Assembly: GCF_029855125.1 (NCBI RefSeq)
Contig: NZ_CP123229.1
Location: forward strand, 2,393,501 to 2,457,500
DNA length: 64,000 nucleotides
From: Methylocapsa sp. D3K7
GTDB lineage: Bacteria > Pseudomonadota > Alphaproteobacteria > Rhizobiales > Beijerinckiaceae
Direction of reading: 5' to 3'
The translations under genes and the position numbers were made by a program. The notes below the pieces were generated by a model. The model saw only the letters and a program-made list of their open reading frames with translations. It had not been told where the DNA came from and ran no database searches. Positions 1 through 64,000 of the stretch are shown here, piece by piece (position 1 is the first letter of the stretch; every line of letters begins with the position of its first letter).

Positions 1-1613
1 CCGCGCATGCGCCGCCAGAGGATTCGCCGGCCCAGCCGTTCCGACAGGTACTTTGCGGTGGTCTGGTCGTTGACCGCGAATACCATCCACTGGCCGGAAT
101 TGCCGAGGAACGTTTCCCAGTTCTGGGGATAGAGTTCCTGCAATTGGCCGATATTCTGGATGATCGGCCACAGCTTCACGCCATAGCCCGCCATAAGGCC
201 CGCGGATTTCGCCAGCTGCTGCAGGCGGCCGAGCGCGTAGAATTCATCGAGGAGAAACAGGGTCGCGTATTTCCCCTTCCGACCTTCGGCCGCCGACTGC
301 AGGGCGAGATTGACGAACATGCGCAGGAATCGGGTGTGGACATCGAGAAATTGCGGCGGCAGGACCAGATAGATGGTTGTCATGCCGTTGTTCAGATCGC
401 GCAGGCTGAAATCAGACGCGCCAAGGGTGCGCTGCATGCCCGCGCTATCCAGCCACTTCGTGTGCGCGATGGCAGTCGAGATAACGTCGCCCGCCGCGTT
501 CTTGCCGGCCTGCAATACCCCGGCGGCGCCGGCCTGCGCCAGCCCGCCCAGCTCCGCCATCTCTTCGAGCGGCGGGCCGTCCGGATGAATCAGCAACCCT
601 CGCACGGTGGCGAGGTTGCGTTCGTCGTATCCGACGTTTTTCGAAATCATCACATAGTCGATGATCCCGCTGATGAGCGACTTCGCCGAATTATCGAAAT
701 AGGAATCCTTCGACGAGCTCGGGACGACCAGCGCATCGGCGATCAGATCGACGCGCTCGCTGTAATCAGGGGCTGCCGGGTCGAGCTCGGCGAGCGGATT
801 GAACCGGGCTATATATCTAAGTAATTTCGGGTCGCGGATTTCGCCCAGCGGGTCGACGATCCTGACCGTATGGTTGAGGCATTCCACCAGGCCGTCGCCG
901 CCTTGCCCGCGCTTCAGGGCCGTCACGCAGGCATTCTGCCCCTTCGGGTCGATCACCAGCGCCGATCCGGGCCAGGTGAGAAGATTGGGAATGATGACAG
1001 ACCGCCCCTTGCCGCCGCGACTGGTGGCGATTGTGGTGATATGGCGGTCATCCTCGATGCCGACCAGCCATTTCGGATCGTAAAGCGACGCCCCCAGAAG
1101 AATCTGGCCGGGTTGCCACGGATTCGCCCATTCATCCATCAGGCCGGAAAAGCGGGCGGTGCCGCCGAGACCGACATGGCGGCCGCCAATGAACCACCGC
1201 AACGGACGCGTTGTCCGGCCGATGATGATTTTCATGGGCCGCATTGCCGCGCAAACGCAGAGGGGCAGGATCACGGTCATCAGCGGTAAAGCGCGGGGAA
1301 GCAAAGTGGCGAACGCGCAGGCCGTGAGGAAAACGACGACAAAAAGAACTGCGTTCGCGACGATGCCGACCGTCCTGCGGCCCAGCCTCGAATTCCAGAG
1401 CCCGTCGCTTCCGCCCCTGTTCCGCATGGCCTGCAGCAGCCTGGAAAGCCACATCAAAAGGACGACCAGCAGGACGCCCGATATCAGCGGACTGCTTTTA
1501 TAAACTTCATTCGCGTACTCCCGCGGCGCGAGATGCCAGAGCAGCAACGCAAAAGAGTCCTGGTATTGAAGCCACGCATAAAGAGCGGCGCAGACGGCCG
1601 TGAACATAATCAT
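1..1613 (-). CDS. traG: VirD4/TraG-type conjugative coupling protein (3' end outside window)
   Basis: ATPase of the type IV coupling protein family, which brings the relaxase-DNA complex to the mating-pair channel at the inner membrane. About 537 codons are visible and the frame runs off the left edge. Hydrophobic stretches near residues 43-60 and 84-130 look like membrane segments. The nucleotide-binding loop TSRGGKGRS is near residues 196-204, followed by VIIPNLLTWPGSALVIDPKG, typical of the family. A later LFLLDEF is the Walker B segment. The ATG at 1613 is preceded by GGAGAG. The gene lies just downstream of the SprT-like gene on the same strand, so the two may be cotranscribed. The family is clear; the exact subtype (TraG or VirD4) is not. 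Confidence 0.9.
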   Translation of the reverse strand, partial: MIMFTAVCAALYAWLQYQDSFALLLWHLAPREYANEVYKSSPLISGVLLVVLLMWLSRLLQAMRNRGGSDGLWNSRLGRRTVGIVANAVLFVVVFLTACAFATLLPRALPLMTVILPLCVCAAMRPMKIIIGRTTRPLRWFIGGRHVGLGGTARFSGLMDEWANPWQPGQILLGASLYDPKWLVGIEDDRHITTIATSRGGKGRSVIIPNLLTWPGSALVIDPKGQNACVTALKRGQGGDGLVECLNHTVRIVDPLGEIRDPKLLRYIARFNPLAELDPAAPDYSERVDLIADALVVPSSSKDSYFDNSAKSLISGIIDYVMISKNVGYDERNLATVRGLLIHPDGPPLEEMAELGGLAQAGAAGVLQAGKNAAGDVISTAIAHTKWLDSAGMQRTLGASDFSLRDLNNGMTTIYLVLPPQFLDVHTRFLRMFVNLALQSAAEGRKGKYATLFLLDEFYALGRLQQLAKSAGLMAGYGVKLWPIIQNIGQLQELYPQNWETFLGNSGQWMVFAVNDQTTAKYLSERLGRRILWRRMR

Positions 1614-1624
1614 CGCAGGCTCTC

Positions 1625-2308
1625 CTAGGTTTCGGGTGTGTGATTGGATTTGCTGGACGCTTCTGAAGCGCCGGCGGCAGCGTCTGAAATCGTCATCGGC
1701 CCATGTAACGGGCAATGCGGCGGGCCGGGTTCGGCGATCCAGCAAGCCGCGACCCGCACCGTGTACCCGCAGCTGTGATCCGCGCAGGCGGCCTTGAGCA
1801 TGCGGGTTCCTTGTTTCTTCGGGCGATCCGCCACCGCGCCGCCGCCGAGCGTAACGCGGTCGAAGTTCAGCCTTGCGTGGGGAAACGGCCCCAGCGCGGC
1901 CACCACCTCGTTTAAACGCTCTTTGAGCACCGGCCCTGGCAGGGCGTTCCGCATCGGCCCTTCGAGACCGATCTTGAGGGCCGCGTCCCGGAAGGCTTTG
2001 CCATGCTTCGCCTCAGGCGGCAGCGCCGCGTGCACGAGCTCATGCGCGAGTACCCCAAGCACCTCCGCCGGATCAGCGAAATCCGCGCGGATGATAATCT
2101 CGTGGTGGCCGTCGTCGGAGGCGCAGGCATGCCAGCACTCTCCCGCAACCTTCCCTTTTTTGCCCTGCGATGTGAACGCGACCGAACACCGGACCTTCTC
2201 CGGCAAGTGAAGGCCAAGTTTGGCGAAATACGGTCTTAGTTCGTTGATGGCGCCCCGAAGCCAGGCTTCGCGACTGCTGTGGTCGTTGGCCGTGCGAGCT
2301 TTCTGCAT
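1625..2308 (-). CDS. SprT-like zinc metalloprotease-fold protein
   Basis: A 227-aa protein with HELVH at residues 89-93, the HExxH zinc site of SprT-like proteins, preceded by a strand (GECWHACASDDGHHEIIIRA) usual for this fold. The C-terminal third has Cys/His pairs (CADHSC, then CPLH) that could form a second zinc site. SprT-like proteins are often found near conjugation genes on alphaproteobacterial plasmids, but their substrate there is unknown. It ends 11 nt before the coupling-protein start, so cotranscription is likely. It diverges from the ankyrin gene, and promoters for both should lie in 2309-2436. Confidence 0.75.
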   Translation of the reverse strand: MQKARTANDHSSREAWLRGAINELRPYFAKLGLHLPEKVRCSVAFTSQGKKGKVAGECWHACASDDGHHEIIIRADFADPAEVLGVLAHELVHAALPPEAKHGKAFRDAALKIGLEGPMRNALPGPVLKERLNEVVAALGPFPHARLNFDRVTLGGGAVADRPKKQGTRMLKAACADHSCGYTVRVAACWIAEPGPPHCPLHGPMTISDAAAGASEASSKSNHTPET

Positions 2309-2436
2309 GTGTCCTTTCCTCCGACAGTCCTGTGTCAGAGGTTGGGTGCACTGCCCCGTTTGACATTAGTCACGGATTGGTCATCGTAACGAACGGCTGC
2401 TGCGACAGGCAAGGACGGAGGCAAATTGGCGCTGGC

Positions 2437-3633
2437 ATGAACCGATCGTCCGAGCCCTTATTCGATGAGGAAGCCCGTCAGGTTATTCGCGAAAAACTGC
2501 TGCACTATACGAGACCGCGCCATATGGGCGTACATGCGCTTGCCAGGAAAATTGAAAATTCACATTCCACGAAGCCACGAATTCCCATCAGCACGTTACA
2601 GAGGTTTCTTCGCGACAGCGCTTGGACAAACGATATGTACGTCGGGTGGCTCAAACGCTTTGCGGAGGACTTGCCGTCTCCCGATCCGATCGCCTCGCTT
2701 GGAATCGCAATGGCGGAATTGTTCGGCTCAAAAGACACAGCGCAATACGCAGAAACTTACAATTTAGAAACCTTGGGCCGGATTGTCAGACGTCACTATC
2801 GCCTTAAATCCACTCTGGAAATGACACCGAATAAAGGATTTTGTCGGGTCGTTGAGTGGGCCGAATACAAGCGATTTTCGATCTCTGCAGGTGTTCTGGT
2901 CTGCAGCGGGGAGACAGTCATTTTAATGCTTCAGGATAATCTGAGCTGTCAGCCTAAACACCTCTTGTTACAGACTAGTTTGGAGTATGGTTGCTGGGAA
3001 TTGTCCGGGCGTGGAACAATGGTGGAATTCGAACCGGGCGTCGCGACGACGTCTCGCCAATTATCATTGTTTTCAATTTCGGCGAAGATGATAAGGCGCG
3101 GACTGGTGCCAGTTGTCGCTACATCTCCGTTGACGCCTACGATTGATAGCTGCCAGCGCTATATGAACTTGGTCGTCGCGAGGAGTTTTAAAAATTTACC
3201 TCCGCCCAGTTTTGATGACTCATCCCTTATTCGGCCTGTCGCAATGAGACCCCGGCAATCGGACGACACGCTAAACGCGGAACACGAAGGCCCGGCAGCA
3301 TTGAACCAGCAATCCATAGCGGATCAGAACGCCTTATTGATTGCCGCAAAAGGCGACGACATAGCGACGGTGCAACGGCTTTATGAAATGGGCGTGGATA
3401 TCAATATGCCGGATTCTGATACAGGATTGACCGCGCTTCATTTGGCAGTCGCCCGGAATGCGCTTGATGTCGCGAGATTTCTGGTAAGCGTGGGCGCGTT
3501 GTTCGTCCCGGACCGGTTTGGCCGTATGCCGACGATAGTCGCAGCTGAGTGCCGGGTGAGCGAAATCATGTGCGATTACATTGTTGAGGCGGAAGCGGCC
3601 GCCGAGACCGAGTCTGGGGCAAAGGGTGTTTAA
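2437..3633 (+). CDS. Protein with C-terminal ankyrin repeats and an unassigned N-terminal region
   Basis: 398 aa from the ATG at 2437; an upstream ATG at 2332 would add 35 poorly conserved-looking residues. The last third holds at least two ankyrin-type repeats: one reads ALLIAAKGDDIATVQRLYEM and the next GLTALHLAVARNALDVARFL. The first 270 residues are not recognised. They contain a helical start (EEARQVIREKLLHYTRPRHM) and a middle part with tryptophans and alternating hydrophobics. Codon use and GC are lower than in the neighbouring mobilisation genes, which suggests separate acquisition. Ankyrin repeats bind proteins, so an effector or regulatory role is possible, but nothing here shows it. 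Confidence 0.6.
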   Translation: MNRSSEPLFDEEARQVIREKLLHYTRPRHMGVHALARKIENSHSTKPRIPISTLQRFLRDSAWTNDMYVGWLKRFAEDLPSPDPIASLGIAMAELFGSKDTAQYAETYNLETLGRIVRRHYRLKSTLEMTPNKGFCRVVEWAEYKRFSISAGVLVCSGETVILMLQDNLSCQPKHLLLQTSLEYGCWELSGRGTMVEFEPGVATTSRQLSLFSISAKMIRRGLVPVVATSPLTPTIDSCQRYMNLVVARSFKNLPPPSFDDSSLIRPVAMRPRQSDDTLNAEHEGPAALNQQSIADQNALLIAAKGDDIATVQRLYEMGVDINMPDSDTGLTALHLAVARNALDVARFLVSVGALFVPDRFGRMPTIVAAECRVSEIMCDYIVEAEAAAETESGAKGV

Positions 3634-3890
3634 ACGGCGCCGGTCTCGAACATAGGGCAGATTTGACACTCCCCCTTAAGCCGGATCTTGTCACGCGTTT
3701 TTAATTCGTAAAGCTGCTCTATATCGTTCCTGAATTTGGCATTATCCAGATAAGAATTCGATCTTTTCCGCATTGCGCTATTCACAACATTTGATATTAT
3801 TTTTAGCATTATTTTTTCTACTTATACATTGCTTGTATAAATCTATTGAAAGCGATAGTTGTAAGGCCATATACTGAATAGAGGGGATAG

Positions 3891-3939
3891 CGAGCAATGT
3901 TTTTGTTATACAAAAACGCTCGTCAGGGGGCGCCCCCTG
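3891..3939. other. Candidate oriT: hairpin plus perfect palindrome upstream of mobC
   Basis: Two palindromes sit directly before the MobC/MobA genes. The first, 3891-3922, has arms CGAGC/GCTCG and GTTTTTG/CAAAAAC around a 5-nt loop. The second, 3924-3939, is a perfect 16-bp palindrome with arms CAGGGGGC/GCCCCCTG. The DNA to the left (about 3700-3890) is unusually AT-rich. Origins of transfer of MobA-type plasmids usually lie just upstream of the mob genes and contain such inverted repeats. The nic site cannot be placed from sequence alone. The rest of 3634-3966 has no gene that I can see. Confidence 0.45.
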
Positions 3940-3966
3940 AAACCCCGCTATGAGCGGCCATGTACA

Positions 3967-4335
3967 ATGAATGAACGGACACCACGCTTCCGCCGAGGCG
4001 GCAGGCCTCGCAAAACCGACTCCGAAAAACGCAGGTTGCTGATTGCAGCCCGCGTTCGCCCTGATGAGCTTGCAATCATCGAGGGTCGCGCGGCCGAGGC
4101 CAATTTTCCTTTGTCCGATTTTCTCCGCGAGCAGGCTTTGACCGGCGTCATTATCGTTCGCCGGTCGCGCAGGCTGAGCCCCATCGACCGGCACGACCTC
4201 GCCCGCATCGGCTCGAACCTTAACCAGATCGCGCGTGCCTGCAATACGACCGGGGACACATTTCGCGCGCGTCACATCGAAGCCACCCTTGAGGAGTTGC
4301 GGGGCCTGCTCAGGCGCATCGACGCGCCGGGCTAG
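3967..4335 (+). CDS. mobC: MobC-like relaxosome accessory protein
   Basis: A 122-aa basic protein with an N-terminal Arg/Lys-rich stretch (RFRRGGRPRKTDSEKRR) and a ribbon-helix-helix-like part (VRPDELAIIEGRAAEANFPL) followed by SDFLREQAL. The C-terminal half has the helical LARIGSNLNQIARACN segment that marks the bacterial mobilisation protein MobC family. MobC melts or bends oriT DNA so that the relaxase can nick. It precedes the relaxase gene by 8 nt, and both should be one operon. Confidence 0.8.
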   Translation: MNERTPRFRRGGRPRKTDSEKRRLLIAARVRPDELAIIEGRAAEANFPLSDFLREQALTGVIIVRRSRRLSPIDRHDLARIGSNLNQIARACNTTGDTFRARHIEATLEELRGLLRRIDAPG

Positions 4336-4343
4336 GCCGCCCC

Positions 4344-5114
4344 ATGAACTGGGCCAAAGGCAGAGCCACCAAGGGTCGCGGGACGTCCTTCAAGGGCGCG
4401 CTTGTTTACGTCCTGCACGATAAGAACGCGCAGTCCTCCGAACGTGTTGGCTTCGTGGATTTACACAATCTGGCAACCGACGATCCGCACCGGGTCTGGC
4501 GCGAAATGAAGGCATTGTGCGATGCCGCCGATGAGCTGAAACAGCGGTCTGGTATCGAGGCGACGGGGCGCAAGCTGACCAAACCGGTTTACGCTTTTAC
4601 CCTCAACTGGCACGAGGCCGACAACCCTGATCCGGCGCATATGCGCGAGACCGCTATGGATGCCTTGCACGCGCTCGGCATGGAAAACCTGCAGGCGATC
4701 ATTGTCGAACATAGAGACAGGCCGCACAAGCATGTCCATGTCATCGTCAACCTGGTCAACCCGGAGACAGGTCAGGCAGCATCCCTCTCGAACGACGCCC
4801 ACAAACTCGACCGGTGGGCCGACGATTACGAGCAGACACGGGGCGTTATCCGCAGTCCGGCCCGCCGCGCCAAATTCCAGGCTCTCGACAATGGCATCAA
4901 GCCGCCGAAGCGGCCAGCAAACGCCAAGACCAGAGAGGAATGGCTGGCCACAAGGAAGCTGAACGGCGAAAAGGCGAAACAACGCGCCGCCGAAATCAGG
5001 ACAGCCTATGCCGCCTATGTCGCAAGGCTAAAGGCCGCACATGGCGACGCGGCCAAAATTCGCTCTATGGAAGCCGACAAGCTGTGGAATGTCAAAGGAA
5101 CCGCGAAATCATGA
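4344..5114 (+). CDS. mobA: MobA-type relaxase (mobilisation nuclease)
   Basis: A 256-aa relaxase that would cut and covalently hold one strand at oriT. The N-terminus (MNWAKGRATKGRGTSFKGAL) is basic. The metal-binding HUH motif is seen as EHRDRPHKHVHVIVNLVN near residues 125-142. The usual catalytic Tyr of motif I is probably one of the early Tyr residues (for example in ALVYVLHD). The protein is short, containing only the nuclease domain, with no primase or helicase part. Its stop overlaps the next start by ATGA, so translation of the small hydrophilic protein is coupled. It is unrelated in sequence to the larger relaxase at 60.9 kb. Confidence 0.85.
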   Translation: MNWAKGRATKGRGTSFKGALVYVLHDKNAQSSERVGFVDLHNLATDDPHRVWREMKALCDAADELKQRSGIEATGRKLTKPVYAFTLNWHEADNPDPAHMRETAMDALHALGMENLQAIIVEHRDRPHKHVHVIVNLVNPETGQAASLSNDAHKLDRWADDYEQTRGVIRSPARRAKFQALDNGIKPPKRPANAKTREEWLATRKLNGEKAKQRAAEIRTAYAAYVARLKAAHGDAAKIRSMEADKLWNVKGTAKS

Positions 5115-5479
5115 AAAGCCGTCATGCAAAGGAAATTGCCGCGCAACGGACGGCCTGGCGACTCCTGGCCGAAGATCGGCAGAAAATCTGGTCGGATTAT
5201 CGCCAGACTTTCGGCATTTCGGACTCCGGGCAAAGCCAGACAGAGCAGGAAAGAACCCCTCGCGATCAATTCCAGGATGCGGCATCGGGACGTGACCCGA
5301 CCCGGCGCAAGCCCGAGAATGAGCAGGAATCCTCAGGCAGATCGAACCGACAAGGCTGGCGCGCAAGACGATCGGCAGCAGAACGGAAAGACGATGGATC
5401 ATACCGCGAGCGGGATAGAGGCAAAAGCGATGATAGCGGCGGCCGCAGCCGCCAGCGCGATCGTCACGATCCGGATTGA
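5111..5479 (+). CDS. Small hydrophilic mob-operon protein
   Basis: 122 aa, starting at an ATG that overlaps the mobA stop (ATGA), so expression depends on mobA translation. The composition is extreme: mostly Arg, Gln, Ser, Asp and Glu, with almost no hydrophobic core after residue 30, as in a disordered DNA- or protein-binding tail. I do not recognise a family. It could be a detached C-terminal tail of the relaxase or a partner of it. Confidence 0.5.
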   Translation: MKSRHAKEIAAQRTAWRLLAEDRQKIWSDYRQTFGISDSGQSQTEQERTPRDQFQDAASGRDPTRRKPENEQESSGRSNRQGWRARRSAAERKDDGSYRERDRGKSDDSGGRSRQRDRHDPD

Positions 5480-5525
5480 TAATGCTTCTGCAAGCCGTCT
5501 ATATCGAGCTTGATCAATGTTACTT

Positions 5526-5861
5526 TCAAACCTTCGCGCTCAGTCGCGGGGCGAGGACAGCGCGTTTTACATTTTGCCGCACCTTCACGTTAACGTCGAC
5601 GCGCTGATCCAGACGGCCGAGAACCGTCATGAGACGGTCTACGGTGAAGCGCCCGAGGTTTGCGTTGCGAATCCGGGAGAAATCGGCGGCGGCAATGCCC
5701 GTCAGTTCTCCAGCCTTGCGGACCGTCAGGCCCTTGCGGTCTAAAATTTTAATGATCTGAGCCGCCAGGATGGCGCGCAATTGCTCAAGGTCGGGGTTGG
5801 GCATGTCGAAGTCGCGGAAAATATTGCCGCTCCCTCGAACCAGTTCAAAATCGTCGCTCAT
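5526..5861 (-). CDS. higA: HTH antitoxin of a HigBA-type module
   Basis: A 111-aa XRE-like DNA-binding protein. The helix-turn-helix lies in the middle (LTVRKAGELTGIAAADFSRI), preceded by a helix (QLRAILAAQIIKILDRKG). Its start overlaps the toxin stop by 4 nt, the reverse gene order (toxin first) that is standard for HigBA and Gp49-like pairs. The antitoxin should bind the toxin and repress the promoter upstream of the toxin gene, in the AT-rich stretch 6206-6343. Confidence 0.8.
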   Translation of the reverse strand: MSDDFELVRGSGNIFRDFDMPNPDLEQLRAILAAQIIKILDRKGLTVRKAGELTGIAAADFSRIRNANLGRFTVDRLMTVLGRLDQRVDVNVKVRQNVKRAVLAPRLSAKV

Positions 5862-6205
5862 CGCAGAGCCTCCTTCAATCGTTTGATCCGTTCGCGGATC
5901 AGGTCAATTTCGGCCTTTGGCGTACTGATCCCGCTTTTCGATTTCTTCTGGAACGCATGTACAATCCAGATATCGTCCCCCATTTGCAGTGCGTACACGA
6001 CACGGAAGGCATCCCCTCGATGCTTCAATGCCAGTTCCAGCACACCGGACCCAAAGCCTGTCAGCGGCTTCGCGATGTCAGGGTGTCCGCCTTCGGCAAC
6101 GATGGTCAGGGCGCGGGCCATATCCTGCCGCGCCCCCAAGGGGAACTCCTCGAAATCCTTTCGGGCCGATTTGATCCATGCAATCGGCCGTGTCTTGCGC
6201 GTCAT
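5858..6205 (-). CDS. higB: HigB-like toxin (phage Gp49 family, RelE fold)
   Basis: A 115-aa protein with the layout of Gp49-like HigB toxins: MTRKTRPIAWIKSARKDFEEF at the N-terminus, the conserved LELALKHRGDAFRVVYAL core, and IWIVHAFQKKSKSGISTPK near the end. Such toxins cleave mRNA on the ribosome. It is the first gene of a two-gene operon with the antitoxin and lies between the mob unit and a broken integrase, as expected for a plasmid stability module. Confidence 0.85.
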   Translation of the reverse strand: MTRKTRPIAWIKSARKDFEEFPLGARQDMARALTIVAEGGHPDIAKPLTGFGSGVLELALKHRGDAFRVVYALQMGDDIWIVHAFQKKSKSGISTPKAEIDLIRERIKRLKEALR

Positions 6206-6343
6206 CCCTTATATGTTGTCATATCTGACTACATCAAGTCAATAATATTCCGGCAGCTGAGGCTGATCTGAATTTGGAAAATTATGAATATTGCAGTATA
6301 ATTAACTGTAGAAACAATAGGCATCAGGACCGCCGAAAGCAGC

Positions 6344-6652
6344 GTGATCGATAAAGACAGGCATGAAAAAGAAGGCCGAAAGTTCGCTTCTGACCGGTTG
6401 CCGGATGGCCCGACCGCCAAGCGGAGCCCTCAATATCTCGACTTTGAAGAGGCCCGCCAGCTTCTTGCCGGGATGAATGTTCATCTCACGCGCCGCCAGA
6501 TTAAACGCTCATCTGACAAGGACGCTACAGGAAAACGCAAGCTGCCCTGGTTTATCGATCCTATCGAGGGGCGCCTTAAAATCGAAAGAAACGCCCTGCT
6601 GAGCGCTTATTTCAATAGACAGGTTGAAGCGGAGCGCAATTGTTATAAATGA
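6344..6652 (+). CDS. Hypothetical protein, possible DNA-binding accessory protein
   Basis: 102 aa, rich in charged residues (DFEEARQLLAGMNVHLTRRQ). The middle resembles the helical part of excisionase or other small DNA-binding proteins, but I cannot name a family. It stands 48 nt before the start of an integrase fragment on the same strand, which would fit an excisionase-type role. The sequence before it (6206-6343) is AT-rich and probably carries the promoters for this gene and for the toxin-antitoxin operon. Confidence 0.4.
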   Translation: MIDKDRHEKEGRKFASDRLPDGPTAKRSPQYLDFEEARQLLAGMNVHLTRRQIKRSSDKDATGKRKLPWFIDPIEGRLKIERNALLSAYFNRQVEAERNCYK

Positions 6653-6700
6653 ATTCCGAAGATATTGCAGTTTATCAAACGTATTTGCTATTAGTATAGT

Positions 6701-6844
6701 ATGTCAGACATAAGAAAAAGAACCGGCGCAAAGGGCACTACATATCAGGTGCGTTACCCAGACAGTAGTCGCAAGTCTGGCTACACCTACGTCAGCTTCG
6801 ATACGCTAAAAGAAGCGCGCGCGTTCTTAGAAGGCGGCCTGGTA
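6701..6844 (+). pseudogene. 5' fragment of a tyrosine integrase (arm-binding domain only)
   Basis: The first 46 or so codons read like the arm-type DNA-binding domain of phage-like integrases: RKRTGAKGTTYQVRYPDSS, then GYTYVSFDTLKEARAFLE. After about 6840 the frame runs into sequence that belongs to a different gene read from the other strand (DUF3489 remnant), so the integrase core and catalytic domains are missing. The truncation is therefore a junction between two fragments. Confidence 0.6.
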
Positions 6845-7036
6845 CGAAAGAAGAGGGGACATACGCGATCTGAGACGAAGGGCCACCCCGCAAAGAAGCC
6901 GCGGACCGAGTGTTGCTGCCAGCCCGTTGCCTTCAATGGCGGCGATCGTTGTCCCCTTTGGCTGCCTGAGGAGGGTGAGAACGGCTTCCTGCTTGGTTCC
7001 GCCGCGGGTCAATTCCGAGGGTAAATTAAGCGCCAA
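6845..7036 (-). pseudogene. Frameshifted remnant of a DUF3489-family gene
   Basis: On the minus strand the first frame gives ELTRGGTKQEAVLTLLRQPK and then GTTIAAI, the start of the DUF3489 domain. The continuation ATGWQQHSVRGFFAG is found in another frame, directly after. The consensus reads TIAAIMKATGWQ, so about two bases were lost near 6933. DUF3489 genes are common on alphaproteobacterial plasmids. The remnant ends at the junction with the integrase fragment. Confidence 0.65.
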
Positions 7037-7343
7037 TCGCCCTAGCGTTTGTAGTTAAACCTTACCAGGGGCGGGCTGCACGCCTCTGGATTCAGGAGTC
7101 CATCCTCCCTGTGCAACGCGCAAGGGATTGGTAATTACGGCCCTTTGATCAGGTACAACAGCCGAGCCGCCCCGGATGCTCGCGACCGTCATCACTACAT
7201 TGATACGGTGCCACTCACGGAACTTACTGGGTCTGAGATGCTTACAATCGGGTAAGCCGAGAAATTCGTGCGCCGGGCCAATGTTGGCGAGCAGCCGGTA
7301 TCTCGGCGACCTCCACGCTGTTTATGGCAATAGGGATTTCCAA

Positions 7344-7580
7344 ATGAGTTTCAAGCCGACAGTTGATCAGCTTTGCACGATCTCGGACATGACTGTGGGG
7401 TGCATGACTCAAGATTTTATCGCTAGCCGCATCGGAGTATCTGATGAGTTCAGTGCCTGGCGACTCAATATGATAACGGTATCCGTGTCTGAGGACACTC
7501 CGCCTCCACCGCCGCGTGCACGGCAGGCACCAATGACCGCGGAACGCCTGTTCGAGGCTCACGAGCCGGAAAAAGCTTAA
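7344..7580 (+). CDS. Possible small protein with an HTH-like stretch
   Basis: 78 aa from the ATG at 7344. The segment DMTVGCMTQDFIASRIGVS looks like a helix-turn-helix, and the C-terminus is proline-rich (PPPPPRARQAPMTAERLF). No ribosome binding site is visible before this ATG, and the upstream part of the same frame (from 7176) does not look coding. It may be a real gene fragment left by the rearrangements here. Low confidence. Confidence 0.25.
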   Translation: MSFKPTVDQLCTISDMTVGCMTQDFIASRIGVSDEFSAWRLNMITVSVSEDTPPPPPRARQAPMTAERLFEAHEPEKA

Positions 7581-7669
7581 CTTGAGATGTCCGCCACGCG
7601 GGACATTCAAGCAAGACGCCGAGATCGGGGAGCTGGCCCGCGAGCGCTGACGCACGAAAGGAAATTCAC

Positions 7670-7876
7670 ATGGCAATGGCAAAACAGACTTTCGGCACCC
7701 CATCTCCTCGACCAATGACCACCATGGACGACGAAGGCAAAGCCGTAGCGCTCCGGCAAGCGTGCTGGGTGTACGACGCCAGGCGCCGGGATATTGAGAC
7801 GAAATTTGAGACGGAGCTCTCGACGCTGAGAGAACAATATCTCTCGGAAGTGCTGAACATTCACAGCGCGGAGTGA
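7670..7876 (+). CDS. Hypothetical 68-aa protein
   Basis: A short protein with a good ribosome binding site (GAAAGGAAATTCAC before ATG). The C-terminal half is a charged helix (RRRDIETKFETELSTLREQY) that could form a coiled coil. No family recognised. Its stop lies next to the 3' end of a broken IS6-type transposase on the other strand. Confidence 0.4.
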   Translation: MAMAKQTFGTPSPRPMTTMDDEGKAVALRQACWVYDARRRDIETKFETELSTLREQYLSEVLNIHSAE

Positions 7877-7944
7877 TTCACGAAAGAGGCGGACAGTCCA
7901 CGATATGGACGTTCGTGATTTTCCACTCGACATTCTTCCTTATC

Positions 7945-8156
7945 TTGGACCAGGATCTCGAAAACCTCGCCTTCGCTGTCGACAGCCTGCCACATGTACA
8001 TTTGGCTTCCAGCGATCGAGACCACCATTTCATAGAGATGCCAACGAGTGTAAGTTTTAGGCCGGATCTTCCGTAAATTCCTGGCAACGATTGGTCCAAA
8101 TTTGAGTGCCCACCGACGGATCGACTCATGTGGCGGGCATAGGAGATGGGCTGCAT
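7945..8156 (-). pseudogene. IS6-family transposase remnant
   Basis: The start MQPISYARH is typical of IS6-type transposases. It is followed, in another frame and after the loss of about 35 residues, by ESIRRWALKFGPIVARNLR and later RWHLYEMVVSIAG and AVDSEGEVFEILVQ. The usual WHLDEM, which holds the first catalytic Asp, here reads WHLYEM. The C-terminal two thirds is missing. IS630 copy 1 begins 10 nt upstream of the remnant's start codon, so the IS6 5' end was probably cut by that insertion. Confidence 0.7.
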
Positions 8157-8165
8157 GACCCAACG

Positions 8166-9334
8166 TAATACCAAAGGTCATAGCGACTGACCGACGTGAG
8201 CCCATTCTCGCATCCCGATGGATGTGATTGTTTCAGGCTGGGCTATGAGCTTTCGCCAGGCGGCGCAGGCTGCGTCGATGATGGCATCGTAATTTTCGAA
8301 GACGGTGTTTGAGAGCCAGTTCTGACGCAGATACTGCCAGATGTTCTCGACCGGGTTCAGTTCCGGCGCGCGCGAAGGCAGGAAGATCGGCGTGATGTTT
8401 TCGGGCACGTTGAGCTGGCTGGTGGTGTGCCATCCGGCCCTGTCGAGCAGCAGGACGGCATGCGCACCCTTGGCGACGTTGTGCGAGATTTCGTCGAGAT
8501 GGAGCTGCATCATGCCGGTGTCCGCATAAGGCAACGCGAGGGCCGCCCCAACGCCGCGGGCGGGGCAGATCGCGCCAAACAGATAGGCGTTGTCGTAGCG
8601 CTGGTCGGCGGGCTGCCTTGGCCTCGTTCCACGCCTGGCCCACTGGCGGACGAGGCCATTCTTCTGGCCGATCCGGGCTTCGTCCTGGAACCAGACTTCG
8701 ACCGGCGTCGTCTCTGGCAGTTTGTCGAGATGAGCCTTCAGCGCGCGCGGGAAGTTTTTTTGAACGCCTCGACGATCTGTTCGTCCTGGGCTGGATGGCG
8801 CGGCCTTGCGCTGATGTGCGAGAAGCCGAGCTTCTTCAAAAGCTTTCCAACGTAGCGCTCGTGGAAGTCGACGCCGAACCTCTCGGCGATGATGCGCCTG
8901 AGGTCCACCCGGCGCCAACGCACGACGCCATCCTTCTCACGATCCGGCCCGGCCTCGACGATTGTCGCGAACTCGGCCAACTGCGCGGCTGACAGGCGCG
9001 GCGCGGGGCCCTCTGTCCAGTTGTCGATGAGGCCCTCTGGCCCGGTGGCGTTGAAGCGATGGACCCAGTCGCGCAGCGTCTGCCGATCCATCCCGCCGAT
9101 CTTGGCCGCCGCCCTCCGATCCATCCCGTCCCGCACTGCCGCCAGCGATAACAGCCGGCGACTCTGGTTGACGTTCTTTGAGCGCCGGGCCAACACCCGA
9201 AGCTCCTTGGCCAAATAGTCCTCTCGCAATTTCACCGCTGATGGCATGGCGCGAATCCTCCGCGCCAAGGGAATCAGAAAACCGCCGCCAAGGGAATCCA
9301 CTCAATGAGTCATCCCGCGGGGCCATTAGTATAA
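8166..9334 (-). mobile_element. IS630-family element, copy 1
   Basis: The 1169-nt stretch 8166-9334 is identical base for base to 12359-13527. The ends carry imperfect inverted repeats: ATACCAAAGGTC at the left and, read inward, ATACTAATGGCC at the right. TA dinucleotides flank the ends, in keeping with TA target use in this family. The left end abuts an IS6 remnant. Perfect identity with copy 2 points to recent movement or duplication. Confidence 0.85.
8178..9301 (-). CDS. IS630 transposase in two frames joined at an A7 run
   Basis: The N-terminal frame (9301 to 8738) holds the helix-turn-helix part (RRLLSLAAVRDGMDRRAAAK). The second frame (open to 8178) holds the DDE catalytic part: VWFQDEARIG, LLLDRAGWH and ELNPVENIWQYL carry D, D and E. 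The frames overlap across seven A residues (CAAAAAAAC, about 8754-8762), and a -1 slip there turns EAFKKT into EAFKKNFPRALK, which matches the family. A full product would be about 370 aa. Both copies share this arrangement, so programmed -1 frameshifting is likely rather than damage. Confidence 0.8.
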
Positions 9335-9448
9335 CACATGCGCTGCCCCGTTGCTCGTTAACGTGTCAATGGCTCTCGACGAATTGCTGGCCAGCAAGGC
9401 TTCCGCCTGAGCGCGGGGCATCTCAACCAACCAAAAAAAACATCCCCC

Positions 9449-9886
9449 ATGATTTCGATCACGCCGTTCCTCTGGTTCGACAACAATGTCCCCGAGGCTG
9501 TCGCTTTCTATAAATTGGTGTTTCCCAATGCCGAGGTCGAAACCGTCAATGACTTCATGGCGAGTTTCAAGCTCGACGGGCAGGAGTTCAACGCCCTCAA
9601 TGGCGGCCCAAAATACAAGTTCAACGTGGCGATCTCCTCCTTCATCAGCGTCGAGAGCCAAGAAGAGGTGGACTATTTCTGGAACAGACTGATCGCCGGC
9701 GGCGGCTAGGAATCGAAATGCAAATGGCTCAAGGACAAATTCGGCCTATCCTGGCAGGTTGTGCCCACGGCCCTCGGCCGTTACCTGAGCGATCCTGATT
9801 GCAAAAAGGCAGATCGCGCCATGCAGGGCGTGATGAAGATGCAAAAGACCATCATAGCCGACCTCGACAAGGCATATGCCGGATGA
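9449..9886 (+). pseudogene. PhnB-like VOC-family protein with an in-frame amber stop
   Basis: Codons 1-86 give a typical PhnB/3-demethylubiquinone methyltransferase-like VOC protein (ITPFLWFDNNVPEAVAFYKL). A TAG stop at 9707-9709 interrupts it. The same frame then continues with the rest of the family pattern: WLKDKFGLSWQVVPTALGRY and a stop at 9884. The family commonly has GGGEE here, so a single GAG to TAG change explains the stop. Full length would be 145 codons. Either a young pseudogene or dependent on amber readthrough. Confidence 0.8.
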
Positions 9887-9991
9887 TCCCCAAAAAATCT
9901 TCACGGGGGATGCCGACCGGTTTCTCCGGAATTCGGGTGGATAGCAACAATCTCCAAGCCTATCTACGCTGGAGCCGAAACCGTTAGAGTT

Positions 9992-10144
9992 ATGATTTAC
10001 AAGGATGATCGCTTCACCATTCTCTACAAAAATCCAAAAGCCGATCTCAGCGTCGCTGGCGTGCCCGAATGGGTTAGTCCGAAGGGCTTTATGATCGACC
10101 TCTGGCTCGACAATGCAAAAAGGATGTCGGTGCAGCGGGACTAA
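9992..10144 (+). CDS. Possible 50-aa protein
   Basis: The frame reads MIYKDDRFTILYKNPKADLS to a TAA at 10142. No clear ribosome binding site and no family known to me. Amino acid composition looks protein-like. It stands alone between the PhnB-like pseudogene and the small membrane protein. Low confidence. Confidence 0.2.
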   Translation: MIYKDDRFTILYKNPKADLSVAGVPEWVSPKGFMIDLWLDNAKRMSVQRD

Positions 10145-10334
10145 GACGGCCCTATAGATGTTCCTGTGTCAAAGCCGCCGATGGCAGCCTTGCATTTGAT
10201 GTCGCGGCGACGCGGATATAGTATCGGTTCGGTCCGAGGGAGTGGCGTCGTGATCAGAATTATTGGCGTGATCTTCCCACGATTTGCGCAGCTCTATTGC
10301 TGCTTGTCTTGATTGCCATGCGGAGGATGACTTG

Positions 10335-10553
10335 ATGCGTGTGCTTATCGCCCTGCTCGTGATTGCTTATCTTGTCGGTGTTGGTGTTGAGCTAGCGCCC
10401 ACGATCAAAGCAAACTGGAGCACCGGCCCCGCATCGCAATTTGTCGAGAGGGTTGCGACGGAACTGCCGAGAGCGTTGTCTTGGCCGGCGACGGCATATC
10501 GCACCATTGCAGAGAAGCACAGTGCTCCCGAGAAACCCAGTGCGCCAGAGTAA
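10335..10553 (+). CDS. Small single-span membrane protein
   Basis: 72 aa from the ATG at 10335, which follows a strong GGAGG six bases upstream. An upstream ATG at 10284 in the same frame lacks such a site. Residues 3-18 (VLIALLVIAYLVGVGV) form one membrane span or an uncleaved signal. The rest is soluble with a Pro/Glu repeat at the end (SAPEKPSAPE). Proteins of this shape are frequent and uncharacterised in Hyphomicrobiales. Confidence 0.55.
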   Translation: MRVLIALLVIAYLVGVGVELAPTIKANWSTGPASQFVERVATELPRALSWPATAYRTIAEKHSAPEKPSAPE

Positions 10554-10583
10554 CGTGAACGAAGTCAGACATTCGACCTGACG

Positions 10584-10742
10584 ATGGAGGGCTTCAGCAG
10601 TGCATGGTGCAACGCTAATCCTTATCAAACAGAAGCGATCAAACATTTGAACGAAGCGATTGATGAAGGCAAGCAAGGCCACGCCGACGTTGCAACGACC
10701 CATGCGGAAGCCGCGTTGAACCATTTGAGACAAGCGATGTAA
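10584..10742 (+). CDS. SmbP-like short His-rich helical protein
   Basis: 52 aa. The core, AIKHLNEAIDEGKQGHADVA followed by HAEAALNHLRQAM, resembles the repeated helices of small metal-binding protein SmbP, where evenly spaced His residues bind metal. It lacks a signal peptide and is about half the usual length, so it could be a truncated copy. It follows the small membrane protein by 30 nt and may be cotranscribed. Confidence 0.45.
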   Translation: MEGFSSAWCNANPYQTEAIKHLNEAIDEGKQGHADVATTHAEAALNHLRQAM

Positions 10743-10936
10743 ATTAAAGCGGCGCTCAAGAACGGTCCGGCTTGGCGAGAGTACGATCTGATCGCGCTAA
10801 CTATCATGGGTCTCATTTGCAGAGAATGGCTGAAATCGGATTGACCACGGTGAAACGCGGCGGAGCGGGCGTCCCCCGGAAGCCCATTCTTGACCCCATG
10901 ACGCTCCCGACGGCCCGGAAAGTTGGCCATCTACGA

Positions 10937-11023
10937 TTAGAACCAGCGTCCACGGCCGTACCAGCCGCCGCCGCCGAGCAGCAAAATGAGAACTATAATA
11001 ATGAGAAGTGTGTTGGTATCCAT
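10937..11023 (-). CDS. 28-aa hydrophobic Gly-rich peptide
   Basis: The frame gives a single membrane span (TNTLLIIIVLILLL) followed by GGGGWYGRGRWF. An AAGGA ribosome binding site stands 8 nt before the ATG. It resembles the start of the DUF3309-like peptides found at 18.8, 28.4 and 36.8 kb in this window but ends after the glycine run, before a second span. Confidence 0.45.
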   Translation of the reverse strand: MDTNTLLIIIVLILLLGGGGWYGRGRWF

Positions 11024-11329
11024 GTACGTCTTCCTTCGCTACGAGTGTTCGGAATGCTGCGCATTTCGCAGCCTGGAACCCGGATTGACAACGTTTAGGC
11101 AATCGTCCGGTTCCGAGCTTGCCTACAGGAAGCGCGCGCCAAGCTGCTCGTCTACCCGCATGCGCCACCTTGAATAGAACTTTTTTAATCGGTGAAATCA
11201 GCTACAATTCGCGGGCCCAAAGAGTACCACTGAACCGAACTCGGGGCCGTTGTCCGGGAGAGGTCAGTCGGAACGGACGCATCTCGAAGTACGGCAATAA
11301 AATGACCCGCAAACACCTCTACGAGGCGG

Positions 11330-11881
11330 CTACGACGGTGTTGACGAGAACCGTCGCGTTCTCTCACGGTGCTGCATCTCCTGTAGCAATAATTCCTTGT
11401 GTTGCAAGAGCTCATGCAACTCGCGCTCCTTGGCACGCTGCTCGGTAATGTCTTCGATGGCCAGAAGAATCGTTGCGTCGTAATCTTCTTGGTAGAAAAC
11501 GCTGCGCGCATTGAGCAGCATCGTGCGCCGCCCGATGCCGGAAAACTCCTGCTCGACTTCGTGAGCTTCCATCACGGCGTGCCGTGGCGCAATTCTCTCC
11601 AACAGCAACCGAAGCCCGGGGATATTCCACTGGCCCTCACCCAGCGAATATAGAGGACGTCCTTGAACATCATGACGATTCATCCTGAACATCAGATAGA
11701 AGGAGCGATTTGCGGTGACGACGCGCAAGTCCTTGTCGAGGACGAGGAGGGGCTCGCGAATGGTATCCACGATCGCCTGGGCGAGCGTGCCCCTATGATC
11801 GATGTTCGTGAAATGCTGCCCCTTGGGCAACGCCAATATTTCTGCTGCAAAGGGGTGCCCTAACCAGTTTGGCGCTTCCAT
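11330..11881 (-). pseudogene. PAS-domain sensor kinase cut off at the H-box
   Basis: Start at 11881, directly after GGAGGG. A single PAS domain (AIVDTIREPLLVLDKDLRVV ... LLAIEDITEQRAKE) is followed by a helix ending in HKELLLQEMQHR, which is where the phospho-acceptor His region of HWE/HisKA_2 kinases begins. The reading then departs into ERTRRFSSTPS and stops. The dimerisation and ATPase domains are gone. The PAS domain is similar to the second PAS of the intact kinase at 15.4 kb, so this is probably a decayed paralogue. It could still act as a sensor without kinase activity. Confidence 0.65.
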
Positions 11882-11929
11882 CTTTACCCTCCGATAGCCC
11901 CTCACGCACGCGACGCAGCAAGCGGCCGT

Positions 11930-12217
11930 CTACCAACGTCTTCCCCAATTCCCCCGCCATCCGCCTCCGCCACGAACGAGCCGAATGATCAACAATAGGA
12001 CAACCGCTCCGAGAGTGGCATTGATGATCGCCGCAACAATGCCCAAGCCAAGATGGATGCCAAGTTGAGGCAGCAGCCAACTCCCAATGAAAGCGCCTAT
12101 GATTCCAATGAGGAGATCGCCAAGGAGCCCAAACCCGGTGCCTTGCACGATTTGGCCAGCCAGCCATCCAGCGATGAGGCCGACCATCAATATGATCAGG
12201 AGACTTTCATTCGACAT
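11930..12217 (-). CDS. GlsB/YeaQ/YmgE-family stress membrane protein
   Basis: 95 aa from the ATG at 12217 (two more in-frame ATGs lie at 12223 and 12238). Three hydrophobic segments with the family's glycine pattern: GLIAGWLAGQIVQGTGFGLL, then DLLIGIIGAFIGSWLLP and GIVAAIINATLGAVVLLLII. A Gly/Arg/Trp-rich tail ends it. Members are general-stress membrane proteins of unknown mechanism. It lies between the two IS630 copies. Confidence 0.85.
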   Translation of the reverse strand: MSNESLLIILMVGLIAGWLAGQIVQGTGFGLLGDLLIGIIGAFIGSWLLPQLGIHLGLGIVAAIINATLGAVVLLLIIRLVRGGGGWRGNWGRRW

Positions 12218-12358
12218 ATGCATTTTCGTACCCTGCATAGGGAGGAGGGGAACGACCCTTCTTCGCCCATGAAGCTACCCCCATACCAAGGTAAAGACTG
12301 TGCAATATTGCTCACATCAACAAGACGGTGACCGCGGCGTTCGTAATGCGCACGCATT

Positions 12359-13527
12359 TAATACCAAAGGTCATAGCGACTGACCGACGTGAGCCCATTC
12401 TCGCATCCCGATGGATGTGATTGTTTCAGGCTGGGCTATGAGCTTTCGCCAGGCGGCGCAGGCTGCGTCGATGATGGCATCGTAATTTTCGAAGACGGTG
12501 TTTGAGAGCCAGTTCTGACGCAGATACTGCCAGATGTTCTCGACCGGGTTCAGTTCCGGCGCGCGCGAAGGCAGGAAGATCGGCGTGATGTTTTCGGGCA
12601 CGTTGAGCTGGCTGGTGGTGTGCCATCCGGCCCTGTCGAGCAGCAGGACGGCATGCGCACCCTTGGCGACGTTGTGCGAGATTTCGTCGAGATGGAGCTG
12701 CATCATGCCGGTGTCCGCATAAGGCAACGCGAGGGCCGCCCCAACGCCGCGGGCGGGGCAGATCGCGCCAAACAGATAGGCGTTGTCGTAGCGCTGGTCG
12801 GCGGGCTGCCTTGGCCTCGTTCCACGCCTGGCCCACTGGCGGACGAGGCCATTCTTCTGGCCGATCCGGGCTTCGTCCTGGAACCAGACTTCGACCGGCG
12901 TCGTCTCTGGCAGTTTGTCGAGATGAGCCTTCAGCGCGCGCGGGAAGTTTTTTTGAACGCCTCGACGATCTGTTCGTCCTGGGCTGGATGGCGCGGCCTT
13001 GCGCTGATGTGCGAGAAGCCGAGCTTCTTCAAAAGCTTTCCAACGTAGCGCTCGTGGAAGTCGACGCCGAACCTCTCGGCGATGATGCGCCTGAGGTCCA
13101 CCCGGCGCCAACGCACGACGCCATCCTTCTCACGATCCGGCCCGGCCTCGACGATTGTCGCGAACTCGGCCAACTGCGCGGCTGACAGGCGCGGCGCGGG
13201 GCCCTCTGTCCAGTTGTCGATGAGGCCCTCTGGCCCGGTGGCGTTGAAGCGATGGACCCAGTCGCGCAGCGTCTGCCGATCCATCCCGCCGATCTTGGCC
13301 GCCGCCCTCCGATCCATCCCGTCCCGCACTGCCGCCAGCGATAACAGCCGGCGACTCTGGTTGACGTTCTTTGAGCGCCGGGCCAACACCCGAAGCTCCT
13401 TGGCCAAATAGTCCTCTCGCAATTTCACCGCTGATGGCATGGCGCGAATCCTCCGCGCCAAGGGAATCAGAAAACCGCCGCCAAGGGAATCCACTCAATG
13501 AGTCATCCCGCGGGGCCATTAGTATAA
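12359..13527 (-). mobile_element. IS630-family element, copy 2
   Basis: Identical to copy 1 over 1169 nt and in the same orientation. Its right end lies inside the 3' end of the Crp/Fnr gene. The two copies enclose 9335-12358, about 3 kb holding the PhnB-like pseudogene, small stress genes and the truncated PAS gene, which gives a composite-transposon-like layout. Confidence 0.85.
12371..13494 (-). CDS. IS630 transposase, copy 2, two frames
   Basis: Same protein as copy 1: N-terminal frame 13494 to 12931, catalytic frame open to 12371, joined across the A7 run near 12947-12955. The D, D, E residues of the catalytic domain are intact (FQDEA, LLDRAG, NPVEN). Nothing distinguishes it from copy 1. 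Confidence 0.8.
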
Positions 13528-14240
13528 GTCTCGATGTGGGGCTCCTCGTGCAGAACGAGATTCAACAGTGAACTGTGGACTTCGATGCTGCCGTTGTAGT
13601 GAATGAAGCCCAGCTTTCGAAATTTGTTCATGAAAAAACTCACGCGGGATCGGGTCGTGCCGATCATCTCTGCAAGCGTCTCCTGGCTGATTTTCGCGAT
13701 AATCGGCTCCGGCTTTCCTTCCTTGCCAAAGTTCGCGAGCAGCAGAAGCAGCCGGGCAAGCCGTTTCTCACTCGAATTGAACAGCTGATCGACGAGATCC
13801 GCCTCGACGCGGAGGGTCCGGCCAAGAAGGTGGGCAATGAACATCTCGGAGAACGCGGGTTCCCGATGGATCACGCGTATGATGGCGGCTTTTTCCAGCC
13901 GCACGATGACGGACTCCGTCATCGTCGTGACCGTCGATATGCGCCGAGCCTGGCTGGTAAGACATCCTTCGCCGAAGAAGTCGTTCGTTCCAAGAATCGC
14001 GACGACGGCTTCTTTTCCTTGCTCCGAAACGACGGTGATCTTCACCTTGCCTTTCTGGATGTAGAAAACCGAATCCCCAGGGTCTCCCTGTGAAAAGACG
14101 ATCTGGTCGCTGCGGTACGTACCAACGCTCCGTCCCTCGCCGACCTTGGCGAGAAATGATTTCGGATTGAATGACGGCCGGCGTTTCAGCGCCACGGCAT
14201 GACCTTCGGTACCACGAATCTCAAAGGAGCGAAGCTTCAA
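13503..14240 (-). CDS. Crp/Fnr-family regulator with C-terminus rewritten by IS630
   Basis: 245 aa. N-terminal cyclic-nucleotide-binding-like barrel (residues 40-150: IVFSQGDPGDSVFYIQKGKV, ILGTNDFFGEGCL) and a C-terminal winged helix (ISQETLAEMIGTTRSRVSFF). No Cys cluster is present, so it is not an Fnr-type oxygen sensor. The last eight residues, TYTNGPAG, and the stop are encoded by the end of IS630 copy 2. The native tail after HEEPHIE was lost. The DNA-binding domain is complete, so the protein is probably still functional. Confidence 0.85.
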   Translation of the reverse strand: MKLRSFEIRGTEGHAVALKRRPSFNPKSFLAKVGEGRSVGTYRSDQIVFSQGDPGDSVFYIQKGKVKITVVSEQGKEAVVAILGTNDFFGEGCLTSQARRISTVTTMTESVIVRLEKAAIIRVIHREPAFSEMFIAHLLGRTLRVEADLVDQLFNSSEKRLARLLLLLANFGKEGKPEPIIAKISQETLAEMIGTTRSRVSFFMNKFRKLGFIHYNGSIEVHSSLLNLVLHEEPHIETYTNGPAG

Positions 14241-14376
14241 TTACCATAAAATTTGTCGAGTCTAAACGGCATGAGCAATATTGATCAGACCGCCGCTCAG
14301 TCGTCTGCTACTTGAGTTTTGAGACCGAAAGAAAAGCTGAGCTATGCAGCGCGTTGACGAAGTCGCTTCCGCCTGA

Positions 14377-14502
14377 TTCTGTCTGAAGAACGGAGATTCT
14401 CGACGGGCTGCTAAGCTGGAGTCCGATGGCAAGGCCGACCGGGCTGCCGGAAAGATCCAAAATGCTGTCGGCGGCATCAAAGACACGCTCAAGGGGAAGT
14501 AA
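14377..14502 (+). pseudogene. 3' remnant of a CsbD-family stress gene
   Basis: The frame open from 14377 contains AAKLESDGKADRAAGKIQNA and ends VGGIKDTLKGK with TAA at 14500, the C-terminal half of CsbD-like stress proteins. No start codon lies in the open part, and the N-terminal half is not found upstream. The rest of 14241-14917 holds nothing I recognise, apart from a 22-codon frame at 14683 with a good GGAG site. Confidence 0.6.
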
Positions 14503-14964
14503 CCGCTGCGACGAAGTTCTCGTTGCCCAAAACCCCATGCTTCGCACTGTTGCCAACGTGTGCCGAAAACAGCGCGAACAACTTGCTAAGAACAGAGATT
14601 GACGACGAGTCATCGACTACCTGCGAATCCACTTTACTTTTCTTCCCCGACCTACTTATCAACAAGCTCCTTTATAGGAGACATGGTGAACGTCCATGCT
14701 AATGACATGGCCTATTGTCTGCTGAAGGCGGCTCGGAGTTTGAGATTCTGATTCATATGCATTTCCTCCGATCGAGAGGACGCTCATTAACGTCGCCGGA
14801 TGTTATGGTGCAATATGCAATCATTATTCGTGACCAGTACGAGGTCATCGCCGTCTCCCAGCGCTATGCGGATGCGCGGCCATGAGAGCGGATAACCGCG
14901 GCGTGTATTGGTCGCCTATGAATCAAGCGTTTGAGGAACAGTTGTCACGAGAGAGAGAGTTCTG

Positions 14965-15330
14965 ATGGCCGTGATACTGATCGTCGAAGATGATGTGTTT
15001 ACCCGTGAAATAGCGGAGCTCATGATTCAAGACTGGGGGCACCACACACTTTCGGCCAGCGACGTAGATGAGGCGCTGACACTCCTGCGTTCCCCTCAAA
15101 CCATTGACGCACTTTTTACCGATATTTATCTCAAGACAGCGGTCCTTGGCGGGTGTGAACTTGCAAACCAGGCAATCAAGCTTAGGCCGAAATTGCGTGT
15201 GCTTTACACGACAGGAAATTGTATTACCGACAAAATGAAAGCTTTGTTTGCGGAAGGCACCCACTTCCTTCCTAAGCCGTACACTCAGCACCAGCTCCAA
15301 GACTCTGTCGAAGACCTGCTCGCAGCTTAA
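14965..15330 (+). CDS. Single-domain response regulator
   Basis: 121 aa, one receiver domain. Acidic pocket VEDD at residues 8-10, phospho-acceptor Asp53 in FTDIYL, and conserved Lys104 in LPKPYT. No output domain, so it would act through protein contacts or as a phosphate sink. A 15-codon frame (14918-14965) ends TGATG at its start and may couple translation. It lies 35 nt before the HWE kinase gene on the same strand, so the two are probably partners in one operon. Confidence 0.85.
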   Translation: MAVILIVEDDVFTREIAELMIQDWGHHTLSASDVDEALTLLRSPQTIDALFTDIYLKTAVLGGCELANQAIKLRPKLRVLYTTGNCITDKMKALFAEGTHFLPKPYTQHQLQDSVEDLLAA

Positions 15331-15365
15331 TTTTGAAGTGGCGTAATCTATAAGGAACGACGGTT

Positions 15366-16793
15366 ATGTCCGATATTGCCTTAGGAGAAAAAGCCGTGTC
15401 CGATATTGCTGCTAGCGATATTGTTGAGACCATACCCAGTGCACTCATCATTCTCGATAGAAACTTAAACATTACATCTGCTAATCGCGCGTTTTACCAG
15501 ACGTTCCGCACGAGCAGCAGTGAGACCGAGGGATGTCATATTTATGAGCTTGGAAACCGGCAGTGGGACATCCCCGCACTTCGTACCCTGCTTGAGAGCG
15601 TGATCCCACATCGTGCATCGGTTGAAGGATTCGAGGTTGAGCATGATTTTCCGACCATTGGTCGCCGCACAATGCTGGTCAACGCCCGGAAGATTTTTCG
15701 TCCCGGCAACCATGAGGGTTCTATTCTGCTCGCTATCGAGGATGTCAGCGAGGAGCGCGCGGCCCGGGCGGAGAGCAAACGTAACTGGCAACTTACCCAA
15801 AGTATCGTTGATACGATTCGCGATCCCCTGGTTGTCCTCGAACAAGACATGACGATTGTGACGGCGAGCAAGGCGTTTTTCACGATATTCGGGATCACGG
15901 AGGAGGAGGCGCGGGGGCTGCGTTTTTCTGAATTAGGTCAGCATCAATGGGACGTACCTGCTCTGCGACATTTGATGGAGAAGGTGCTCCCGGAAAACAA
16001 GCCGATCGAAAGCTTCGAAATCGAGGATAATTTTCCGGGTCTCGGTCGCCGTGTCTTCAACTTGAATGCGAGGAAAATTTTTCAAGCGGGGAACCACGTT
16101 ACTAGGATGCTTCTCGTGTTCGAGGACATCACCGACCGCAAACAGCGAGAGCGCGACGCCCTAAGTTTGACGAACGAAATCTCTCATCGGATCAAGAATA
16201 ACTTGCAGGTCATCGTTGGCTTAATCGCCTACGAAGCAAGATCGACGGCATTGCCGTGTGTTCAAGGATATAGTGCCATGCAGGCACGCATCGGAGCAAT
16301 TGCCCAGCTTTACGACCTGATATCTCAATCCAGCCGCGGCGAGACCATCGCAATGGACGCATATCTCAGGGAAATCGCCAAGACCATGTCAGCGAGCCTA
16401 CTTGGGCACACGTCGGGCATCAAAATAGAGGTCAAGGCCGAAGCATTGGATATCGACCCTGATCGTGCTGTGCCCTTCGGCCTTCTGGTCAATGAGTTGG
16501 CGACGAACGCCATTAAGCATGCTTTTCCTGGTGGGACAGGACGGGTCGTGCTGAGCGTGGGACAGGTCGACGATCAAATTGAGCTGACCGTCGCCGACGA
16601 CGGTGTAGGTATGAAGGATAAGGATTTGGCGAAGATTCCTGAGAAACGTGGTTCCGACTACGTGGCTATCTTTGTGCGTCAGCTTGGCGGCACAATCGCT
16701 CCGTCGGAATTGGAAGAAACTGGAACGATCGTTAGAATACGATTTCCCTTCCTTCTGGTCCCACCGGGAGGTAGCGAGCGCATAGCTGCATAG
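15366..16793 (+). CDS. PAS-PAS HWE/HisKA_2 sensor histidine kinase
   Basis: 475 aa, soluble (no membrane span). Two PAS domains at about residues 20-130 and 145-255. The dimerisation helix has EISHRIKNNLQVIVGLIAY with the phospho-acceptor His at 274. The ATPase domain has NELATNAIKHAFP (N box) and ADDGVGM (G1 box). This arrangement is typical of alphaproteobacterial kinases feeding single-domain regulators, often in light, redox or general stress signalling. No LOV cysteine is seen in either PAS (no NCRFLQ), so the ligand is unknown. Confidence 0.85.
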   Translation: MSDIALGEKAVSDIAASDIVETIPSALIILDRNLNITSANRAFYQTFRTSSSETEGCHIYELGNRQWDIPALRTLLESVIPHRASVEGFEVEHDFPTIGRRTMLVNARKIFRPGNHEGSILLAIEDVSEERAARAESKRNWQLTQSIVDTIRDPLVVLEQDMTIVTASKAFFTIFGITEEEARGLRFSELGQHQWDVPALRHLMEKVLPENKPIESFEIEDNFPGLGRRVFNLNARKIFQAGNHVTRMLLVFEDITDRKQRERDALSLTNEISHRIKNNLQVIVGLIAYEARSTALPCVQGYSAMQARIGAIAQLYDLISQSSRGETIAMDAYLREIAKTMSASLLGHTSGIKIEVKAEALDIDPDRAVPFGLLVNELATNAIKHAFPGGTGRVVLSVGQVDDQIELTVADDGVGMKDKDLAKIPEKRGSDYVAIFVRQLGGTIAPSELEETGTIVRIRFPFLLVPPGGSERIAA

Positions 16794-17285
16794 GGGCCTT
16801 GTGGCATTGACACGGCAACGACCGAGCCAAGAAGCCAGGCCCGCTGAGGTCTCGATTTAGGACCACAGCTGTCGCATCGCTCCGGGAATATGTGCTGTGG
16901 TCCAAATTGTCGGTGCGCAATTTAGTGCGCAGGGTTGGTGCGAAGAACCTGTCGCGCCCCTAATTCCATTAGTAGGGTGGCGAACTGGCTCTTTTGGTAG
17001 GTATTGTTACATTGCCCAAGGGATAGACGATTTCCAAGCCGATTTGGCTCGCGACGAGTGCCGTAAGGCATTGAAATATAGACATGCGAGATGAGACCTA
17101 CATCCCATGCAGATCAATGGTCGCGATGCTTTTCTGTATTTTTGCGTCTTGCGATGCCGTGACAATCCCCACCTCCACGATGCGCTGACACGTTGATGAT
17201 CGAGTCTATTCTGCTCACCGCCCGCACCTTCGAAGAGCGGCGATTGCTGGCGACTGCGAGCAGCTTTTTCGCCAGAGCGCGGCCG
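16794..17285. other. Intergenic, no gene seen
   Basis: No convincing coding frame, RNA gene or strong terminator in this 490-nt gap. The frame that opens at 17193 has no good start until the signal-peptide ATG at 17286. Confidence 0.4.
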
Positions 17286-18745
17286 ATGCGTACCCGGATT
17301 GCCACTCTTCTGAGTCTTGTTGCTTTAGCGATTGGATCGGTTTCGCCCTCGCTGGCGCAGAGTTTGACTGGCCAACGGTTCGTACTTCCGAGAACTCGCG
17401 ATTGGACGGCGATTTTTCCGCGATGCTGAAGCGAAGAACGCTTCGCATTCTCGTCCCTTACAGCAAGACGCTCTTTTTCGTCGATCGCGGCCATCAGATG
17501 GGCGTTGTCGCGGAGTTCGCCCGTGCACTCGAGGACAGGATCAATGTGCGGTACAAATTCCAGACGCCCCGCTTCCATGTCACCTTCCTTCCCTCCTCCC
17601 GCGATCGCTTGTTACAAGCTTTGAACGAGGGCAAAGGCGATGCCGTCGCAGCCAATTTGACAATCACTTCCGAGCGTCTTGCCGTCATCGACTTCGTCGA
17701 TCCATGGCTGAAAAACGTCAAGGAGATTGTCGTCACCGGTCCCACATCGCCTAAGCTTGGCCCGATCGAAGACCTCAGCGGACGCGAGATTCGCGTGCGC
17801 CGTTCCAGCAGCTATGCGAGCCATCTCGCTAGGCTCAGCGACACGTTCGTGACCAAGGGCCTGAAGCCGATTCCCATCATGCCGATCGATGAGAATCTCG
17901 AGGACGAAGACCTGATCGAGATGGTGAACGCCGGTCTGCTTCCTTATGCCGTCGTCGACGATCACAAGGCCACGATATGGTCCCGAATCTTTCCCAACGC
18001 AGTCCCACGGGACGATCTCGTCCTCAGCGAAGGTGGGGACATCGCCTGGGCGATTCGCAAGAACAGCCCGGAGCTGAAGTCCGAGCTCAACGCGTTCATC
18101 AACGACCATCGCGACACGACCAGCTTCGGCGCCACGATCCGACGGCGCTATTTTGTGGACAAGCGGATTGTGAAGAATGCCCTCGACGAGAACGAGGCGA
18201 GAAAGTTTGTCGCCGTTATCGACCTCTTCCGTCGTTACGGTGCACAGTACAACTTCGATTATCTGATGATCGCCGCTCAGGCCTACCAGGAATCTCAGCT
18301 CGACCAGTCGCGGCATGGTGCGGCAGGAGGGGTTGGCCTCATGCAGATCAAGCCCTCGACCGCGGCTGCTAAACCGATCGGGATCACCGGGGTCGACCGT
18401 GACCCAGACCGAAATATTCACGCCGGATGCGCCTATCTCCGGTATCTTGCCGATACTTACGTTTCGGATCCCGCGATCGATCCAGTAAACCGGACGTTGA
18501 TGAGCTTCGCGGCCTACAATGCCGGCCCTCGCAATCTGCAAAAGTTCCGCGCTGTCGCGCAGCAGGCGGGACTCGATCCGAACATCTGGTTCAACAATGT
18601 CGAGCTGGGCGCAGCCAAAGTCGCGGGGCTCACGACTGTCCAATACGTCAGCAACATCTACAAATATTACATATCCTACCAGCTCGCCGACGAGCGTCTC
18701 GAAGCGGATAGGAAAGCTCGTGAGGACATGGGCGCCGAGAAATGA
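17286..18745 (+). pseudogene. MltF-like lytic transglycosylase with a 1-nt frameshift after the signal peptide
   Basis: The ATG at 17286 begins a clear signal peptide (MRTRIATLLSLVALAIGSVS, cleavage near LAQ). That frame ends at 17429. The mature protein continues in another frame: DGDFSAMLKRRTLRILVPYS, then an SBP_bac_3-like ligand-binding domain and a C-terminal SLT domain with AAQAYQESQLDQS (catalytic Glu in YQES) and GVGLMQIKPSTA. The family usually reads DWTGDF at the joint; here one base is missing near 17408. A TTG at 17402 could start a protein without export signal. Otherwise the gene is intact to 18745. Confidence 0.8.
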
Positions 18746-18803
18746 TGACGCGGAGCCACGCAAGTCCGATGGGGTGACTCCGAATTTTACTCTTGCGCAG
18801 AAT

Positions 18804-18962
18804 TCAGCGCAGCACGCCGAGGAGCCAAAGGATCAGCAAGATGACGAGAACAGTCCCGAGCACGCCGCCGAGGCCCGTCCCGCCATAGTTGCCATAGGCG
18901 TAATACCCGCCTCCGCCGCCGAACAACAACAATAATATAACGATGATAAGGAGCGTGCTCAT
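18804..18962 (-). CDS. DUF3309-like 52-aa membrane peptide
   Basis: Two hydrophobic spans (TLLIIVILLLLFGG; VLGTVLVILLILWLL) separated by a Gly/Tyr linker (GGGGGYYAYGNYGGTG). GGAG stands 8 nt before the ATG. The start overlaps by ATGA the stop of a frame ending NPAGEKK (upstream part about 18959-19086), which may be a small gene or a remnant. Function of the family is unknown; related peptides often sit with stress genes. Confidence 0.65.
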   Translation of the reverse strand: MSTLLIIVILLLLFGGGGGYYAYGNYGGTGLGGVLGTVLVILLILWLLGVLR

Positions 18963-19169
18963 TTTTTTTCTCCGGCTGGATTGCCTTGTGGCAGTTTGCG
19001 CCTATTCGCACTTTCGACGATATTGGCATTGCCAAGCTCTCGGTACTGGGGCTCCCAGGTGCCCGTGGGTGGTAAGTAAACCATTCCCCATAAATTGCTT
19101 CTGTGAAAGCTTCCACCATATCGTCGAGTTCTTTTTGCACAACTCGTTCTCATTGATCGACATCAGCTT

Positions 19170-19382
19170 CTAATCGGCATCGGTTTTGCGCGGCGGCATA
19201 GATCTGATATCCAAACTGAGCGCATCGATGCACGCATCGAAAGCGGCGCCCATTGCCTGCCGAAGATCAGCTCGCGCGAAATTAGCACTCCAAATACCAG
19301 TCTCGCCAACAGGAAGAGCTTTTAAAAACGCATCCGCCATTTTGTCGATTATCTTCTCCTGAGGCAGATGACGATCAATCAT
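19170..19382 (-). CDS. Hypothetical 70-aa helical protein
   Basis: Starts at the ATG at 19382 (an upstream start at 19415 is also possible). The sequence DRHLPQEKIIDKMADAFLKA and later DLRQAMGAAFDACIDALS suggests two or three amphipathic helices. No family recognised. It points the same way as the DUF3309-like peptide downstream. Confidence 0.4.
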   Translation of the reverse strand: MIDRHLPQEKIIDKMADAFLKALPVGETGIWSANFARADLRQAMGAAFDACIDALSLDIRSMPPRKTDAD

Positions 19383-20016
19383 CAGCCAGCATCCTCGTTG
19401 TTGAGCACATTGCAAAGATTTTCCGTTGTCCGGACCGGTCCATAGTTCTCACTATTTCCTTGTTCTTAATAGCGTTCAATGGGATCATGCCGCAGATATT
19501 ATCAGGACTCGTGGCCATCCGCTATCCGCTAGCGGGTTGCGACGCGCGAGGGCATCGTGAAAAGCCTTCTCTGCTAAATCGCTCCGCTAAGCCTCACACC
19601 GGCCAGGGGTGCCCATCGATCCTTCCGGACGAGCACTTTCGTTTTTTCCCCGGGAGTTGATAGCGCCGCTCACGCTCGCTACTGGGTCGCAGATCGCAAG
19701 CACTAAAAGATGAGAAACGCTGACTTTACGATCACGTCTGAAAATTGCTTACCACCGCACCCCGTTTCTTACTTCGGTGAACTCTCCCCACGCTCCTTTT
19801 CCGGGAACTCAGCCCCAGCTCCGCAATCTGTACATCGAACCGAGTCAAATCCTGCTTCTCAGCCTGATCGAGGTGTTGCTCTACCGACTTTTCTATTATG
19901 GCGTGGCCAGAGCCCACAGAATCAAAAGTGAGTTATCTCACTCAACGTTCTTGGATCGGCTCTAAGGAGGAAATTCTCGCGGTTTGGAACGGAGAGATAT
20001 TCAAGGGTAGGAGAGC
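19383..20016. other. Intergenic, no gene seen
   Basis: About 630 nt without a frame I can support on either strand. The last 40 nt (GGAGGAAATTCTC and GGTAGGAGAGC) provide the ribosome binding site for the secreted protein that follows. Confidence 0.4.
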
Positions 20017-20502
20017 ATGATCAGATTTCTTAAAGCTATTGCACTTGCTGGGGCACTGTCTCTGACCTCAGCTCACGCGGATTCTGCCCTGAGTTTATTA
20101 ACCGATTTGGCCGGTCATTGGTCTGGTGGTGGCACAGTCACGATGGCCAATGGCTTGAAGGAGCGTCTCCGCTGTCGGGCAACTTATGCGGTGAAATTCC
20201 TCGCACTTTCGGTACAACAATCATTGCATTGCGCCAGTAGTAGTTCCACCGTTAATCTCACGAATAACCTGGAAGGCTCTTTGGATGGGTCTCTAGCAGG
20301 GTCATGGCAAGAGTCTACCCATAACAAAGCGGGCTCATTGTCGGGTCAGGTAAAGGGTTCTCGTATTAGCATGACGGCGATAGGCCCAGGTGTGTCGGCT
20401 CGCATGGCTATCCAAACGCAAGGGCGGACACAGTCAGTATCTATCCGATTCCAAGGTGTTTCCAATCTCACGGCCGTGACGTTGGCTTTGCATAAAGGTT
20501 GA
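20017..20502 (+). CDS. Conserved secreted protein, function unknown
   Basis: 161 aa with a signal peptide (FLKAIALAGALSLTSAHA, cleavage near residue 21). The mature part begins with the pattern LAGHWSGGGTVTMANG and RLRCRATYAV that I know from small periplasmic proteins of Hyphomicrobiales; they form a beta-sandwich-like repeat of Ser/Thr/Gly strands. AGGAGAGC precedes the ATG. No catalytic motif. Confidence 0.65.
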   Translation: MIRFLKAIALAGALSLTSAHADSALSLLTDLAGHWSGGGTVTMANGLKERLRCRATYAVKFLALSVQQSLHCASSSSTVNLTNNLEGSLDGSLAGSWQESTHNKAGSLSGQVKGSRISMTAIGPGVSARMAIQTQGRTQSVSIRFQGVSNLTAVTLALHKG

Positions 20503-20678
20503 GTGATGAAGATCAAGTCGGACGAATTGAGTTTCTCAATTTAATCAGGCTCGGCTCGATCGTCTGAGGAATTGCTGAAGACGTTGGCGAAGAAGTAGCA
20601 GGTTCGGGCGAACGTGAAACAATCGCGGATCAATCGGTGGCAACGCTGGTCTGTTTCCTCCTAATATTAGTAGGACAG

Positions 20679-20831
20679 CTAAAAATACTTCTTCTCGATG
20701 GAAATGCTGCTTTTGCCGACGTCGAACTCGATGCCGGTGGTCTTCTGCCGCTCTTGGTAGAACTGATAGCTCAAGACCACGATGGCATCGGCGAGCTCGC
20801 CGATAATAAGTTAGAGAACAGTGCGATTCAT
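20679..20831 (-). pseudogene. Decayed paralogue of the small membrane protein at 37.1 kb
   Basis: Reads MNRTVL, then TAA at codon 7, then LIIGELADAIVVLSYQFYQE and RQKTTGIEFDVGKSSISIEKK. This matches the intact copy at 37061-37207 almost residue for residue. The stop codon at position 7 breaks it. The remainder of 20503-21084 holds no gene that I recognise. Confidence 0.75.
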
Positions 20832-21084
20832 CTTCCGGCAGCCCTTTTTTCTTTTTGCCCTAGATGCCAGGATCTTGCATTGCGAGCAGATCTTTCATCG
20901 ACCCGGATGGGTGGCGCATCACCCGCGATCTGCCGGAACGCGGGCGACGAATCAAGGGTAAGTCCAACGTGTCAATGCCCCACTTCACTTGGGAGAACGA
21001 GTCCATACTCCCCATGACGGGTCGCCGAAGGTCCGCAGGTGTCGAATTGGCGTGAATCATGCATGATCTCGCCATGGAGCCATC

Positions 21085-22038
21085 ATGCCGTCACTAACCA
21101 TTCGACACGTCACGACCTATCGCTACCGGCGGCCGGTGGCCTTCGGCGAGCACCGAATGATGCTCCGCCCACGCGACTCTCATGATCAAAGAGTGATCGA
21201 GGCGCGTCTCGAGATCACCCCGGAGCCGAAGAGCCTGAGGCTCGTTCAGGACGCGTTCGGTAACCATGTGGGGATCGCGGGGTTTTCGGGTCGTTCAAAA
21301 GAGCTGTGCTTCGAGAGCACCGTGCGCCTCGAGCATTCGCCTTTGCACGCCGCCGACCTCGATCTCGAGGACGCCGCAAGGACTTTTCCGGTTGTCTATA
21401 GCGCCGACGAGATGCCGGACCTCGCCTACTGCATCGAACGCCATCAACCCGATCCGGGTAACGAGGTTGGCCGCTGGACTCAACAATTCCTGCCCTCCAG
21501 TGGGTTGATTGGCCCTTTCGAACTTCTCACCCGGCTCTCACAGGGTATCAATCACGGCTTCCGCTACCGGCGGCGGGAAGCAAAGGGGATTCAGCAGCCG
21601 GTGGAGACGCTCCGGCTCGGCCATGGCAGCTGCCGCGATTTCGCCATGCTGTTGATCGAAGCCGCGCGCTCGCTCGGTTTCGCTGCGCGGTTTGCGTCCG
21701 GGTACCTCGCCACCCCGCTCGATGATCCGAAGGAGCCGGCGCGTGGCTCAGCTCGCGGGTCGACCCATGCCTGGGCGCAAATTTATTTGCCGGGCAGCGG
21801 CTGGATCGATTCCGATTCCACGAGCGGCAGCGTTGGCAAGATTGGCCTTGTCACCGTTGCGGTCGTGCGCGATCCGCAGCACGCGATCCCGCTCCATGGC
21901 ACCTTCGTCGGGTTCCCGTCGGACCATCTCGGCATGGAGGTACAAGTGAGTGTCACGTCCGATACGACGGGTACGCCTGAGTCGGTCTGGGCGACTCCTC
22001 AACGTTCCACGCGGCCCCAAATCTGCCAATCGGTTTGA
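21085..22038 (+). CDS. Transglutaminase-like cysteine protease-fold protein 1
   Basis: 317 aa with the bacterial transglutaminase N-terminal beta domain (TIRHVTTYRYRRPVAFGEHR) and a transglutaminase core. Catalytic triad candidates: Cys in HGSCRDFAMLL, His in STHAWAQIYL, Asp in GWIDSD. No signal peptide or membrane span. First of three such genes in a row on the plus strand. In many alphaproteobacteria these occur as tandem sets with unknown substrate. Confidence 0.85.
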   Translation: MPSLTIRHVTTYRYRRPVAFGEHRMMLRPRDSHDQRVIEARLEITPEPKSLRLVQDAFGNHVGIAGFSGRSKELCFESTVRLEHSPLHAADLDLEDAARTFPVVYSADEMPDLAYCIERHQPDPGNEVGRWTQQFLPSSGLIGPFELLTRLSQGINHGFRYRRREAKGIQQPVETLRLGHGSCRDFAMLLIEAARSLGFAARFASGYLATPLDDPKEPARGSARGSTHAWAQIYLPGSGWIDSDSTSGSVGKIGLVTVAVVRDPQHAIPLHGTFVGFPSDHLGMEVQVSVTSDTTGTPESVWATPQRSTRPQICQSV

Positions 22039-22263
22039 TCAACGCGGGACGCGGACCAAGGTATGTTGATAGAACACAGTGGTACTCGTTAGACCGAGCT
22101 TTTGAGCTGGGATCTCGATTTCGACGGACTTGAGTGCGCCGGTCGTGCACTGCCGGTCAGGGCCGATTCTGCCGCCGCGATGGCGGGATCGAATCGTTGT
22201 TTTGCGACTACGCGGTGGCTTGGTCTTTTGGCCAATAGGAGACCGCAAATCAAAGGATGTCGG

Positions 22264-23070
22264 ATGAAGATTCGTGTTGGCTACGAACTGATTTACGACT
22301 TTCCGCAATCGACACCCGTGATCATGGTTCTGGGGACCCATTTCACCCGGGCGTCCGACGTCATCGAGCCCGACTACCTGACCACGAGCCCTTCCGTGCC
22401 GATCTTCCCGTACCGCGACATCTATGGCAATTGGTGCAGCCGCATTGTCGCTCCTCCTGGCCGCATGCGGTTGTCTGCCAATGGGGTCATTCGTGATAGC
22501 GGTCTGCCGGACGTGGTTGCCCTATCGGCTTCCCAACATCCGGTGGAGGATTTGCCGGCAGATACACTTATCTTTCTCCTCGGCAGCCGTTACTGCGAGA
22601 CTCAACGCCTGTCCGACGTAGCCTGGAACCTCTTCGAAAAGTCGCCAGCAGGGTGGGCGCGTGTCCAGGCGATCTGTGATTTTGTCCATCGCCACATTGC
22701 CTTCGGCTACGAGCATGCGCGCGCCACGATGACGTCCTGGGAGGTCTTCAAAGAACGTAAGGGGGTCTGTCGCGACTTCGCGCACCTCGCCATTTCGTTC
22801 TGCCGCTGCATGAATATTCCGGCGCGCTATTGCACCGGCTACCTCGGGGACATTGGCATGCCACCGCCCTATGGTCCAATGGATTTCGCCGGCTGGTTCG
22901 AGGCTTATCTTGGCGGACGGTGGTACACGTTCGACCCGCGAAACAATATGCCGCGAATAGGCCGCGTGCTGATCGCTCAAGGGCGCGATGCGACCGACGT
23001 CCCGATCACTCACACCTTCGGCCCCAACACACTGGTCAGTTTCAAGGTCTGGACGGACGAGATCAGCTAG
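22264..23070 (+). CDS. Transglutaminase-like protein 2 (probable non-His subfamily)
   Basis: 268 aa from the ATG at 22264, preceded by AAAGGA. Cys lies in GVCRDFAHLAISFCR and Asp in RWYTFDPRN. The place where the other two proteins have HAWA reads DFAGWFEAYL, with no His. Relatives that I know have DFSAWFE here too, so this is a subfamily trait and not necessarily damage. It may be a binding or chaperone partner of its neighbours or use a different residue. It follows gene 1 by 225 nt. Confidence 0.8.
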   Translation: MKIRVGYELIYDFPQSTPVIMVLGTHFTRASDVIEPDYLTTSPSVPIFPYRDIYGNWCSRIVAPPGRMRLSANGVIRDSGLPDVVALSASQHPVEDLPADTLIFLLGSRYCETQRLSDVAWNLFEKSPAGWARVQAICDFVHRHIAFGYEHARATMTSWEVFKERKGVCRDFAHLAISFCRCMNIPARYCTGYLGDIGMPPPYGPMDFAGWFEAYLGGRWYTFDPRNNMPRIGRVLIAQGRDATDVPITHTFGPNTLVSFKVWTDEIS

Positions 23071-23183
23071 ACCTACATATCCTTTAAGGTGGCAATTCGT
23101 GCGATTCGCCCACCGACGCTGATGATCCTCGTGCTCCCGGCGTATCAGCGACCGTCAATCATCACGCAGCACACAGGCCCCTG

Positions 23184-24059
23184 TTGGAGCATTCATTGAT
23201 CACGCTCAAGATCCATCACAAGACAACCTATCGCTACCGTCAGCCGGTGAACCTCGGGCCGCACCGTTTGATGCTGCGCCCGCGTGAGAGCCGCGATCTT
23301 CGCCTGATTTCGAGCGATGTGACGGTGACGCCCGACGCGGTGGTGACCTGGGCGCATGATGTTTTCGGCAATGCGGTCGCGACGGCCAGTTTTCAGACCC
23401 TGGCCGACAATCTCGTGATCGACAGTGTCACAGAACTCCAACACAACGCCACCGCTTGGCCCGTCTTCGACGTCGCCGCTTTCGCCGTTTCCTACCCCTT
23501 CCAATATTCCGACGATGATTGGATCGATCTCGGCGCTCTGACGATCCAGCAATACCCGGACCCGGCAGGGCGGTTGCGGGATTGGGCGCGGGCTTTTGTC
23601 CGCGGCAATCCGACGGACACGCTTGCCCTGCTGAAGGACCTGAGCTCTGGCATCTCTGGATGGATCCGCTACCAGAGCCGGGAGGATGAGGGTACCCAGT
23701 CGCCGATCCACACTCTGGATCGCGGCTGGGGATCCTGCCGGGATTTCGCAGTCCTCTTCGTTGAAGCTGCCCGCAGTCTCGGTTTCGGGGCGAGGATTGC
23801 CTCCGGCTATCTCTACAATCCAGATCAGAACCTTGTAGGGTCCAGAGATGCGGGATCAACCCATGCTTGGGCGGAAGTCTATGTGCCGGGCGCGGGATGG
23901 ATCACCTTCGATCCGACGAACCGCTGCGTCGGCAGCTTCAATCTGATCCCCGTCGCCGTCGCACGCAACATCCGGCAGACAATGCCGGTGGCTGGCAGTT
24001 TCGTCGGGATGGCCGGCGTTTGTATCGGGATGTCGGTGGAGGTCCGTGTCACCTCATGA
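23184..24059 (+). CDS. Transglutaminase-like protein 3
   Basis: Up to 291 aa; only TTG starts are available (23184 or 23196), the second giving MITLKIHHKTTYRYRQP, which fits the family better. Same two-domain layout as protein 1: Cys in WGSCRDFAVLFVEAA, His in STHAWAEVYV, Asp in GWITFDPTN. It is clearly a paralogue of protein 1, so the cluster arose by duplication around the divergent middle gene. Confidence 0.85.
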   Translation: MEHSLITLKIHHKTTYRYRQPVNLGPHRLMLRPRESRDLRLISSDVTVTPDAVVTWAHDVFGNAVATASFQTLADNLVIDSVTELQHNATAWPVFDVAAFAVSYPFQYSDDDWIDLGALTIQQYPDPAGRLRDWARAFVRGNPTDTLALLKDLSSGISGWIRYQSREDEGTQSPIHTLDRGWGSCRDFAVLFVEAARSLGFGARIASGYLYNPDQNLVGSRDAGSTHAWAEVYVPGAGWITFDPTNRCVGSFNLIPVAVARNIRQTMPVAGSFVGMAGVCIGMSVEVRVTS

Positions 24060-24284
24060 CGGGCGCAGCATCGAACGCCCCACCTTCAGTGCCGCGTCGA
24101 CTTGTCGTGCAACATCACAATGCGGCCATGCAGAGCCACTTGTGCATCTCCCCCAATCCTGCGAAAGTCTTTCCGCTCACCAAACTATATACAATGGGTT
24201 CCGTTGGATCTCATGTATATACGTCGCCATGCAAATGTCATAGCCAGAAGGCTTTTAATTGTCCGGAGACGAGGCATTGTCTAA

Positions 24285-24506
24285 ATGACTGACGTTGACT
24301 CCAATGAGTTTGAATTTCAGTGCCCAATCTGTGGAAATGACCTCATATTGACGATGGCGCAATTAAAAGTGGACAAGCAAATGGTCTGTCCTGGTTGTAG
24401 CATAGGCATAAATATCGACACGGATAGATTGGCCAATGCTGTCGAAGAGATACAAAGGGCTACCGAAAAATCTCCACCTGAGATCACTATTAAAGTTTTC
24501 CGCTAG
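24285..24506 (+). CDS. Small zinc-ribbon protein
   Basis: 73 aa with CPICGNDL and CPGCSIGI, two CxxC pairs 20 residues apart that form a zinc ribbon. The rest is a short helix and a strand (PPEITIKVF). Role unknown. The 225 nt before it contain no other gene. Confidence 0.55.
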   Translation: MTDVDSNEFEFQCPICGNDLILTMAQLKVDKQMVCPGCSIGINIDTDRLANAVEEIQRATEKSPPEITIKVFR

Positions 24507-24652
24507 CGCCAATGGACGCCTTGCTCCGGTCTCGTCGCTGACGTTTGCTTCGAGATCATCGGCCATCTTGCTTCTAATCATTCCTCGGCTTTTCAACAAA
24601 CGGAGCCGATGATAGGCTCCCGGGCATTGCCGCTAAAGTGACGGAGGTCATC

Positions 24653-24838
24653 GTGCTCACGCTCGTAATTGGAATCCTGATTATCGTCGTCATCGGTGCG
24701 ATCTTGTTTTGGGTCATCGATAAATTCTGTCCCGATGCGCGGCTAGCGCAGCTACTCAAACTGCTAGTGGTGCTGGTCTGTTTGGGAGCGATCGTGGCCC
24801 GATTGCTACCCATCCTTGGATATCCGTCTGTGCTGTAG
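24653..24838 (+). CDS. Small two-span membrane protein
   Basis: 61 aa from a GTG at 24653 that follows GGAGG by 6 nt (a GTG at 24638 would add five residues). Two membrane spans: TLVIGILIIVVIGAILFWVI and LLKLLVVLVCLGAIVARLL. It resembles the Thivi_2564 group of small membrane proteins, with low certainty. Confidence 0.45.
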   Translation: MLTLVIGILIIVVIGAILFWVIDKFCPDARLAQLLKLLVVLVCLGAIVARLLPILGYPSVL

Positions 24839-24949
24839 CGGGCATTGTCGCGTTGGCCAAAGAATGACCGCTTTCGAGACGTCCTGGATCTATGAACAAT
24901 CTGAGTGGCCCGTTGATTTCGTAACTGACGGTGCGATGCGCTGACTCCA

Positions 24950-24970
24950 TTGACAAGTAAAACTCGCCAA
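24950..24970. repeat. 21-nt direct repeat, copy A (possible promoter element)
   Basis: A 21-nt string beginning TTGACA and ending CGCCAA is found here, 56 nt before the oleate hydratase start, and again at 28279-28299. TTGACA has the form of a -35 box, but no matching -10 is seen 17 nt on. It may be a shared regulatory site. Confidence 0.4.
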
Positions 24971-25025
24971 CGACAACGCCGATCGACCATACGATGGCGT
25001 GCTTGGCGAGCTAAGGAATTCCGTT

Positions 25026-26663
25026 ATGATGCTTGAAGATCACCCGTCCGATCGTTCGGCCCCGCGCGGCAATGACCCGGATCGGAGCACGGCCAAAGTC
25101 TATCTCGTCGGTGGCGGGATAGCCTCTCTGGCCGCAGCTGCCTTCATGATCCGTGACGGCGACGTCCCGGGCCACAACATCACTATCCTCGAGGAATTCG
25201 ACAAGCTTGGTGGAAGCCTAGACGGCTCTGGCTCTTCGCAGAGCGGCTATGTGCTGCGAGGTGGCCGGATGCTCGAAAGCAAATACCTCTGCACCTACGA
25301 GCTATTCTCCTCAATTCCTACACTCGACGCGAGCCGAACGGTCACTCAAGAAATCTTTGATTGGAACGAGACAATGAAGACCTCGTCCAAATCACGCCTC
25401 GTCCGGGATGGCCGCCGGCAGACGGCGCCTCCTGCATTCGGGCTCAGCGAAAGACACATCCTGACAATTGAGCGTCTTGCGTTGGAACCTGAAGCTATGC
25501 TCGGCAAAACCAGCATTGCAGATCAATTCGATCCCGCGTTTTTCAAGACCAATTTCTGGTTTATGTGGTGTACCACGTTTGCCTTCCAGCCCTGGCACAG
25601 CGCGGTCGAGTTCAAACGCTATCTGGTGCGATTCTCCCATATGGTGGCAGGCTTTGGTCGCCTGCAAGGAATCATGCGCACCGTCTACAACCAATACGAT
25701 TCGATGGTACGGCCACTGCAGAAATGGCTCGATGAGCGCGGAGTGCGCTTCGAACTTAACACCCGCGTCACCGATCTTGCGTTGCGGGAACAAGATGGCG
25801 AAATGACCGTGACGCAGATCGCGTGCGAGAGGGACGGTAGACCCAGTGAGATCGCTGTCGGCGCGGGTGACTATGTTTTGGTCACGCTGGGCTCGATGAC
25901 CGAGGCCTCCAGTCTTGGCGCCATGGACACAGCGCCCGTGCTCAACGGCAAGGAGGACGGTGGCGCTTGGACGCTTTGGGAGAAAGTTGCCGCGGGCCGG
26001 CCGGAATTCGGACGCCCTTCGGCCTTCGCCGACCATATCGACGAGTCCAAATGGGTGTCGTTCACAACGACCTTGCACGATCCAACCTTCCTCCGCATCG
26101 TCCGGGACTTCACCGGCAATGTGCCTGGGGAGGGCGGTTTGATCACTTTCCCGGATTCCAACTGGCTAGCCTCGATCGTCATCCCGCACCAGCCGCATTT
26201 CATCGGCCAGCCCGACGACGTCAGCGTGTTCTGGGGCTACGGCCTGGCCGTTGACAACCCTGGGAACTTCATCAAGAGGCCGATGTCTGGCTGCACCGGC
26301 CGTGAGATTCTGACGGAAATCCTTGGTCATCTGCATATCGAGGCTGAGGCGCCCAAGATCCTGGAGACCTCGAATTGTATTCCTTGTATGATGCCTTTCA
26401 TTACCAGCCAGTTCCTCCGGCGTGAGAACGGCGACCGGCCGCTGGTCGTCCCGAAGGGTTCGAAAAATCTGGCCTTCATGGGTCAGTTCTGCGAGCTGCC
26501 GGAAGACGTGGTGTTCACCGTCGAATACTCGATCCGATCGGCGCAAACCGCAGTCTATGCGCTGCTCGGCTTGAAGCGGGAACCGCCGGCCGTCTACCAG
26601 GGAAAATTCGACCCGCGCGTCCTCTATAAGGCGTTCATGGCTTTGCACGACCTCGGTTCGTGA
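25026..26663 (+). CDS. ohyA: Oleate hydratase (FAD-dependent fatty acid double-bond hydratase)
   Basis: 545 aa from the ATG at 25026, with AAGGA 9 nt upstream. Adds water to cis-9 (and similar) double bonds of unsaturated fatty acids to give 10-hydroxy acids, a membrane-stress and detoxification role. The N-terminal FAD fold has VYLVGGGIASLAAAAFMIRD. The conserved FNLxx block is represented by KTNFWFMWCTTFAFQPWHSA and SHMVAGFGRLQGIMRT. The C-terminus retains NLAFMGQFCELPEDVVFTVE. Length is close to the family norm. It stands alone between small membrane genes and the CNNM gene. Confidence 0.85.
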   Translation: MMLEDHPSDRSAPRGNDPDRSTAKVYLVGGGIASLAAAAFMIRDGDVPGHNITILEEFDKLGGSLDGSGSSQSGYVLRGGRMLESKYLCTYELFSSIPTLDASRTVTQEIFDWNETMKTSSKSRLVRDGRRQTAPPAFGLSERHILTIERLALEPEAMLGKTSIADQFDPAFFKTNFWFMWCTTFAFQPWHSAVEFKRYLVRFSHMVAGFGRLQGIMRTVYNQYDSMVRPLQKWLDERGVRFELNTRVTDLALREQDGEMTVTQIACERDGRPSEIAVGAGDYVLVTLGSMTEASSLGAMDTAPVLNGKEDGGAWTLWEKVAAGRPEFGRPSAFADHIDESKWVSFTTTLHDPTFLRIVRDFTGNVPGEGGLITFPDSNWLASIVIPHQPHFIGQPDDVSVFWGYGLAVDNPGNFIKRPMSGCTGREILTEILGHLHIEAEAPKILETSNCIPCMMPFITSQFLRRENGDRPLVVPKGSKNLAFMGQFCELPEDVVFTVEYSIRSAQTAVYALLGLKREPPAVYQGKFDPRVLYKAFMALHDLGS

Positions 26664-27029
26664 CGGAAGGATCCAGCGCTGGGTTTGACGTAGGTTAATG
26701 CGAGACAATGACGGTTGGAGCGTCGAGCCCACCGACTTTCCAACGAACGGCTGTGCCCATCACTAAGGACGATTTCAAATCCCTGCCTCCCTGATCCAGT
26801 ATGAACCAAACGAGAGTGAAAAAAAGAGGACCAAATTCTTCCTGAAATTCCTCACCAATTGTTTGGGGTCACATCCTGTGGATGATCGAAGCCTTATGAT
26901 CAACGTCCATGTGTGCAGGCGAGTAATGCGGTCGCGATCGAGGCAAGGTTGGCTTTATATTTTGAAGTATTTGTCATCCATAGGAGACAAAAACAAGCTT
27001 GCTCACCTTTTTACTCGGATCGATATCTT
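26664..27029. other. Intergenic, no gene seen
   Basis: A frame is open in front of the CNNM gene from 26913, but it carries no good start site and its residues do not look like the family. I see no RNA or terminator with a clear stem here. Confidence 0.35.
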
Positions 27030-28070
27030 ATGATTCATCCGCCATTTTCGAATGTTGCTCTCTGGATCGGTATCGCGTTCTGCATCGCGCAGACCGGCAT
27101 ATTTTCGGGACTGAACCTGGCACTTTTTAGCGTCAGCAAATTGCGTCTGGAGATTGAGGCTGCTAGTGGGAATGGGGATGCCGTCAAGATGCTTGCTCTG
27201 CGCGCAGATTCCAATTTCACTTTGGCAACAATTCTTTGGGGTAACGTCGCTACCAACGTGCTTCTGACCTTGTTGTCCGAATCGGTCTTGGCGGGCATAG
27301 GTGCGTTCGTATTCTCGACTGTTGCCATCACCTTTCTGGGCGAGATAATTCCGCAGGCCTACTTCTCGCGAAATGCGTTACGTATTGCTGCCCGGTTTGC
27401 ACCCTTCCTTAAGTTCTACCAGGTTATGCTGTTCGCGATCGCAAAACCCACTGCACTGTTCCTCAACTGGTGGCTGGGGCCGGAAAGTATCGCGTTGCTT
27501 CGTGAGCGGGATTTCCGGGCGCTCCTGTCGAGGCACGTGGAAGCCGAAGGCACCGAAGTCGGAAGACTGGAAGCGACCGGCGCACAGAACTTTCTCGTCC
27601 TTGACGATATCGCCGTGCTGGAGGAGGGGGAGCCTGTTGACCCCCGGAGCATCGTCTCCCTGCCAATCGTGAGCGGATGGCCCGTGTTGCCGGCGTTCGA
27701 ACGCACGCCGAGCGATTCGTTCCTACAGCAACTTGATGCTTCCGGAAAAAAGTGGGTTATTTTTGTTGACGACGCGGGATTGCCCCGCATGGTTCTGGAT
27801 GCACACCATTTTCTGCGGGATGTGCTCTTCAACGAAGTCTCGGTTGGGCCGGAGCCCTATTGGCATCGCCCGATCGTCATCACCGGCATGGGCACGCGAC
27901 TAGGGGACGTTATTGGCCTCATGAAGATGAAGCCAGAACATCCTGAAGATGATGTTATCGACCACGATTTGATCCTGGTGTGGGGAGAGCAAAAGCGCAT
28001 CATCACCGGCGCCGACCTTTTGGGACGGCTCTTGCGTGGAATCACCACAAGGGAAGTCAGGCAGAATTGA
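27030..28070 (+). CDS. CNNM/DUF21-domain membrane protein (CorB/CorC-like)
   Basis: 346 aa from the ATG at 27030 (MIHPPFSNVALWIGIAFC). The N-terminal 170 residues form the CNNM transmembrane domain with SGLNLALFSVSKLRLE and the TILWGNVATNVLLTLLSE and TFLGEIIPQAYFSR blocks. The C-terminal part has a CBS-like cytosolic region (WPVLPAFERTPSDSFLQQLD). Related proteins move or sense Mg2+ or Co2+. With the MgtA-like ATPase at 31.4 kb it suggests divalent-metal handling among the cargo genes. Confidence 0.8.
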   Translation: MIHPPFSNVALWIGIAFCIAQTGIFSGLNLALFSVSKLRLEIEAASGNGDAVKMLALRADSNFTLATILWGNVATNVLLTLLSESVLAGIGAFVFSTVAITFLGEIIPQAYFSRNALRIAARFAPFLKFYQVMLFAIAKPTALFLNWWLGPESIALLRERDFRALLSRHVEAEGTEVGRLEATGAQNFLVLDDIAVLEEGEPVDPRSIVSLPIVSGWPVLPAFERTPSDSFLQQLDASGKKWVIFVDDAGLPRMVLDAHHFLRDVLFNEVSVGPEPYWHRPIVITGMGTRLGDVIGLMKMKPEHPEDDVIDHDLILVWGEQKRIITGADLLGRLLRGITTREVRQN

Positions 28071-28278
28071 AGGGCGATGACGCAGAACAATACAGCCACT
28101 GCACATTCGATGCCGGAGAGTAGCTCAAACCGGCTTGGGAAATGTGTATTCTTGGACCAAGAAGGGCTGGACCAGTTATTTGGCGCCGGCATCGAAGCGA
28201 GCAGGGCCAATGTCCGAAATCCGACATAATTGATTTGGCTCAAAGTGACTTGGCTGTCATGGTGACAAACTGGCTTTC

Positions 28279-28299
28279 TTGACAAGTAAAACTCGCCAA
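28279..28299. repeat. 21-nt direct repeat, copy B (possible promoter element)
   Basis: Identical to 24950-24970. Lies 87 nt before the DUF3309-like gene at 28387. See copy A. Confidence 0.4.
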
Positions 28300-28386
28300 A
28301 TGTGTTGTGAATGGATTCGTTCGAGCAGAGCGGGTGACGTGCGTCCATCTACTTGACGCGTAGAGTCTAACTCGGGAGATAATGCT

Positions 28387-28551
28387 ATGTCGCTTGGAAC
28401 TATCCTCCTCATCGTATTGGTAATCGCGTTGCTCGGGGGCTTTAGCGGGCTTGGGGGCGGGCCTTTCTACGGGACCGGCTATTACGGCGGCGGCGGACTC
28501 GGCCTGATACTCATTGTCGTGCTGATTTTGGTTTTGCTCGGCAGGCTTTGA
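28387..28551 (+). CDS. DUF3309-like 54-aa membrane peptide
   Basis: Two spans (TILLIVLVIALLGGF; GLILIVVLILVLLGRL) around a Gly/Tyr linker (GGGPFYGTGYYGGGG). GGGAG stands 10 nt before the ATG. Very similar to the peptide at 36775-36939, both starting MSLG and ending GRL. Confidence 0.75.
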   Translation: MSLGTILLIVLVIALLGGFSGLGGGPFYGTGYYGGGGLGLILIVVLILVLLGRL

Positions 28552-28850
28552 ACTGCCAGGGCAGTGTGCCCTGTGTAGCTCTCCTCGAAATCGGCTCTAA
28601 ATGCGCTCCTGTTCATTGTCGAGGCTTCATGCACCGGGCAACGGCGGCGTCGATCGCATCGACGATGATGCGGCTGACGCGATCGGTGATGAATTCCGTG
28701 ACCGATGTGCGCCGAAGCAAAGACAGCTCTCTCGTACCGTCGGAGCCTGAAATCGGACAATTTTTCTCCTTAATATCTCCCAGCACATGTCAATTGCACT
28801 CCGCGATAACATTTTCATCAAAATCTTTTTCAACGGACATCATTTTCGGC

Positions 28851-28876
28851 GCAACCCGAACCCAGATCGTCGCGTT
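28851..28876 (+). promoter_or_regulatory. Possible EcfG-type stress promoter of csbD
   Basis: GCAAC, 17 nt, then CGTT, 53 nt before the CsbD start. The alphaproteobacterial general stress sigma factor EcfG reads GGAAC-N16-17-CGTT, so one base differs. Plausible because CsbD genes belong to that regulon. The rest of 28552-28929 holds no gene that I can support. Confidence 0.35.
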
Positions 28877-28929
28877 GACTAGATGCAGAGCGGGAGTACG
28901 CGCTGCCGCAATTCTTCAGGAGACCAATC

Positions 28930-29121
28930 ATGAGCAGCACTACCGACAAGATCAAAGGCATGGCCAACGAGGCTGCGGGCGCGATCAAGCAGGGAGCCGG
29001 AAAGGCTGTAGGCAACCCCAACCTTGAGGTTAAGGGCGCTTTGCAGAAAGGCAAGGGCGAAGCGCAGGAGGCCGTAGGCAAGGTCAAGGATGCCGTCAAA
29101 AAAGTCATCGACAAGGCCTGA
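28930..29121 (+). CDS. csbD: CsbD-family general stress protein
   Basis: 63 aa, AGGAG seven bases before the ATG. Typical repeated helical pattern: TTDKIKGMANEAAGAIKQGA and then QKGKGEAQEAVGKVKDAVKK. Small soluble protein made under general stress; mechanism unknown. Rich in Lys and Ala, no Cys or Trp. Confidence 0.9.
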   Translation: MSSTTDKIKGMANEAAGAIKQGAGKAVGNPNLEVKGALQKGKGEAQEAVGKVKDAVKKVIDKA

Positions 29122-29184
29122 GCTTAGCTTAGCTTAGCTTAGCTTAGTCTGAGCATAAAAAAGCGACCTGGTCGGGCTCTTTTT
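29121..29184 (+). terminator. AGCTT tandem repeat followed by a terminator-like hairpin
   Basis: Five perfect copies of AGCTT (29121-29145) start in the csbD stop codon region. Then AAAAAGCGACC and GGGCTCTTTTT (29157-29184) can pair as an imperfect stem with a T-run, a likely rho-independent terminator for csbD. Confidence 0.5.
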
Positions 29185-29760
29185 GCTGACCCGGACGTAT
29201 CGTATCCAGCATAAACTTGGTGATGGTGTCCCTGGTGAACGGGTGTCGTGTTCAGAGTTTTTTGAACATCGAAGGGCGTAGAATTTGGCTCGTCGACCTG
29301 CTGAGGCATTGTCAGAATGGGCGCCTCATTTTTTGCCCCATCCCAATGCGGATCAATGCTTCTATATTTTTGCGTCGTGCTTGCACCGTTCGATCATACT
29401 CAAAATCATTGCCGAATACGTCACTCGAAATCCGCATCTTTATCCCGAAAGGATATTGATCTCAGTGGAGAAAATCCCAGGCGCCTTGGCCCTTTTTGCG
29501 ATGTGATAAAACTCTGCGGCCTGGCTTCTCGATGGAACCTTCGATTATGCCTTGTATTGTTCCATCGGCTCTTGCCCTTAACAGAGTGGTCGTGATTCTG
29601 ATGACGTTGATTTGGTATATTCGCGACGTTTGAGCACAGCTTTGGCGACAACAGGAATGGCGATGAAAAGGTAATAATAACATACTTTCAGTTCGTTGGC
29701 TTGAAACGAGCCTCTTCGACGTTATCGTCGTACGGGTTCTGGCGAGCCGGGAGAGGCGCT
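29185..29760. other. Intergenic or decayed, no supported gene
   Basis: About 575 nt. One plus frame near 29320-29506 contains LKIIAEYVTRNPHLYPERIL, which faintly recalls Rap1a/Tai-type periplasmic proteins, but no start or N-terminal part fits. I treat it as possible debris. Confidence 0.25.
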
Positions 29761-30657
29761 ATGGTTGATAGGTTTAACCCCGAATTTGATTCTCGAGCCG
29801 AAAACACCGTGGCGGATATGGTGACCGTCGAACTTCAATCTGGAACCGAAGTGGCCGAAGAGGCTCAAGTTCCTGCTGTTTCCTGGGCTGCAATCGTAGC
29901 GGGCGGCGTTGCTTCCGCTGCCTTGACACTTGTGCTCCTGGCGTTCGGCGCGGGTATCGGTTTGTCCGCCGTCTCCCCCTGGGCAAATTCAGGGATTTCC
30001 TCCACCACATTCAATTTTGGGGCCGGCGTATACCTTTGCATCATCGCAGTGATGGCGTCTAGCATCGGCGGTTATCTCGCGGGGCGTTTGCGCACCAAAT
30101 GGGTCGGCGTTCATACCCACGAAGTCTATTTTCGTGACACGGCGCATGGCTTTCTCGCCTGGGCATTTGCCACGGTCCTCAGCGTGGCGGTGCTAGCTTC
30201 CGCGGCGGCGAATATTGTTAGCGCCGCGGCGGTTGGCTTTACCCCAGCGATTGGATCCGCCGGAAGTCAATCGGCTGGGCCCATGGCCGGCTTCGTGGAT
30301 CTGTTGTTGCGCGCAAATCCCCCTATAACGCGGAGCGACGCAGGTGACGTCATGACCGCGCGCGGTGAGTTTGATCGCCTCTTCACCTCCCATCTCAGCA
30401 CGGGGGAGGAGTTTTCCCCGGCAGACCGAACTTATTTGGCGCAGGTAGTCGCCGCGCTCACGGGAGTGAATCAGGCGGAGGCCGAAACACGTGTGTCCCA
30501 GGTGATTGCGCAGGCCAAGAACGCCGTCGACAGCGCGCGCAAGGCCGGTGCGCGATTTGCTCTCTGGTTGACCGCCTCGCTATTGCTCGGGGCTTTCTCC
30601 GCGAGCCTTGCTGCCACAGAAGGAGGGGGCCTTCGCGACGGGACTTGGAAGTATTAG
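29761..30657 (+). CDS. Conserved membrane protein of unknown function
   Basis: 298 aa from the ATG at 29761 (GAGAGGCGCT before it). Four spans are likely: AAIVAGGVASAALTLVLLAF, GAGVYLCIIAVMASSIGGYL, FLAWAFATVLSVAVLASAAA and a C-terminal LWLTASLLLGAFSASLAA. A soluble helical part of about 80 residues (EEFSPADRTYLAQVVAAL) lies before the last span. I have seen this layout in Hyphomicrobiales beside small membrane peptides, as here. Confidence 0.65.
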   Translation: MVDRFNPEFDSRAENTVADMVTVELQSGTEVAEEAQVPAVSWAAIVAGGVASAALTLVLLAFGAGIGLSAVSPWANSGISSTTFNFGAGVYLCIIAVMASSIGGYLAGRLRTKWVGVHTHEVYFRDTAHGFLAWAFATVLSVAVLASAAANIVSAAAVGFTPAIGSAGSQSAGPMAGFVDLLLRANPPITRSDAGDVMTARGEFDRLFTSHLSTGEEFSPADRTYLAQVVAALTGVNQAEAETRVSQVIAQAKNAVDSARKAGARFALWLTASLLLGAFSASLAATEGGGLRDGTWKY

Positions 30658-30703
30658 GTCGCGGCATTGTTGGAACCATCAAGCTGACTTGAAAGGAAGC
30701 ATT

Positions 30704-30781
30704 ATGGGCCGTTCAATTCTTCTTTGGCTACTAGGCGTGCCGATACCGATCATTATCCTGCTGGCTCTTATGCACCGGTAG
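30704..30781 (+). CDS. 25-aa single-span membrane peptide
   Basis: Reads MGRSILLWLLGVPIPIIILL and ALMHR, with AAAGGA seven bases before the ATG. Directly downstream of the membrane protein (46 nt) and surely cotranscribed. Such peptides are usually missed because of length. Confidence 0.6.
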   Translation: MGRSILLWLLGVPIPIIILLALMHR

Positions 30782-31061
30782 AGGATGCCGCTTCACGACT
30801 ATACGAGGATTTAACGCCCTCACTCTGTGGCGGCATCCATTGCGCTAAACCGACGCTCTTGAAACGATGCATCTCATGATTGTCGTCGCGTCGGTTGATG
30901 CGAATTCCTGGCTCGATTGTTCGGCGTTGCCAATGCTCGTCCCAAGCGGCAATCTCCGCTTCGAAATCGGGTATTGCGAGGATGTCAGTTAAATGACCCG
31001 GACAATAGGCCCGACGTGCTCGACGGAGGGCCGCGTGACGGAAGCCTAATGCTGACAGCAT
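30768..31061 (-). pseudogene. Possible transposase C-terminal remnant
   Basis: The stretch HLTDILAIPDFEAEIAAWDE recalls the C-terminus of IS630-type transposases (EIAAW followed by an Arg/Asn-rich helix), but the continuation does not keep the motif. Could also be chance coding. The gap from here to 31412 contains no other gene. Confidence 0.2.
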
Positions 31062-31412
31062 GAGTTCTAGATTTCTTTACTCCCGTCGGAAATGAGTCAG
31101 ATCCAGCTTGTGGATAGCTGAGTTGGCTGTCGCGTCGCCCAGAGGATTTTGGTCGTGGACACGGCGAATGATGATCGGGCAGCCTGCGGAGGGGGATCGC
31201 AAGTCATCCGTGAGACGACGTGCGTTCTTAGAAGCAGCGGCATATAAATTAGGAGGGTCAGGGCCGCGAGGGTCGAGATTCGCTTCTTGGCGCACCGTGG
31301 TCGTTCATACGCATGCGCATTGCCGTCGCAGCTTGGAACAGATACCGGATGACAGACAATCCCTGGCGCTTTTATGTTGTATCTGGATCGGCATTCGAAG
31401 GAACGACAGCCA

Positions 31413-34052
31413 ATGAAAGCCGCTCGTGAACGTAAAGAAGTGAGAGCGCCCAATCGCGATGGCGCCAAGGACGCCGCAAATGGCGAACTTGGCCCTGAAG
31501 AAATCTGGAAGGAGCCGGTTAAGCGTCTGCTGATCCGACTTGCGACAACCTCTGCGGGCCTTGATAACGCAGAGGCGAAATTGCGGTTGACGACCTTTGG
31601 ACCCAACGACGCGGCAACCGTCAAGCGTTCGCCGCTCTGGCTGCAGTTTTTCACCCGCTTCCGCAACCCGCTGGTCATCATCCTGCTCGTTGCGAGCGGG
31701 TTATCCGCGGCAACCGGCGACGTCGCAAGCTTCCTCATCGTCGTGTCGATTGTCACGATCAGCATAACTCTTGATTTTGTCCAGGAAGTGCGTGCTCAGA
31801 ATGCGGTTGAGGCTCTGCGCCGGACGGTGGCGGTGCAGGCAACGGTGCGGCGGCGCAACGGCGCTAGCCTGTCTGTCCCGATCGACCAACTGGTCCCAGG
31901 CGACATAGTCGAGCTGATTGCTGGCGATCTCGTTCCTGCGGACTCGCGGCTGCTCGAAAGCCGCGATCTTTTCATCAACCAGGCTCTCCTCACGGGCGAG
32001 CCCTACCCGGCCGAGAAGCAAGCAAGCGATGAAGCCCTGGGTACAGAGAACCCTGCCGGAGCGTCGAACGCCGTCTTTGCCGGAACCTCCGTGATCAGCG
32101 GCACCGCAACGATTGTAATCTGCCGAACCGGCGGCAAGACGGCGCTTGGCCATCTCGCGACGAGCCTTGCGGAAAAGCCGCCGGCCACTGCATTTGCGGT
32201 CGGCATCCGCCATTTTGGCATGCTGATCATGCGCCTTACAGTGTTGATGGTGCTATTCGTCTTGGTGGTGAACATCTCTTTTCATCGGCCAGCGCTGGAG
32301 TCACTGATGTTCGCATTGGCCCTCGCTGTCGGTCTAACACCTGAGCTGCTGCCGATGATCGTGACAATCACACTTGCGCGTTCGGCGATGGAGCTGTCCA
32401 AGCGAAAGGTAATCGTAAAGCGCCTCTCTGCAATCCACGATCTCGGCGCCATGAACATATTGTGCACCGACAAGACCGGCACGCTGACTGAAGCCGCGAT
32501 CAAACTCGTCCGCACGATCGACGGGCGCGGCGCCGAGAGTGAGGCCGCCTACGCCTATGCCTATATCAACAGCCAGTTCGAGAGCGGCATGAAAAGCCCG
32601 CTCGATGAGGCGATCCTTACCGCCCATCCGTTCGACATGACGGGCTGGCAGAAGATCGACGAAGTACCGTTCGATTTCGAGCGCCGGCGGGTCTCAGTCC
32701 TGGTTGAGCACGACGCCAAGCGCCGTCTCATTGTGAAGGGCGCCCCGGAGGACCTACTGCGGCTTTCGGGGCGATACGAGGGCGCGGATGGAGTAGAGCA
32801 GCCGCTTGATCCCGAGACGCGCCACATCTTCGAGGCTACCCTTGACGCGCTCGGCGCGCAGGGATTCCGCGCGCTCGGTATAGCAAGCCGCGGTGTCGAT
32901 GGGAGCCATGATACCGCTGCGATCACCGATGAGAGCAACCTTGTGTTCTCCGGTTTTGCTGTTTTCCTCGATCCTCCAAAGGCAAGCGCCGGCGCTACGA
33001 TCCAGGCAATGGCGGCTGCGGGTGTCTCCGTGAAGGTGCTGACAGGGGACAATGAGATTGTGACCCGACATGTCTTTACCGAGATCGGCGTCCCTGTCAC
33101 GGGAGTGCTCACCGGTGACGCGTTGACGCATCTCTCGGAAGAGGCGCTGCTCGGTCAGTTGCCACGGGTCAACTTGTTTTGCCGAATCAACCCACAGCAG
33201 AAGCTTCGGATCCTGCTGGCGCTGAAGCGGCTCGGCCATGTCGTCGGCTTCTTGGGCGACGGCATCAACGATGCACCGGCGTTGCATGCCGCGGACGTTG
33301 GGATCTCGGTCGACGGCGCCGCCGATGTTGCGCGTGCGGCCGCCGATTTGATCCTGCTCGAGCATGATCTTTCGGTCGTGCGCGAGGCAGTAGTCGGCGG
33401 ACGCAAGACGGTCCAGAACGTGTCCAAATACGTCTTGATGGGATCGAGTTCCAATTTTGGCAACATGTTCAGCATGGCGGGAGCTGCACTGTTTTTGCCG
33501 TTCCTGCCGATGCTGCCGATCCAGATTTTGCTGAACAACCTGCTCTACGACGTGTCGGAGATCGCGATTCCGTTCGATCAAGTTGATGAGGAAGCCATTG
33601 CCTCGCCTGTGAAATGGGACGTTAAGTTTATCGAGCATTTCATGCTGGTCTTCGGGCCGGTCAGCTCCGTCTTCGATTTTCTTACCTTTTACGCTCTCTT
33701 GCATGTGTTTGGCGCCGGCGAGGCGCTTTTTCATACCGGCTGGTTCATGGAGTCGATGACGACCCAGGTGCTGGTGGTCTTCGCCATCCGAACGCGGCGG
33801 TGGTTCTTCCGGAGCAGGCCGAACGGGTTCCTCGTCTCTATGGCGGTTGCGGTTGTCGCCGTAGCGATCGGTCTTCCACTACTCCCGATCGGCGGATGGT
33901 TTGGGTTCGTAGCGCCGCCGCCGCTCTTCTTCGTCTTCCTCATCGGCGCGACGATCGCGTATCTAGCGCTCGTCGAAATAACCAAGCGCATTTTCTACCA
34001 CTTCACCGCCACACGCTCCCCGCGGGCCCCCATGGACATTGTGCCCGGATAG
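31413..34052 (+). CDS. mgtA: Mg2+-type P-type ATPase (MgtA/MgtB family)
   Basis: 879 aa from the ATG at 31413 (AAGGAACGACAGCCA upstream). P-type ATPase with the phosphorylation site DKTGTLTEA, the actuator loop LLTGEPYPAEKQA (the usual TGES is TGEP here), the hinge LTGDNEIVTRHV and GDGINDAPALHAADVGIS. The set LFCRINPQQKLRIL and the long C-terminal membrane part fit the magnesium-importing subfamily. Uses ATP to bring Mg2+ (or Ni2+) into the cell. It lies between stress genes and an IS5 element that inserted 25 nt behind the stop. Confidence 0.85.
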   Translation: MKAARERKEVRAPNRDGAKDAANGELGPEEIWKEPVKRLLIRLATTSAGLDNAEAKLRLTTFGPNDAATVKRSPLWLQFFTRFRNPLVIILLVASGLSAATGDVASFLIVVSIVTISITLDFVQEVRAQNAVEALRRTVAVQATVRRRNGASLSVPIDQLVPGDIVELIAGDLVPADSRLLESRDLFINQALLTGEPYPAEKQASDEALGTENPAGASNAVFAGTSVISGTATIVICRTGGKTALGHLATSLAEKPPATAFAVGIRHFGMLIMRLTVLMVLFVLVVNISFHRPALESLMFALALAVGLTPELLPMIVTITLARSAMELSKRKVIVKRLSAIHDLGAMNILCTDKTGTLTEAAIKLVRTIDGRGAESEAAYAYAYINSQFESGMKSPLDEAILTAHPFDMTGWQKIDEVPFDFERRRVSVLVEHDAKRRLIVKGAPEDLLRLSGRYEGADGVEQPLDPETRHIFEATLDALGAQGFRALGIASRGVDGSHDTAAITDESNLVFSGFAVFLDPPKASAGATIQAMAAAGVSVKVLTGDNEIVTRHVFTEIGVPVTGVLTGDALTHLSEEALLGQLPRVNLFCRINPQQKLRILLALKRLGHVVGFLGDGINDAPALHAADVGISVDGAADVARAAADLILLEHDLSVVREAVVGGRKTVQNVSKYVLMGSSSNFGNMFSMAGAALFLPFLPMLPIQILLNNLLYDVSEIAIPFDQVDEEAIASPVKWDVKFIEHFMLVFGPVSSVFDFLTFYALLHVFGAGEALFHTGWFMESMTTQVLVVFAIRTRRWFFRSRPNGFLVSMAVAVVAVAIGLPLLPIGGWFGFVAPPPLFFVFLIGATIAYLALVEITKRIFYHFTATRSPRAPMDIVPG

Positions 34053-34076
34053 TTTCTTGGTGGGCCAGACGCTTAG

Positions 34077-35256
34077 GGAATCTCTGCAAAAGCGGGATTC
34101 CGACTGGCTTGCATTGCTGCTAAGGTTTCGTGGGCGAGACGAGGCGGGCTGGTGTGATGAAGCAGCTGACATTTTCGGCGACGGGTTTTGAGCGTTACGG
34201 TAAGACGACGCGGCGAGCGGCGTTTTTATCCGAGATGGAGCGGGTCGTGCCGTGGGCCGACATGTGCGGGCTGATCGCGCCGTTTTATCCGAAGCCCGGC
34301 AACGGGCTTCCGCCTTATGGCCTTGAGCGGATGCTGCGGATTTATTTTTTGCAGCAATGGTTCAACCTTTCCGACCCCGGCGTCGAGGAAGCGCTCTACG
34401 ACTCGGCGGCGATGCGTGATTTCGCAGGGATCGATCTTGGCCGCGAGGCGGCGCCTGATGAGACCACGATCTGCCGGTTCCGGCATTTGCTCGAGGCGCA
34501 CGACCTTGGCCGCCGTCTGTTCGAGGAAGCGCATCGGCATCTTGAGGCGAACGGGCTGAAGGTCTCGACCGGCACGATTGTCGACGCCACGATCATCCAT
34601 GCGCCATCCTCGACCAAGAACGCCAGCAAGACGCGCGATCCCGAGATGCATCAGACCCGCAAGGGCAACCAATGGTATTTCGGCATGAAGGCGCATATCG
34701 GCGTCGATAGCAAAACGAAGATCATCCATTCGGCCGCGGCGACGGCGGCGAACGTCGCCGACTGCCGTCTTCTGCCCGATCTTCTACACAGTGAGGAGAC
34801 CCGCGTGTGGGGCGATCAGGCCTATCGCGGCCAGCGCAACGTGATCGTCGAGCATGCGCCGCGCGCGCAAGACTTCACCAATCGCCGTTACAGGCAGAAG
34901 GGCGTTGTTAATGAGAACGACCGGGCAAAGAACCGGACAAAGTCGAAAGTCAGGGCCAAGGTCGAGCATGCATTCTTCGTGATCAAGCAGATTTTTGGTT
35001 TTGCCAGAGTTCGCTATCGCGGGCTGGACAAAAACGCGCATCGATTGTTTGTGACCTGCGCGCTCGCCAATCTCTACATGGCCCGGCGCCATTTGCTGCG
35101 GGCGCGCCTGACATAGCGCATCCAACCCGCAGGCCAACGCCTGCGCCCGCCGGGCGATCACCAAAACAGCATGAATCCCTGTCAATCATCCATCAACAAC
35201 GCCGTCACCGAAGAAAGTCGCCGTTCGATCAAATCAGCCGCTTACGCAGAGCTTCC
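34077..35256 (+). mobile_element. IS5-family element with TTAG target duplication
   Basis: 1180 bp. The inverted repeats read GGAATCTCTGCAAAAGCGG at the left and, inward from the right, GGAAGCTCTGCGTAAGCGG. Both sides are flanked by TTAG (34073-34076 and 35257-35260), a fit to the YTAR target of IS5. Ends, target repeat and transposase are all intact, so this copy looks recent and active. Confidence 0.85.
34157..35116 (+). CDS. IS5-family transposase
   Basis: 319 aa from the ATG at 34157. N-terminal part PPYGLERMLRIYFLQQWFNL is the IS5 signature region. Catalytic residues: Asp in VDATIIHAP, Asp in GDQAYRG, Glu in KVEHAFFVIKQIFG. No frameshift. Complete element. Confidence 0.9.
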   Translation: MKQLTFSATGFERYGKTTRRAAFLSEMERVVPWADMCGLIAPFYPKPGNGLPPYGLERMLRIYFLQQWFNLSDPGVEEALYDSAAMRDFAGIDLGREAAPDETTICRFRHLLEAHDLGRRLFEEAHRHLEANGLKVSTGTIVDATIIHAPSSTKNASKTRDPEMHQTRKGNQWYFGMKAHIGVDSKTKIIHSAAATAANVADCRLLPDLLHSEETRVWGDQAYRGQRNVIVEHAPRAQDFTNRRYRQKGVVNENDRAKNRTKSKVRAKVEHAFFVIKQIFGFARVRYRGLDKNAHRLFVTCALANLYMARRHLLRARLT

Positions 35257-35327
35257 TTAGAGGGGCACGCGTGTGAGCGTTTGCTATTGATATGCCTTGT
35301 TCCATAACTTTTGCGCGGTCCATAACT

Positions 35328-36029
35328 TCAGACAACCGTGCCGAAAATCTTCCCGATGCCAGCAGTTAAGGCCATCGCGAATGCGCCCCAGAATGTCACT
35401 CGGGCGGTGGCGCGCAGAACATTTGCGCCGCCGGCTCTCGCTCCAATCGCGCCCAGAAGAGCGAGAAAGCCCAACGACGCAGCTGACACAATGGGAACAA
35501 AGTTTCCCGTAGGGGATACGACAACCATGAGCAAGGGCATGGCAGCGCCTAATGAAAACATCGTGGCGGATGTCAGTGCGGCTTGCACAGGACGCGCGGT
35601 GGTGATTTCCGAAATCCCAAGCTCGTCGCGTGCGTGGGCAGTCAAGGCATCCTTCCTCATCAGTTGCTGGGCAACCTGCCGCGCAAGGGACTGATCCACG
35701 CCACGCTTGAGGTAGATTTCGGAAAGTTCGTCTAGCTCAAACTCAGGATTATCGCGAAGTTCCTTGCGCTCCCGATCGCGATCCGCCCGTTCCGTGTCGG
35801 ATTGCGAGCTGACGGATACATATTCGCCAGCGGCCATCGACATGGCGCCCGCCACCAGTCCGGCGACGCCGGCGATCAAGATATCGTGCCGCGTCGCGGC
35901 TGAAGCGGCAACTCCGACAATCAAGCTTGCGGTCGAGACAATCCCATCGTTGGCTCCGAGTACCGCTGCTCTCAACCACCCAATGCGGACCACGAGATGG
36001 TTCTCTGTGTGCAGGCGAAGACGGCTCAT
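35328..36029 (-). CDS. VIT1/CCC1-family Fe2+/Mn2+ transporter
   Basis: 233 aa. Starts HTENHLVVRIGWLRAAVLGA and continues NDGIVSTASLIVGVAAS, the first-span signature of the family. Five spans with a cytosolic helical insert (QSDTERADRDRERKELR ... ELSEIYLKRG) that binds metal in plant VIT1. Ends in two spans (TSATMFSLGAAMPLLMVVV; VTFWGAFAMALTAGIGKIFG). Removes ferrous iron or manganese from the cytosol. Confidence 0.85.
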   Translation of the reverse strand: MSRLRLHTENHLVVRIGWLRAAVLGANDGIVSTASLIVGVAASAATRHDILIAGVAGLVAGAMSMAAGEYVSVSSQSDTERADRDRERKELRDNPEFELDELSEIYLKRGVDQSLARQVAQQLMRKDALTAHARDELGISEITTARPVQAALTSATMFSLGAAMPLLMVVVSPTGNFVPIVSAASLGFLALLGAIGARAGGANVLRATARVTFWGAFAMALTAGIGKIFGTVV

Positions 36030-36774
36030 GTTTTCCTCTGATCACGCCTTCCGGCTCGTTGCGACCACCGCAATGTTAAAGATCGTCCCGAACAAGTGAA
36101 CTCCCGATGCAAGATCGAGGCACCGATCGTCCTCATCCGATTCGACGGACGCTGACGCGGTACTCAAGTATCGATCCCGTCTTAAGCCACCAGGTATCGT
36201 TTGAGGCCTCCCGCAGCAGAGCGCGTCCAGGTACACCAGATTGGCGTCGATGACGACTCCCGGCATTGTGACGATCCTGGTAGTTCACCTTTCCTGTGGT
36301 GACTGAAACATTGAGCTCGTCGGCTCCCGTCTGAACCAACTGGGTGGTCGCGGCGCAGCGTTGGCAGCCAGGAGCAAAAATGTTGGCATCGCTGAGCACC
36401 GCATCTACAGCATCACGTGCGAGGCAAGCGCACCAACGATACTTGAGCTGCCTGATCCACAGATCCGATTTTGCGCTTCGTCTGCTCCTTGGCGTGGCCG
36501 CAACGCGTCTGAAGCAGGCCGAGCAGTTTGCTGCGTTTGCCGTTGGCGAGTTCAACATTGTCATCAGTCAGCTTGCCCTAATGCGACCTATCCTTGCCAA
36601 TGGACAGCTTCCAATTTGCTTCGATTCATCCCAGTTCATGAATTATTCCTGCTAGCTTCCATTAAAGCGAGCCGCAATTAACGCCGAGCGTACCGGTTCG
36701 GCCCCGCTGTTGACGACTGGATGCCGCCAGCCTGGCGCAGATGCCGCGAATTGACGCTTCTTTCCCTTGTCAGA
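36030..36774. other. Intergenic, no gene seen
   Basis: About 745 nt. Minus-strand frames here (for example around 36133-36564) are open but lack family signs and a start with ribosome binding site. Part may be an eroded gene. Confidence 0.35.
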
Positions 36775-36939
36775 TCAAAGCCGACCCATGAGTAGCAATA
36801 CGACGAGGATGATCAGGATGACGCCGATGACACCGATGCCACCGTGGCCGTAGCCGTAACCGTAGCCGCCGAAGCGGCCACTGAAGCCACCAAGCAAGAA
36901 GATGACGAGGATGATGACAAGTACGAGGCCGAGCGACAT
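36775..36939 (-). CDS. DUF3309-like 54-aa membrane peptide
   Basis: Two spans (GLVLVIILVIFLLGGF; GVILIILVVLLLMGRL) with a Gly/Tyr/His linker (GYGYGYGHGG). GGGAGA stands before the ATG. Closest relative in the window is 28387-28551. Confidence 0.75.
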   Translation of the reverse strand: MSLGLVLVIILVIFLLGGFSGRFGGYGYGYGHGGIGVIGVILIILVVLLLMGRL

Positions 36940-37060
36940 GATTTCTCTCCCATCGCAGCACTATTGGAACATTGAGTTTCTTCGCACTCCGACTGTGAAC
37001 CCCTTGATCAGCATTTTCTGGATGGCGCGCTATTGAGGGCGCCATCCGGGAATTACGAAA

Positions 37061-37207
37061 CTACTTCTTCTCAATGGAAATACCGCTTTTGCCGACGTCG
37101 ATCTCGATGCCAGTGGTTTTCTGCCGCTCCTGGTAGAACTGATAGCCCAAGACCACAGTGGCAACGGCGAGCGCGCCGATGATTAGGTAGAGAACGTTGC
37201 GATTCAT
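37061..37207 (-). CDS. 48-aa single-span membrane protein
   Basis: MNRNVLYLIIGALAVATVVL forms one span, then a charged tail (QERQKTTGIEIDVGKSGISI). The ATG at 37207 follows the sequence CCGGCG with no strong SD; the IS256 left end begins 22 nt upstream and may have removed the promoter. An inactivated copy lies at 20679-20831. Confidence 0.65.
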   Translation of the reverse strand: MNRNVLYLIIGALAVATVVLGYQFYQERQKTTGIEIDVGKSGISIEKK

Positions 37208-37228
37208 CGCCGGAGCTATGGCCGAAAG

Positions 37229-38312
37229 TTGGTGACAGCGTAATGAGGTGAGGCGGCGTATCGTGGGGTGTTCGAAGCTCCACTTTCCATTAAAGGAAGA
37301 TACGCCGTGACCCAGAATAATATCGTTAAATTCGCCGAGCCAGGTGCATTTGAGGATCCACTTACTGAAGTTTTGCGCTGCGGGGCGCGGAAGCTTTTGG
37401 CCGATGCCATCGAGGCCGAGGTTTCCGATTTCCTTGACCGGCATTCCCGCTTTTTGACTGAGGAAGGTCAGCAAAGGCTGGTTCGCCATGGGCATTTGCC
37501 CGAGCGCGAGATCATGACCGGTATCGGTCCGGTCGGCGTGCGCGCGCCCCGGGTTCGCGATCGTGTCGGCCAGGGCGAGGCGCGCATCCGCTTTTCGTCG
37601 GCGATTCTGCCGCCCTATGCGCGCCGATCGAAGAGCCTCGAGGTGTTGATCCCGATCCTCTACCTGAAGGGCATATCCACGGGCGATTTCGAGGAGGCGC
37701 TGGCCGCGTTGCTTGGCAAGGATGCCGGCGGCCTTTCGGCATCAACCGTCGCAAGGCTTAAGGACGCTTGGGTCGACGAGCACGTGCGCTGGTCGAAGCG
37801 TGACCTTACTGCCAAGCGCTATGTCTACTTTTGGGTTGACGGGATCTACGTTCAAGCTCGGCTAGAAGATGACGCTCAGTGCCTATTGGTCATTGTCGGT
37901 GCGACGCCGGAAGGCAAAAAGGAATTCGTCGCTCTCGTCGCCTTCGACGCGTTCGTCGAAATCTACGCCATCAAATATGAGAAGGCGGTCGAATGCCTGA
38001 CCAAAGATCGCGAAACTTTGCTCGCCTTCTACGACTTCCCAGCAGAGCACTGGAAGCATCTGCGCACGTCGAACCCCATCGAGAGCACATTCGCGACCGT
38101 GCGCCACCGAACGATACGCTCCAAGGGGTGCCTATCGAACAAAACAGCTATCGCCATGGTCTTCAAGCTTGCTCAAGCGGCGGAGAAACATTGGCGTCGC
38201 CTCGATGGAAAAAGTCAATTGCCAAAGGTCGTTCTCGGAGTAAAGTTCACTGACGGAATCGAGGTTGCAAAAGAACAAGTTCAAACTGCCGCCTGACCTC
38301 GCTCGTCACCAA
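37229..38312 (+). mobile_element. IS256-family element, internally deleted
   Basis: The ends share inverted repeats: TTGGTGACAGCG at the left and, inward from the right, TTGGTGACGAGCG, each followed by GAGGT and AGGCGGC. No clear target duplication next to them. The transposase within lacks about 80 residues. Confidence 0.7.
37307..38296 (+). pseudogene. IS256 transposase with in-frame internal deletion
   Basis: GTG start at 37307 (VTQNNIVKFAEPG). The protein keeps the first catalytic Asp (YFWVDGIYVQARLEDD) and the final Glu (TSNPIESTFATVRHR). Between GATPEGKKE and AFDAFVEIYAIKYEKA the usual block with the second Asp (normally DGALGFW) is missing, with the frame kept. 329 codons against about 400 in the family. 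Cannot be active alone. Confidence 0.8.
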
Positions 38313-38319
38313 AATTCAA

Positions 38320-38787
38320 TCATAGCTCCATTTGTAACATCGACGAGGTAATGGACGTTGCGCCTTCCTGCGACTCACTGGGTGCTATCCCTGGTTGGTT
38401 CGCTTCGTCAGCCCAAGCGATCCTATCGCTGGTACACAACAGAGCGCATGTGATAGCTGCAATGCGTATAGAGTCGGGAGATTTTTTCGGCTTGCCGAAT
38501 AGTCGTAATCCCAATTTCCGCGCAACAAGTGGCTGATCCTGCATGGACACGGCTGCAAGACTTAAGACATCGTTGATGAGTCCGGACCGACAGATCCCCG
38601 GGGTGCGAACCATGTCCGATACTGGCGTTCTGCGCCAGCAAACGAAACCGTACGCGCGTCCATTCGGAGCGGCTTCGCCAAAAGATTGATCAGCAGACTT
38701 TAGCGGGTTTTTCAAATTGCAAAGAGCGCTTGTATCAACGACTTTTTCTCTTTCCACGCTCTTTAAGCCTGAGCTAGCTTGCTGCAT
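38320..38787 (-). CDS. Possible gene fragment cut by IS256
   Basis: A frame of up to 155 codons running into the IS256 right end. One stretch (MQDQPLVARKLGLRLFGKPK) looks protein-like, the rest less so. No family recognised and no good ribosome binding site. Might be debris. Confidence 0.2.
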   Translation of the reverse strand: MQQASSGLKSVEREKVVDTSALCNLKNPLKSADQSFGEAAPNGRAYGFVCWRRTPVSDMVRTPGICRSGLINDVLSLAAVSMQDQPLVARKLGLRLFGKPKKSPDSIRIAAITCALLCTSDRIAWADEANQPGIAPSESQEGATSITSSMLQMEL

Positions 38788-38845
38788 TAGAGATGATGCA
38801 CCCGTTCAAATTTAAAATATTTAGACCATCGACTTTGTCAACAAT

Positions 38846-39637
38846 ATGATTTGGCAGCTTAGACTAAACCTTCGACCTGGGATTGGGCGCTTATGTTTTC
38901 GAGGGCCACGCGGAGTGCCGCTCGATCATGTCCGTTTCCTTCTCCGCCTCGCCGAGCTCGAACTCATAGATCGCGAAAGACGGATGGTCGAGCGGCGCAT
39001 CCGCGCCGCGCATTTTTCGGCGGTGAAGAGTTTCGACACGTTCGACTTCGCCGCGATTGCCTCGCTCAACAAGCCGCTCGTTCTCGAACTGGCCCGTTGC
39101 GAATATCTCGTCGCCCGCGAGAACATCATTGCTCTCGGCAACAGCGGGACCGGCAAGACACATGCGTGCCTGGCGCTTGGCCTCATGGCTTGTAAGCGCG
39201 GCTTTTCGGTCGCCTTCTTCACCGCGGCCAGCCTCGTCCATCAATTGATGGAGGCGCGCGACCAGCGACGGTTGCTCAAGCTCCAAGCTCAGCTCGCCTC
39301 CGTCAAGCTCCTCATTATCGATGAACTCGGCTACGTGCGGCTCTCGCAGACCGGCGCGGAGCTGCTCTTCGAGATCTTCAGCCAGCGTCATGAATGCGGC
39401 TCGACCATCGTCACGTCGAACCTGCCGTTCGAGGAGTGGACCAGCGTCTTCGGCAGCCAGCGTCTAACCGGCGCGCTGCTCGATCGGCTGACGCATCACG
39501 TCCATATCCTGGAGCTGAATGGCGAGAGCTACCGACTCAGGCAATCGCAGGCGAGGCGGCGGCGCGATCCGCGACCTTCCAACGAGATCGCCGAAGCCGT
39601 CGATCCAGAAACCGGCGAAATCACACCCGCTTCCTGA
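38846..39637 (+). pseudogene. istB: IS21-family helper ATPase (IstB) remnant
   Basis: From about residue 26 the sequence is IstB: DHVRFLLRLAELELIDRERR, the P-loop GNSGTGKT, LLIIDELGYV (Walker B) and IVTSNLPFEEWTSVFG. The first 25 residues do not match the family, so the N-terminus was replaced. The transposase gene istA, normally just upstream, is absent. The 140 nt after the stop look like the usual IS21 tail. Confidence 0.75.
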
Positions 39638-40271
39638 AAGCCGCGTCCGCCCCGGCTGCGAAACCCCGGCCATCTCCGCCGGGGCGGACACGGCGCGTCG
39701 AGCTCTACGCCCAGCCGCCAAATGGCCTGGTTTTGCTCCGCCCCGATGGCAGACTTTTACTCCGCCGTTGACAGCTCTCTTTGAGATAGGCGCGGTTGAC
39801 GAGGCGCTCGAGCACGCGCGGCGCGCGCAGCCATTGGGGCGAAGAGGCGGGCGCCTCCGACGATGAGCTCGCCAAGATCAATGCATTGGTGACGCGAAGC
39901 CGAGGCTTCCTATGATTTGGATGTTGGATCCGCCTGTGTTTGGGGGAGTTCGAGGCGTTCACCGACCGCGTCATCGACTTGGCGCACAGGAAACGCGTCG
40001 CACACAAATTGAGCGTCCAATTGCGGAGAGCCCTTTGCGATATTGTCGAGTCCCGTTTCTCCCAAGACATCGTCAGATCGCCACAATCATCGAAGGTCGG
40101 TCTCGGTCAAGGCGTGCCCTCGCAACCCGCTTCTGCCAGGAATCGGGCAAGATTTGATCAGGCCCTCGTTGAACAAGCAACGATTTTGACGCCGGTGGGG
40201 CGACCGGTCGATCGTCGGCGACTGTGGTCGGTTTTGGATATGGAGCGTTTATGCTGATGGAGACTCATGAA
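39638..40271. other. Junction region, no supported gene
   Basis: Contains the IS21-type tail to about 39780. A plus frame 39940-40257 (FEAFTDRVIDLAHRKRVAHK) is open but I know no family for it. Probably part of the debris at the left border of the catabolic operon. Confidence 0.3.
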
Positions 40272-40634
40272 TTATATAGATATTTCAATCATATACGTGT
40301 TCGCATTTTTGTTCTGATCGGCGCGCCACTTGCCAACAAAACTGGGCACTCCGGCCGGACCTGCCCCACCGCCCATGACAAGACGTTCGAGAACCGTCCG
40401 GCGGCTGACGATTCGGATTTCCGCATCGTCAACCTCCACCTGATCGACCATGGAACGAATATAGGCGCGCCGGAATGGCGTCTCGCCGGTCAGCGCATTG
40501 GCGCGCATTGTAGAGCATTCTTGCGAGATGCTGCGGAGGGCCGCACACGCAAATTGCCTCCCGCAAGACGGGATAACGAGATAGCGGGAGGGGGCTGATG
40601 AGCATCCTGACAGAGCTGCCGCGCTACGAAGCAA
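40272..40634 (-). pseudogene. C-terminal fragment of a large serine recombinase
   Basis: The part from about 40508 reads PFRRAYIRSMVDQVEVDDAE and RTVLERLVMGGGAGPAGVPS followed by FVGKW, the C-terminal signature of plasmid and ICE serine recombinases. The catalytic N-terminal and the recombinase domains are absent. It ends 100 nt from the end of the minus-strand operon and marks a possible excision border. Confidence 0.65.
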
Positions 40635-40740
40635 GTCTCGATGCTTGATGTAAAGGGCGCCACTTCGTCGAGATGTCAGACGTCAATCCATTACCGCCCG
40701 ATCATGGATCGGTCATTGTCTAGAGCCTTTGGTATGATTC

Positions 40741-41952
40741 TTAAAGTTGGACGGCATCAAGCGCCTGAAGGATGTCGTCCTTCAAATCTGAAAGTGTTTC
40801 CAGCCCAATAGAAAAGCGGATGAGTCCATCGCTGATGCCATGCTTCCGCCGCTCTTCTTCCGTGTAAGTGGAATGAGTCATACTGGCGGGATGCTGGACA
40901 AGCGTCTCGGCGTCGCCAAGACTTACGGCTCGGGTCACCAGGGAAAGTCGGTTCATGAAGGCCATCCCCTCTTTCTTGCCGCCTCGCAATTCGCAAGCGA
41001 CCAAACCACCGAACGCCGCCATCTGGCGTCGTGCAAGTTGGTGGAATGGCGAGTGCGCTAGCCCGGGATAGGAAACCCGGGTGACCGCGCGATGCTGCTC
41101 CAGCAGCTCGGCGATGGCCAGCGCCGACGAGCAATGACGTTCCATACGCAGTTCTAGCGTCTTCAGGCCGCGCAAAAGGAGGAACGCGGTCAGCGGAGCA
41201 ATGGTGGCACCCGTGAGGTAGCGCAACCCCTGGCGCCGGATCGTTTCGACGATGCTTCTTGGTCCCGCGACGACGCCAGCGATAAGGTCGCCATGCCCCC
41301 CAATGAACTTGGTCGCTGAATGCACAACGAGGTCGGCGCCCAGGAGGATGGGCTGCTGCAATGCGGGCGTGGCGAAGGTATTGTCGACGATAACCAGGGC
41401 TCCGGCCTGGTGCGCGATCCGACCGACGGCGGCAACGTCAATGATCCTGAGATTCGGATTCGCCGGAGACTCGAAAAAGACGAGCTTTGGCGCGCCGAGG
41501 CTTACGGCCGCTTCGACCGCATCGAGATCTGTGAAGTCCGCCACCACCACCTTCACTCCAAAGCGGGTCAAGCCACGCACAAAAAGGACAAAACTGTTGC
41601 CGTAGAGGGTGTGATCGATAACCACCTGGTCTCCCGCCTGCAGCAGCGTCCATAAGGTCGAGCTGATGGCCGCCATGCCGGAGGCCACGGCGAGACCGGC
41701 CTCGGCACTCTCCAGACTGGCGAAACGCTCCTCAAAGAGGGCCTGTGTAGGATTGCGTGTTCGCCCGTACACATAGCCTTCCCGTTCACCCCGAAAAATC
41801 TCCTCACCAGCCTCCGCTGTCTCGAAGGCATAAGTGGAGGTCATGAAGACGGGCGGCGTCAACGCGCCCGACTCATCGGCGGGCCTGTAGCCAACGTGGA
41901 TGGCCCTGGTGGCAAACCCTTCCTTGGCCTGGTTTGAGGTATCCCTACCCAT
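40741..41952 (-). CDS. Cys/Met-metabolism PLP enzyme (methionine gamma-lyase-like)
   Basis: 403 aa from the ATG at 41952. Fold type I PLP enzyme of the trans-sulfuration family: TRAIHVGYRPADESGALTPP, YGRTRNPTQ, and the PLP Lys in VHSATKFIGGHGD. These enzymes break or make C-S bonds at the beta or gamma carbon (methionine gamma-lyase, cystathionine lyases, sulfhydrylases). It is the last gene of the coenzyme M operon, 110 nt behind the SauS-like gene. A role in sulfur supply to coenzyme M or in C-S cleavage of a cysteine adduct is an inference from position. Confidence 0.8.
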   Translation of the reverse strand: MGRDTSNQAKEGFATRAIHVGYRPADESGALTPPVFMTSTYAFETAEAGEEIFRGEREGYVYGRTRNPTQALFEERFASLESAEAGLAVASGMAAISSTLWTLLQAGDQVVIDHTLYGNSFVLFVRGLTRFGVKVVVADFTDLDAVEAAVSLGAPKLVFFESPANPNLRIIDVAAVGRIAHQAGALVIVDNTFATPALQQPILLGADLVVHSATKFIGGHGDLIAGVVAGPRSIVETIRRQGLRYLTGATIAPLTAFLLLRGLKTLELRMERHCSSALAIAELLEQHRAVTRVSYPGLAHSPFHQLARRQMAAFGGLVACELRGGKKEGMAFMNRLSLVTRAVSLGDAETLVQHPASMTHSTYTEEERRKHGISDGLIRFSIGLETLSDLKDDILQALDAVQL

Positions 41953-42061
41953 TTTTCTGGAGCCTCCGCTTTGTTGTGTCTGCCACCCATTTGCGCCTAT
42001 AGAAACGCCGGAAATTGACGAGTCGATCGAATCGCGTCGCCTAACTATGCGGGCACCACGC

Positions 42062-43495
42062 TCACTCATTGCCGTATTTTGCCCAGTGAGCGCCGAATAT
42101 CTCATCCGCCACTAGTCGGCGCGGCGTCATCGGGCGGGAGACCCAGGTTAGATTGAAGAAATGGCGGACATTGACGTTCTCGGTCGTGATATTCCCGCCC
42201 CAGGATCCGCAGGATAGCGAAAGAGTGTAGGGAAGCCCATTGCGAACGCTGCCTGCCCCTTCGTTCATGCTCTGGTTGACCATTACGCGCGCCGTTTTGG
42301 TGCCAAGGGCCAATGCCAGGACATGATCGTTGCGACTGCTGTGGATACCGCACGTGTGACCGGCGCCTTGGTACTGTGTGATTTGGTTGACCAGGTCGAC
42401 CGCGCCGTCAATACCCCCGCTGTATCGGTAGAGTGCAAGCACCACCGACAGCTTTTCTCCCGAAAACGGATGGACCTCGCCGACGCCCTCCTCCTCGACC
42501 ACGAGGAAAGTGCGGTCCGGAGCGATCTCGATTCCAGCCAATTCGGCAATCCGGGCAGCGGGCTTAGCGACAACCTCGATCAACGGAATGTGCCCATCCT
42601 TCGGCCACATAACGGCTTGCAGGTGGGCTTTTTCGGCCGGAGTGCAAACATGACCGCCGCGCTCGATGAGCTTACCCTTCAGTGTTTCGTAGATGGAGGA
42701 GTGGGCGGCGACGGAATTGTCGGCGAGGCAGCTCGTCGCGTAATCGAAGGTCTTCGCGTTGGCGATCATTTGCGCGGCGTCGTCGAGGTCGGCGCTCTCA
42801 TCGACGACATGCACGGCATTGCCGACTCCAACGCCATAGGCCGGCGTCCCGGAGCTGTACGCCGCTTTCACCATGCCGGCGCCGCCCGTCGCAACAATCA
42901 AGTCGCTCATGCGCATCAGCAGTTCGGTCTTTGCAATCGACGGACGTTCGATGACCTGGATGAGGTCGGCTGGCGCTCCGACCTGCAGACATCCCTTGCG
43001 CATGACCTCGACAACCGCCGCGGACGTCTTCCTGGTCCGCGGATGGGGCGCGATGATGATCGCATTGCGCGCCTTTAGCGCCCCTAGCGCCTTAACCGGT
43101 GGCGTGGCGTCCGGCCCCGTGGTGGGAATGAGAGCGGCAATGACGCCGACCGGCTTGGCGATCTTGACCAAGCCACGCGCCGGGTCTTCCTCGACGATGC
43201 CACAGGTCTTGATCGAAGCCATGTCGGCCAGGGTTCCCATCACGCGATTGGCGAACTTGGCGATCTTGTCTTGAACATTACCAAAGCCTCCCTCTTCGAC
43301 TGCAAGTTTGGCCAGCGCCTCGCGCGACTTGTAGACCTGCCACCCCACCGCCGTGACCAGGGCGTCCGCCTGTTCCTGGGCATAGTTTCCTATTGCGGCC
43401 TGCGCATCGCGCGCCCGCCCCACCATCGCTTCTATTTCGCAGCGCGCCTCGTCTTCGGCGGCAACAACAGCGGGAGCCTTCGTGAGCGTCTGCAT
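42062..43495 (-). CDS. sauS: Acylating sulfoacetaldehyde dehydrogenase (SauS-like)
   Basis: 477 aa from the ATG at 43495, which follows AAGGAGGG; a TTG at 43519 overlaps the ligase stop but is less likely. CoA-acylating aldehyde dehydrogenase: Cys in FDYATSCLADNSVAAHSS, IIIAPHPRTRKTSAAVVEVM, and VEEEGVGEVHPFSGEKLSVV, which closely follow what I know of SauS from Cupriavidus necator. SauS turns sulfoacetyl-CoA and NADPH into sulfoacetaldehyde (or the reverse). Other acylating aldehyde dehydrogenases are alternatives. Its place next to an acyl-CoA ligase and coenzyme M genes supports a C2-sulfonate substrate. Confidence 0.7.
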   Translation of the reverse strand: MQTLTKAPAVVAAEDEARCEIEAMVGRARDAQAAIGNYAQEQADALVTAVGWQVYKSREALAKLAVEEGGFGNVQDKIAKFANRVMGTLADMASIKTCGIVEEDPARGLVKIAKPVGVIAALIPTTGPDATPPVKALGALKARNAIIIAPHPRTRKTSAAVVEVMRKGCLQVGAPADLIQVIERPSIAKTELLMRMSDLIVATGGAGMVKAAYSSGTPAYGVGVGNAVHVVDESADLDDAAQMIANAKTFDYATSCLADNSVAAHSSIYETLKGKLIERGGHVCTPAEKAHLQAVMWPKDGHIPLIEVVAKPAARIAELAGIEIAPDRTFLVVEEEGVGEVHPFSGEKLSVVLALYRYSGGIDGAVDLVNQITQYQGAGHTCGIHSSRNDHVLALALGTKTARVMVNQSMNEGAGSVRNGLPYTLSLSCGSWGGNITTENVNVRHFFNLTWVSRPMTPRRLVADEIFGAHWAKYGNE

Positions 43496-43515
43496 GGTCT
43501 CGCCCTCCTTCTTGC

Positions 43516-45600
43516 TCAAGCGAGCGCCACAGAATCGGCGACGCGCATGCGCACGTCGACGATAGTGAATTCATCGCTATCCGCGATGATGGGATTGAGG
43601 TCCAGTTCGCCGAGCCAGGTGGCGGCGCAGAACCATTGCGACAGGTCGGCGATCAATCGGGAGAATCGAAAGAGATCGATTGGCGGGCGGCCTCGATATC
43701 CGGCAAATAGCTTACGGCCTTTCAGCTCATCCAGCATGGTCCGCGCTTCCTCGGCTTCGATCGGCGCCAAGCGCAGGGCCACGTCATCCAAGATTTCCGT
43801 CCACACACCGCCGAGGCCGGCCATTACGATCGGCCCAAAGAGCGGATCACGCCGAGCCCCGAGGATCAGTTCGGCACCAGGTCCCGCCTGCCGCTGCAAA
43901 AGAGCCGGGCCGGCGCCTAGCCGGCGAGAGAAATCCTCGAATGCCTCGGCGACGGCGGCGCCATCGGTGAGGCCCAGGCGCACGGCGCCTGCGTCGCTTT
44001 TATGCGTCAACTTGGGGCGCTCGGCCTTGAGGACGACCGGAAATTGCAACTTGGCTGCCGCCGCGGCTGCAGCGGCAGGGTCAGTAACTACGATCCAGCG
44101 CGCCACGGGGAAGCCCGCCTGCTGCAGCAGAGAAAGTGCGGCGGCCGAGTTCAACCAGCCCGCGTCGTCGACAGCCGCAGGCTGCGGAATTGGCTCGCCT
44201 GCAGACAGGCGCGCCAGTGGTCGGATCGGTCGCGAGACAGTGGCGGCAAGAGCAGCAGCTGTCGCCCCAGGCCAAGCGTGGCAGGGCACCCCGGCCGCTT
44301 GCAGCTTATTGCGATTGGCGTCAGCCGATCGCTGCGCCACCCAGCAGACGTGGATCGGCTTGATTGAGCCTCGCTGACGCGCTCGTTCACTCGCCGCAAT
44401 GACGGCGTCGCAGACCTCAGGCATTAGCGCCGAGCGCTGCAACAGGATGGGAACAACTGCGTCCACTTCGCTGGACGTCATTAGTGCTTCAACCGTAAAT
44501 TCGTACATTGCGGCGAAGCGCTGCCAGTCGGTCGTGACGTCGATAGGATTGACGGCCGAACCTTGCGGCGGCAGTTGGCTTGCGATCGTCGCTTGCAGCC
44601 CCGGTGATAGAGCTGGAACGGCGAGACCTTTCGACTCGAGCAGATCGGTCAGCTCCACGCCTGCGCCGCCGGAATTGGTGACGATGCCGATATTGCGGCC
44701 GCGCAGTGGCGGCTGGCGATCGAGGGAAGCGGCCACGTCGAGAAGCGCCAGGCCATCTTCGACGAGATGAACGCCTGCCTGACGGAGCGCCGCGAAAATG
44801 ATCGCCTCGTCGCCGGAGAGCGCGGCCGTGTGGCTGGCTGCTGCCCTTTGGGCGTCGGGATGACACCCTGTCTTCAACACCACCACGGGCTTTCTCATCA
44901 CTACCGCCGCCGCTGCCTCGAACAGCCGGCGGCCATCGGAGATCGATTCTAGCAGCATGGCGACGACCTTCGTCTCCGGATCCCGCCCCATAAATTCGAG
45001 TAGCTCGACTTCATTGAGGTCAATCTTATTGCCAAGGGCAGCAATCTTGGCGAAGCCAATGCCGTCATCCACCGAGCGCGAATACGCCGCCATTCCATAG
45101 GCTCCACTCTGAGTGAGCAGGGAAATGCCCCCGCGTCCGGGCAAGCCGATGGATAGGGAACCGTTGAGGCCGGACGCGGTGTTGATGACGCCAAAACAGT
45201 TCGGGCCGAGAATCCGCACTCCATGTGCAGCCGCTATGCTGGCCACCTTGCGCTGCAGCTCGACGCCGCGTGGCCCAGTCTCGGCGAAGCCGCCGCTGAT
45301 AACGATAACGACAGGAACCCCTGCGGCGCCGCAGTCGGCAATTACGTCCGGCACAGCCGTCGGCGGCGTGATGACGATCGCCAAATCGACCGGCTCGGGA
45401 ACAGCTCCGAGACTGGGATAGGCTGGACAACCCAGGATCTCGCTGGCCGACGGATGGATCGCAACGACCTCGCCGGCGAAGCCCGCCTCAACTGCCGTCA
45501 GATTACGCAGGAACAAGGCTCCAGCTTTGCCTTGAGAGGCCGAAGCTCCGACGACCGCCACTCGGCGCGGGGTGAACAGAGCGTCTTGCCAATCAGTCAC
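43516..45600 (-). CDS. ADP-forming acyl-CoA ligase (candidate sulfoacetate-CoA ligase)
   Basis: 694 aa, GTG start overlapping the xcbE stop (GTGA). Domains: CoA-binding Rossmann part (VAVVGASASQGKAGALFLRN), ligase middle part (GRGGISLLTQSGAYGMAAYS; IGIVTNSGGAGVELTDLLES) and C-terminal ATP-grasp (LKAERPKLTHKSDAGAVRLG). This fused layout is that of NDP-forming acetate-CoA ligases. With the SauS-like enzyme it would convert sulfoacetate to sulfoacetyl-CoA and then sulfoacetaldehyde. Cupriavidus uses an unrelated ligase for this, so the substrate is an inference. An organic acid from the epoxide pathway is the main alternative. Confidence 0.75.
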   Translation of the reverse strand: MTDWQDALFTPRRVAVVGASASQGKAGALFLRNLTAVEAGFAGEVVAIHPSASEILGCPAYPSLGAVPEPVDLAIVITPPTAVPDVIADCGAAGVPVVIVISGGFAETGPRGVELQRKVASIAAAHGVRILGPNCFGVINTASGLNGSLSIGLPGRGGISLLTQSGAYGMAAYSRSVDDGIGFAKIAALGNKIDLNEVELLEFMGRDPETKVVAMLLESISDGRRLFEAAAAVVMRKPVVVLKTGCHPDAQRAAASHTAALSGDEAIIFAALRQAGVHLVEDGLALLDVAASLDRQPPLRGRNIGIVTNSGGAGVELTDLLESKGLAVPALSPGLQATIASQLPPQGSAVNPIDVTTDWQRFAAMYEFTVEALMTSSEVDAVVPILLQRSALMPEVCDAVIAASERARQRGSIKPIHVCWVAQRSADANRNKLQAAGVPCHAWPGATAAALAATVSRPIRPLARLSAGEPIPQPAAVDDAGWLNSAAALSLLQQAGFPVARWIVVTDPAAAAAAAAKLQFPVVLKAERPKLTHKSDAGAVRLGLTDGAAVAEAFEDFSRRLGAGPALLQRQAGPGAELILGARRDPLFGPIVMAGLGGVWTEILDDVALRLAPIEAEEARTMLDELKGRKLFAGYRGRPPIDLFRFSRLIADLSQWFCAATWLGELDLNPIIADSDEFTIVDVRMRVADSVALA

Positions 45601-46601
45601 GACATTCCCTCCACGGCAGCGGTGAACAGGCTCGGTGCGCCACCGGTATGCAGAAAGAGAACGTCATCCGCACCGGCATAGCGGCCTTGCGATAGTAGCG
45701 CGCTGTAGCCGGCCATGGCTTTGCCAGTATAGGTGGGATCGAGGAATACGCCTTCGGCGCGCGCTGTTGCGGCAATCGCGTTTTGCCCTTGTGGCGACGG
45801 TACGCCGTACCCCACTCCGAGGAAGCCATCATGGACGCAGAGTTCGACGCTACTGAGCTGCGCAGGACAATCGAGCACGGCGGCTGCTTCGGCCGCTAAA
45901 TTCCGGGCTCGCGCCAAAGCCTCAACTGCCGGCCGGCTAACGGTGATCGCTTCCAGCCGCCAAACTGCGCCGAACAACGCGGTGCCTAATAGCCACCCTG
46001 CCAGCGTTCCGGCCCCTCCCACGGCCATAACTACTGCTCGCGGCATGATGCCGAGAACCGCGCACTGTTCGAGGGTCTCGCGTACCGCCAGTACGTGGGC
46101 CAGGACACCGAGGGCGCAAGCGCCTCCGCGAGGAACGCTAAAAGGTCGACCGCCCCGCGCGACAACCTTGGCTGCGGAGGCCTCGATTCCGCGATCCACA
46201 GAAGCGCGGTCCGCATCGCCGGTAAAGACAATCTCCGCCCCGAGCACTCGGGTCAACCAATGGTTTCCTTCGGCCCTCAACGGCGGTTCCCCCCAGTAAA
46301 TGGCGACACAACGTAATCCGGTCATGGCAGCCACTCCAGCGCTAGCCCGTACGTGGTTCGAGAGGGGACCGGCACCGGTAACCAAAGTGTCGGCGCCTTG
46401 GCGCAGCGCTTCGGCGATGATGAGATCCAAGGAACGAACCTTATTGCCGCCGAATGCAAACGGGAGGAGATCATCCCGCTTGAACCACAGTTGTGGGCCG
46501 CCAAGCGCAGCCGAAAGGCGGCAGGCGGGGGCGAGCGGCGTCGGTTCCGTCACGAGCGACAGACGCGGCAGCGCATCGAGGTCGGCGGTCCAGGAGGTCA
46601 C
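45597..46601 (-). CDS. xcbE: D-cysteine desulfhydrase/ACC deaminase-family PLP enzyme of coenzyme M synthesis
   Basis: 334 aa from the GTG at 46601, which overlaps the xcbD stop (GTGA) and follows GGGAG; an upstream start at 46643 overlaps by 46 nt and is less likely. Fold type II PLP enzyme: KRDDLLPFAFGGNKVRSLDL contains the PLP Lys, then GAGPLSNHVRASAGVAAM and AVGGAGTLAGWLLG. A protein of this family (XcbE1) belongs to the bacterial coenzyme M pathway of Xanthobacter autotrophicus Py2. It follows ComA and two lyases here, as there. L-cysteate sulfo-lyase (CuyA) is of the same family and is the main alternative. Confidence 0.75.
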   Translation of the reverse strand: MTSWTADLDALPRLSLVTEPTPLAPACRLSAALGGPQLWFKRDDLLPFAFGGNKVRSLDLIIAEALRQGADTLVTGAGPLSNHVRASAGVAAMTGLRCVAIYWGEPPLRAEGNHWLTRVLGAEIVFTGDADRASVDRGIEASAAKVVARGGRPFSVPRGGACALGVLAHVLAVRETLEQCAVLGIMPRAVVMAVGGAGTLAGWLLGTALFGAVWRLEAITVSRPAVEALARARNLAAEAAAVLDCPAQLSSVELCVHDGFLGVGYGVPSPQGQNAIAATARAEGVFLDPTYTGKAMAGYSALLSQGRYAGADDVLFLHTGGAPSLFTAAVEGMS

Positions 46602-47956
46602 GGCGGGCTCCCATTTAGGACCCGGTCTACCAGCTCTTGACACTGCCCGGTGTGGGCCTCAATGGAAAACAGTCGGCCGATTTCCTTCTCCGTCAGGTGA
46701 ACACGGATGTCCGGATCCTCCGCAGCGATGACGGCGAAGGACTTGTCTTCGCTCCGCGCCGAGGCGGCCAGCCGTTGAACCACACGATGCGCTGTCTGCT
46801 TACCGATGTGGCGGGCGAGGGCGAGCACGAGGGCTTCCGAAAAGAGATGCCCTCCAGAAGCTTCCACATTGGCGCGCATGCGGTCGGCTCGCACCTCTAG
46901 CCCGGCGAGTAGGGACGCGAGCAAGGCATGGGCCTTGCTTGCCGCCATGGTTAGCTCCGGCACGGCATGCCATTCCGCCTTCCACGACCTGCCATCGCGC
47001 TCGTGGTCGTGAACCAAGCCTTCGGTAAGAAGCCCGGCATTGGCCCGCACCACTCGGGCCAGGGTTCCGAGATGCTCGGCCATCTCCGGGTTGCGTTTGT
47101 GCGGCATTGTGATGCTGCCCACCCCGCCGGCTAGGGATGGTTCGCGGAGTTCGGCGATCTCGTCGCGCTGCAGGTTGTAAATTTCATGGCCAATCCGATC
47201 GGCGGTGCCGGTGGAAAGCACGAGCAGATGCGCCCATTCGGCTAGGATATCGCGGCTCGCCGTCCATGACATGTCCGGCTCACGCAGGCCGAGACGCCCG
47301 AAAAATTGCTTTTGCACCGCCAGCGCCTGGGTACCCATGGCCGAAAGACTACCGACGCCGCCGCAAAGCTGGCCGATGTCCATCCGCTTTGTGGCCTCGT
47401 CGAAACGTTGCCGGTGACGTCGCAGCTCGGCGAGCCACCCTGCAGCCTTGAAGCCGAAGGTGATCGGCAAGCCTTGCTGGCCGTGGGTTCGCCCGGCCAT
47501 GGCCGTGTCGCGGTGGCGGCGGCAAAGTTCAGCCGTCGTCACCATCGCGCGCTCGAGGTCGGCGACAAGCAGGCCGCGCGCTTCGCGCAGCGTAAGTATG
47601 AGCCATGTATCGGTAAGATCCTGGACAGTGGCCCCGAAGTAGAACCATTCGCCACCGGACGAGGAGCATCGGCGCCCGACGGCCGCGATAAGGCCGGCCA
47701 TCGAATGGCAGGTTGCTTGGTATCCTTCCCGGCACTCCCCCAGAAAGCCAGCGTCGACCACGATCGATCGGCATGTCGCCTGAATGTCTCGGGCCGCCTC
47801 CGCTGGAATGAGCTCATGCTCAGCCTGGATTTCCGCCAACAGGTCCAGCAGATCGAGCCATCGCCGAGTTCGCGGCACATCGGCGAATAGCGCCCGCATC
47901 TCCTGCGTAGCCCACGCATCGCCATAGATGGCCGAGCCGAATGACCATTCCGTCAT
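46598..47956 (-). CDS. xcbD: Aspartase/fumarase-superfamily lyase of coenzyme M synthesis (second)
   Basis: 452 aa, start overlapping the xcbC stop by ATGA. Superfamily signature GSITMPHKRNPEMAEHLGTL near residue 280, and the two other conserved blocks (AGRTHGQQGLPITFGFKAAG; the N-terminal SMAGLIAAVGRR region). Looks like the adenylosuccinate lyase/cycloisomerase branch. The bacterial coenzyme M route uses two members of this superfamily after ComA. Which of the two steps (phosphate elimination or a later addition/elimination) this one does cannot be told from sequence. The xcbD name follows gene order. Confidence 0.75.
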   Translation of the reverse strand: MTEWSFGSAIYGDAWATQEMRALFADVPRTRRWLDLLDLLAEIQAEHELIPAEAARDIQATCRSIVVDAGFLGECREGYQATCHSMAGLIAAVGRRCSSSGGEWFYFGATVQDLTDTWLILTLREARGLLVADLERAMVTTAELCRRHRDTAMAGRTHGQQGLPITFGFKAAGWLAELRRHRQRFDEATKRMDIGQLCGGVGSLSAMGTQALAVQKQFFGRLGLREPDMSWTASRDILAEWAHLLVLSTGTADRIGHEIYNLQRDEIAELREPSLAGGVGSITMPHKRNPEMAEHLGTLARVVRANAGLLTEGLVHDHERDGRSWKAEWHAVPELTMAASKAHALLASLLAGLEVRADRMRANVEASGGHLFSEALVLALARHIGKQTAHRVVQRLAASARSEDKSFAVIAAEDPDIRVHLTEKEIGRLFSIEAHTGQCQELVDRVLNGSPP

Positions 47957-49482
47957 TTGGCGTCTCCCACGAACGTCTCCGCCTCGGTGTGGAGGCGGCG
48001 GAGGGCAATTTCCCGGCGTGCGCGCGCGGCCTCGAAGTCGTGGCGGCGCTCACCAACCGCCTCAGTCAGTACGGAAGCCATCGCCGTCACCTCTTCCGGT
48101 GCAGCTCCGCCAACATCGGTCCTCACTGCGACGCAGGCCGCCGGATCGAGCGCCGCTGCGACCAATCCATCAGAGACGCCATCGGTTGGCAGGCCAGCGG
48201 CCCGCAAGGCGTTGCCGACGTCGCTCACGGTCGCCTCGGCTAAACTACGGCCATTCTCTTCCAGCGTTCCGACGAGACGGCCAACAACTCCATGGGCGGA
48301 GCGATAATCGATTCCGGTTGCCCCCATCAGGCGCTCGGCGAGATCGGAAGCGCATGTCGACCGATCGTCCAAGGCGGCAAGGGCACGGGCCTCGTTTATG
48401 CTCAGCCCATCCACGCATTCGGCGACCAGGGACGCAACCTCGCCAGCGGAGCGCACCGCGTCCGGCACCGCCTCATAGGCGAAAAAGCGATTGTCCATCT
48501 GGCCCGAAGGTGTCCGGGCAGCAGCGGCGATTCCAGCCTGCGCGCCAATCAGTCGATTTGCCACAGCCCTGACGAAGGCCAGTGCGAATGGATTGCGCTT
48601 TTGCGGCATGATTTTACTAGCCCGAGCGTGGCGGTCGGCCAGCCTGACGAACCCGAATTCGGCCGAGGAGAAGATCATCAGATCCTCCACCAAGCGATCC
48701 AAATTAACCGCCGCCATCACGGCAACGGCAGATGCTTCAAGGGCAATGTCGGCCTGCCACATGGCATCGCGGGCGTGTCGAACCGGCTCGCGAAAACCTA
48801 GCCGGTCGGCCAGCTTGCGCCGATCCTGCATCGTTACCGAGCCGTTGGAACTGCCGATGCCAGCCGGGCACTCGTCGACCCGGTCGTAAAGGGCGCGGAC
48901 CCGATCGAGGTCGCGCAGCATCGGCCAAGCAAAGGACTGAATGTAATGGCCAAATGTGGTCGGTTGGGCCGCCTGTAGATAGGTATAGTCGGGCATCAAA
49001 GCGTCTCGGTGCCGCAAGGAGACTGCATTGAGGGCCTCGGCCGCCTTGGCCAGGGCCTCGCCGAGGCCAAGTAGTTCGTCGCAGAGAGTCAGATGATAGG
49101 CCGTTGTCAGCGCCTCGCGCCGGGCCCGTGCGACGCCCAGCCAGCCGACCGCCTCGGTGCGTTCGGCGAGCCATGCCTCCCGATTCGTGTACAGGTCGCC
49201 GTAACCGCCGGTCGGCGAGAAGGAGGATGGCGCCTTGTCGAGCGCAAGAAGAGCTGCGATCAAGGCGCGGGCGCTATCGCGAGGGATGATGCCTCGCTCG
49301 GCAAGGGTCATCGTATGTGCGAGATCGACCCACCCGATCGACCGGGTCAGGCCTTGTTGCGCTTGCAGCTCGCGACTGAACGCAATGTCGGTGAGGCACC
49401 TCGATGGCGCTTCCATCAACCGTTCCCCGACCTCCAGAACGGCGGCGCCGGGGATTTCGCGGAAGGGGATGGTCGGCCTCAT
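47953..49482 (-). CDS. xcbC: Aspartase/fumarase-superfamily lyase of coenzyme M synthesis (first)
   Basis: 509 aa; GGAGAGAAAA before the ATG, which overlaps the comA-like stop (ATGA). Argininosuccinate-lyase branch: signature [40 protein letters not shown] and [20 protein letters not shown]. In Xanthobacter the first such enzyme removes phosphate from phosphosulfolactate to give sulfoacrylate. The position right after the ComA homologue fits that job. Substrate assigned by context only. Confidence 0.75.
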
Positions 49483-50369
49483 TTTTCTCTCCGGGCGGGT
49501 CCGATCGGGACCGCATTCTCAACCCGCGCCGGATCCCAGCGGCCGGAACCGATGGATTGATTGGCGACCGTCGAAAACGTTTCGAAACGCAAGCCGCAGC
49601 GCAGGGCCTCCAGAGCAAGGCATTCTTGCGGTCGGATATTGCCCAGGCTAACATTGGCGCCGAAGCGGCAAACCAAATAGGCCTGCTGGGTGCCGAGGGG
49701 AGCCTCCCAAATCAGGCGAGGCGCGGAATCGCCGACCAATCCGATGATCTCGTCAAGGAAACTGGTGCGGATTTCGCCCTTCTGGTCGTAAATGCCGATG
49801 CCTTGGCCGCACTCCCTGCCTTCGATGATCACCCAGGAGGCGCCCCAGGTCAGATCCTTCAAGACCTGCTCGGCCAGTTCCTCAGCCGTCGGCTGCCGCT
49901 TAGGATCTTTGCGGCCAACCTCGGTGATGGCGACAAGCCCCGCGTCGCGCGCGCAGTCTATGACCCGCCGGCGACGGTCTCCGGGCAGGTCGATCGTCCC
50001 CTCGGAAATCTCGATCGCCCCGAACCCCAGCTCCTTCGCGTGTCGCATGAAGACGCGGCAATGCTGCTGAACGATGGCCGCTTCGAGCAAGGTGCCGCCG
50101 GGATAAGTCAAGACGTCGCGCTCACGGAGTAGTGCCAGCTTCTCCTCAAGAATCGCCAGCGGCATCAAGGCTGAGGTGCCGAAACCGAACTTCCAATGGT
50201 CGATATGCTCGCCCGCCAGCGCCAAGATGTCCCGCAAGGCGGTGGCACCGAGGCCGGTGTCAATGATCATCGTGACACCGGTCGTCCGCGGCCGGCGGAT
50301 CCTGCGGTTTACGATCACGTCGAGGGACCATACGCCCTGCCAGGGCGATCTAAACCCAGTCGATGTCAC
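49479..50369 (-). CDS. xcbB: Phosphosulfolactate synthase, ComA family (coenzyme M synthesis)
   Basis: 296 aa with a GTG start (GAGGGAG seven bases upstream) inside the end of the preceding gene. Adds sulfite to phosphoenolpyruvate, the first step to coenzyme M. TIM-barrel family signature throughout: [110 protein letters not shown] and VSLGNI. The match to ComA is strong over the whole length. Outside methanogens ComA homologues also occur in Bacillus spores (sulfolactate) but the lyase and xec neighbours settle the coenzyme M role. Confidence 0.9.
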
Positions 50370-51288
50370 GCGACAGCTCCCTCAAGGCCTGTTCAATCAT
50401 CGACAGGTTTGCTCCCCACGGGACCACCATGATCTCGCCCTCACGTTCGATGTCGAATTCCCAAAGACAGCATTTCAGGATGGTCGGCTCGCGCCGGCGG
50501 CCGGCAATAATGCGCGGGCACATTTCTACTCGCCGCGGCTCATCGCCATAGAAGTGGCGGTGGAACTGCAGGCTACGTTCGCAGCCGATCAGGGTCCAGT
50601 CGCGGCGTTTGGCGGGCCGCTCGTCGAGGTAGTAAACCGGGGCGCCGAGGTCGTCGAGGCCCCCTGATCTGCAGGGGACCAGGAAGGCCGGCACCGAGAT
50701 GTCCCGCACAAGATCTTTTAGTTCTATACGCTCAAGGACCGGGATGATCGGAGGTAGATCGGCGTAACTGAGAACGTGGCAAACGAGGTCGAAGAGCTTC
50801 GGAGGCTCGGGAGGAGCTACTTCGACGACTTTAAGAACGAAGGGACTCGGATGATGGATGAAGTTGACGTGGTCGTATTTCCCTTCGCAGATCAGCGTCC
50901 GGTCTTTGCCGATGCCGTGGCGCCTCGCCAGTGCGGCTAGGGCCGACCGGTTTGCACAGTCGGTTTGGGGCTCGCGCACGTAAGCGCAGGAATCCGGTAG
51001 AGCCAAGACCTCCACATGCACGATCGGCGCGAAAAGAGGCTCCCGGTCGGTGGCATCGACGGCGATTATCGCGTGTCTTCCGTCCGGCGCGCAAAGCACG
51101 ATAAACTCGGTGCGGCGGTACGTCTCCCGGCCGAGGAAGAAGCTCGCAATGCCATGCTCCGTCATTGGGCCGTCATAGCCCTGGACGCTGACCCCGCGGT
51201 ATGGCAGCGGAACGACGTTGAGCTTGTCCTTGAACAGTGGGCGGACAGGCTTGGCGGTGGAGTGGAGCGGGCCGGCTGATGCGGGCAT
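50350..51288 (-). CDS. Unrecognised 312-aa protein in the coenzyme M operon
   Basis: Start ATG at 51288 after GGGAGGAAAGTCTT. No signal peptide, no membrane span, and no motif that I can assign (possibly one of the recent DUF families). It has many Cys and His residues ([35 protein letters not shown]) and ordered beta-like stretches ([40 protein letters not shown]). It overlaps xcbB by 20 nt and follows the CoA-transferase genes by 20 nt, so it is made with both. Candidates: a reductase or thiol-transfer step, or an assembly factor. All inference. Confidence 0.6.
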
Positions 51289-51308
51289 AAGACTTTCCTC
51301 CCAAGCCC

Positions 51309-52148
51309 CTAGGCGATTGCATATCCGCGCCGCATATCCTCGGCGCGGATCTCCTTCTCGTGGACCTTGAGCGGATCGAGCCGCCGGATGAGTTCGACCA
51401 CGGAGCGCTCCGGCGCTGGAATCGTCTCGACCTGGGCGGCGAGCCCGGGCGTGAAGCCCGTGTTCTCTAGAACCTCGTCTATTGAGGTGTCGGGGTACAC
51501 CGCAATTAGACGAGCCTTCCCGTCGGCATCGAAGTCAAACAAGCCGAGTTCGGTCACAAGCCATTGGGGGCCGTTGCCGCGATGGCCGAGCTCCTTTGCC
51601 GGCCGTCCGTCTCGAGTGCGATGGCCGAGATTGGTGATGAAATCGCAGTCCTCTACCAGACGGAATCGGCGCTGGCCCTTGGCGTCCTCCGGGGAACGAT
51701 GGGCCGTGGTCCAAAGGGTGACGTAGGCGGCGTCGCAGGACAGATTACAGCCACCACCGCCGCCGGGCAATTTGAGCGTGATATTCGGATAGCCCAGCGC
51801 AGTAACGTTGCAGTTGCCCCATCTGTCGATCTGTAGGCCGGAGAGAAACATCCGTCCCATGCGCCCTGCCGCTGCGAGGTCGAACAGCTCACCAATAGCG
51901 AGCGATGATGATGCACCGCGGTCCATCACCCAGTCATTAGTCGTTGGGGCTAGGAAGGGCGGTTCGGGGTTGACGCCATAGGTGGCACCGGCCACCAAGA
52001 CCATGCGGGGCGCATGGGTCCGCTTAGCCACATGCATGGCGAGCTGGATCAGCGGCGATCCGAATCCGTGGAAGACCAGCGTTCCATCCTCTATCGTGCG
52101 GGCGAGCGTTGCAATCATCATCTCGCCCAGGGTGCAGCTTGTCGTCAT
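51309..52148 (-). CDS. CoA-transferase, beta subunit (glutaconate CoA-transferase type)
   Basis: 279 aa, start overlapping the alpha stop (ATGA). Family signs: MIATLARTIEDGTLVFHGFG, VMDRGASSSLAIGELFDLAA, FLSGLQIDRWGNCNVTALG and KLPGGGGGCNLSCDAAYVTL. With the alpha subunit it would move CoA onto a carboxylic acid. In this operon the natural acid is the beta-keto acid made by 2-KPCC (acetoacetate from propene), giving acetoacetyl-CoA. The family also acts on glutaconate, 3-oxoadipate and steroid-derived acids. Confidence 0.75.
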   Translation of the reverse strand: MTTSCTLGEMMIATLARTIEDGTLVFHGFGSPLIQLAMHVAKRTHAPRMVLVAGATYGVNPEPPFLAPTTNDWVMDRGASSSLAIGELFDLAAAGRMGRMFLSGLQIDRWGNCNVTALGYPNITLKLPGGGGGCNLSCDAAYVTLWTTAHRSPEDAKGQRRFRLVEDCDFITNLGHRTRDGRPAKELGHRGNGPQWLVTELGLFDFDADGKARLIAVYPDTSIDEVLENTGFTPGLAAQVETIPAPERSVVELIRRLDPLKVHEKEIRAEDMRRGYAIA

Positions 52149-53104
52149 GCCACCGCCTCATCCAGGTAGAGCCGTTTCCAGGCTTCGGGACCGTCGCACC
52201 AGGAGGAAAGACGGGCGCGGGTCTTTTCGCCGCCGATCCGCGCCAGATAATCGGCGTGGTCTGGCACGCCGTGGACGAAAACAGAGAGATACTCGACCGA
52301 GAAGGTGCCGGCGCCTTTGCGGGCGGCCTCGTAGTACAGGGCGGTATGGCGCCGGTCGTAGGCATAGAGGGGATAGCAGGCGGTGGGATGCGCGCCAAAC
52401 GGGACCTCGCTCACAGCAGTCACATAGAAATACGGGATGGTGACACCGCCAAGTTCGCTTAGCCGCTCGGTCGGGACGATCTCTTCGACGGTCGCCAGCA
52501 CAGCGCGGGACGCCTTCGCGAACAGAATGTCGGCAACCGGCGGTCCCTGGATCAGTAGGTTGCCCTGAGCGTCCCCATACTGGGCGTGAACGAGGGCAAC
52601 GTCGGGCTCGATTGCCGGCACCAGAAGCAGCTCTTCGCCGGTAAAGGGGCAAACCATTTGCCTATACTCCGGGTGAAGCGAGAGAAAGCTGGTGCCTCGG
52701 ACCGACCGCACGGGCATGAAAGGTAAGCCTTGGATCGCGGCTCGCAACTGCTGCACCAGAGTGTAGCAGCAGCTGTCATCAACGCTGACGGTTCCGGATT
52801 CCAGCGCGCGCCGGTAATTCGGCGCCATGCCAAAATCCTGCTCGAAACCGACATAGCTCTCGGAAGACCGCGAAATGGCGCCGCCGCCGCTCAGCAGGTC
52901 GATATCAATGCCATGCGCCGAGCCCACTACGGTGAGACCCTTGACGCCATGGCGCAGCATGGCCCGCAACAAGGCCATGGGCTCACGCGAGGACAGGCCG
53001 CCGCCGACCGCGACAAGGGCGCCATCGGCGACCCGTGCTGCGAGATCCTCAAGCGTCGTCCGCTTGTCGTGGTCGGTATATACGGGGCGTGGGGTCCGAG
53101 CCAT
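52145..53104 (-). CDS. CoA-transferase, alpha subunit
   Basis: 319 aa from the ATG at 53104 (AAGGCGGCAAG before it); a TTG at 53122 is less likely. The start LEDLAARVADGALVAVGGGL and the later TGEELLLVPAIEPDVALVHA and QYGDAQGNLLIQGPPVADIL are typical of the alpha subunit of class I-like CoA-transferases. Overlaps the beta gene by 4 nt. A 29-codon SDR-like remnant lies just upstream. Confidence 0.75.
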   Translation of the reverse strand: MARTPRPVYTDHDKRTTLEDLAARVADGALVAVGGGLSSREPMALLRAMLRHGVKGLTVVGSAHGIDIDLLSGGGAISRSSESYVGFEQDFGMAPNYRRALESGTVSVDDSCCYTLVQQLRAAIQGLPFMPVRSVRGTSFLSLHPEYRQMVCPFTGEELLLVPAIEPDVALVHAQYGDAQGNLLIQGPPVADILFAKASRAVLATVEEIVPTERLSELGGVTIPYFYVTAVSEVPFGAHPTACYPLYAYDRRHTALYYEAARKGAGTFSVEYLSVFVHGVPDHADYLARIGGEKTRARLSSWCDGPEAWKRLYLDEAVA

Positions 53105-53118
53105 CTTGCCGCCTTCTG

Positions 53119-53208
53119 TCAAATCGCCGCCATGCCGCTATCGACCGCCATGACAAAAACAGCACCGGTGATCCTTGCTGCTCTCCTATCCTCCCATCGC
53201 TTCGACAT
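53119..53208 (-). pseudogene. 29-codon SDR remnant (start fused to C-terminus)
   Basis: Preceded by GGAGGT. Reads MSKRWEDRRAARITGAVFVM and AVDSGMAAI. The second half looks like the C-terminus of a short-chain dehydrogenase (ITGAVFVVDGGMAA in relatives), and the first part equals the start of the remnant at 54987. It appears to be an SDR gene that lost its middle. Confidence 0.5.
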
Positions 53209-53326
53209 TCTCAGACCTCCCTCGGAAAATCACGATTACCCACCGCAACGGGCGGCAATTCATTAAGTTGCCGAATGGCGACGAGACCCGGGGCTCAGAC
53301 CGGCCGAAAAAAGAAGATAGTACGCC

Positions 53327-54925
53327 CTACCGGGAGGGGTTGCGAATCAGATCCGCCGCCTTCTCGGCTATCATGATCGTTGGCGCGTTCGTGTTGCCGC
53401 CCACGATCGTCGGCATGATCGACGCGTCCACGACCCGCAATCCTTCAGTTCCGCGCACTTTCAGACGGGGATCAACGACCGCCATCTCGTCATTGCCCAT
53501 CTTGCATGTGCCAGCCGGGTGCCAAGTGGTGGAGGCGGTGCGCCTAATGAAGGACTCGATATCCGTGTCGCTTCTCACATTCACTCCCGGCGCTATCTCC
53601 TCGCCACGGATGTCATCGAATGGCCTGGCGTACAGAATTCTGAGGTTCCAACGCACACCTGAAACGGCGCATCTCATGTCGTCGGATACGCTCAAGTAGT
53701 TGAAGTTGATCATCGGCCGATCAAGGGGATCGGACGAAGCGAGTGTGATCTCGCCGCGGCTAAGCGGCCGATTGATATAGGAGGTGAAGGTTATACCATG
53801 CCGGTTTGGCGGCCCGGCTTCGGGGTAATCAGGAGAGAGAGTCATCAGGAAGAATAGTTGCAGTGCGGGATTCGCCTCTTTTGGTTCGCTTTTGACAAAA
53901 GCTCCTGCCTCCAGGAAGTTCGAGCCGAGCGCGCCGCCTCGATGCGCTTCGTACTTCTGAAGTTCGGCCGCCTTCATTTCATCGGGAAGCGGGGCGAAGG
54001 TGAGCGGTTGCATGATCTCGCAACGCACTCTCGTGTGAAGGTGATCCTGCAGATTCTTTCCCACACCCGGGAGATCCAGGCGAACATCGATCCCCTGCCG
54101 CTTGAGTTCGCCCTTTGGTCCGATTCCGGAAAGCATCAGTAACTGCGGTGAACGCAAAGCGCCTGCGGAAACGATGACCTCACAGGCCGCGCGCGCGCGC
54201 TCGAAGGCTCCGAAGTGGAGATATTCGACTCCCACTGCGCGCGCTCCGGTGAAAATCAGCTTGGTCGCCTGGGCGTGGGTCAGGATGGTCAGGTTCGGAC
54301 GCGAGCGCGCGGGGTGAAGATATGCATCAGCAGCGCTGCAGCGGGCGCGGTTGGCGAGCGTGGCCTGCAAAGGACCGCAGCCTTCCTGAAACTCTCCATT
54401 GAAGTCTGGGTTGAACGGGATGCCCACCTCCTGCGCGGCGGCGAGATAGCGTTCGACGAGAGGGTTCGAAGGCGAATGGCTTTCGACCCTAAGGGGACCG
54501 TCCGCGCCGTGATAGCGGTCGGAAAGGGTCTTATTGCCCTCGGCTTTCACGAAATAAGGCAAGACGTCGTCGTAGCTCCAGCCCTCATTTCCGCAGCGAC
54601 GCCATTCGTCGTAGTCACCGCGATTTCCGCGGATGTAGATCATGTAATTGATGGAGCTCGATCCGCCGAGCACCCGGCCTTGAGGGACAAAGATTCGGCG
54701 CCCATTCAAATGCGCCTGGGGAAGAGTTCTGTAAGCCCAGTCATAGGGGCTGTCCTGGAGACGTCCATAGAATGCCGGTATCCGGATCGAGGGTTCGTCA
54801 TCCTCGCCGCCGGCTTCGAGCAACAATACCCGGCAGGCAGGATCCCCCGTCAATCGGCTTGCCAAGACGCACCCCGCTGATCCGCCACCGACAATGATGT
54901 AGTCGAACATGACTCCTTCCATCAT
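53327..54925 (-). CDS. GMC-family flavoprotein alcohol oxidoreductase
   Basis: 532 aa; the ATG at 54925 overlaps the stop of the upstream remnant (ATGA), while [10 protein letters not shown] at 54910 is the alternative start. FAD motif [21 protein letters not shown] signature [16 protein letters not shown], and the C-terminal HPAGTCKMG with INNY-like [18 protein letters not shown]. Family members oxidise choline, glucose, long-chain or aromatic alcohols. In this operon it may oxidise a hydroxyalkyl compound, possibly the S-hydroxyalkyl-CoM that has no SDR here, or an alcohol made from the alkene side chain. Substrate unknown. Confidence 0.8.
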
Positions 54926-54987
54926 GGGCCGATCCCGGGGCCGGAGTCAGTGGTCATCATCCTCTTGCCTTCCACTCGCTTCGACAT
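54922..54987 (-). pseudogene. 21-codon SDR remnant (N-terminus only)
   Basis: Preceded by GGAGGT. Reads [20 protein letters not shown] then P and stop. Compare the usual SDR start, LEGKRVMVTGAGSGIG: the glycine-rich nucleotide loop is still recognisable. The 40 nt around its start match those at 53208. Its stop overlaps the GMC start, so it may still couple translation. Confidence 0.5.
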
Positions 54988-55027
54988 TCTTGAACCTCCG
55001 ACGGAAGACCAAACGTGCTTGTGTCGA

Positions 55028-57384
<2,357 letters not shown>

Positions 57385-57402
57385 TTACAAATGTCCTCTT
57401 GG

Positions 57403-57600
57403 TCAGCCGCCGCAACAGTGACAACCGGCACCATGCCCGCTCTCCCAAGGATGGGGCTCTGGACGCTTTTCTGGATCTGGCCGCGCGCGGCGGCCGCCGC
57501 ATCCCGAGCACGTCCATTCGGTGGGCATGCGAGCCCCCTTCAGTACGAGGCTCTTCGCTACACGCTCGCAGTCGGGACAGACGATTGTGTAAACTGGCAT
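57403..57600 (-). CDS. FmdB-like zinc-ribbon protein of the xec operon
   Basis: 65 aa from the ATG at 57600 (GGAG seven bases upstream). Two CxxC pairs: IVCPDCERVAK and WTCSGCGGRRA, then a Pro-rich tail ending HPWESGHGAGCHCCGG with three more Cys. Stands between xecA and xecC with gaps of about 60 nt on each side. Could be a metal chaperone for the zinc site of XecA or a small regulator. No published role that I know. Confidence 0.6.
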   Translation of the reverse strand: MPVYTIVCPDCERVAKSLVLKGARMPTEWTCSGCGGRRARPDPEKRPEPHPWESGHGAGCHCCGG

Positions 57601-57661
57601 TTCAACTCCCCTGGTGGCAGGTGTGGCGGGGACCCTCCGGCACCCCCGCCACACGGTTAAG

Positions 57662-58792
57662 TCACTCGGCAGCTACGGCGTGCTGCAGCTTGTCGCGGAC
57701 GAGGTTGGTCCCCTCGACCAGGGCATGGATCTTGTCCTGAGCGATGTATCTCTGCAACAGGATCAGGCCACAATCGGTGGTAACGCCCAATCGATCGGCC
57801 GGAATGACTTTTAGCAGTGCATTGATTCGGTCTGCCACTTGAGTGGCCGTTTCGGTGATCGTGCTCTTCACATCGATTACCCCGGCCCAGAAGTCGATAT
57901 TGTCGGGCAGCGGAAATTCCTTGAAGGCGTCGAGACCCGACATATCGTCGACGCGTCTGCCGCAGTTCTCCAGGTTGAGGACGTTGATGCGCGCTTCGTA
58001 AGCTTTCGGCACGATCGCACGTGTCGCCGCCGGCGCGTTCGCTTTTTCCTTACGTTTCGTCAAGTCATAGATTTCGCCGGGCTTCCCGGTATCGTCCGCA
58101 AAGTAAGCCGGAGTTCCGCCCCAATTACCCCAGCAGACATGGACGACAATGCGCGCGTGCTTGACGCCCTCGACAGCAGTGTTGAATGCCTCAATGGCCC
58201 AGTCCTCGTAAAAATAGGGCCAGGTGAATTCATCCAGCTGGATGAAATCGATGCCCATTGCATCGACCTCCAGAATGTCCTCGTTCATGGCCTTCGCAAT
58301 AGCCAGCGCACGGTCGCGGGAACTCTTGTAGTAGAGATCGTTTGTGCATTGCGCGAGGACTTGGACGCCGGTGTATTGGACTTTGGTAGGCTTGCTCGTC
58401 GCCCGCTTGAGGGCCCGCGCCTGCTCGACCATCATGGCGCCGCGCCGCTTGATCTCCTGCTCGACGGTGCCGGAATGCAGCCGGCTATAGATCGGGAAAC
58501 CGAGATGTCCGCCTCGAAGGTTGTAGCCCATGCAGCGAAAATAGTGGTAGACCGCGTTGTCGGCGTAATTGTCGCCATGGACACGGCCATCCGAGATGAT
58601 GTCGAGACCCGCGTTCTCCTGGTCGACGGCGATGGCCCCAATCGCATCCTCGAGCGCTTCGCGACTCATGGAATCCGGCGGCTCTCGGTCGCCATGGAAA
58701 TGGCGCGCCCACCCTGCGTCCCACCACCTCGGGTTCGGGTAGTTGCCGACCATACTCGTCGGAATTAGGACGTCCTGCCCACGTATTTTCAT
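57662..58792 (-). CDS. xecA: Epoxyalkane:coenzyme M transferase (XecA)
   Basis: 376 aa; GGGAGGAGCAGC directly before the ATG. Zinc enzyme of the cobalamin-independent methionine synthase-like family that adds the CoM thiol to an epoxide ring. The H-x-C-(n)-C zinc site is present at His218, Cys220 (VVHVCWGNWGG) and Cys341 (VTTDCGLILL), the same numbering as in the Xanthobacter protein. Start IPTSMVGNYPNPRWW is also typical. First gene of the operon, so expression of everything down to 40.7 kb probably starts here. Confidence 0.92.
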   Translation of the reverse strand: MKIRGQDVLIPTSMVGNYPNPRWWDAGWARHFHGDREPPDSMSREALEDAIGAIAVDQENAGLDIISDGRVHGDNYADNAVYHYFRCMGYNLRGGHLGFPIYSRLHSGTVEQEIKRRGAMMVEQARALKRATSKPTKVQYTGVQVLAQCTNDLYYKSSRDRALAIAKAMNEDILEVDAMGIDFIQLDEFTWPYFYEDWAIEAFNTAVEGVKHARIVVHVCWGNWGGTPAYFADDTGKPGEIYDLTKRKEKANAPAATRAIVPKAYEARINVLNLENCGRRVDDMSGLDAFKEFPLPDNIDFWAGVIDVKSTITETATQVADRINALLKVIPADRLGVTTDCGLILLQRYIAQDKIHALVEGTNLVRDKLQHAVAAE

Positions 58793-58849
58793 GCTGCTCC
58801 TCCCTCTTGCTTTTTGCGCGCGGACGGCGACATTTTATGGAGCGATTTT

Positions 58850-58884
58850 TGTATAGGACTCTGCGCTTATTTTTGAATTGTCAA
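58850..58884 (-). promoter_or_regulatory. Candidate promoter region of the xec-xcb operon
   Basis: On the minus strand TTGACA (58879-58884) and TATACA (58850-58855) lie 23 nt apart, too far for a standard sigma-70 pair. TTCAAA three bases downstream of the first box gives 16 nt to TATACA. The stretch is AT-rich compared with both sides. The start of transcription is not certain. Confidence 0.35.
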
Positions 58885-58908
58885 GTCAGCCCTCTAAATC
58901 AACCCCGT

Positions 58909-58998
58909 GTGCTTCGAGTCTCGCGTTGCGTAGCGAGGCGCGCCTCGAAGCACGCGCCAGCCCAACACCAAACCAGGGCTTCGCAGCCCTTTTCTCTT
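58909..58998. other. Two hairpins between IS66 and xecA
   Basis: 58909-58953: perfect 10-bp arms GTGCTTCGAG/CTCGAAGCAC with an inner CTCGC/GCGAG. 58975-58990: AGGGCT-TCGC-AGCCCT followed on the plus strand by TTTCTCTT, which looks like a terminator against reading into the operon from the left or a stop for IS66-side transcription. Not part of any gene. Confidence 0.5.
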
Positions 58999-59051
58999 AA
59001 CCTAACTGGTACACTATCTCGCCGCGATCCAGCACATTTTGTCTCCACCGT

Positions 59052-59341
59052 TGATACGCGGACGCGCGCGATATCGCCATCGTGGTCTTCCGGGGAAAGC
59101 GCCATCTGGCTGGGATCGAGGCGCTTCGCAAGTTGGATGTTTCCGACTTGCGCATTAAATACCGAAGTCGGCAACAGCCGACTTCGGAGCGGCGCCCGAA
59201 TTGCGCCCGCTGGAGCTTTTTGATGATGAGCTGAAGGCGTTCGATCTCGCTGTCGCGGCTCTCGACAACGGTCGCCATGTCGCGCACCAAATGGTGCAGA
59301 AGAGTCATATCGACAGGCAGATTGTCGAGATCGATTCGCAT
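59052..59341 (-). pseudogene. IS66 transposase TnpC, N-terminal remnant with a palindromic insertion
   Basis: The first 53 codons (LVRDMATVVESRDSEIERLQ, RAQFGRRSE) are the usual coiled-coil start of TnpC. The continuation KRLDPSQMALSPEDHDGDIA is found 56 nt further on in another frame. Between them sits a pair of hairpins (59127-59187). After about 59052 the family pattern ends; the catalytic domain is absent. Confidence 0.7.
59127..59187. repeat. Twin-hairpin mini-insertion inside tnpC
   Basis: 59162-59187 has perfect 11-bp arms CCGAAGTCGGC/GCCGACTTCGG with a 4-nt loop. 59127-59152 has arms CGCAAGTTGG/CCGACTTGCG (9 of 10 paired) with a 6-nt loop. The two arms share the core AAGT-GG. The inserted part is 56 nt and breaks the tnpC frame. 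Layout resembles a REPIN-like doublet or a tiny MITE. Confidence 0.6.
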
Positions 59342-59413
59342 GTCTAATTCTACCTCGGAAGGCGATTCAGACCCAGAAGATTTCCCTTATGTTGCTTAGG
59401 TTTTCGCTCATTA

Positions 59414-59767
59414 TCAGCCGGCGATCGCGTGTCTCCACACCCGCTCCGGAACACGCCAATCGATGCCTTCAATCAACACGGAAAGCTGCGCCGGAGACAA
59501 GGTGATCGTGCCGCCCGGCTCAATCATGCGCGGCCACACGAACCCGCCCTGATCGAGCCGCTTGGTGAACAGACACAGCCCGTTCCCATCCCAGAACAAG
59601 ATCTTGACGACCTGCGCCTTCTTGCCCCGGAAGGCGAAGAGGTGGCCGCAGAAAGGGGCCTTCTTCAGCATATCCTGAACGAGCATCGCCAACCCGTCCA
59701 TACCCTTCCTCATGTCGGTGTAGCCCAGCGCCAAATGCACTTTCACGCCGGCTGGAACGATCATCAT
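59414..59767 (-). CDS. tnpB: IS66 accessory protein TnpB
   Basis: 117 aa with the family signature VHLALGYTDMRKGMDGLAML and ILFWDGNGLCLFTKRLDQGG. Intact. ATGA-type overlap with tnpA. Needed with TnpA and TnpC for transposition, which cannot happen here because TnpC is broken. Confidence 0.9.
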   Translation of the reverse strand: MMIVPAGVKVHLALGYTDMRKGMDGLAMLVQDMLKKAPFCGHLFAFRGKKAQVVKILFWDGNGLCLFTKRLDQGGFVWPRMIEPGGTITLSPAQLSVLIEGIDWRVPERVWRHAIAG

Positions 59768-60645
59768 CGTACCGCCTCCTGCTCGAGAACGTGGCGCCGA
59801 ACCGCATCCGGATCGCTGCCGACCGGCGCGAAGACACGACGCCCGTCATCGAGTTCGACCACCGTCATACCGTCGGGCGGCGGTATTAGATCGTGCAGCA
59901 TAAGCGGCGTCGAAGATGAACTGGTTTGTCCATCGGCCAGCTTCACGGCCGCAAGTTTCGCACGCTTCTTCTCGCAAAAGCCAAACTGGATGCGCCAACG
60001 GAATACCATGCTGGTTGCGATGTCATATTGACGGCAGATTGCCGCCATGCTCGTGCCGGGCTGCTCCGTTTCAAGCACGATGGAGAGCTTTTCCTCGTCC
60101 GTGAAATTGCGCCGGTTCGAGCGCCGATCACGCGGCGGATCACTCTTGGCCACGTCTGTCAACACCGTTTCAGTCGGACGATCCTTAGCGGCGCTGCTAA
60201 CATCTTTGCTTATTTTCGCGCGGACGCTCGGACGAAGACGCGCCCGCCAATCGATCCGCAGCGGATCCGCATCCAGCCGGGCGCGCCACGTGCGCAGGGT
60301 ATAGACCGAGATGTGGTGCGCGGCGGCATAGTCTTTGGCGCTGACGCCACTCCAGTTCATCGCCTCGACGTGCATCGCCCAGAACGCCTCGACGGCCTTG
60401 TTTTGTTTGTTTCTGGACACCGGCTCGCACGTCCGTTTACGCCGCTCGCGCGCCTTGTTGCGCAACGATTCCAGCGTGTCCAGCACCTTCAGCCAATGGA
60501 CGAACGTGCACTCGTTCAGCTTATGGCGCCGGCAATATTCAGCGCGACTAACGCCGCTCCCGCGCCAAGTCTCAACGTGCACCGGCCAATACGAGCGCCG
60601 CACTTTGTTCTCGAAGTGTTTCGAAGCCACCGGAGATCCTCCCAT
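59764..60645 (-). CDS. tnpA: IS66 accessory protein TnpA (long form)
   Basis: 293 aa. The C-terminal half is the usual IS66 TnpA: RRNFTDEEKLSIVLETEQPG with the helix-turn-helix AAICRQYDIATSMVFRWR. The N-terminal half holds two copies of another short HTH-like unit (WRGSGVSRAEYCRRHKLNEC; WSGVSAKDYAAAHHISVYTL). Such long forms exist in several IS66 subgroups. Confidence 0.85.
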   Translation of the reverse strand: MGGSPVASKHFENKVRRSYWPVHVETWRGSGVSRAEYCRRHKLNECTFVHWLKVLDTLESLRNKARERRKRTCEPVSRNKQNKAVEAFWAMHVEAMNWSGVSAKDYAAAHHISVYTLRTWRARLDADPLRIDWRARLRPSVRAKISKDVSSAAKDRPTETVLTDVAKSDPPRDRRSNRRNFTDEEKLSIVLETEQPGTSMAAICRQYDIATSMVFRWRIQFGFCEKKRAKLAAVKLADGQTSSSSTPLMLHDLIPPPDGMTVVELDDGRRVFAPVGSDPDAVRRHVLEQEAVR

Positions 60646-60739
60646 TCACGAAGGAACCCGAAATGGACCGCCAACGCACCCCCAAATCGATGTGCGAGAA
60701 CCGGACGCTTACGTGGGGAGAGGTTATGGCAAGATTAAA

Positions 60740-60755
60740 GCAAACTTTCGTTTGC
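60740..60755. other. Short perfect hairpin upstream of the relaxase gene
   Basis: GCAAAC-TTTC-GTTTGC. Between the IS66 end and the relaxase start (150 nt). Could belong to the origin of transfer of this relaxase or to a regulatory site; too short to decide. Confidence 0.3.
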
Positions 60756-60905
60756 CTGTAAGGTCTTGTCTGCACATTATTTTTTTGCTTCGTTTGCTTT
60801 GGTGCAATGTTAGCCGCCCCGCATTGCCTTTCTTTTTCAACGACATGGCACGAGGTGCGCGGGTTTTGGCTTGCGTGGGGCCGGAGCTGGCGCAATCTCT
60901 CGCGT

Positions 60906-62966
60906 ATGAGCCACGACAACGCCTCCGACTTCCAACCGCGCCCCGGCCGCATTCGCGATCGCGGGACCCGTGCGGGGCAGCGCTCGACATCATTTGTGAA
61001 CCAGGTCCTGAAGGCGGCAGCAAAAGCAAACGGCGGCCCGCTGACGGCCGCGCAAATGCGGGGGGACGGGGGACGAGGGAGTGGTGGAAACCGGCCCCGG
61101 AAAGGGAGATGTTGCCGTATCGGCCGAGGCCAAGCGGCAGCCGATCGTTTGAAGCGTTCCACCGAGCAACGTGGCCCCGGCGAGCGGCTGCGCCGCGTGG
61201 TGGTGAAAGCGCGGATTGTCAGGCTGAAACGGACGAGCAAGGGCGCCGCCGCCCATCTCCGTTACCTGCAGCGCGATGGAACGACCCGGGAAGGAGAACG
61301 CGGAAGGCTGTATGGGCTGCAGACCGATGCGGCGGACGGAAGTGAGTTTGTGGAGCGCGGGCGGGAGGACCGCCACCAATTCCGCTTCATCGTCGCGCCC
61401 GAGGACAGCGATCGGCTTACGGATCTTCGCGGCTTCACCCGCGACGTCATGGGCCAGATGGAGCAAGATCTTGGAACGGAGCTCGATTGGGTCGCCGTCG
61501 ACCATTTCAACACCGGCCATCCGCACAGCCATGTCGTCATCCGGGGTAAGGACGAGACGGGCAAGGATCTCATTATCGCCCAGGACTACATCACCGATGG
61601 CGTGCGGCTGCGCGCCCAGGAGCGGGCGACCCTGGAATTGGGACCGGAGTCCGACCTCGAATTGCGACACAAACTCACGGCCGAGATAACCGCCGAGCGC
61701 TTCACCCGGATCGACCGGGCAATGATCGCGGAAGCACAGGAAAGCGTGCTTGATCTGCGGCCCGAAGCCGGTCAGCTTCGCGCCGATTTTGATCACACGC
61801 TCCGCATCGGCCGTTTACAGACCCTGCGGCGTTACGGCCTCGCGACAGAGATCGAGCCGGGTGCGTGGGCCTTGTCGGAAAAGTTAGAGCCGACTTTGCG
61901 GGATCTGGGCGAGCGTGGTGATATCGTCAAGGCGATCAATCGCGCGCTCACTGCCCGCGGCGAAGAGCGGGCGCTCGGCAGCTATGTCCTGCACGGCGAG
62001 CAGGCCTCCTCGTCGATAGTTGGCCGGGTGATCGGCAAGGGGCTAACCGACGAGCTCGGCGAGCGCCTCGGCCTCATTGTCGACGGCGTCGATGGCCGCG
62101 TCCATCATGTCGCGGTGGGAGAGGCGGCGGCAGTCGAAGAGGCGAAGATCGGAACGATTGTCGAGATTACTCCGGCGCCAAAAGTCCCGCGTCCCGCGGA
62201 TCGTAATATCGCCGAGCTTGCGCGAGACACCGGCGACTATCATCCGAGCACACATCGCGTTATGGCCGAGGCCGCCGACCTCCGCGTTCCAGGCGGCGAT
62301 TACGAGTCCTACGTCCAAAGCCACGTCCGCCGGCTGGAGGCCCTGCGCCGGGCGGGGATCGTCGAACTGATCGACGCCGATCATTGGCGGATTCCCGGTG
62401 ATTTTGAGAAGCGCGCCGCCGATTACGACGCCCCGCGCCGGGGACGGACGTCCATCAGGCTTCTTTCCAATCTTGACCTCGAGTCTCAGATCGGCGCGGA
62501 CGGCGCCACCTGGCTTGACCGGGAGCTGATGTCCACCCATCGCTTGCCGATCGTTCAAGGAGATTTTGGCGCGGAAGTTCGCCAGGCTATGGAAAGGCGC
62601 ACGGAGACCCTCGTCGCGAAAGGTCACGCCTGGCGCACGCCGGAGGGCGGCCTCCGCGCGCCAAGGGATCTCATCGCCCGCCTGGAGCGGCAGGAGATCG
62701 CGCGTGCAGGAAAGGCCCTGGAGGGCCAGACCCGCTTGCCATTCCACGTCGCAAGCGAGGGCGAGCGCGTCACCGGCGTCTTCACGGGGACGACCCAACT
62801 CAACTCAGGCAAATACGCCCTCATCGAGAATGCTCATGAGTTCACCCTGGTCCCATGGCGGCCCATCATGGATGAGCGGCTGGGCCGGCAGATCAGCGGC
62901 ATCGTCCGGGAGTCGGGAATATCGTGGGACTTTGAGCGAAAACGCACGCTCGGACTCGGAATGTGA
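60906..62966 (+). CDS. VirD2/Rlx-type relaxase with DUF3363 domain
   Basis: 686 aa from the ATG at 60906 (the frame is open 33 codons further upstream). N-terminal relaxase part: RIVRLKRTSKGAAAHLRYLQ, HQFRFIVAPEDSDRLTDLRG and the metal motif DHFNTGHPHSHVVIRGKDET (H-x-H-x-x-x-H arrangement near residues 200-210). The C-terminal two thirds is the DUF3363 domain found in rhizobial plasmid relaxases. Nicks oriT and leads DNA to the VirD4-type coupling protein, probably the one at the left edge of the window. Confidence 0.85.
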   Translation: MSHDNASDFQPRPGRIRDRGTRAGQRSTSFVNQVLKAAAKANGGPLTAAQMRGDGGRGSGGNRPRKGRCCRIGRGQAAADRLKRSTEQRGPGERLRRVVVKARIVRLKRTSKGAAAHLRYLQRDGTTREGERGRLYGLQTDAADGSEFVERGREDRHQFRFIVAPEDSDRLTDLRGFTRDVMGQMEQDLGTELDWVAVDHFNTGHPHSHVVIRGKDETGKDLIIAQDYITDGVRLRAQERATLELGPESDLELRHKLTAEITAERFTRIDRAMIAEAQESVLDLRPEAGQLRADFDHTLRIGRLQTLRRYGLATEIEPGAWALSEKLEPTLRDLGERGDIVKAINRALTARGEERALGSYVLHGEQASSSIVGRVIGKGLTDELGERLGLIVDGVDGRVHHVAVGEAAAVEEAKIGTIVEITPAPKVPRPADRNIAELARDTGDYHPSTHRVMAEAADLRVPGGDYESYVQSHVRRLEALRRAGIVELIDADHWRIPGDFEKRAADYDAPRRGRTSIRLLSNLDLESQIGADGATWLDRELMSTHRLPIVQGDFGAEVRQAMERRTETLVAKGHAWRTPEGGLRAPRDLIARLERQEIARAGKALEGQTRLPFHVASEGERVTGVFTGTTQLNSGKYALIENAHEFTLVPWRPIMDERLGRQISGIVRESGISWDFERKRTLGLGM

Positions 62967-63377
62967 GCTCGGAACGCGCGTCGCGCTGACGATAAGCGGG
63001 ACAAGGTACTGATAGCCTCGTTTGGATAGAGCACGAGCTTTGTCCGCGACGCCGGCGTTCTTGTGGTGCGCCCAAAGCAACGGACGGTCATTCGGACGGC
63101 GTTGGACCTCGGTAGCCCTGGCGTGCTGCAGCGTAGAATTGGGCCATTCATGCCACACAGCGCACGTGGCACATTTTGGCATGACTTTCAATTACATGCT
63201 CAAGCGCCAACCAAAAATTGCCCCCATAGGCGCTGCGGTTGTTCCACGCACACTTAGCGCTAATCAGGTGTGCTCTCATCCTTCCAGACCAGCTGGTTTG
63301 CTCACGGCAGAGCCAGCAGCGCCTGTCGCCATGCGTCAACCGGTTCCGTTAATAGCCGATTGGGCTCAGTCTCAGCG
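62967..63377. other. Intergenic, no gene seen
   Basis: 410 nt without a supported frame on either strand. The minus-strand frames show Cys/His/Trp-rich sequence without family signs. Confidence 0.35.
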
Positions 63378-64000
63378 GTGACCATCATTCGCCGCGAGCA
63401 CCGGGCCCATTTCACAATCGTGCCAAACGCAATGTTCCTCGACAAGCGTCTGTCGATCGAGGCCAAGGGTGTTCTCGGCTTTCTCCTGTCGCGCCCTCAT
63501 AACTGGCAGGTTCGGCTTGATCATGTCGGGCGCACCCTCAGGATTGGCAAGAAAAAGCTGCAACGCATTTTCCGGGAGTTGATCAGCGCCGGCTACGTAA
63601 CACGCGAGCAACGGCGGATTTTGGATGACCAGCGCTTCGGCGAGATGGATTACGTGGTCCGGGATGTCCCGGAACCCTTAAGCCGCCTTGTGGATAACTC
63701 CCCAATCCCGCGGGGCCAAAACGGAACCGCGGCTCCGCGGGTCCAAAAGGGACCTGCGTATAAAGAAGCACCGCAGGTCCGAAAGGGCGCCGCCTATAAA
63801 GAACTATTAAATAAAAACGGATCCTATGGCTCTCCGTGCCTGTGGCACGCTGAGGGAGGGCCACATTTTCCAGCCGCGCGGCAACAGCTCTCGAGGGCGC
63901 TGGATGACGCGCATTATGATGCCGAGATTGTCGCGCTGTTCGATGACGTCGCCGAGGGTTGGGAGCTCCTCAGCGTAATTCCGAGTGAAACACTCACTCA
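63378..64000 (+). CDS. Plasmid helix-turn-helix protein (3' end outside window)
   Basis: GTG start at 63378; open to the window end (207 codons). Begins VTIIRREHRAHFTIVPNAMF, then a winged-helix-like part (LSIEAKGVLGFLLSRPHNWQ; LRIGKKKLQRIFRELISAGY). The middle has a run of short repeats: RGQNGTAAPR, VQKGPAYKEA, VRKGAAYKEL. This type of protein occurs on alphaproteobacterial plasmids and phages near replication or transfer genes. It could be a replication initiator-like or regulatory protein. Confidence 0.65.
   Translation, partial: MTIIRREHRAHFTIVPNAMFLDKRLSIEAKGVLGFLLSRPHNWQVRLDHVGRTLRIGKKKLQRIFRELISAGYVTREQRRILDDQRFGEMDYVVRDVPEPLSRLVDNSPIPRGQNGTAAPRVQKGPAYKEAPQVRKGAAYKELLNKNGSYGSPCLWHAEGGPHFPAARQQLSRALDDAHYDAEIVALFDDVAEGWELLSVIPSETLT

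Follow-up and report, generated by a model that had tools for sequence, protein, structure and literature searches.

Methylocapsa sp. D3K7, which is placed within the Methylocapsa aurea genus group, encodes particulate methane monooxygenase (pMMO) in consecutive pmoC, pmoA, and pmoB genes and also carries a block of genes for making coenzyme M (CoM) and for using it to break down epoxides. What does such a block do in a methanotroph? The window analyzed here is a 64,000-nucleotide stretch, positions 2393501-2457500 of one 4,151,390-base contig. We consider it quite likely that this chromosomal, laterally acquired block lets its host make CoM and clear epoxides formed by methane monooxygenase.

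Gene content of the block

A sequence-only reading had listed xecA, xecC, xecD, and CoM-synthesis genes from 58792 to 40741 on the minus strand, and all are present there; every frame of the block is open and runs in that one direction, so the coordinates in this section are all on the minus strand. The residues which that reading regarded as diagnostic for the three xec products are likewise found in alignments to the enzymes of Xanthobacter autotrophicus Py2. The first gene, xecA/etnE (57662-58792), encodes a predicted epoxyalkane:CoM transferase (EaCoMT), as judged from its Meth_synt_2-type fold (Pfam), its His/Cys/Cys zinc site (H218, C220, and C341 are all kept), and its kinship with Py2: it is 74% identical to both Py2 copies and 47-50% identical to those of Mycolicibacterium NBB4 and Nocardioides JS614. 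Beside it lies a 65-residue zinc-ribbon ORF (57403-57600), absent from the earlier list, which has a Py2 homologue (Xaut_4866), contains C8, C11, C31, and C34 as well as a C-terminal HP...C-x-CC motif, and matches Pfam Zn_ribbon_8 weakly, below the cut-off. This ORF adjoins xecA in 26 of 31 loci.

The xecC product (55768-57345) scores 814.8 bits against the Py2 2-oxopropyl-CoM reductase/carboxylase (2-KPCC) structure 1mo9. Its C86-x4-C91, F503, H508, R60, and R369 correspond to Py2 C82, C87, F501, H506, R56, and R365, which we take to be the redox-active Cys pair, the Phe/His replacing a His-Glu pair, and the sulfonate-binding Arg pair; XecC is thus a predicted 2-KPCC. Of 14 pmoA-positive genomes with XecC readable at the position of Py2 His506, 10 have Tyr there, including the Methylocystis and Methylococcales versions read, so a model derived from other methanotrophs may not transfer unchanged to this host, which keeps His.

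The xecD product (55028-55771) is a short-chain dehydrogenase (SDR) whose best PDB match is the 2-(R)-hydroxypropyl-CoM dehydrogenase 2cfc and whose R149 and R193 align with R152 and R196 of that structure, making it a putative enzyme of this type. It is the sole SDR-type protein in the operon; no adjoining second SDR (XecE, 2-(S)-hydroxypropyl-CoM dehydrogenase) was found there. The place of XecE next to xecD is occupied by a choline-dehydrogenase-like GMC flavo-oxidoreductase (53327-54925; Pfam GMC_oxred_N/C; NCBIfam PRK02106, 604.8 bits versus a cut-off of 605), a gene found in the clusters of 19 of 23 pmoA-positive genomes versus one of eight others.

The predicted bacterial CoM biosynthesis set, XcbA-E, is complete, with all five proteins above curated NCBIfam cut-offs. 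It comprises xcbA (DUF7714; 50350-51288; NCBIfam CoM_XcbA_fam, 474.9 bits versus 150); xcbB/comA, a phosphosulfolactate synthase gene (49479-50369; TIGR03849, 309.9 versus 280) that is the only PF02679 match in the whole genome; xcbC (47953-49482; CoM_syn_XcbC, 777.9 versus 575) and xcbD (46598-47956; CoM_syn_XcbD, 647.6 versus 600), both for enzymes of the aspartase/fumarase superfamily, XcbC being assigned to the phosphosulfolactate step; and xcbE, for a PLP enzyme (45597-46643; CoM_syn_XcbE, 522.3 versus 450). These family and residue matches uphold the proposal that epoxide-CoM breakdown and CoM synthesis are joined in one block.

Several auxiliary genes are interspersed. CoA-transferase subunits A (52145-53122; Pfam CoA_trans) and B (51309-52148; CoA_trans, 25.3 bits versus a cut-off of 23) are 73% and 69% identical to their counterparts in a third Py2 cluster, and an NDP-forming acyl-CoA ligase (43516-45600; Pfam ATP-grasp_5, Succ_CoA_lig, and CoA_binding_2) is 58% identical to the one there. 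An acylating aldehyde dehydrogenase (42062-43519) is 70% and 65% identical to JS614 and NBB4 gene products encoded near CoM genes; at 507.3 bits it falls under the NF047625 cut-off of 600 for acylating sulfoacetaldehyde dehydrogenase (SauS), so we refer to it as SauS-like. The 3'-most gene (40741-41955) encodes a methionine-gamma-lyase-like PLP enzyme of Cys/Met metabolism (Pfam, 433.7 bits) that scores under the NCBIfam cut-offs in the 25 best families shown; the equivalog cut-offs for methionine gamma-lyase proper are missed (586.2 versus 666; 518.3 versus 549.7). Its start is probably at 41955 rather than 42105, as similarity to a Methylocystis homologue begins only at residue 50.

Description of the block as one operon with 4-nt overlaps holds for its common direction and for six junctions with overlaps of exactly 4 nt; the others extend from an overlap of 46 nt at one extreme to the gaps on either side of the GMC gene, 102 and 204 nt long, at the other. 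The whole block may be co-transcribed. A consensus scan of the 621 bases upstream of the xecA start returned no sigma-70-like site, where just 0.4 would be expected by chance, and the scanned ORFs include no regulator gene adjoining the operon.

Chromosomal setting and foreign character

The block is chromosomal. It had been ascribed to a plasmid, but the window sits inside a single 4.15-Mb contig, with 16S rRNA, fumC, and relA situated approximately 6-20 kb past its end. Of its description as a transferable catabolic island, the plasmid is not supported; a foreign character is, by composition, IS flanks, and sporadic presence. GC content is 62.3% in the block versus 56.6% in two chromosomal stretches, and the tetranucleotide correlation with the pooled chromosomal stretches is 0.894 for the block versus 0.919-0.950 for four neighboring segments. 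Among 15 genomes of the genus group, three contain xecA (E up to 1e-80); D3K7 is the third Methylocapsa-group genome with a CoM-making and CoM-using block, after M. aurea and the MAG USCa_AHI.

The mobile-element borders proposed earlier are also largely present. Upstream are IS66 remains (58997-60645, minus strand) consisting of TnpB, a TnpA-type protein, and a TnpC-like fragment just under the Pfam cut-off. Downstream are IstB, the IS21 helper ATPase (38846-39637, plus strand; NF038214, 249 versus a cut-off of 200), and a Mutator-family transposase with a partial profile match (37268-38296, plus strand; Pfam PF00872), which we take to be IS256-type. There are two relaxase genes, both on the plus strand: one RlxS-like (60807-62966; Pfam DUF3363; NF041267, 686.5, under the cut-off of 850) and one with a MobA/VirD2-type domain (4344-5114; Pfam Relaxase, 88.1 versus 24.6). 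The recombinase debris of the earlier description was not recovered among the scanned ORFs, which are part of those in the window; no tRNA gene lies within the window, and a left end of a putative integrative element was looked for and not found. Composition, IS flanks, and patchy presence support lateral acquisition, and the neighboring genes suggest that the block could still be mobile.

A blastn comparison with M. aurea delimits a common block of 16.8 kb (42038-58810, minus strand) that aligns in three pieces at 84-85% DNA identity with abrupt outer ends; 53114-53320 is unaligned within it. Protein identity inside the block is 83-91% versus 83% for chromosomal fumC, and thus there is no sign of recent exchange between the two. 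For nearly all genes protein identity also equals or exceeds DNA identity, a comparison of identities that hints at selection on the block. This, together with open frames that all match their families, makes it very improbable that the genes merely linger on an old island without function, even though IS remains surround them, the upstream scan found no promoter-like site, in some Methylocystis relatives the match to the gamma-lyase-like gene is confined to its initial portion, and the third Py2 cluster keeps only pieces of xecA and xecC.

Predicted function

In the pathway we propose, XcbA-E would form CoM from phosphoenolpyruvate and sulfite, and pMMO would co-oxidize ethylene to epoxyethane and propylene to epoxypropane. 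XecA would use CoM to open the epoxide, the hydroxyalkyl-CoM would be oxidized by XecD, perhaps with the GMC enzyme taking part, and XecC would reductively cleave 2-oxoalkyl-CoM, in the C3 route with CO2 to give acetoacetate. The CoA-transferase or the NDP-forming ligase may activate the acid, and the SauS-like dehydrogenase may turn 2-oxoethyl-CoM, the C2 aldehyde, into a CoA ester. The host probably profits mainly from detoxification, with salvage of carbon; the substrates, flux, and CoM production in the host are deduced from the genes.

Py2 grows on propylene, and the host might likewise use propylene or ethylene as a carbon source by means of an unrecognized oxygenase. Canonical propylene-type XecA, XecC (with its Phe/His), and R-type XecD, the CoA-activation genes along with an isocitrate-lyase-family ORF in the host, and the xecA-xecC-xecD-xcb architecture shared with Py2 would all suit growth on alkenes. 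However, a search covering the Phenol_Hydrox and AMO families found pmoCAB and no Phenol_Hydrox-type alkene monooxygenase in the host genome, although both positive controls, the Py2 plasmid and Methylocystis Sn-Cys, were matched; in addition, the block is not on a plasmid and lacks the second SDR for S-hydroxypropyl-CoM that Py2 has beside xecD. The earlier idea of an alkene degrader is thus unlikely. With etnE, CoM genes, and pMMO genes but no Phenol_Hydrox-type enzyme, the host has the predicted gene profile of a methanotroph epoxide-detoxification cluster.

A narrower form of epoxide clearance, overlapping with the one we favor, would handle epoxyethane only, as proposed for Methylohalobius crimeensis: XecD, the SauS-like dehydrogenase, CoA-transferase, and ligase would take 2-hydroxyethyl-CoM to acetyl-CoA, with XecC acting on the CoA ester. 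The auxiliary genes resemble the ethene clusters of M. crimeensis and JS60 as described in the 2024 account (PMC11507031). The SauS-like protein's kinship with NBB4 and JS614 fits as well, and one dehydrogenase suffices for an achiral C2 substrate. Yet the tested C3-enzyme residues are kept in XecC and XecD, including the His506 equivalent, and pMMO can in principle form both epoxyethane and epoxypropane; we regard restriction to epoxyethane as possible but rather doubtful. The propylene-type active sites kept in this block make the choice between ethylene and propylene testable against the Methylocystis and Methylococcales versions.

Related clusters and xcb lineages

Bacterial CoM had been thought confined to a few alkene degraders, a view outdated by the 2024 report that, of 150 methanotroph genomes, 14 have clusters of this kind, including one of five Methylocapsa genomes, with M. 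aurea a carrier (PMC11507031). The cluster type is therefore already published, as far as that account describes it, and D3K7 is a new member. New here are two overlooked parts, the zinc ribbon beside EaCoMT and the GMC enzyme enriched in pmoA-positive genomes, and a second family of xcb loci.

The xcb genes form at least two lineages, the window's set belonging to the epoxide-linked one. In an XcbC tree the second lineage (30 rows, 99% SH-aLRT) comes from genomes without detectable EaCoMT and has no visible epoxide link; its genes often adjoin AllG/FdrA/carbamate-kinase genes, Nit1C-neighborhood genes, or nitrile hydratase genes. Methylocystis sp. Sn-Cys has one set of each lineage. Tentatively, bacterial CoM synthesis may extend beyond epoxide users, and CoM or a close sulfonate thiol could serve nitrile/cyanide or oxamate nitrogen metabolism, a role so far unreported.

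Similar gene sets occur in several methanotrophs. The closest is in M. aurea KYG (NZ_JQKO01000004.1), where 13 proteins are encoded in an order identical to that in D3K7, at 83-91% identity, along with a zinc ribbon 91% identical over 56 residues. Unlike D3K7, it has no gamma-lyase-like match in a 55-kb stretch; its flanking DNA differs, and its best fumC match is on another contig than the cluster. M. crimeensis 10Ki is likewise described as a methanotroph with EaCoMT, an SDR, a CoA-transferase pair, NDP-forming ligase, CoM genes, and a sulfoacetaldehyde-dehydrogenase-like gene, in an island where IS66 and IS5 directly flank the cluster, and with a reported MEDS regulator; 11 of 13 cluster proteins increased under ethylene exposure, with no growth on ethylene (PMC11507031). 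The passages on this organism name no XcbA homologue, treating the dehydrogenase as its functional analogue, and no GMC/choline-dehydrogenase protein (PMC11507031), whereas D3K7 has XcbA and the SauS-like protein together, as well as the GMC enzyme.

Cluster 2 on Py2 pXAUT01 resembles the host's in running xecA-zinc ribbon-xecC-xecD-SDR-xcbABCDE in one direction, with the second SDR where the host has GMC. The third Py2 cluster matches the window in the order of its CoA-transferase, xcbABCD, and NDP-forming ligase genes but, unlike the host, has only xecA and xecC pieces and no xcbE match. The Py2 clusters are plasmid-borne, in contrast to the host's, and alkene-monooxygenase-type genes adjoin cluster 1. 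The plasmid clusters of JS614 and NBB4, both ethene/vinyl chloride users, share EaCoMT, CoA-transferases, ligase, xcb genes, and a SauS-like gene with the host, but differ in xcb order (B-A-D-E-C), in identity (35-53% for most proteins), and in having neither GMC nor zinc ribbon in the stretches compared.

Gene content and predicted pathway

The operon (58792 to 40741, minus strand) begins with xecA, an ORF for a 65-aa zinc ribbon conserved beside xecA (57403–57600, minus strand), xecC, xecD, and a GMC oxidoreductase gene. It continues on the same strand with genes for two CoA-transferase subunits, xcbA, xcbB/comA, xcbC, xcbD, and xcbE, and closes with an NDP-forming acyl-CoA ligase, a SauS-like acylating aldehyde dehydrogenase, and a methionine-gamma-lyase-like PLP enzyme. 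Every reading frame is open. The 4-nt overlaps described in the sequence-only reading occur at six junctions, each of exactly 4 nt, and the largest gaps, 102 and 204 nt, flank the GMC gene. Judged from the sequence, one transcript across the operon is plausible; a search for a promoter upstream of xecA found none, the chance expectation also being low.

The enzyme assignments of that reading were borne out. XecA is 74% identical to both Xanthobacter autotrophicus Py2 copies vs 47–50% to those of Mycolicibacterium NBB4 and Nocardioides JS614, and keeps all three residues of the zinc site, His218, Cys220, and Cys341. XecC scores 814.8 bits against the Py2 2-oxopropyl-CoM reductase/carboxylase and retains its Cys pair, Phe/His pair, and both arginines, which we take to have the roles of their Py2 counterparts. 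Among solved structures, XecD is closest to 2-(R)-hydroxypropyl-CoM dehydrogenase, and both arginines align; in a profile search all five CoM synthesis proteins, XcbA–E, exceed the curated cut-offs. We withheld the labels SauS (507.3 bits vs a curated cut-off of 600, hence SauS-like), methionine gamma-lyase (586.2 vs 666, curated), RlxS for a relaxase (686.5 vs 850, curated), and choline dehydrogenase for the GMC enzyme (604.8 vs 605).

The host, Methylocapsa sp. D3K7, encodes consecutive pmoC, pmoA, and pmoB. Its genome gave no match to PF02332 (Phenol_Hydrox) in a search for an alkene monooxygenase, a profile that gave matches in two of eight records (the Py2 plasmid and Methylocystis Sn-Cys, among the Py2 plasmid and seven genomes); the oxygenase search covered the families PF02332 and PF02461. 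In the pathway we propose, pMMO would produce epoxyethane and epoxypropane, XecA would add CoM to the epoxide, and XecD, possibly together with the GMC enzyme, would carry out the oxidation step. XecC would then cleave and carboxylate the C3 ketone to acetoacetate, to be activated by the CoA-transferase or the ligase, and the SauS-like enzyme may handle the C2 aldehyde. The intact Phe/His pair of XecC favors the C3 route. An isocitrate-lyase-family ORF is also present in the host.

A SauS-like gene standing in for XcbA, the reading given in PMC11507031, is unlikely as a general rule, as the window carries both, and so do 17 fetched loci (L007, L008, L012, L015, L017, L019, L020, L022, L023, L024, L029, L032, L035, L036, L039, L046, and L091). 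XcbA occurs without a SauS-like gene within the fetched stretch in Methylocystis (L013, L014, G114, G177, and G281) and in the Py2 clusters.

Variation among epoxide-type clusters

An xcbC-alignment scan of genome contigs returned 391 relatives; among the best 80, which we examined, the closest are those of M. aurea KYG, MAG USCa_AHI, and several Methylocystis. In a quick XcbC tree of 91 rows, the window, M. aurea, and USCa_AHI group together (99% SH-aLRT), near Methylocystis and Py2. xecA is sporadic, found at E up to 1e-80 in 8 of 298 family genomes (host included) and in three of the 15 genomes of the host's genus group in the set. In some Methylocystis a gamma-lyase-like gene follows the ligase (L014, 15855–17150; L106; L109), of which only the first part matches, over 298 residues in L014 and roughly one-tenth of the length in the two others.

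The XecC site was readable in 22 distinct loci, counted after exclusion of repeat loci of one genome, loci that were too short, and one distant (29%) disulfide-reductase row. All 22 keep the Phe501 equivalent. Position 506 is His in ten (the window, M. aurea, USCa_AHI, both full Py2 copies, L016, L018, JS614, L056, and L091) and Tyr in 12 (four Methylocystis, L015, and seven Methylococcales); for the 14 pmoA-positive genomes among them, the split is four His to ten Tyr. Tyr was seen in L013, L014, L105, L107, and the Methylococcales, and His in the Methylocapsa group and Py2.

In 26 of 31 loci the zinc-ribbon ORF shares the strand of xecA and is no more than 700 bp from it, a count from which ten repeat loci were first removed and which leaves out L015, where the ribbon adjoins a cut xecA; the profile was built on matches to the window's own ORF and is biased toward similar ORFs. 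The ORF follows xecA in 19 loci and precedes it in seven Methylococcales (L019, L020, L022, L029, L035, L036, and L039). The five misses are L056, NBB4, JS614, and two loci where a contig edge truncates xecA (L025 and L034). A protein search, its reach limited to sequences sharing 5-residue words, returned 12 candidates, all relatives. The product of this ORF may serve EaCoMT, itself a zinc enzyme, as a metal or folding partner.

A GMC gene was found within the fetched stretch in 19 of 23 genomes with a PmoA-family match vs one of eight without, the 31 genomes being related and therefore not independent. They comprise epoxide-type loci hand-chosen from the best 80 of 391, the family xecA search, and the window genome; G172/G300 and G223/G298 were each taken as one genome, and G180, with too little flanking sequence, was left out. 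The PmoA-positive genomes lacking GMC are those of L016, L020, L033, and L050, and the sole carrier without a PmoA match is L035, a MAG named Ca. Methylobacter oryzae. The GMC enzyme does not fit cleanly as a simple replacement for the second SDR, as several GMC-bearing Methylococcales clusters also have an SDR about 35–37% identical to XecD.

A second xcb lineage

We chose 39 loci, most for having an xcb locus without xecA, and searched 37 genomes for XecA. EaCoMT was not found in 34 of the 37, many of them MAGs of unstated completeness; 21 gave no XecA match and 13 gave partial matches at no more than 36% identity and short fragments. The remaining three genomes are Methylocystis Sn-Cys and those of L026 and L074. 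In the 91-row XcbC tree, 30 rows (L006, L045, L052, L054, L057, L058, L060, L063–L069, L071–L073, L075, L077, L078, L080–L087, L089, and L090) form one group with 99% support. It comprises 21 searched genomes without EaCoMT, eight outside that search, and one row from Methylocystis Sn-Cys, its second xcb set. Two contigs titled Bifidobacterium breve MAG (L053 and L079) are probably misnamed bins; their xcb genes group with contigs titled Actinobacteria.

Second-lineage xcb genes often lie beside Nit1C-type genes, AllG/FdrA/carbamate kinase, and nitrile hydratase. Neighbors in the 30 loci, named from Pfam and the Methylocystis iwaonis annotation, include AllG (24), the AIR-synthase-like sll0787 (19), the radical SAM protein MSMEG_0568 (18), FdrA (18), MSMEG_0572 (17), carbamate kinase (15), the acetyltransferase MSMEG_0567 (13), and nitrile hydratase alpha and beta (12 each); Nit6803 nitrilase occurs in only four. 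FdrA and carbamate kinase are named after their domains. Among 49 other loci, AllG, sll0787, MSMEG_0568, FdrA, MSMEG_0572, carbamate kinase, and nitrile hydratase occur in two to seven, none with xecA in the locus. FAD oxidoreductase does not discriminate (18 of 30 vs 22 of 49). Plain CoM is disfavored as the product at the nitrile-hydratase loci because six of the 12 lack an XcbE match. Literature linking second-lineage xcb to these neighbor families was absent among the matches listed.

The NCBIfam XcbC cut-off (575) is uninformative for this lineage: Sphingobium (425.0) and Ruegeria (413.3) fall below it, and so do JS614 (377.7) and NBB4 (399.1). Sphingobium scores 501.9 for XcbD and 199.0 for XcbE vs 695.2–710.8 and 310.4–314.8 for JS614/NBB4.

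Genomic setting and known clusters

A plasmid location, as first proposed, is rejected, since the window is bases 2393501–2457500 of a single contig of 4,151,390 bases. Mobility of the block is supported by its composition (GC 62.3% vs 56.6% for chromosomal stretches; tetranucleotide correlation with the chromosome 0.894 vs 0.919–0.950 in neighboring segments), by the IS remains and two relaxase genes that surround the operon within the window, by the sporadic xecA, and by M. aurea, where fumC and the cluster are on separate contigs. Recent transfer between the host and M. aurea is counted against, because cluster proteins are at least as similar (83–91%) as fumC (83%). No island ends or attachment sites were found. 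Synteny with G211, the closest complete relative without xecA, does not place the left end, because a neighbor of fumC in G211 has its counterpart in the host about 1.1 Mb away. On the right, synteny with G211 holds from about 75.5 kb (window coordinates) onward; of the other two genomes in the comparison, G103 gave two matches and G076 one.

Two ORF sets of equal arrangement (8178–9301 and 12371–13494), offset by 4193 bases, are apparently copies of a single IS; the first set includes a DDE_3 transposase domain. An MCRA-family protein (24999–26663; 669 bits), a family we take to be oleate-hydratase-type, is also encoded in the left part of the window.

The M. aurea KYG cluster (L012) has 13 proteins in the window's order at 83–91%, plus the zinc ribbon. 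Its DNA matches window 42038–58810 in three pieces (83.6–85.2%), omitting 53114–53320, and the match breaks off at one end 18 bases upstream of xecA, at the other 24 bases beyond the stop of the SauS-like gene. A third Py2 cluster (L004, about 5978–17251) has CoA-transferase-xcbABCD-ligase in the window's order, behind only pieces of xecA and xecC. Py2 is the organism in which the bacterial CoM pathway was elucidated, as cited in PMC12068725. In an isobutylene paper (PMC13188929), the route is epoxide hydrolysis, not CoM. According to PMC11507031, M. crimeensis has such a cluster, as do 14 of 150 methanotroph genomes, including one of five Methylocapsa; ethylene induces EtnE and ten more proteins in M. 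crimeensis; clearance of pMMO-made epoxyethane is proposed; IS66 adjoins the cluster; and the M. aurea cluster is one of two detected as foreign. As that work already describes clusters of this kind, the window cluster is a further example of a described type, not the first case.
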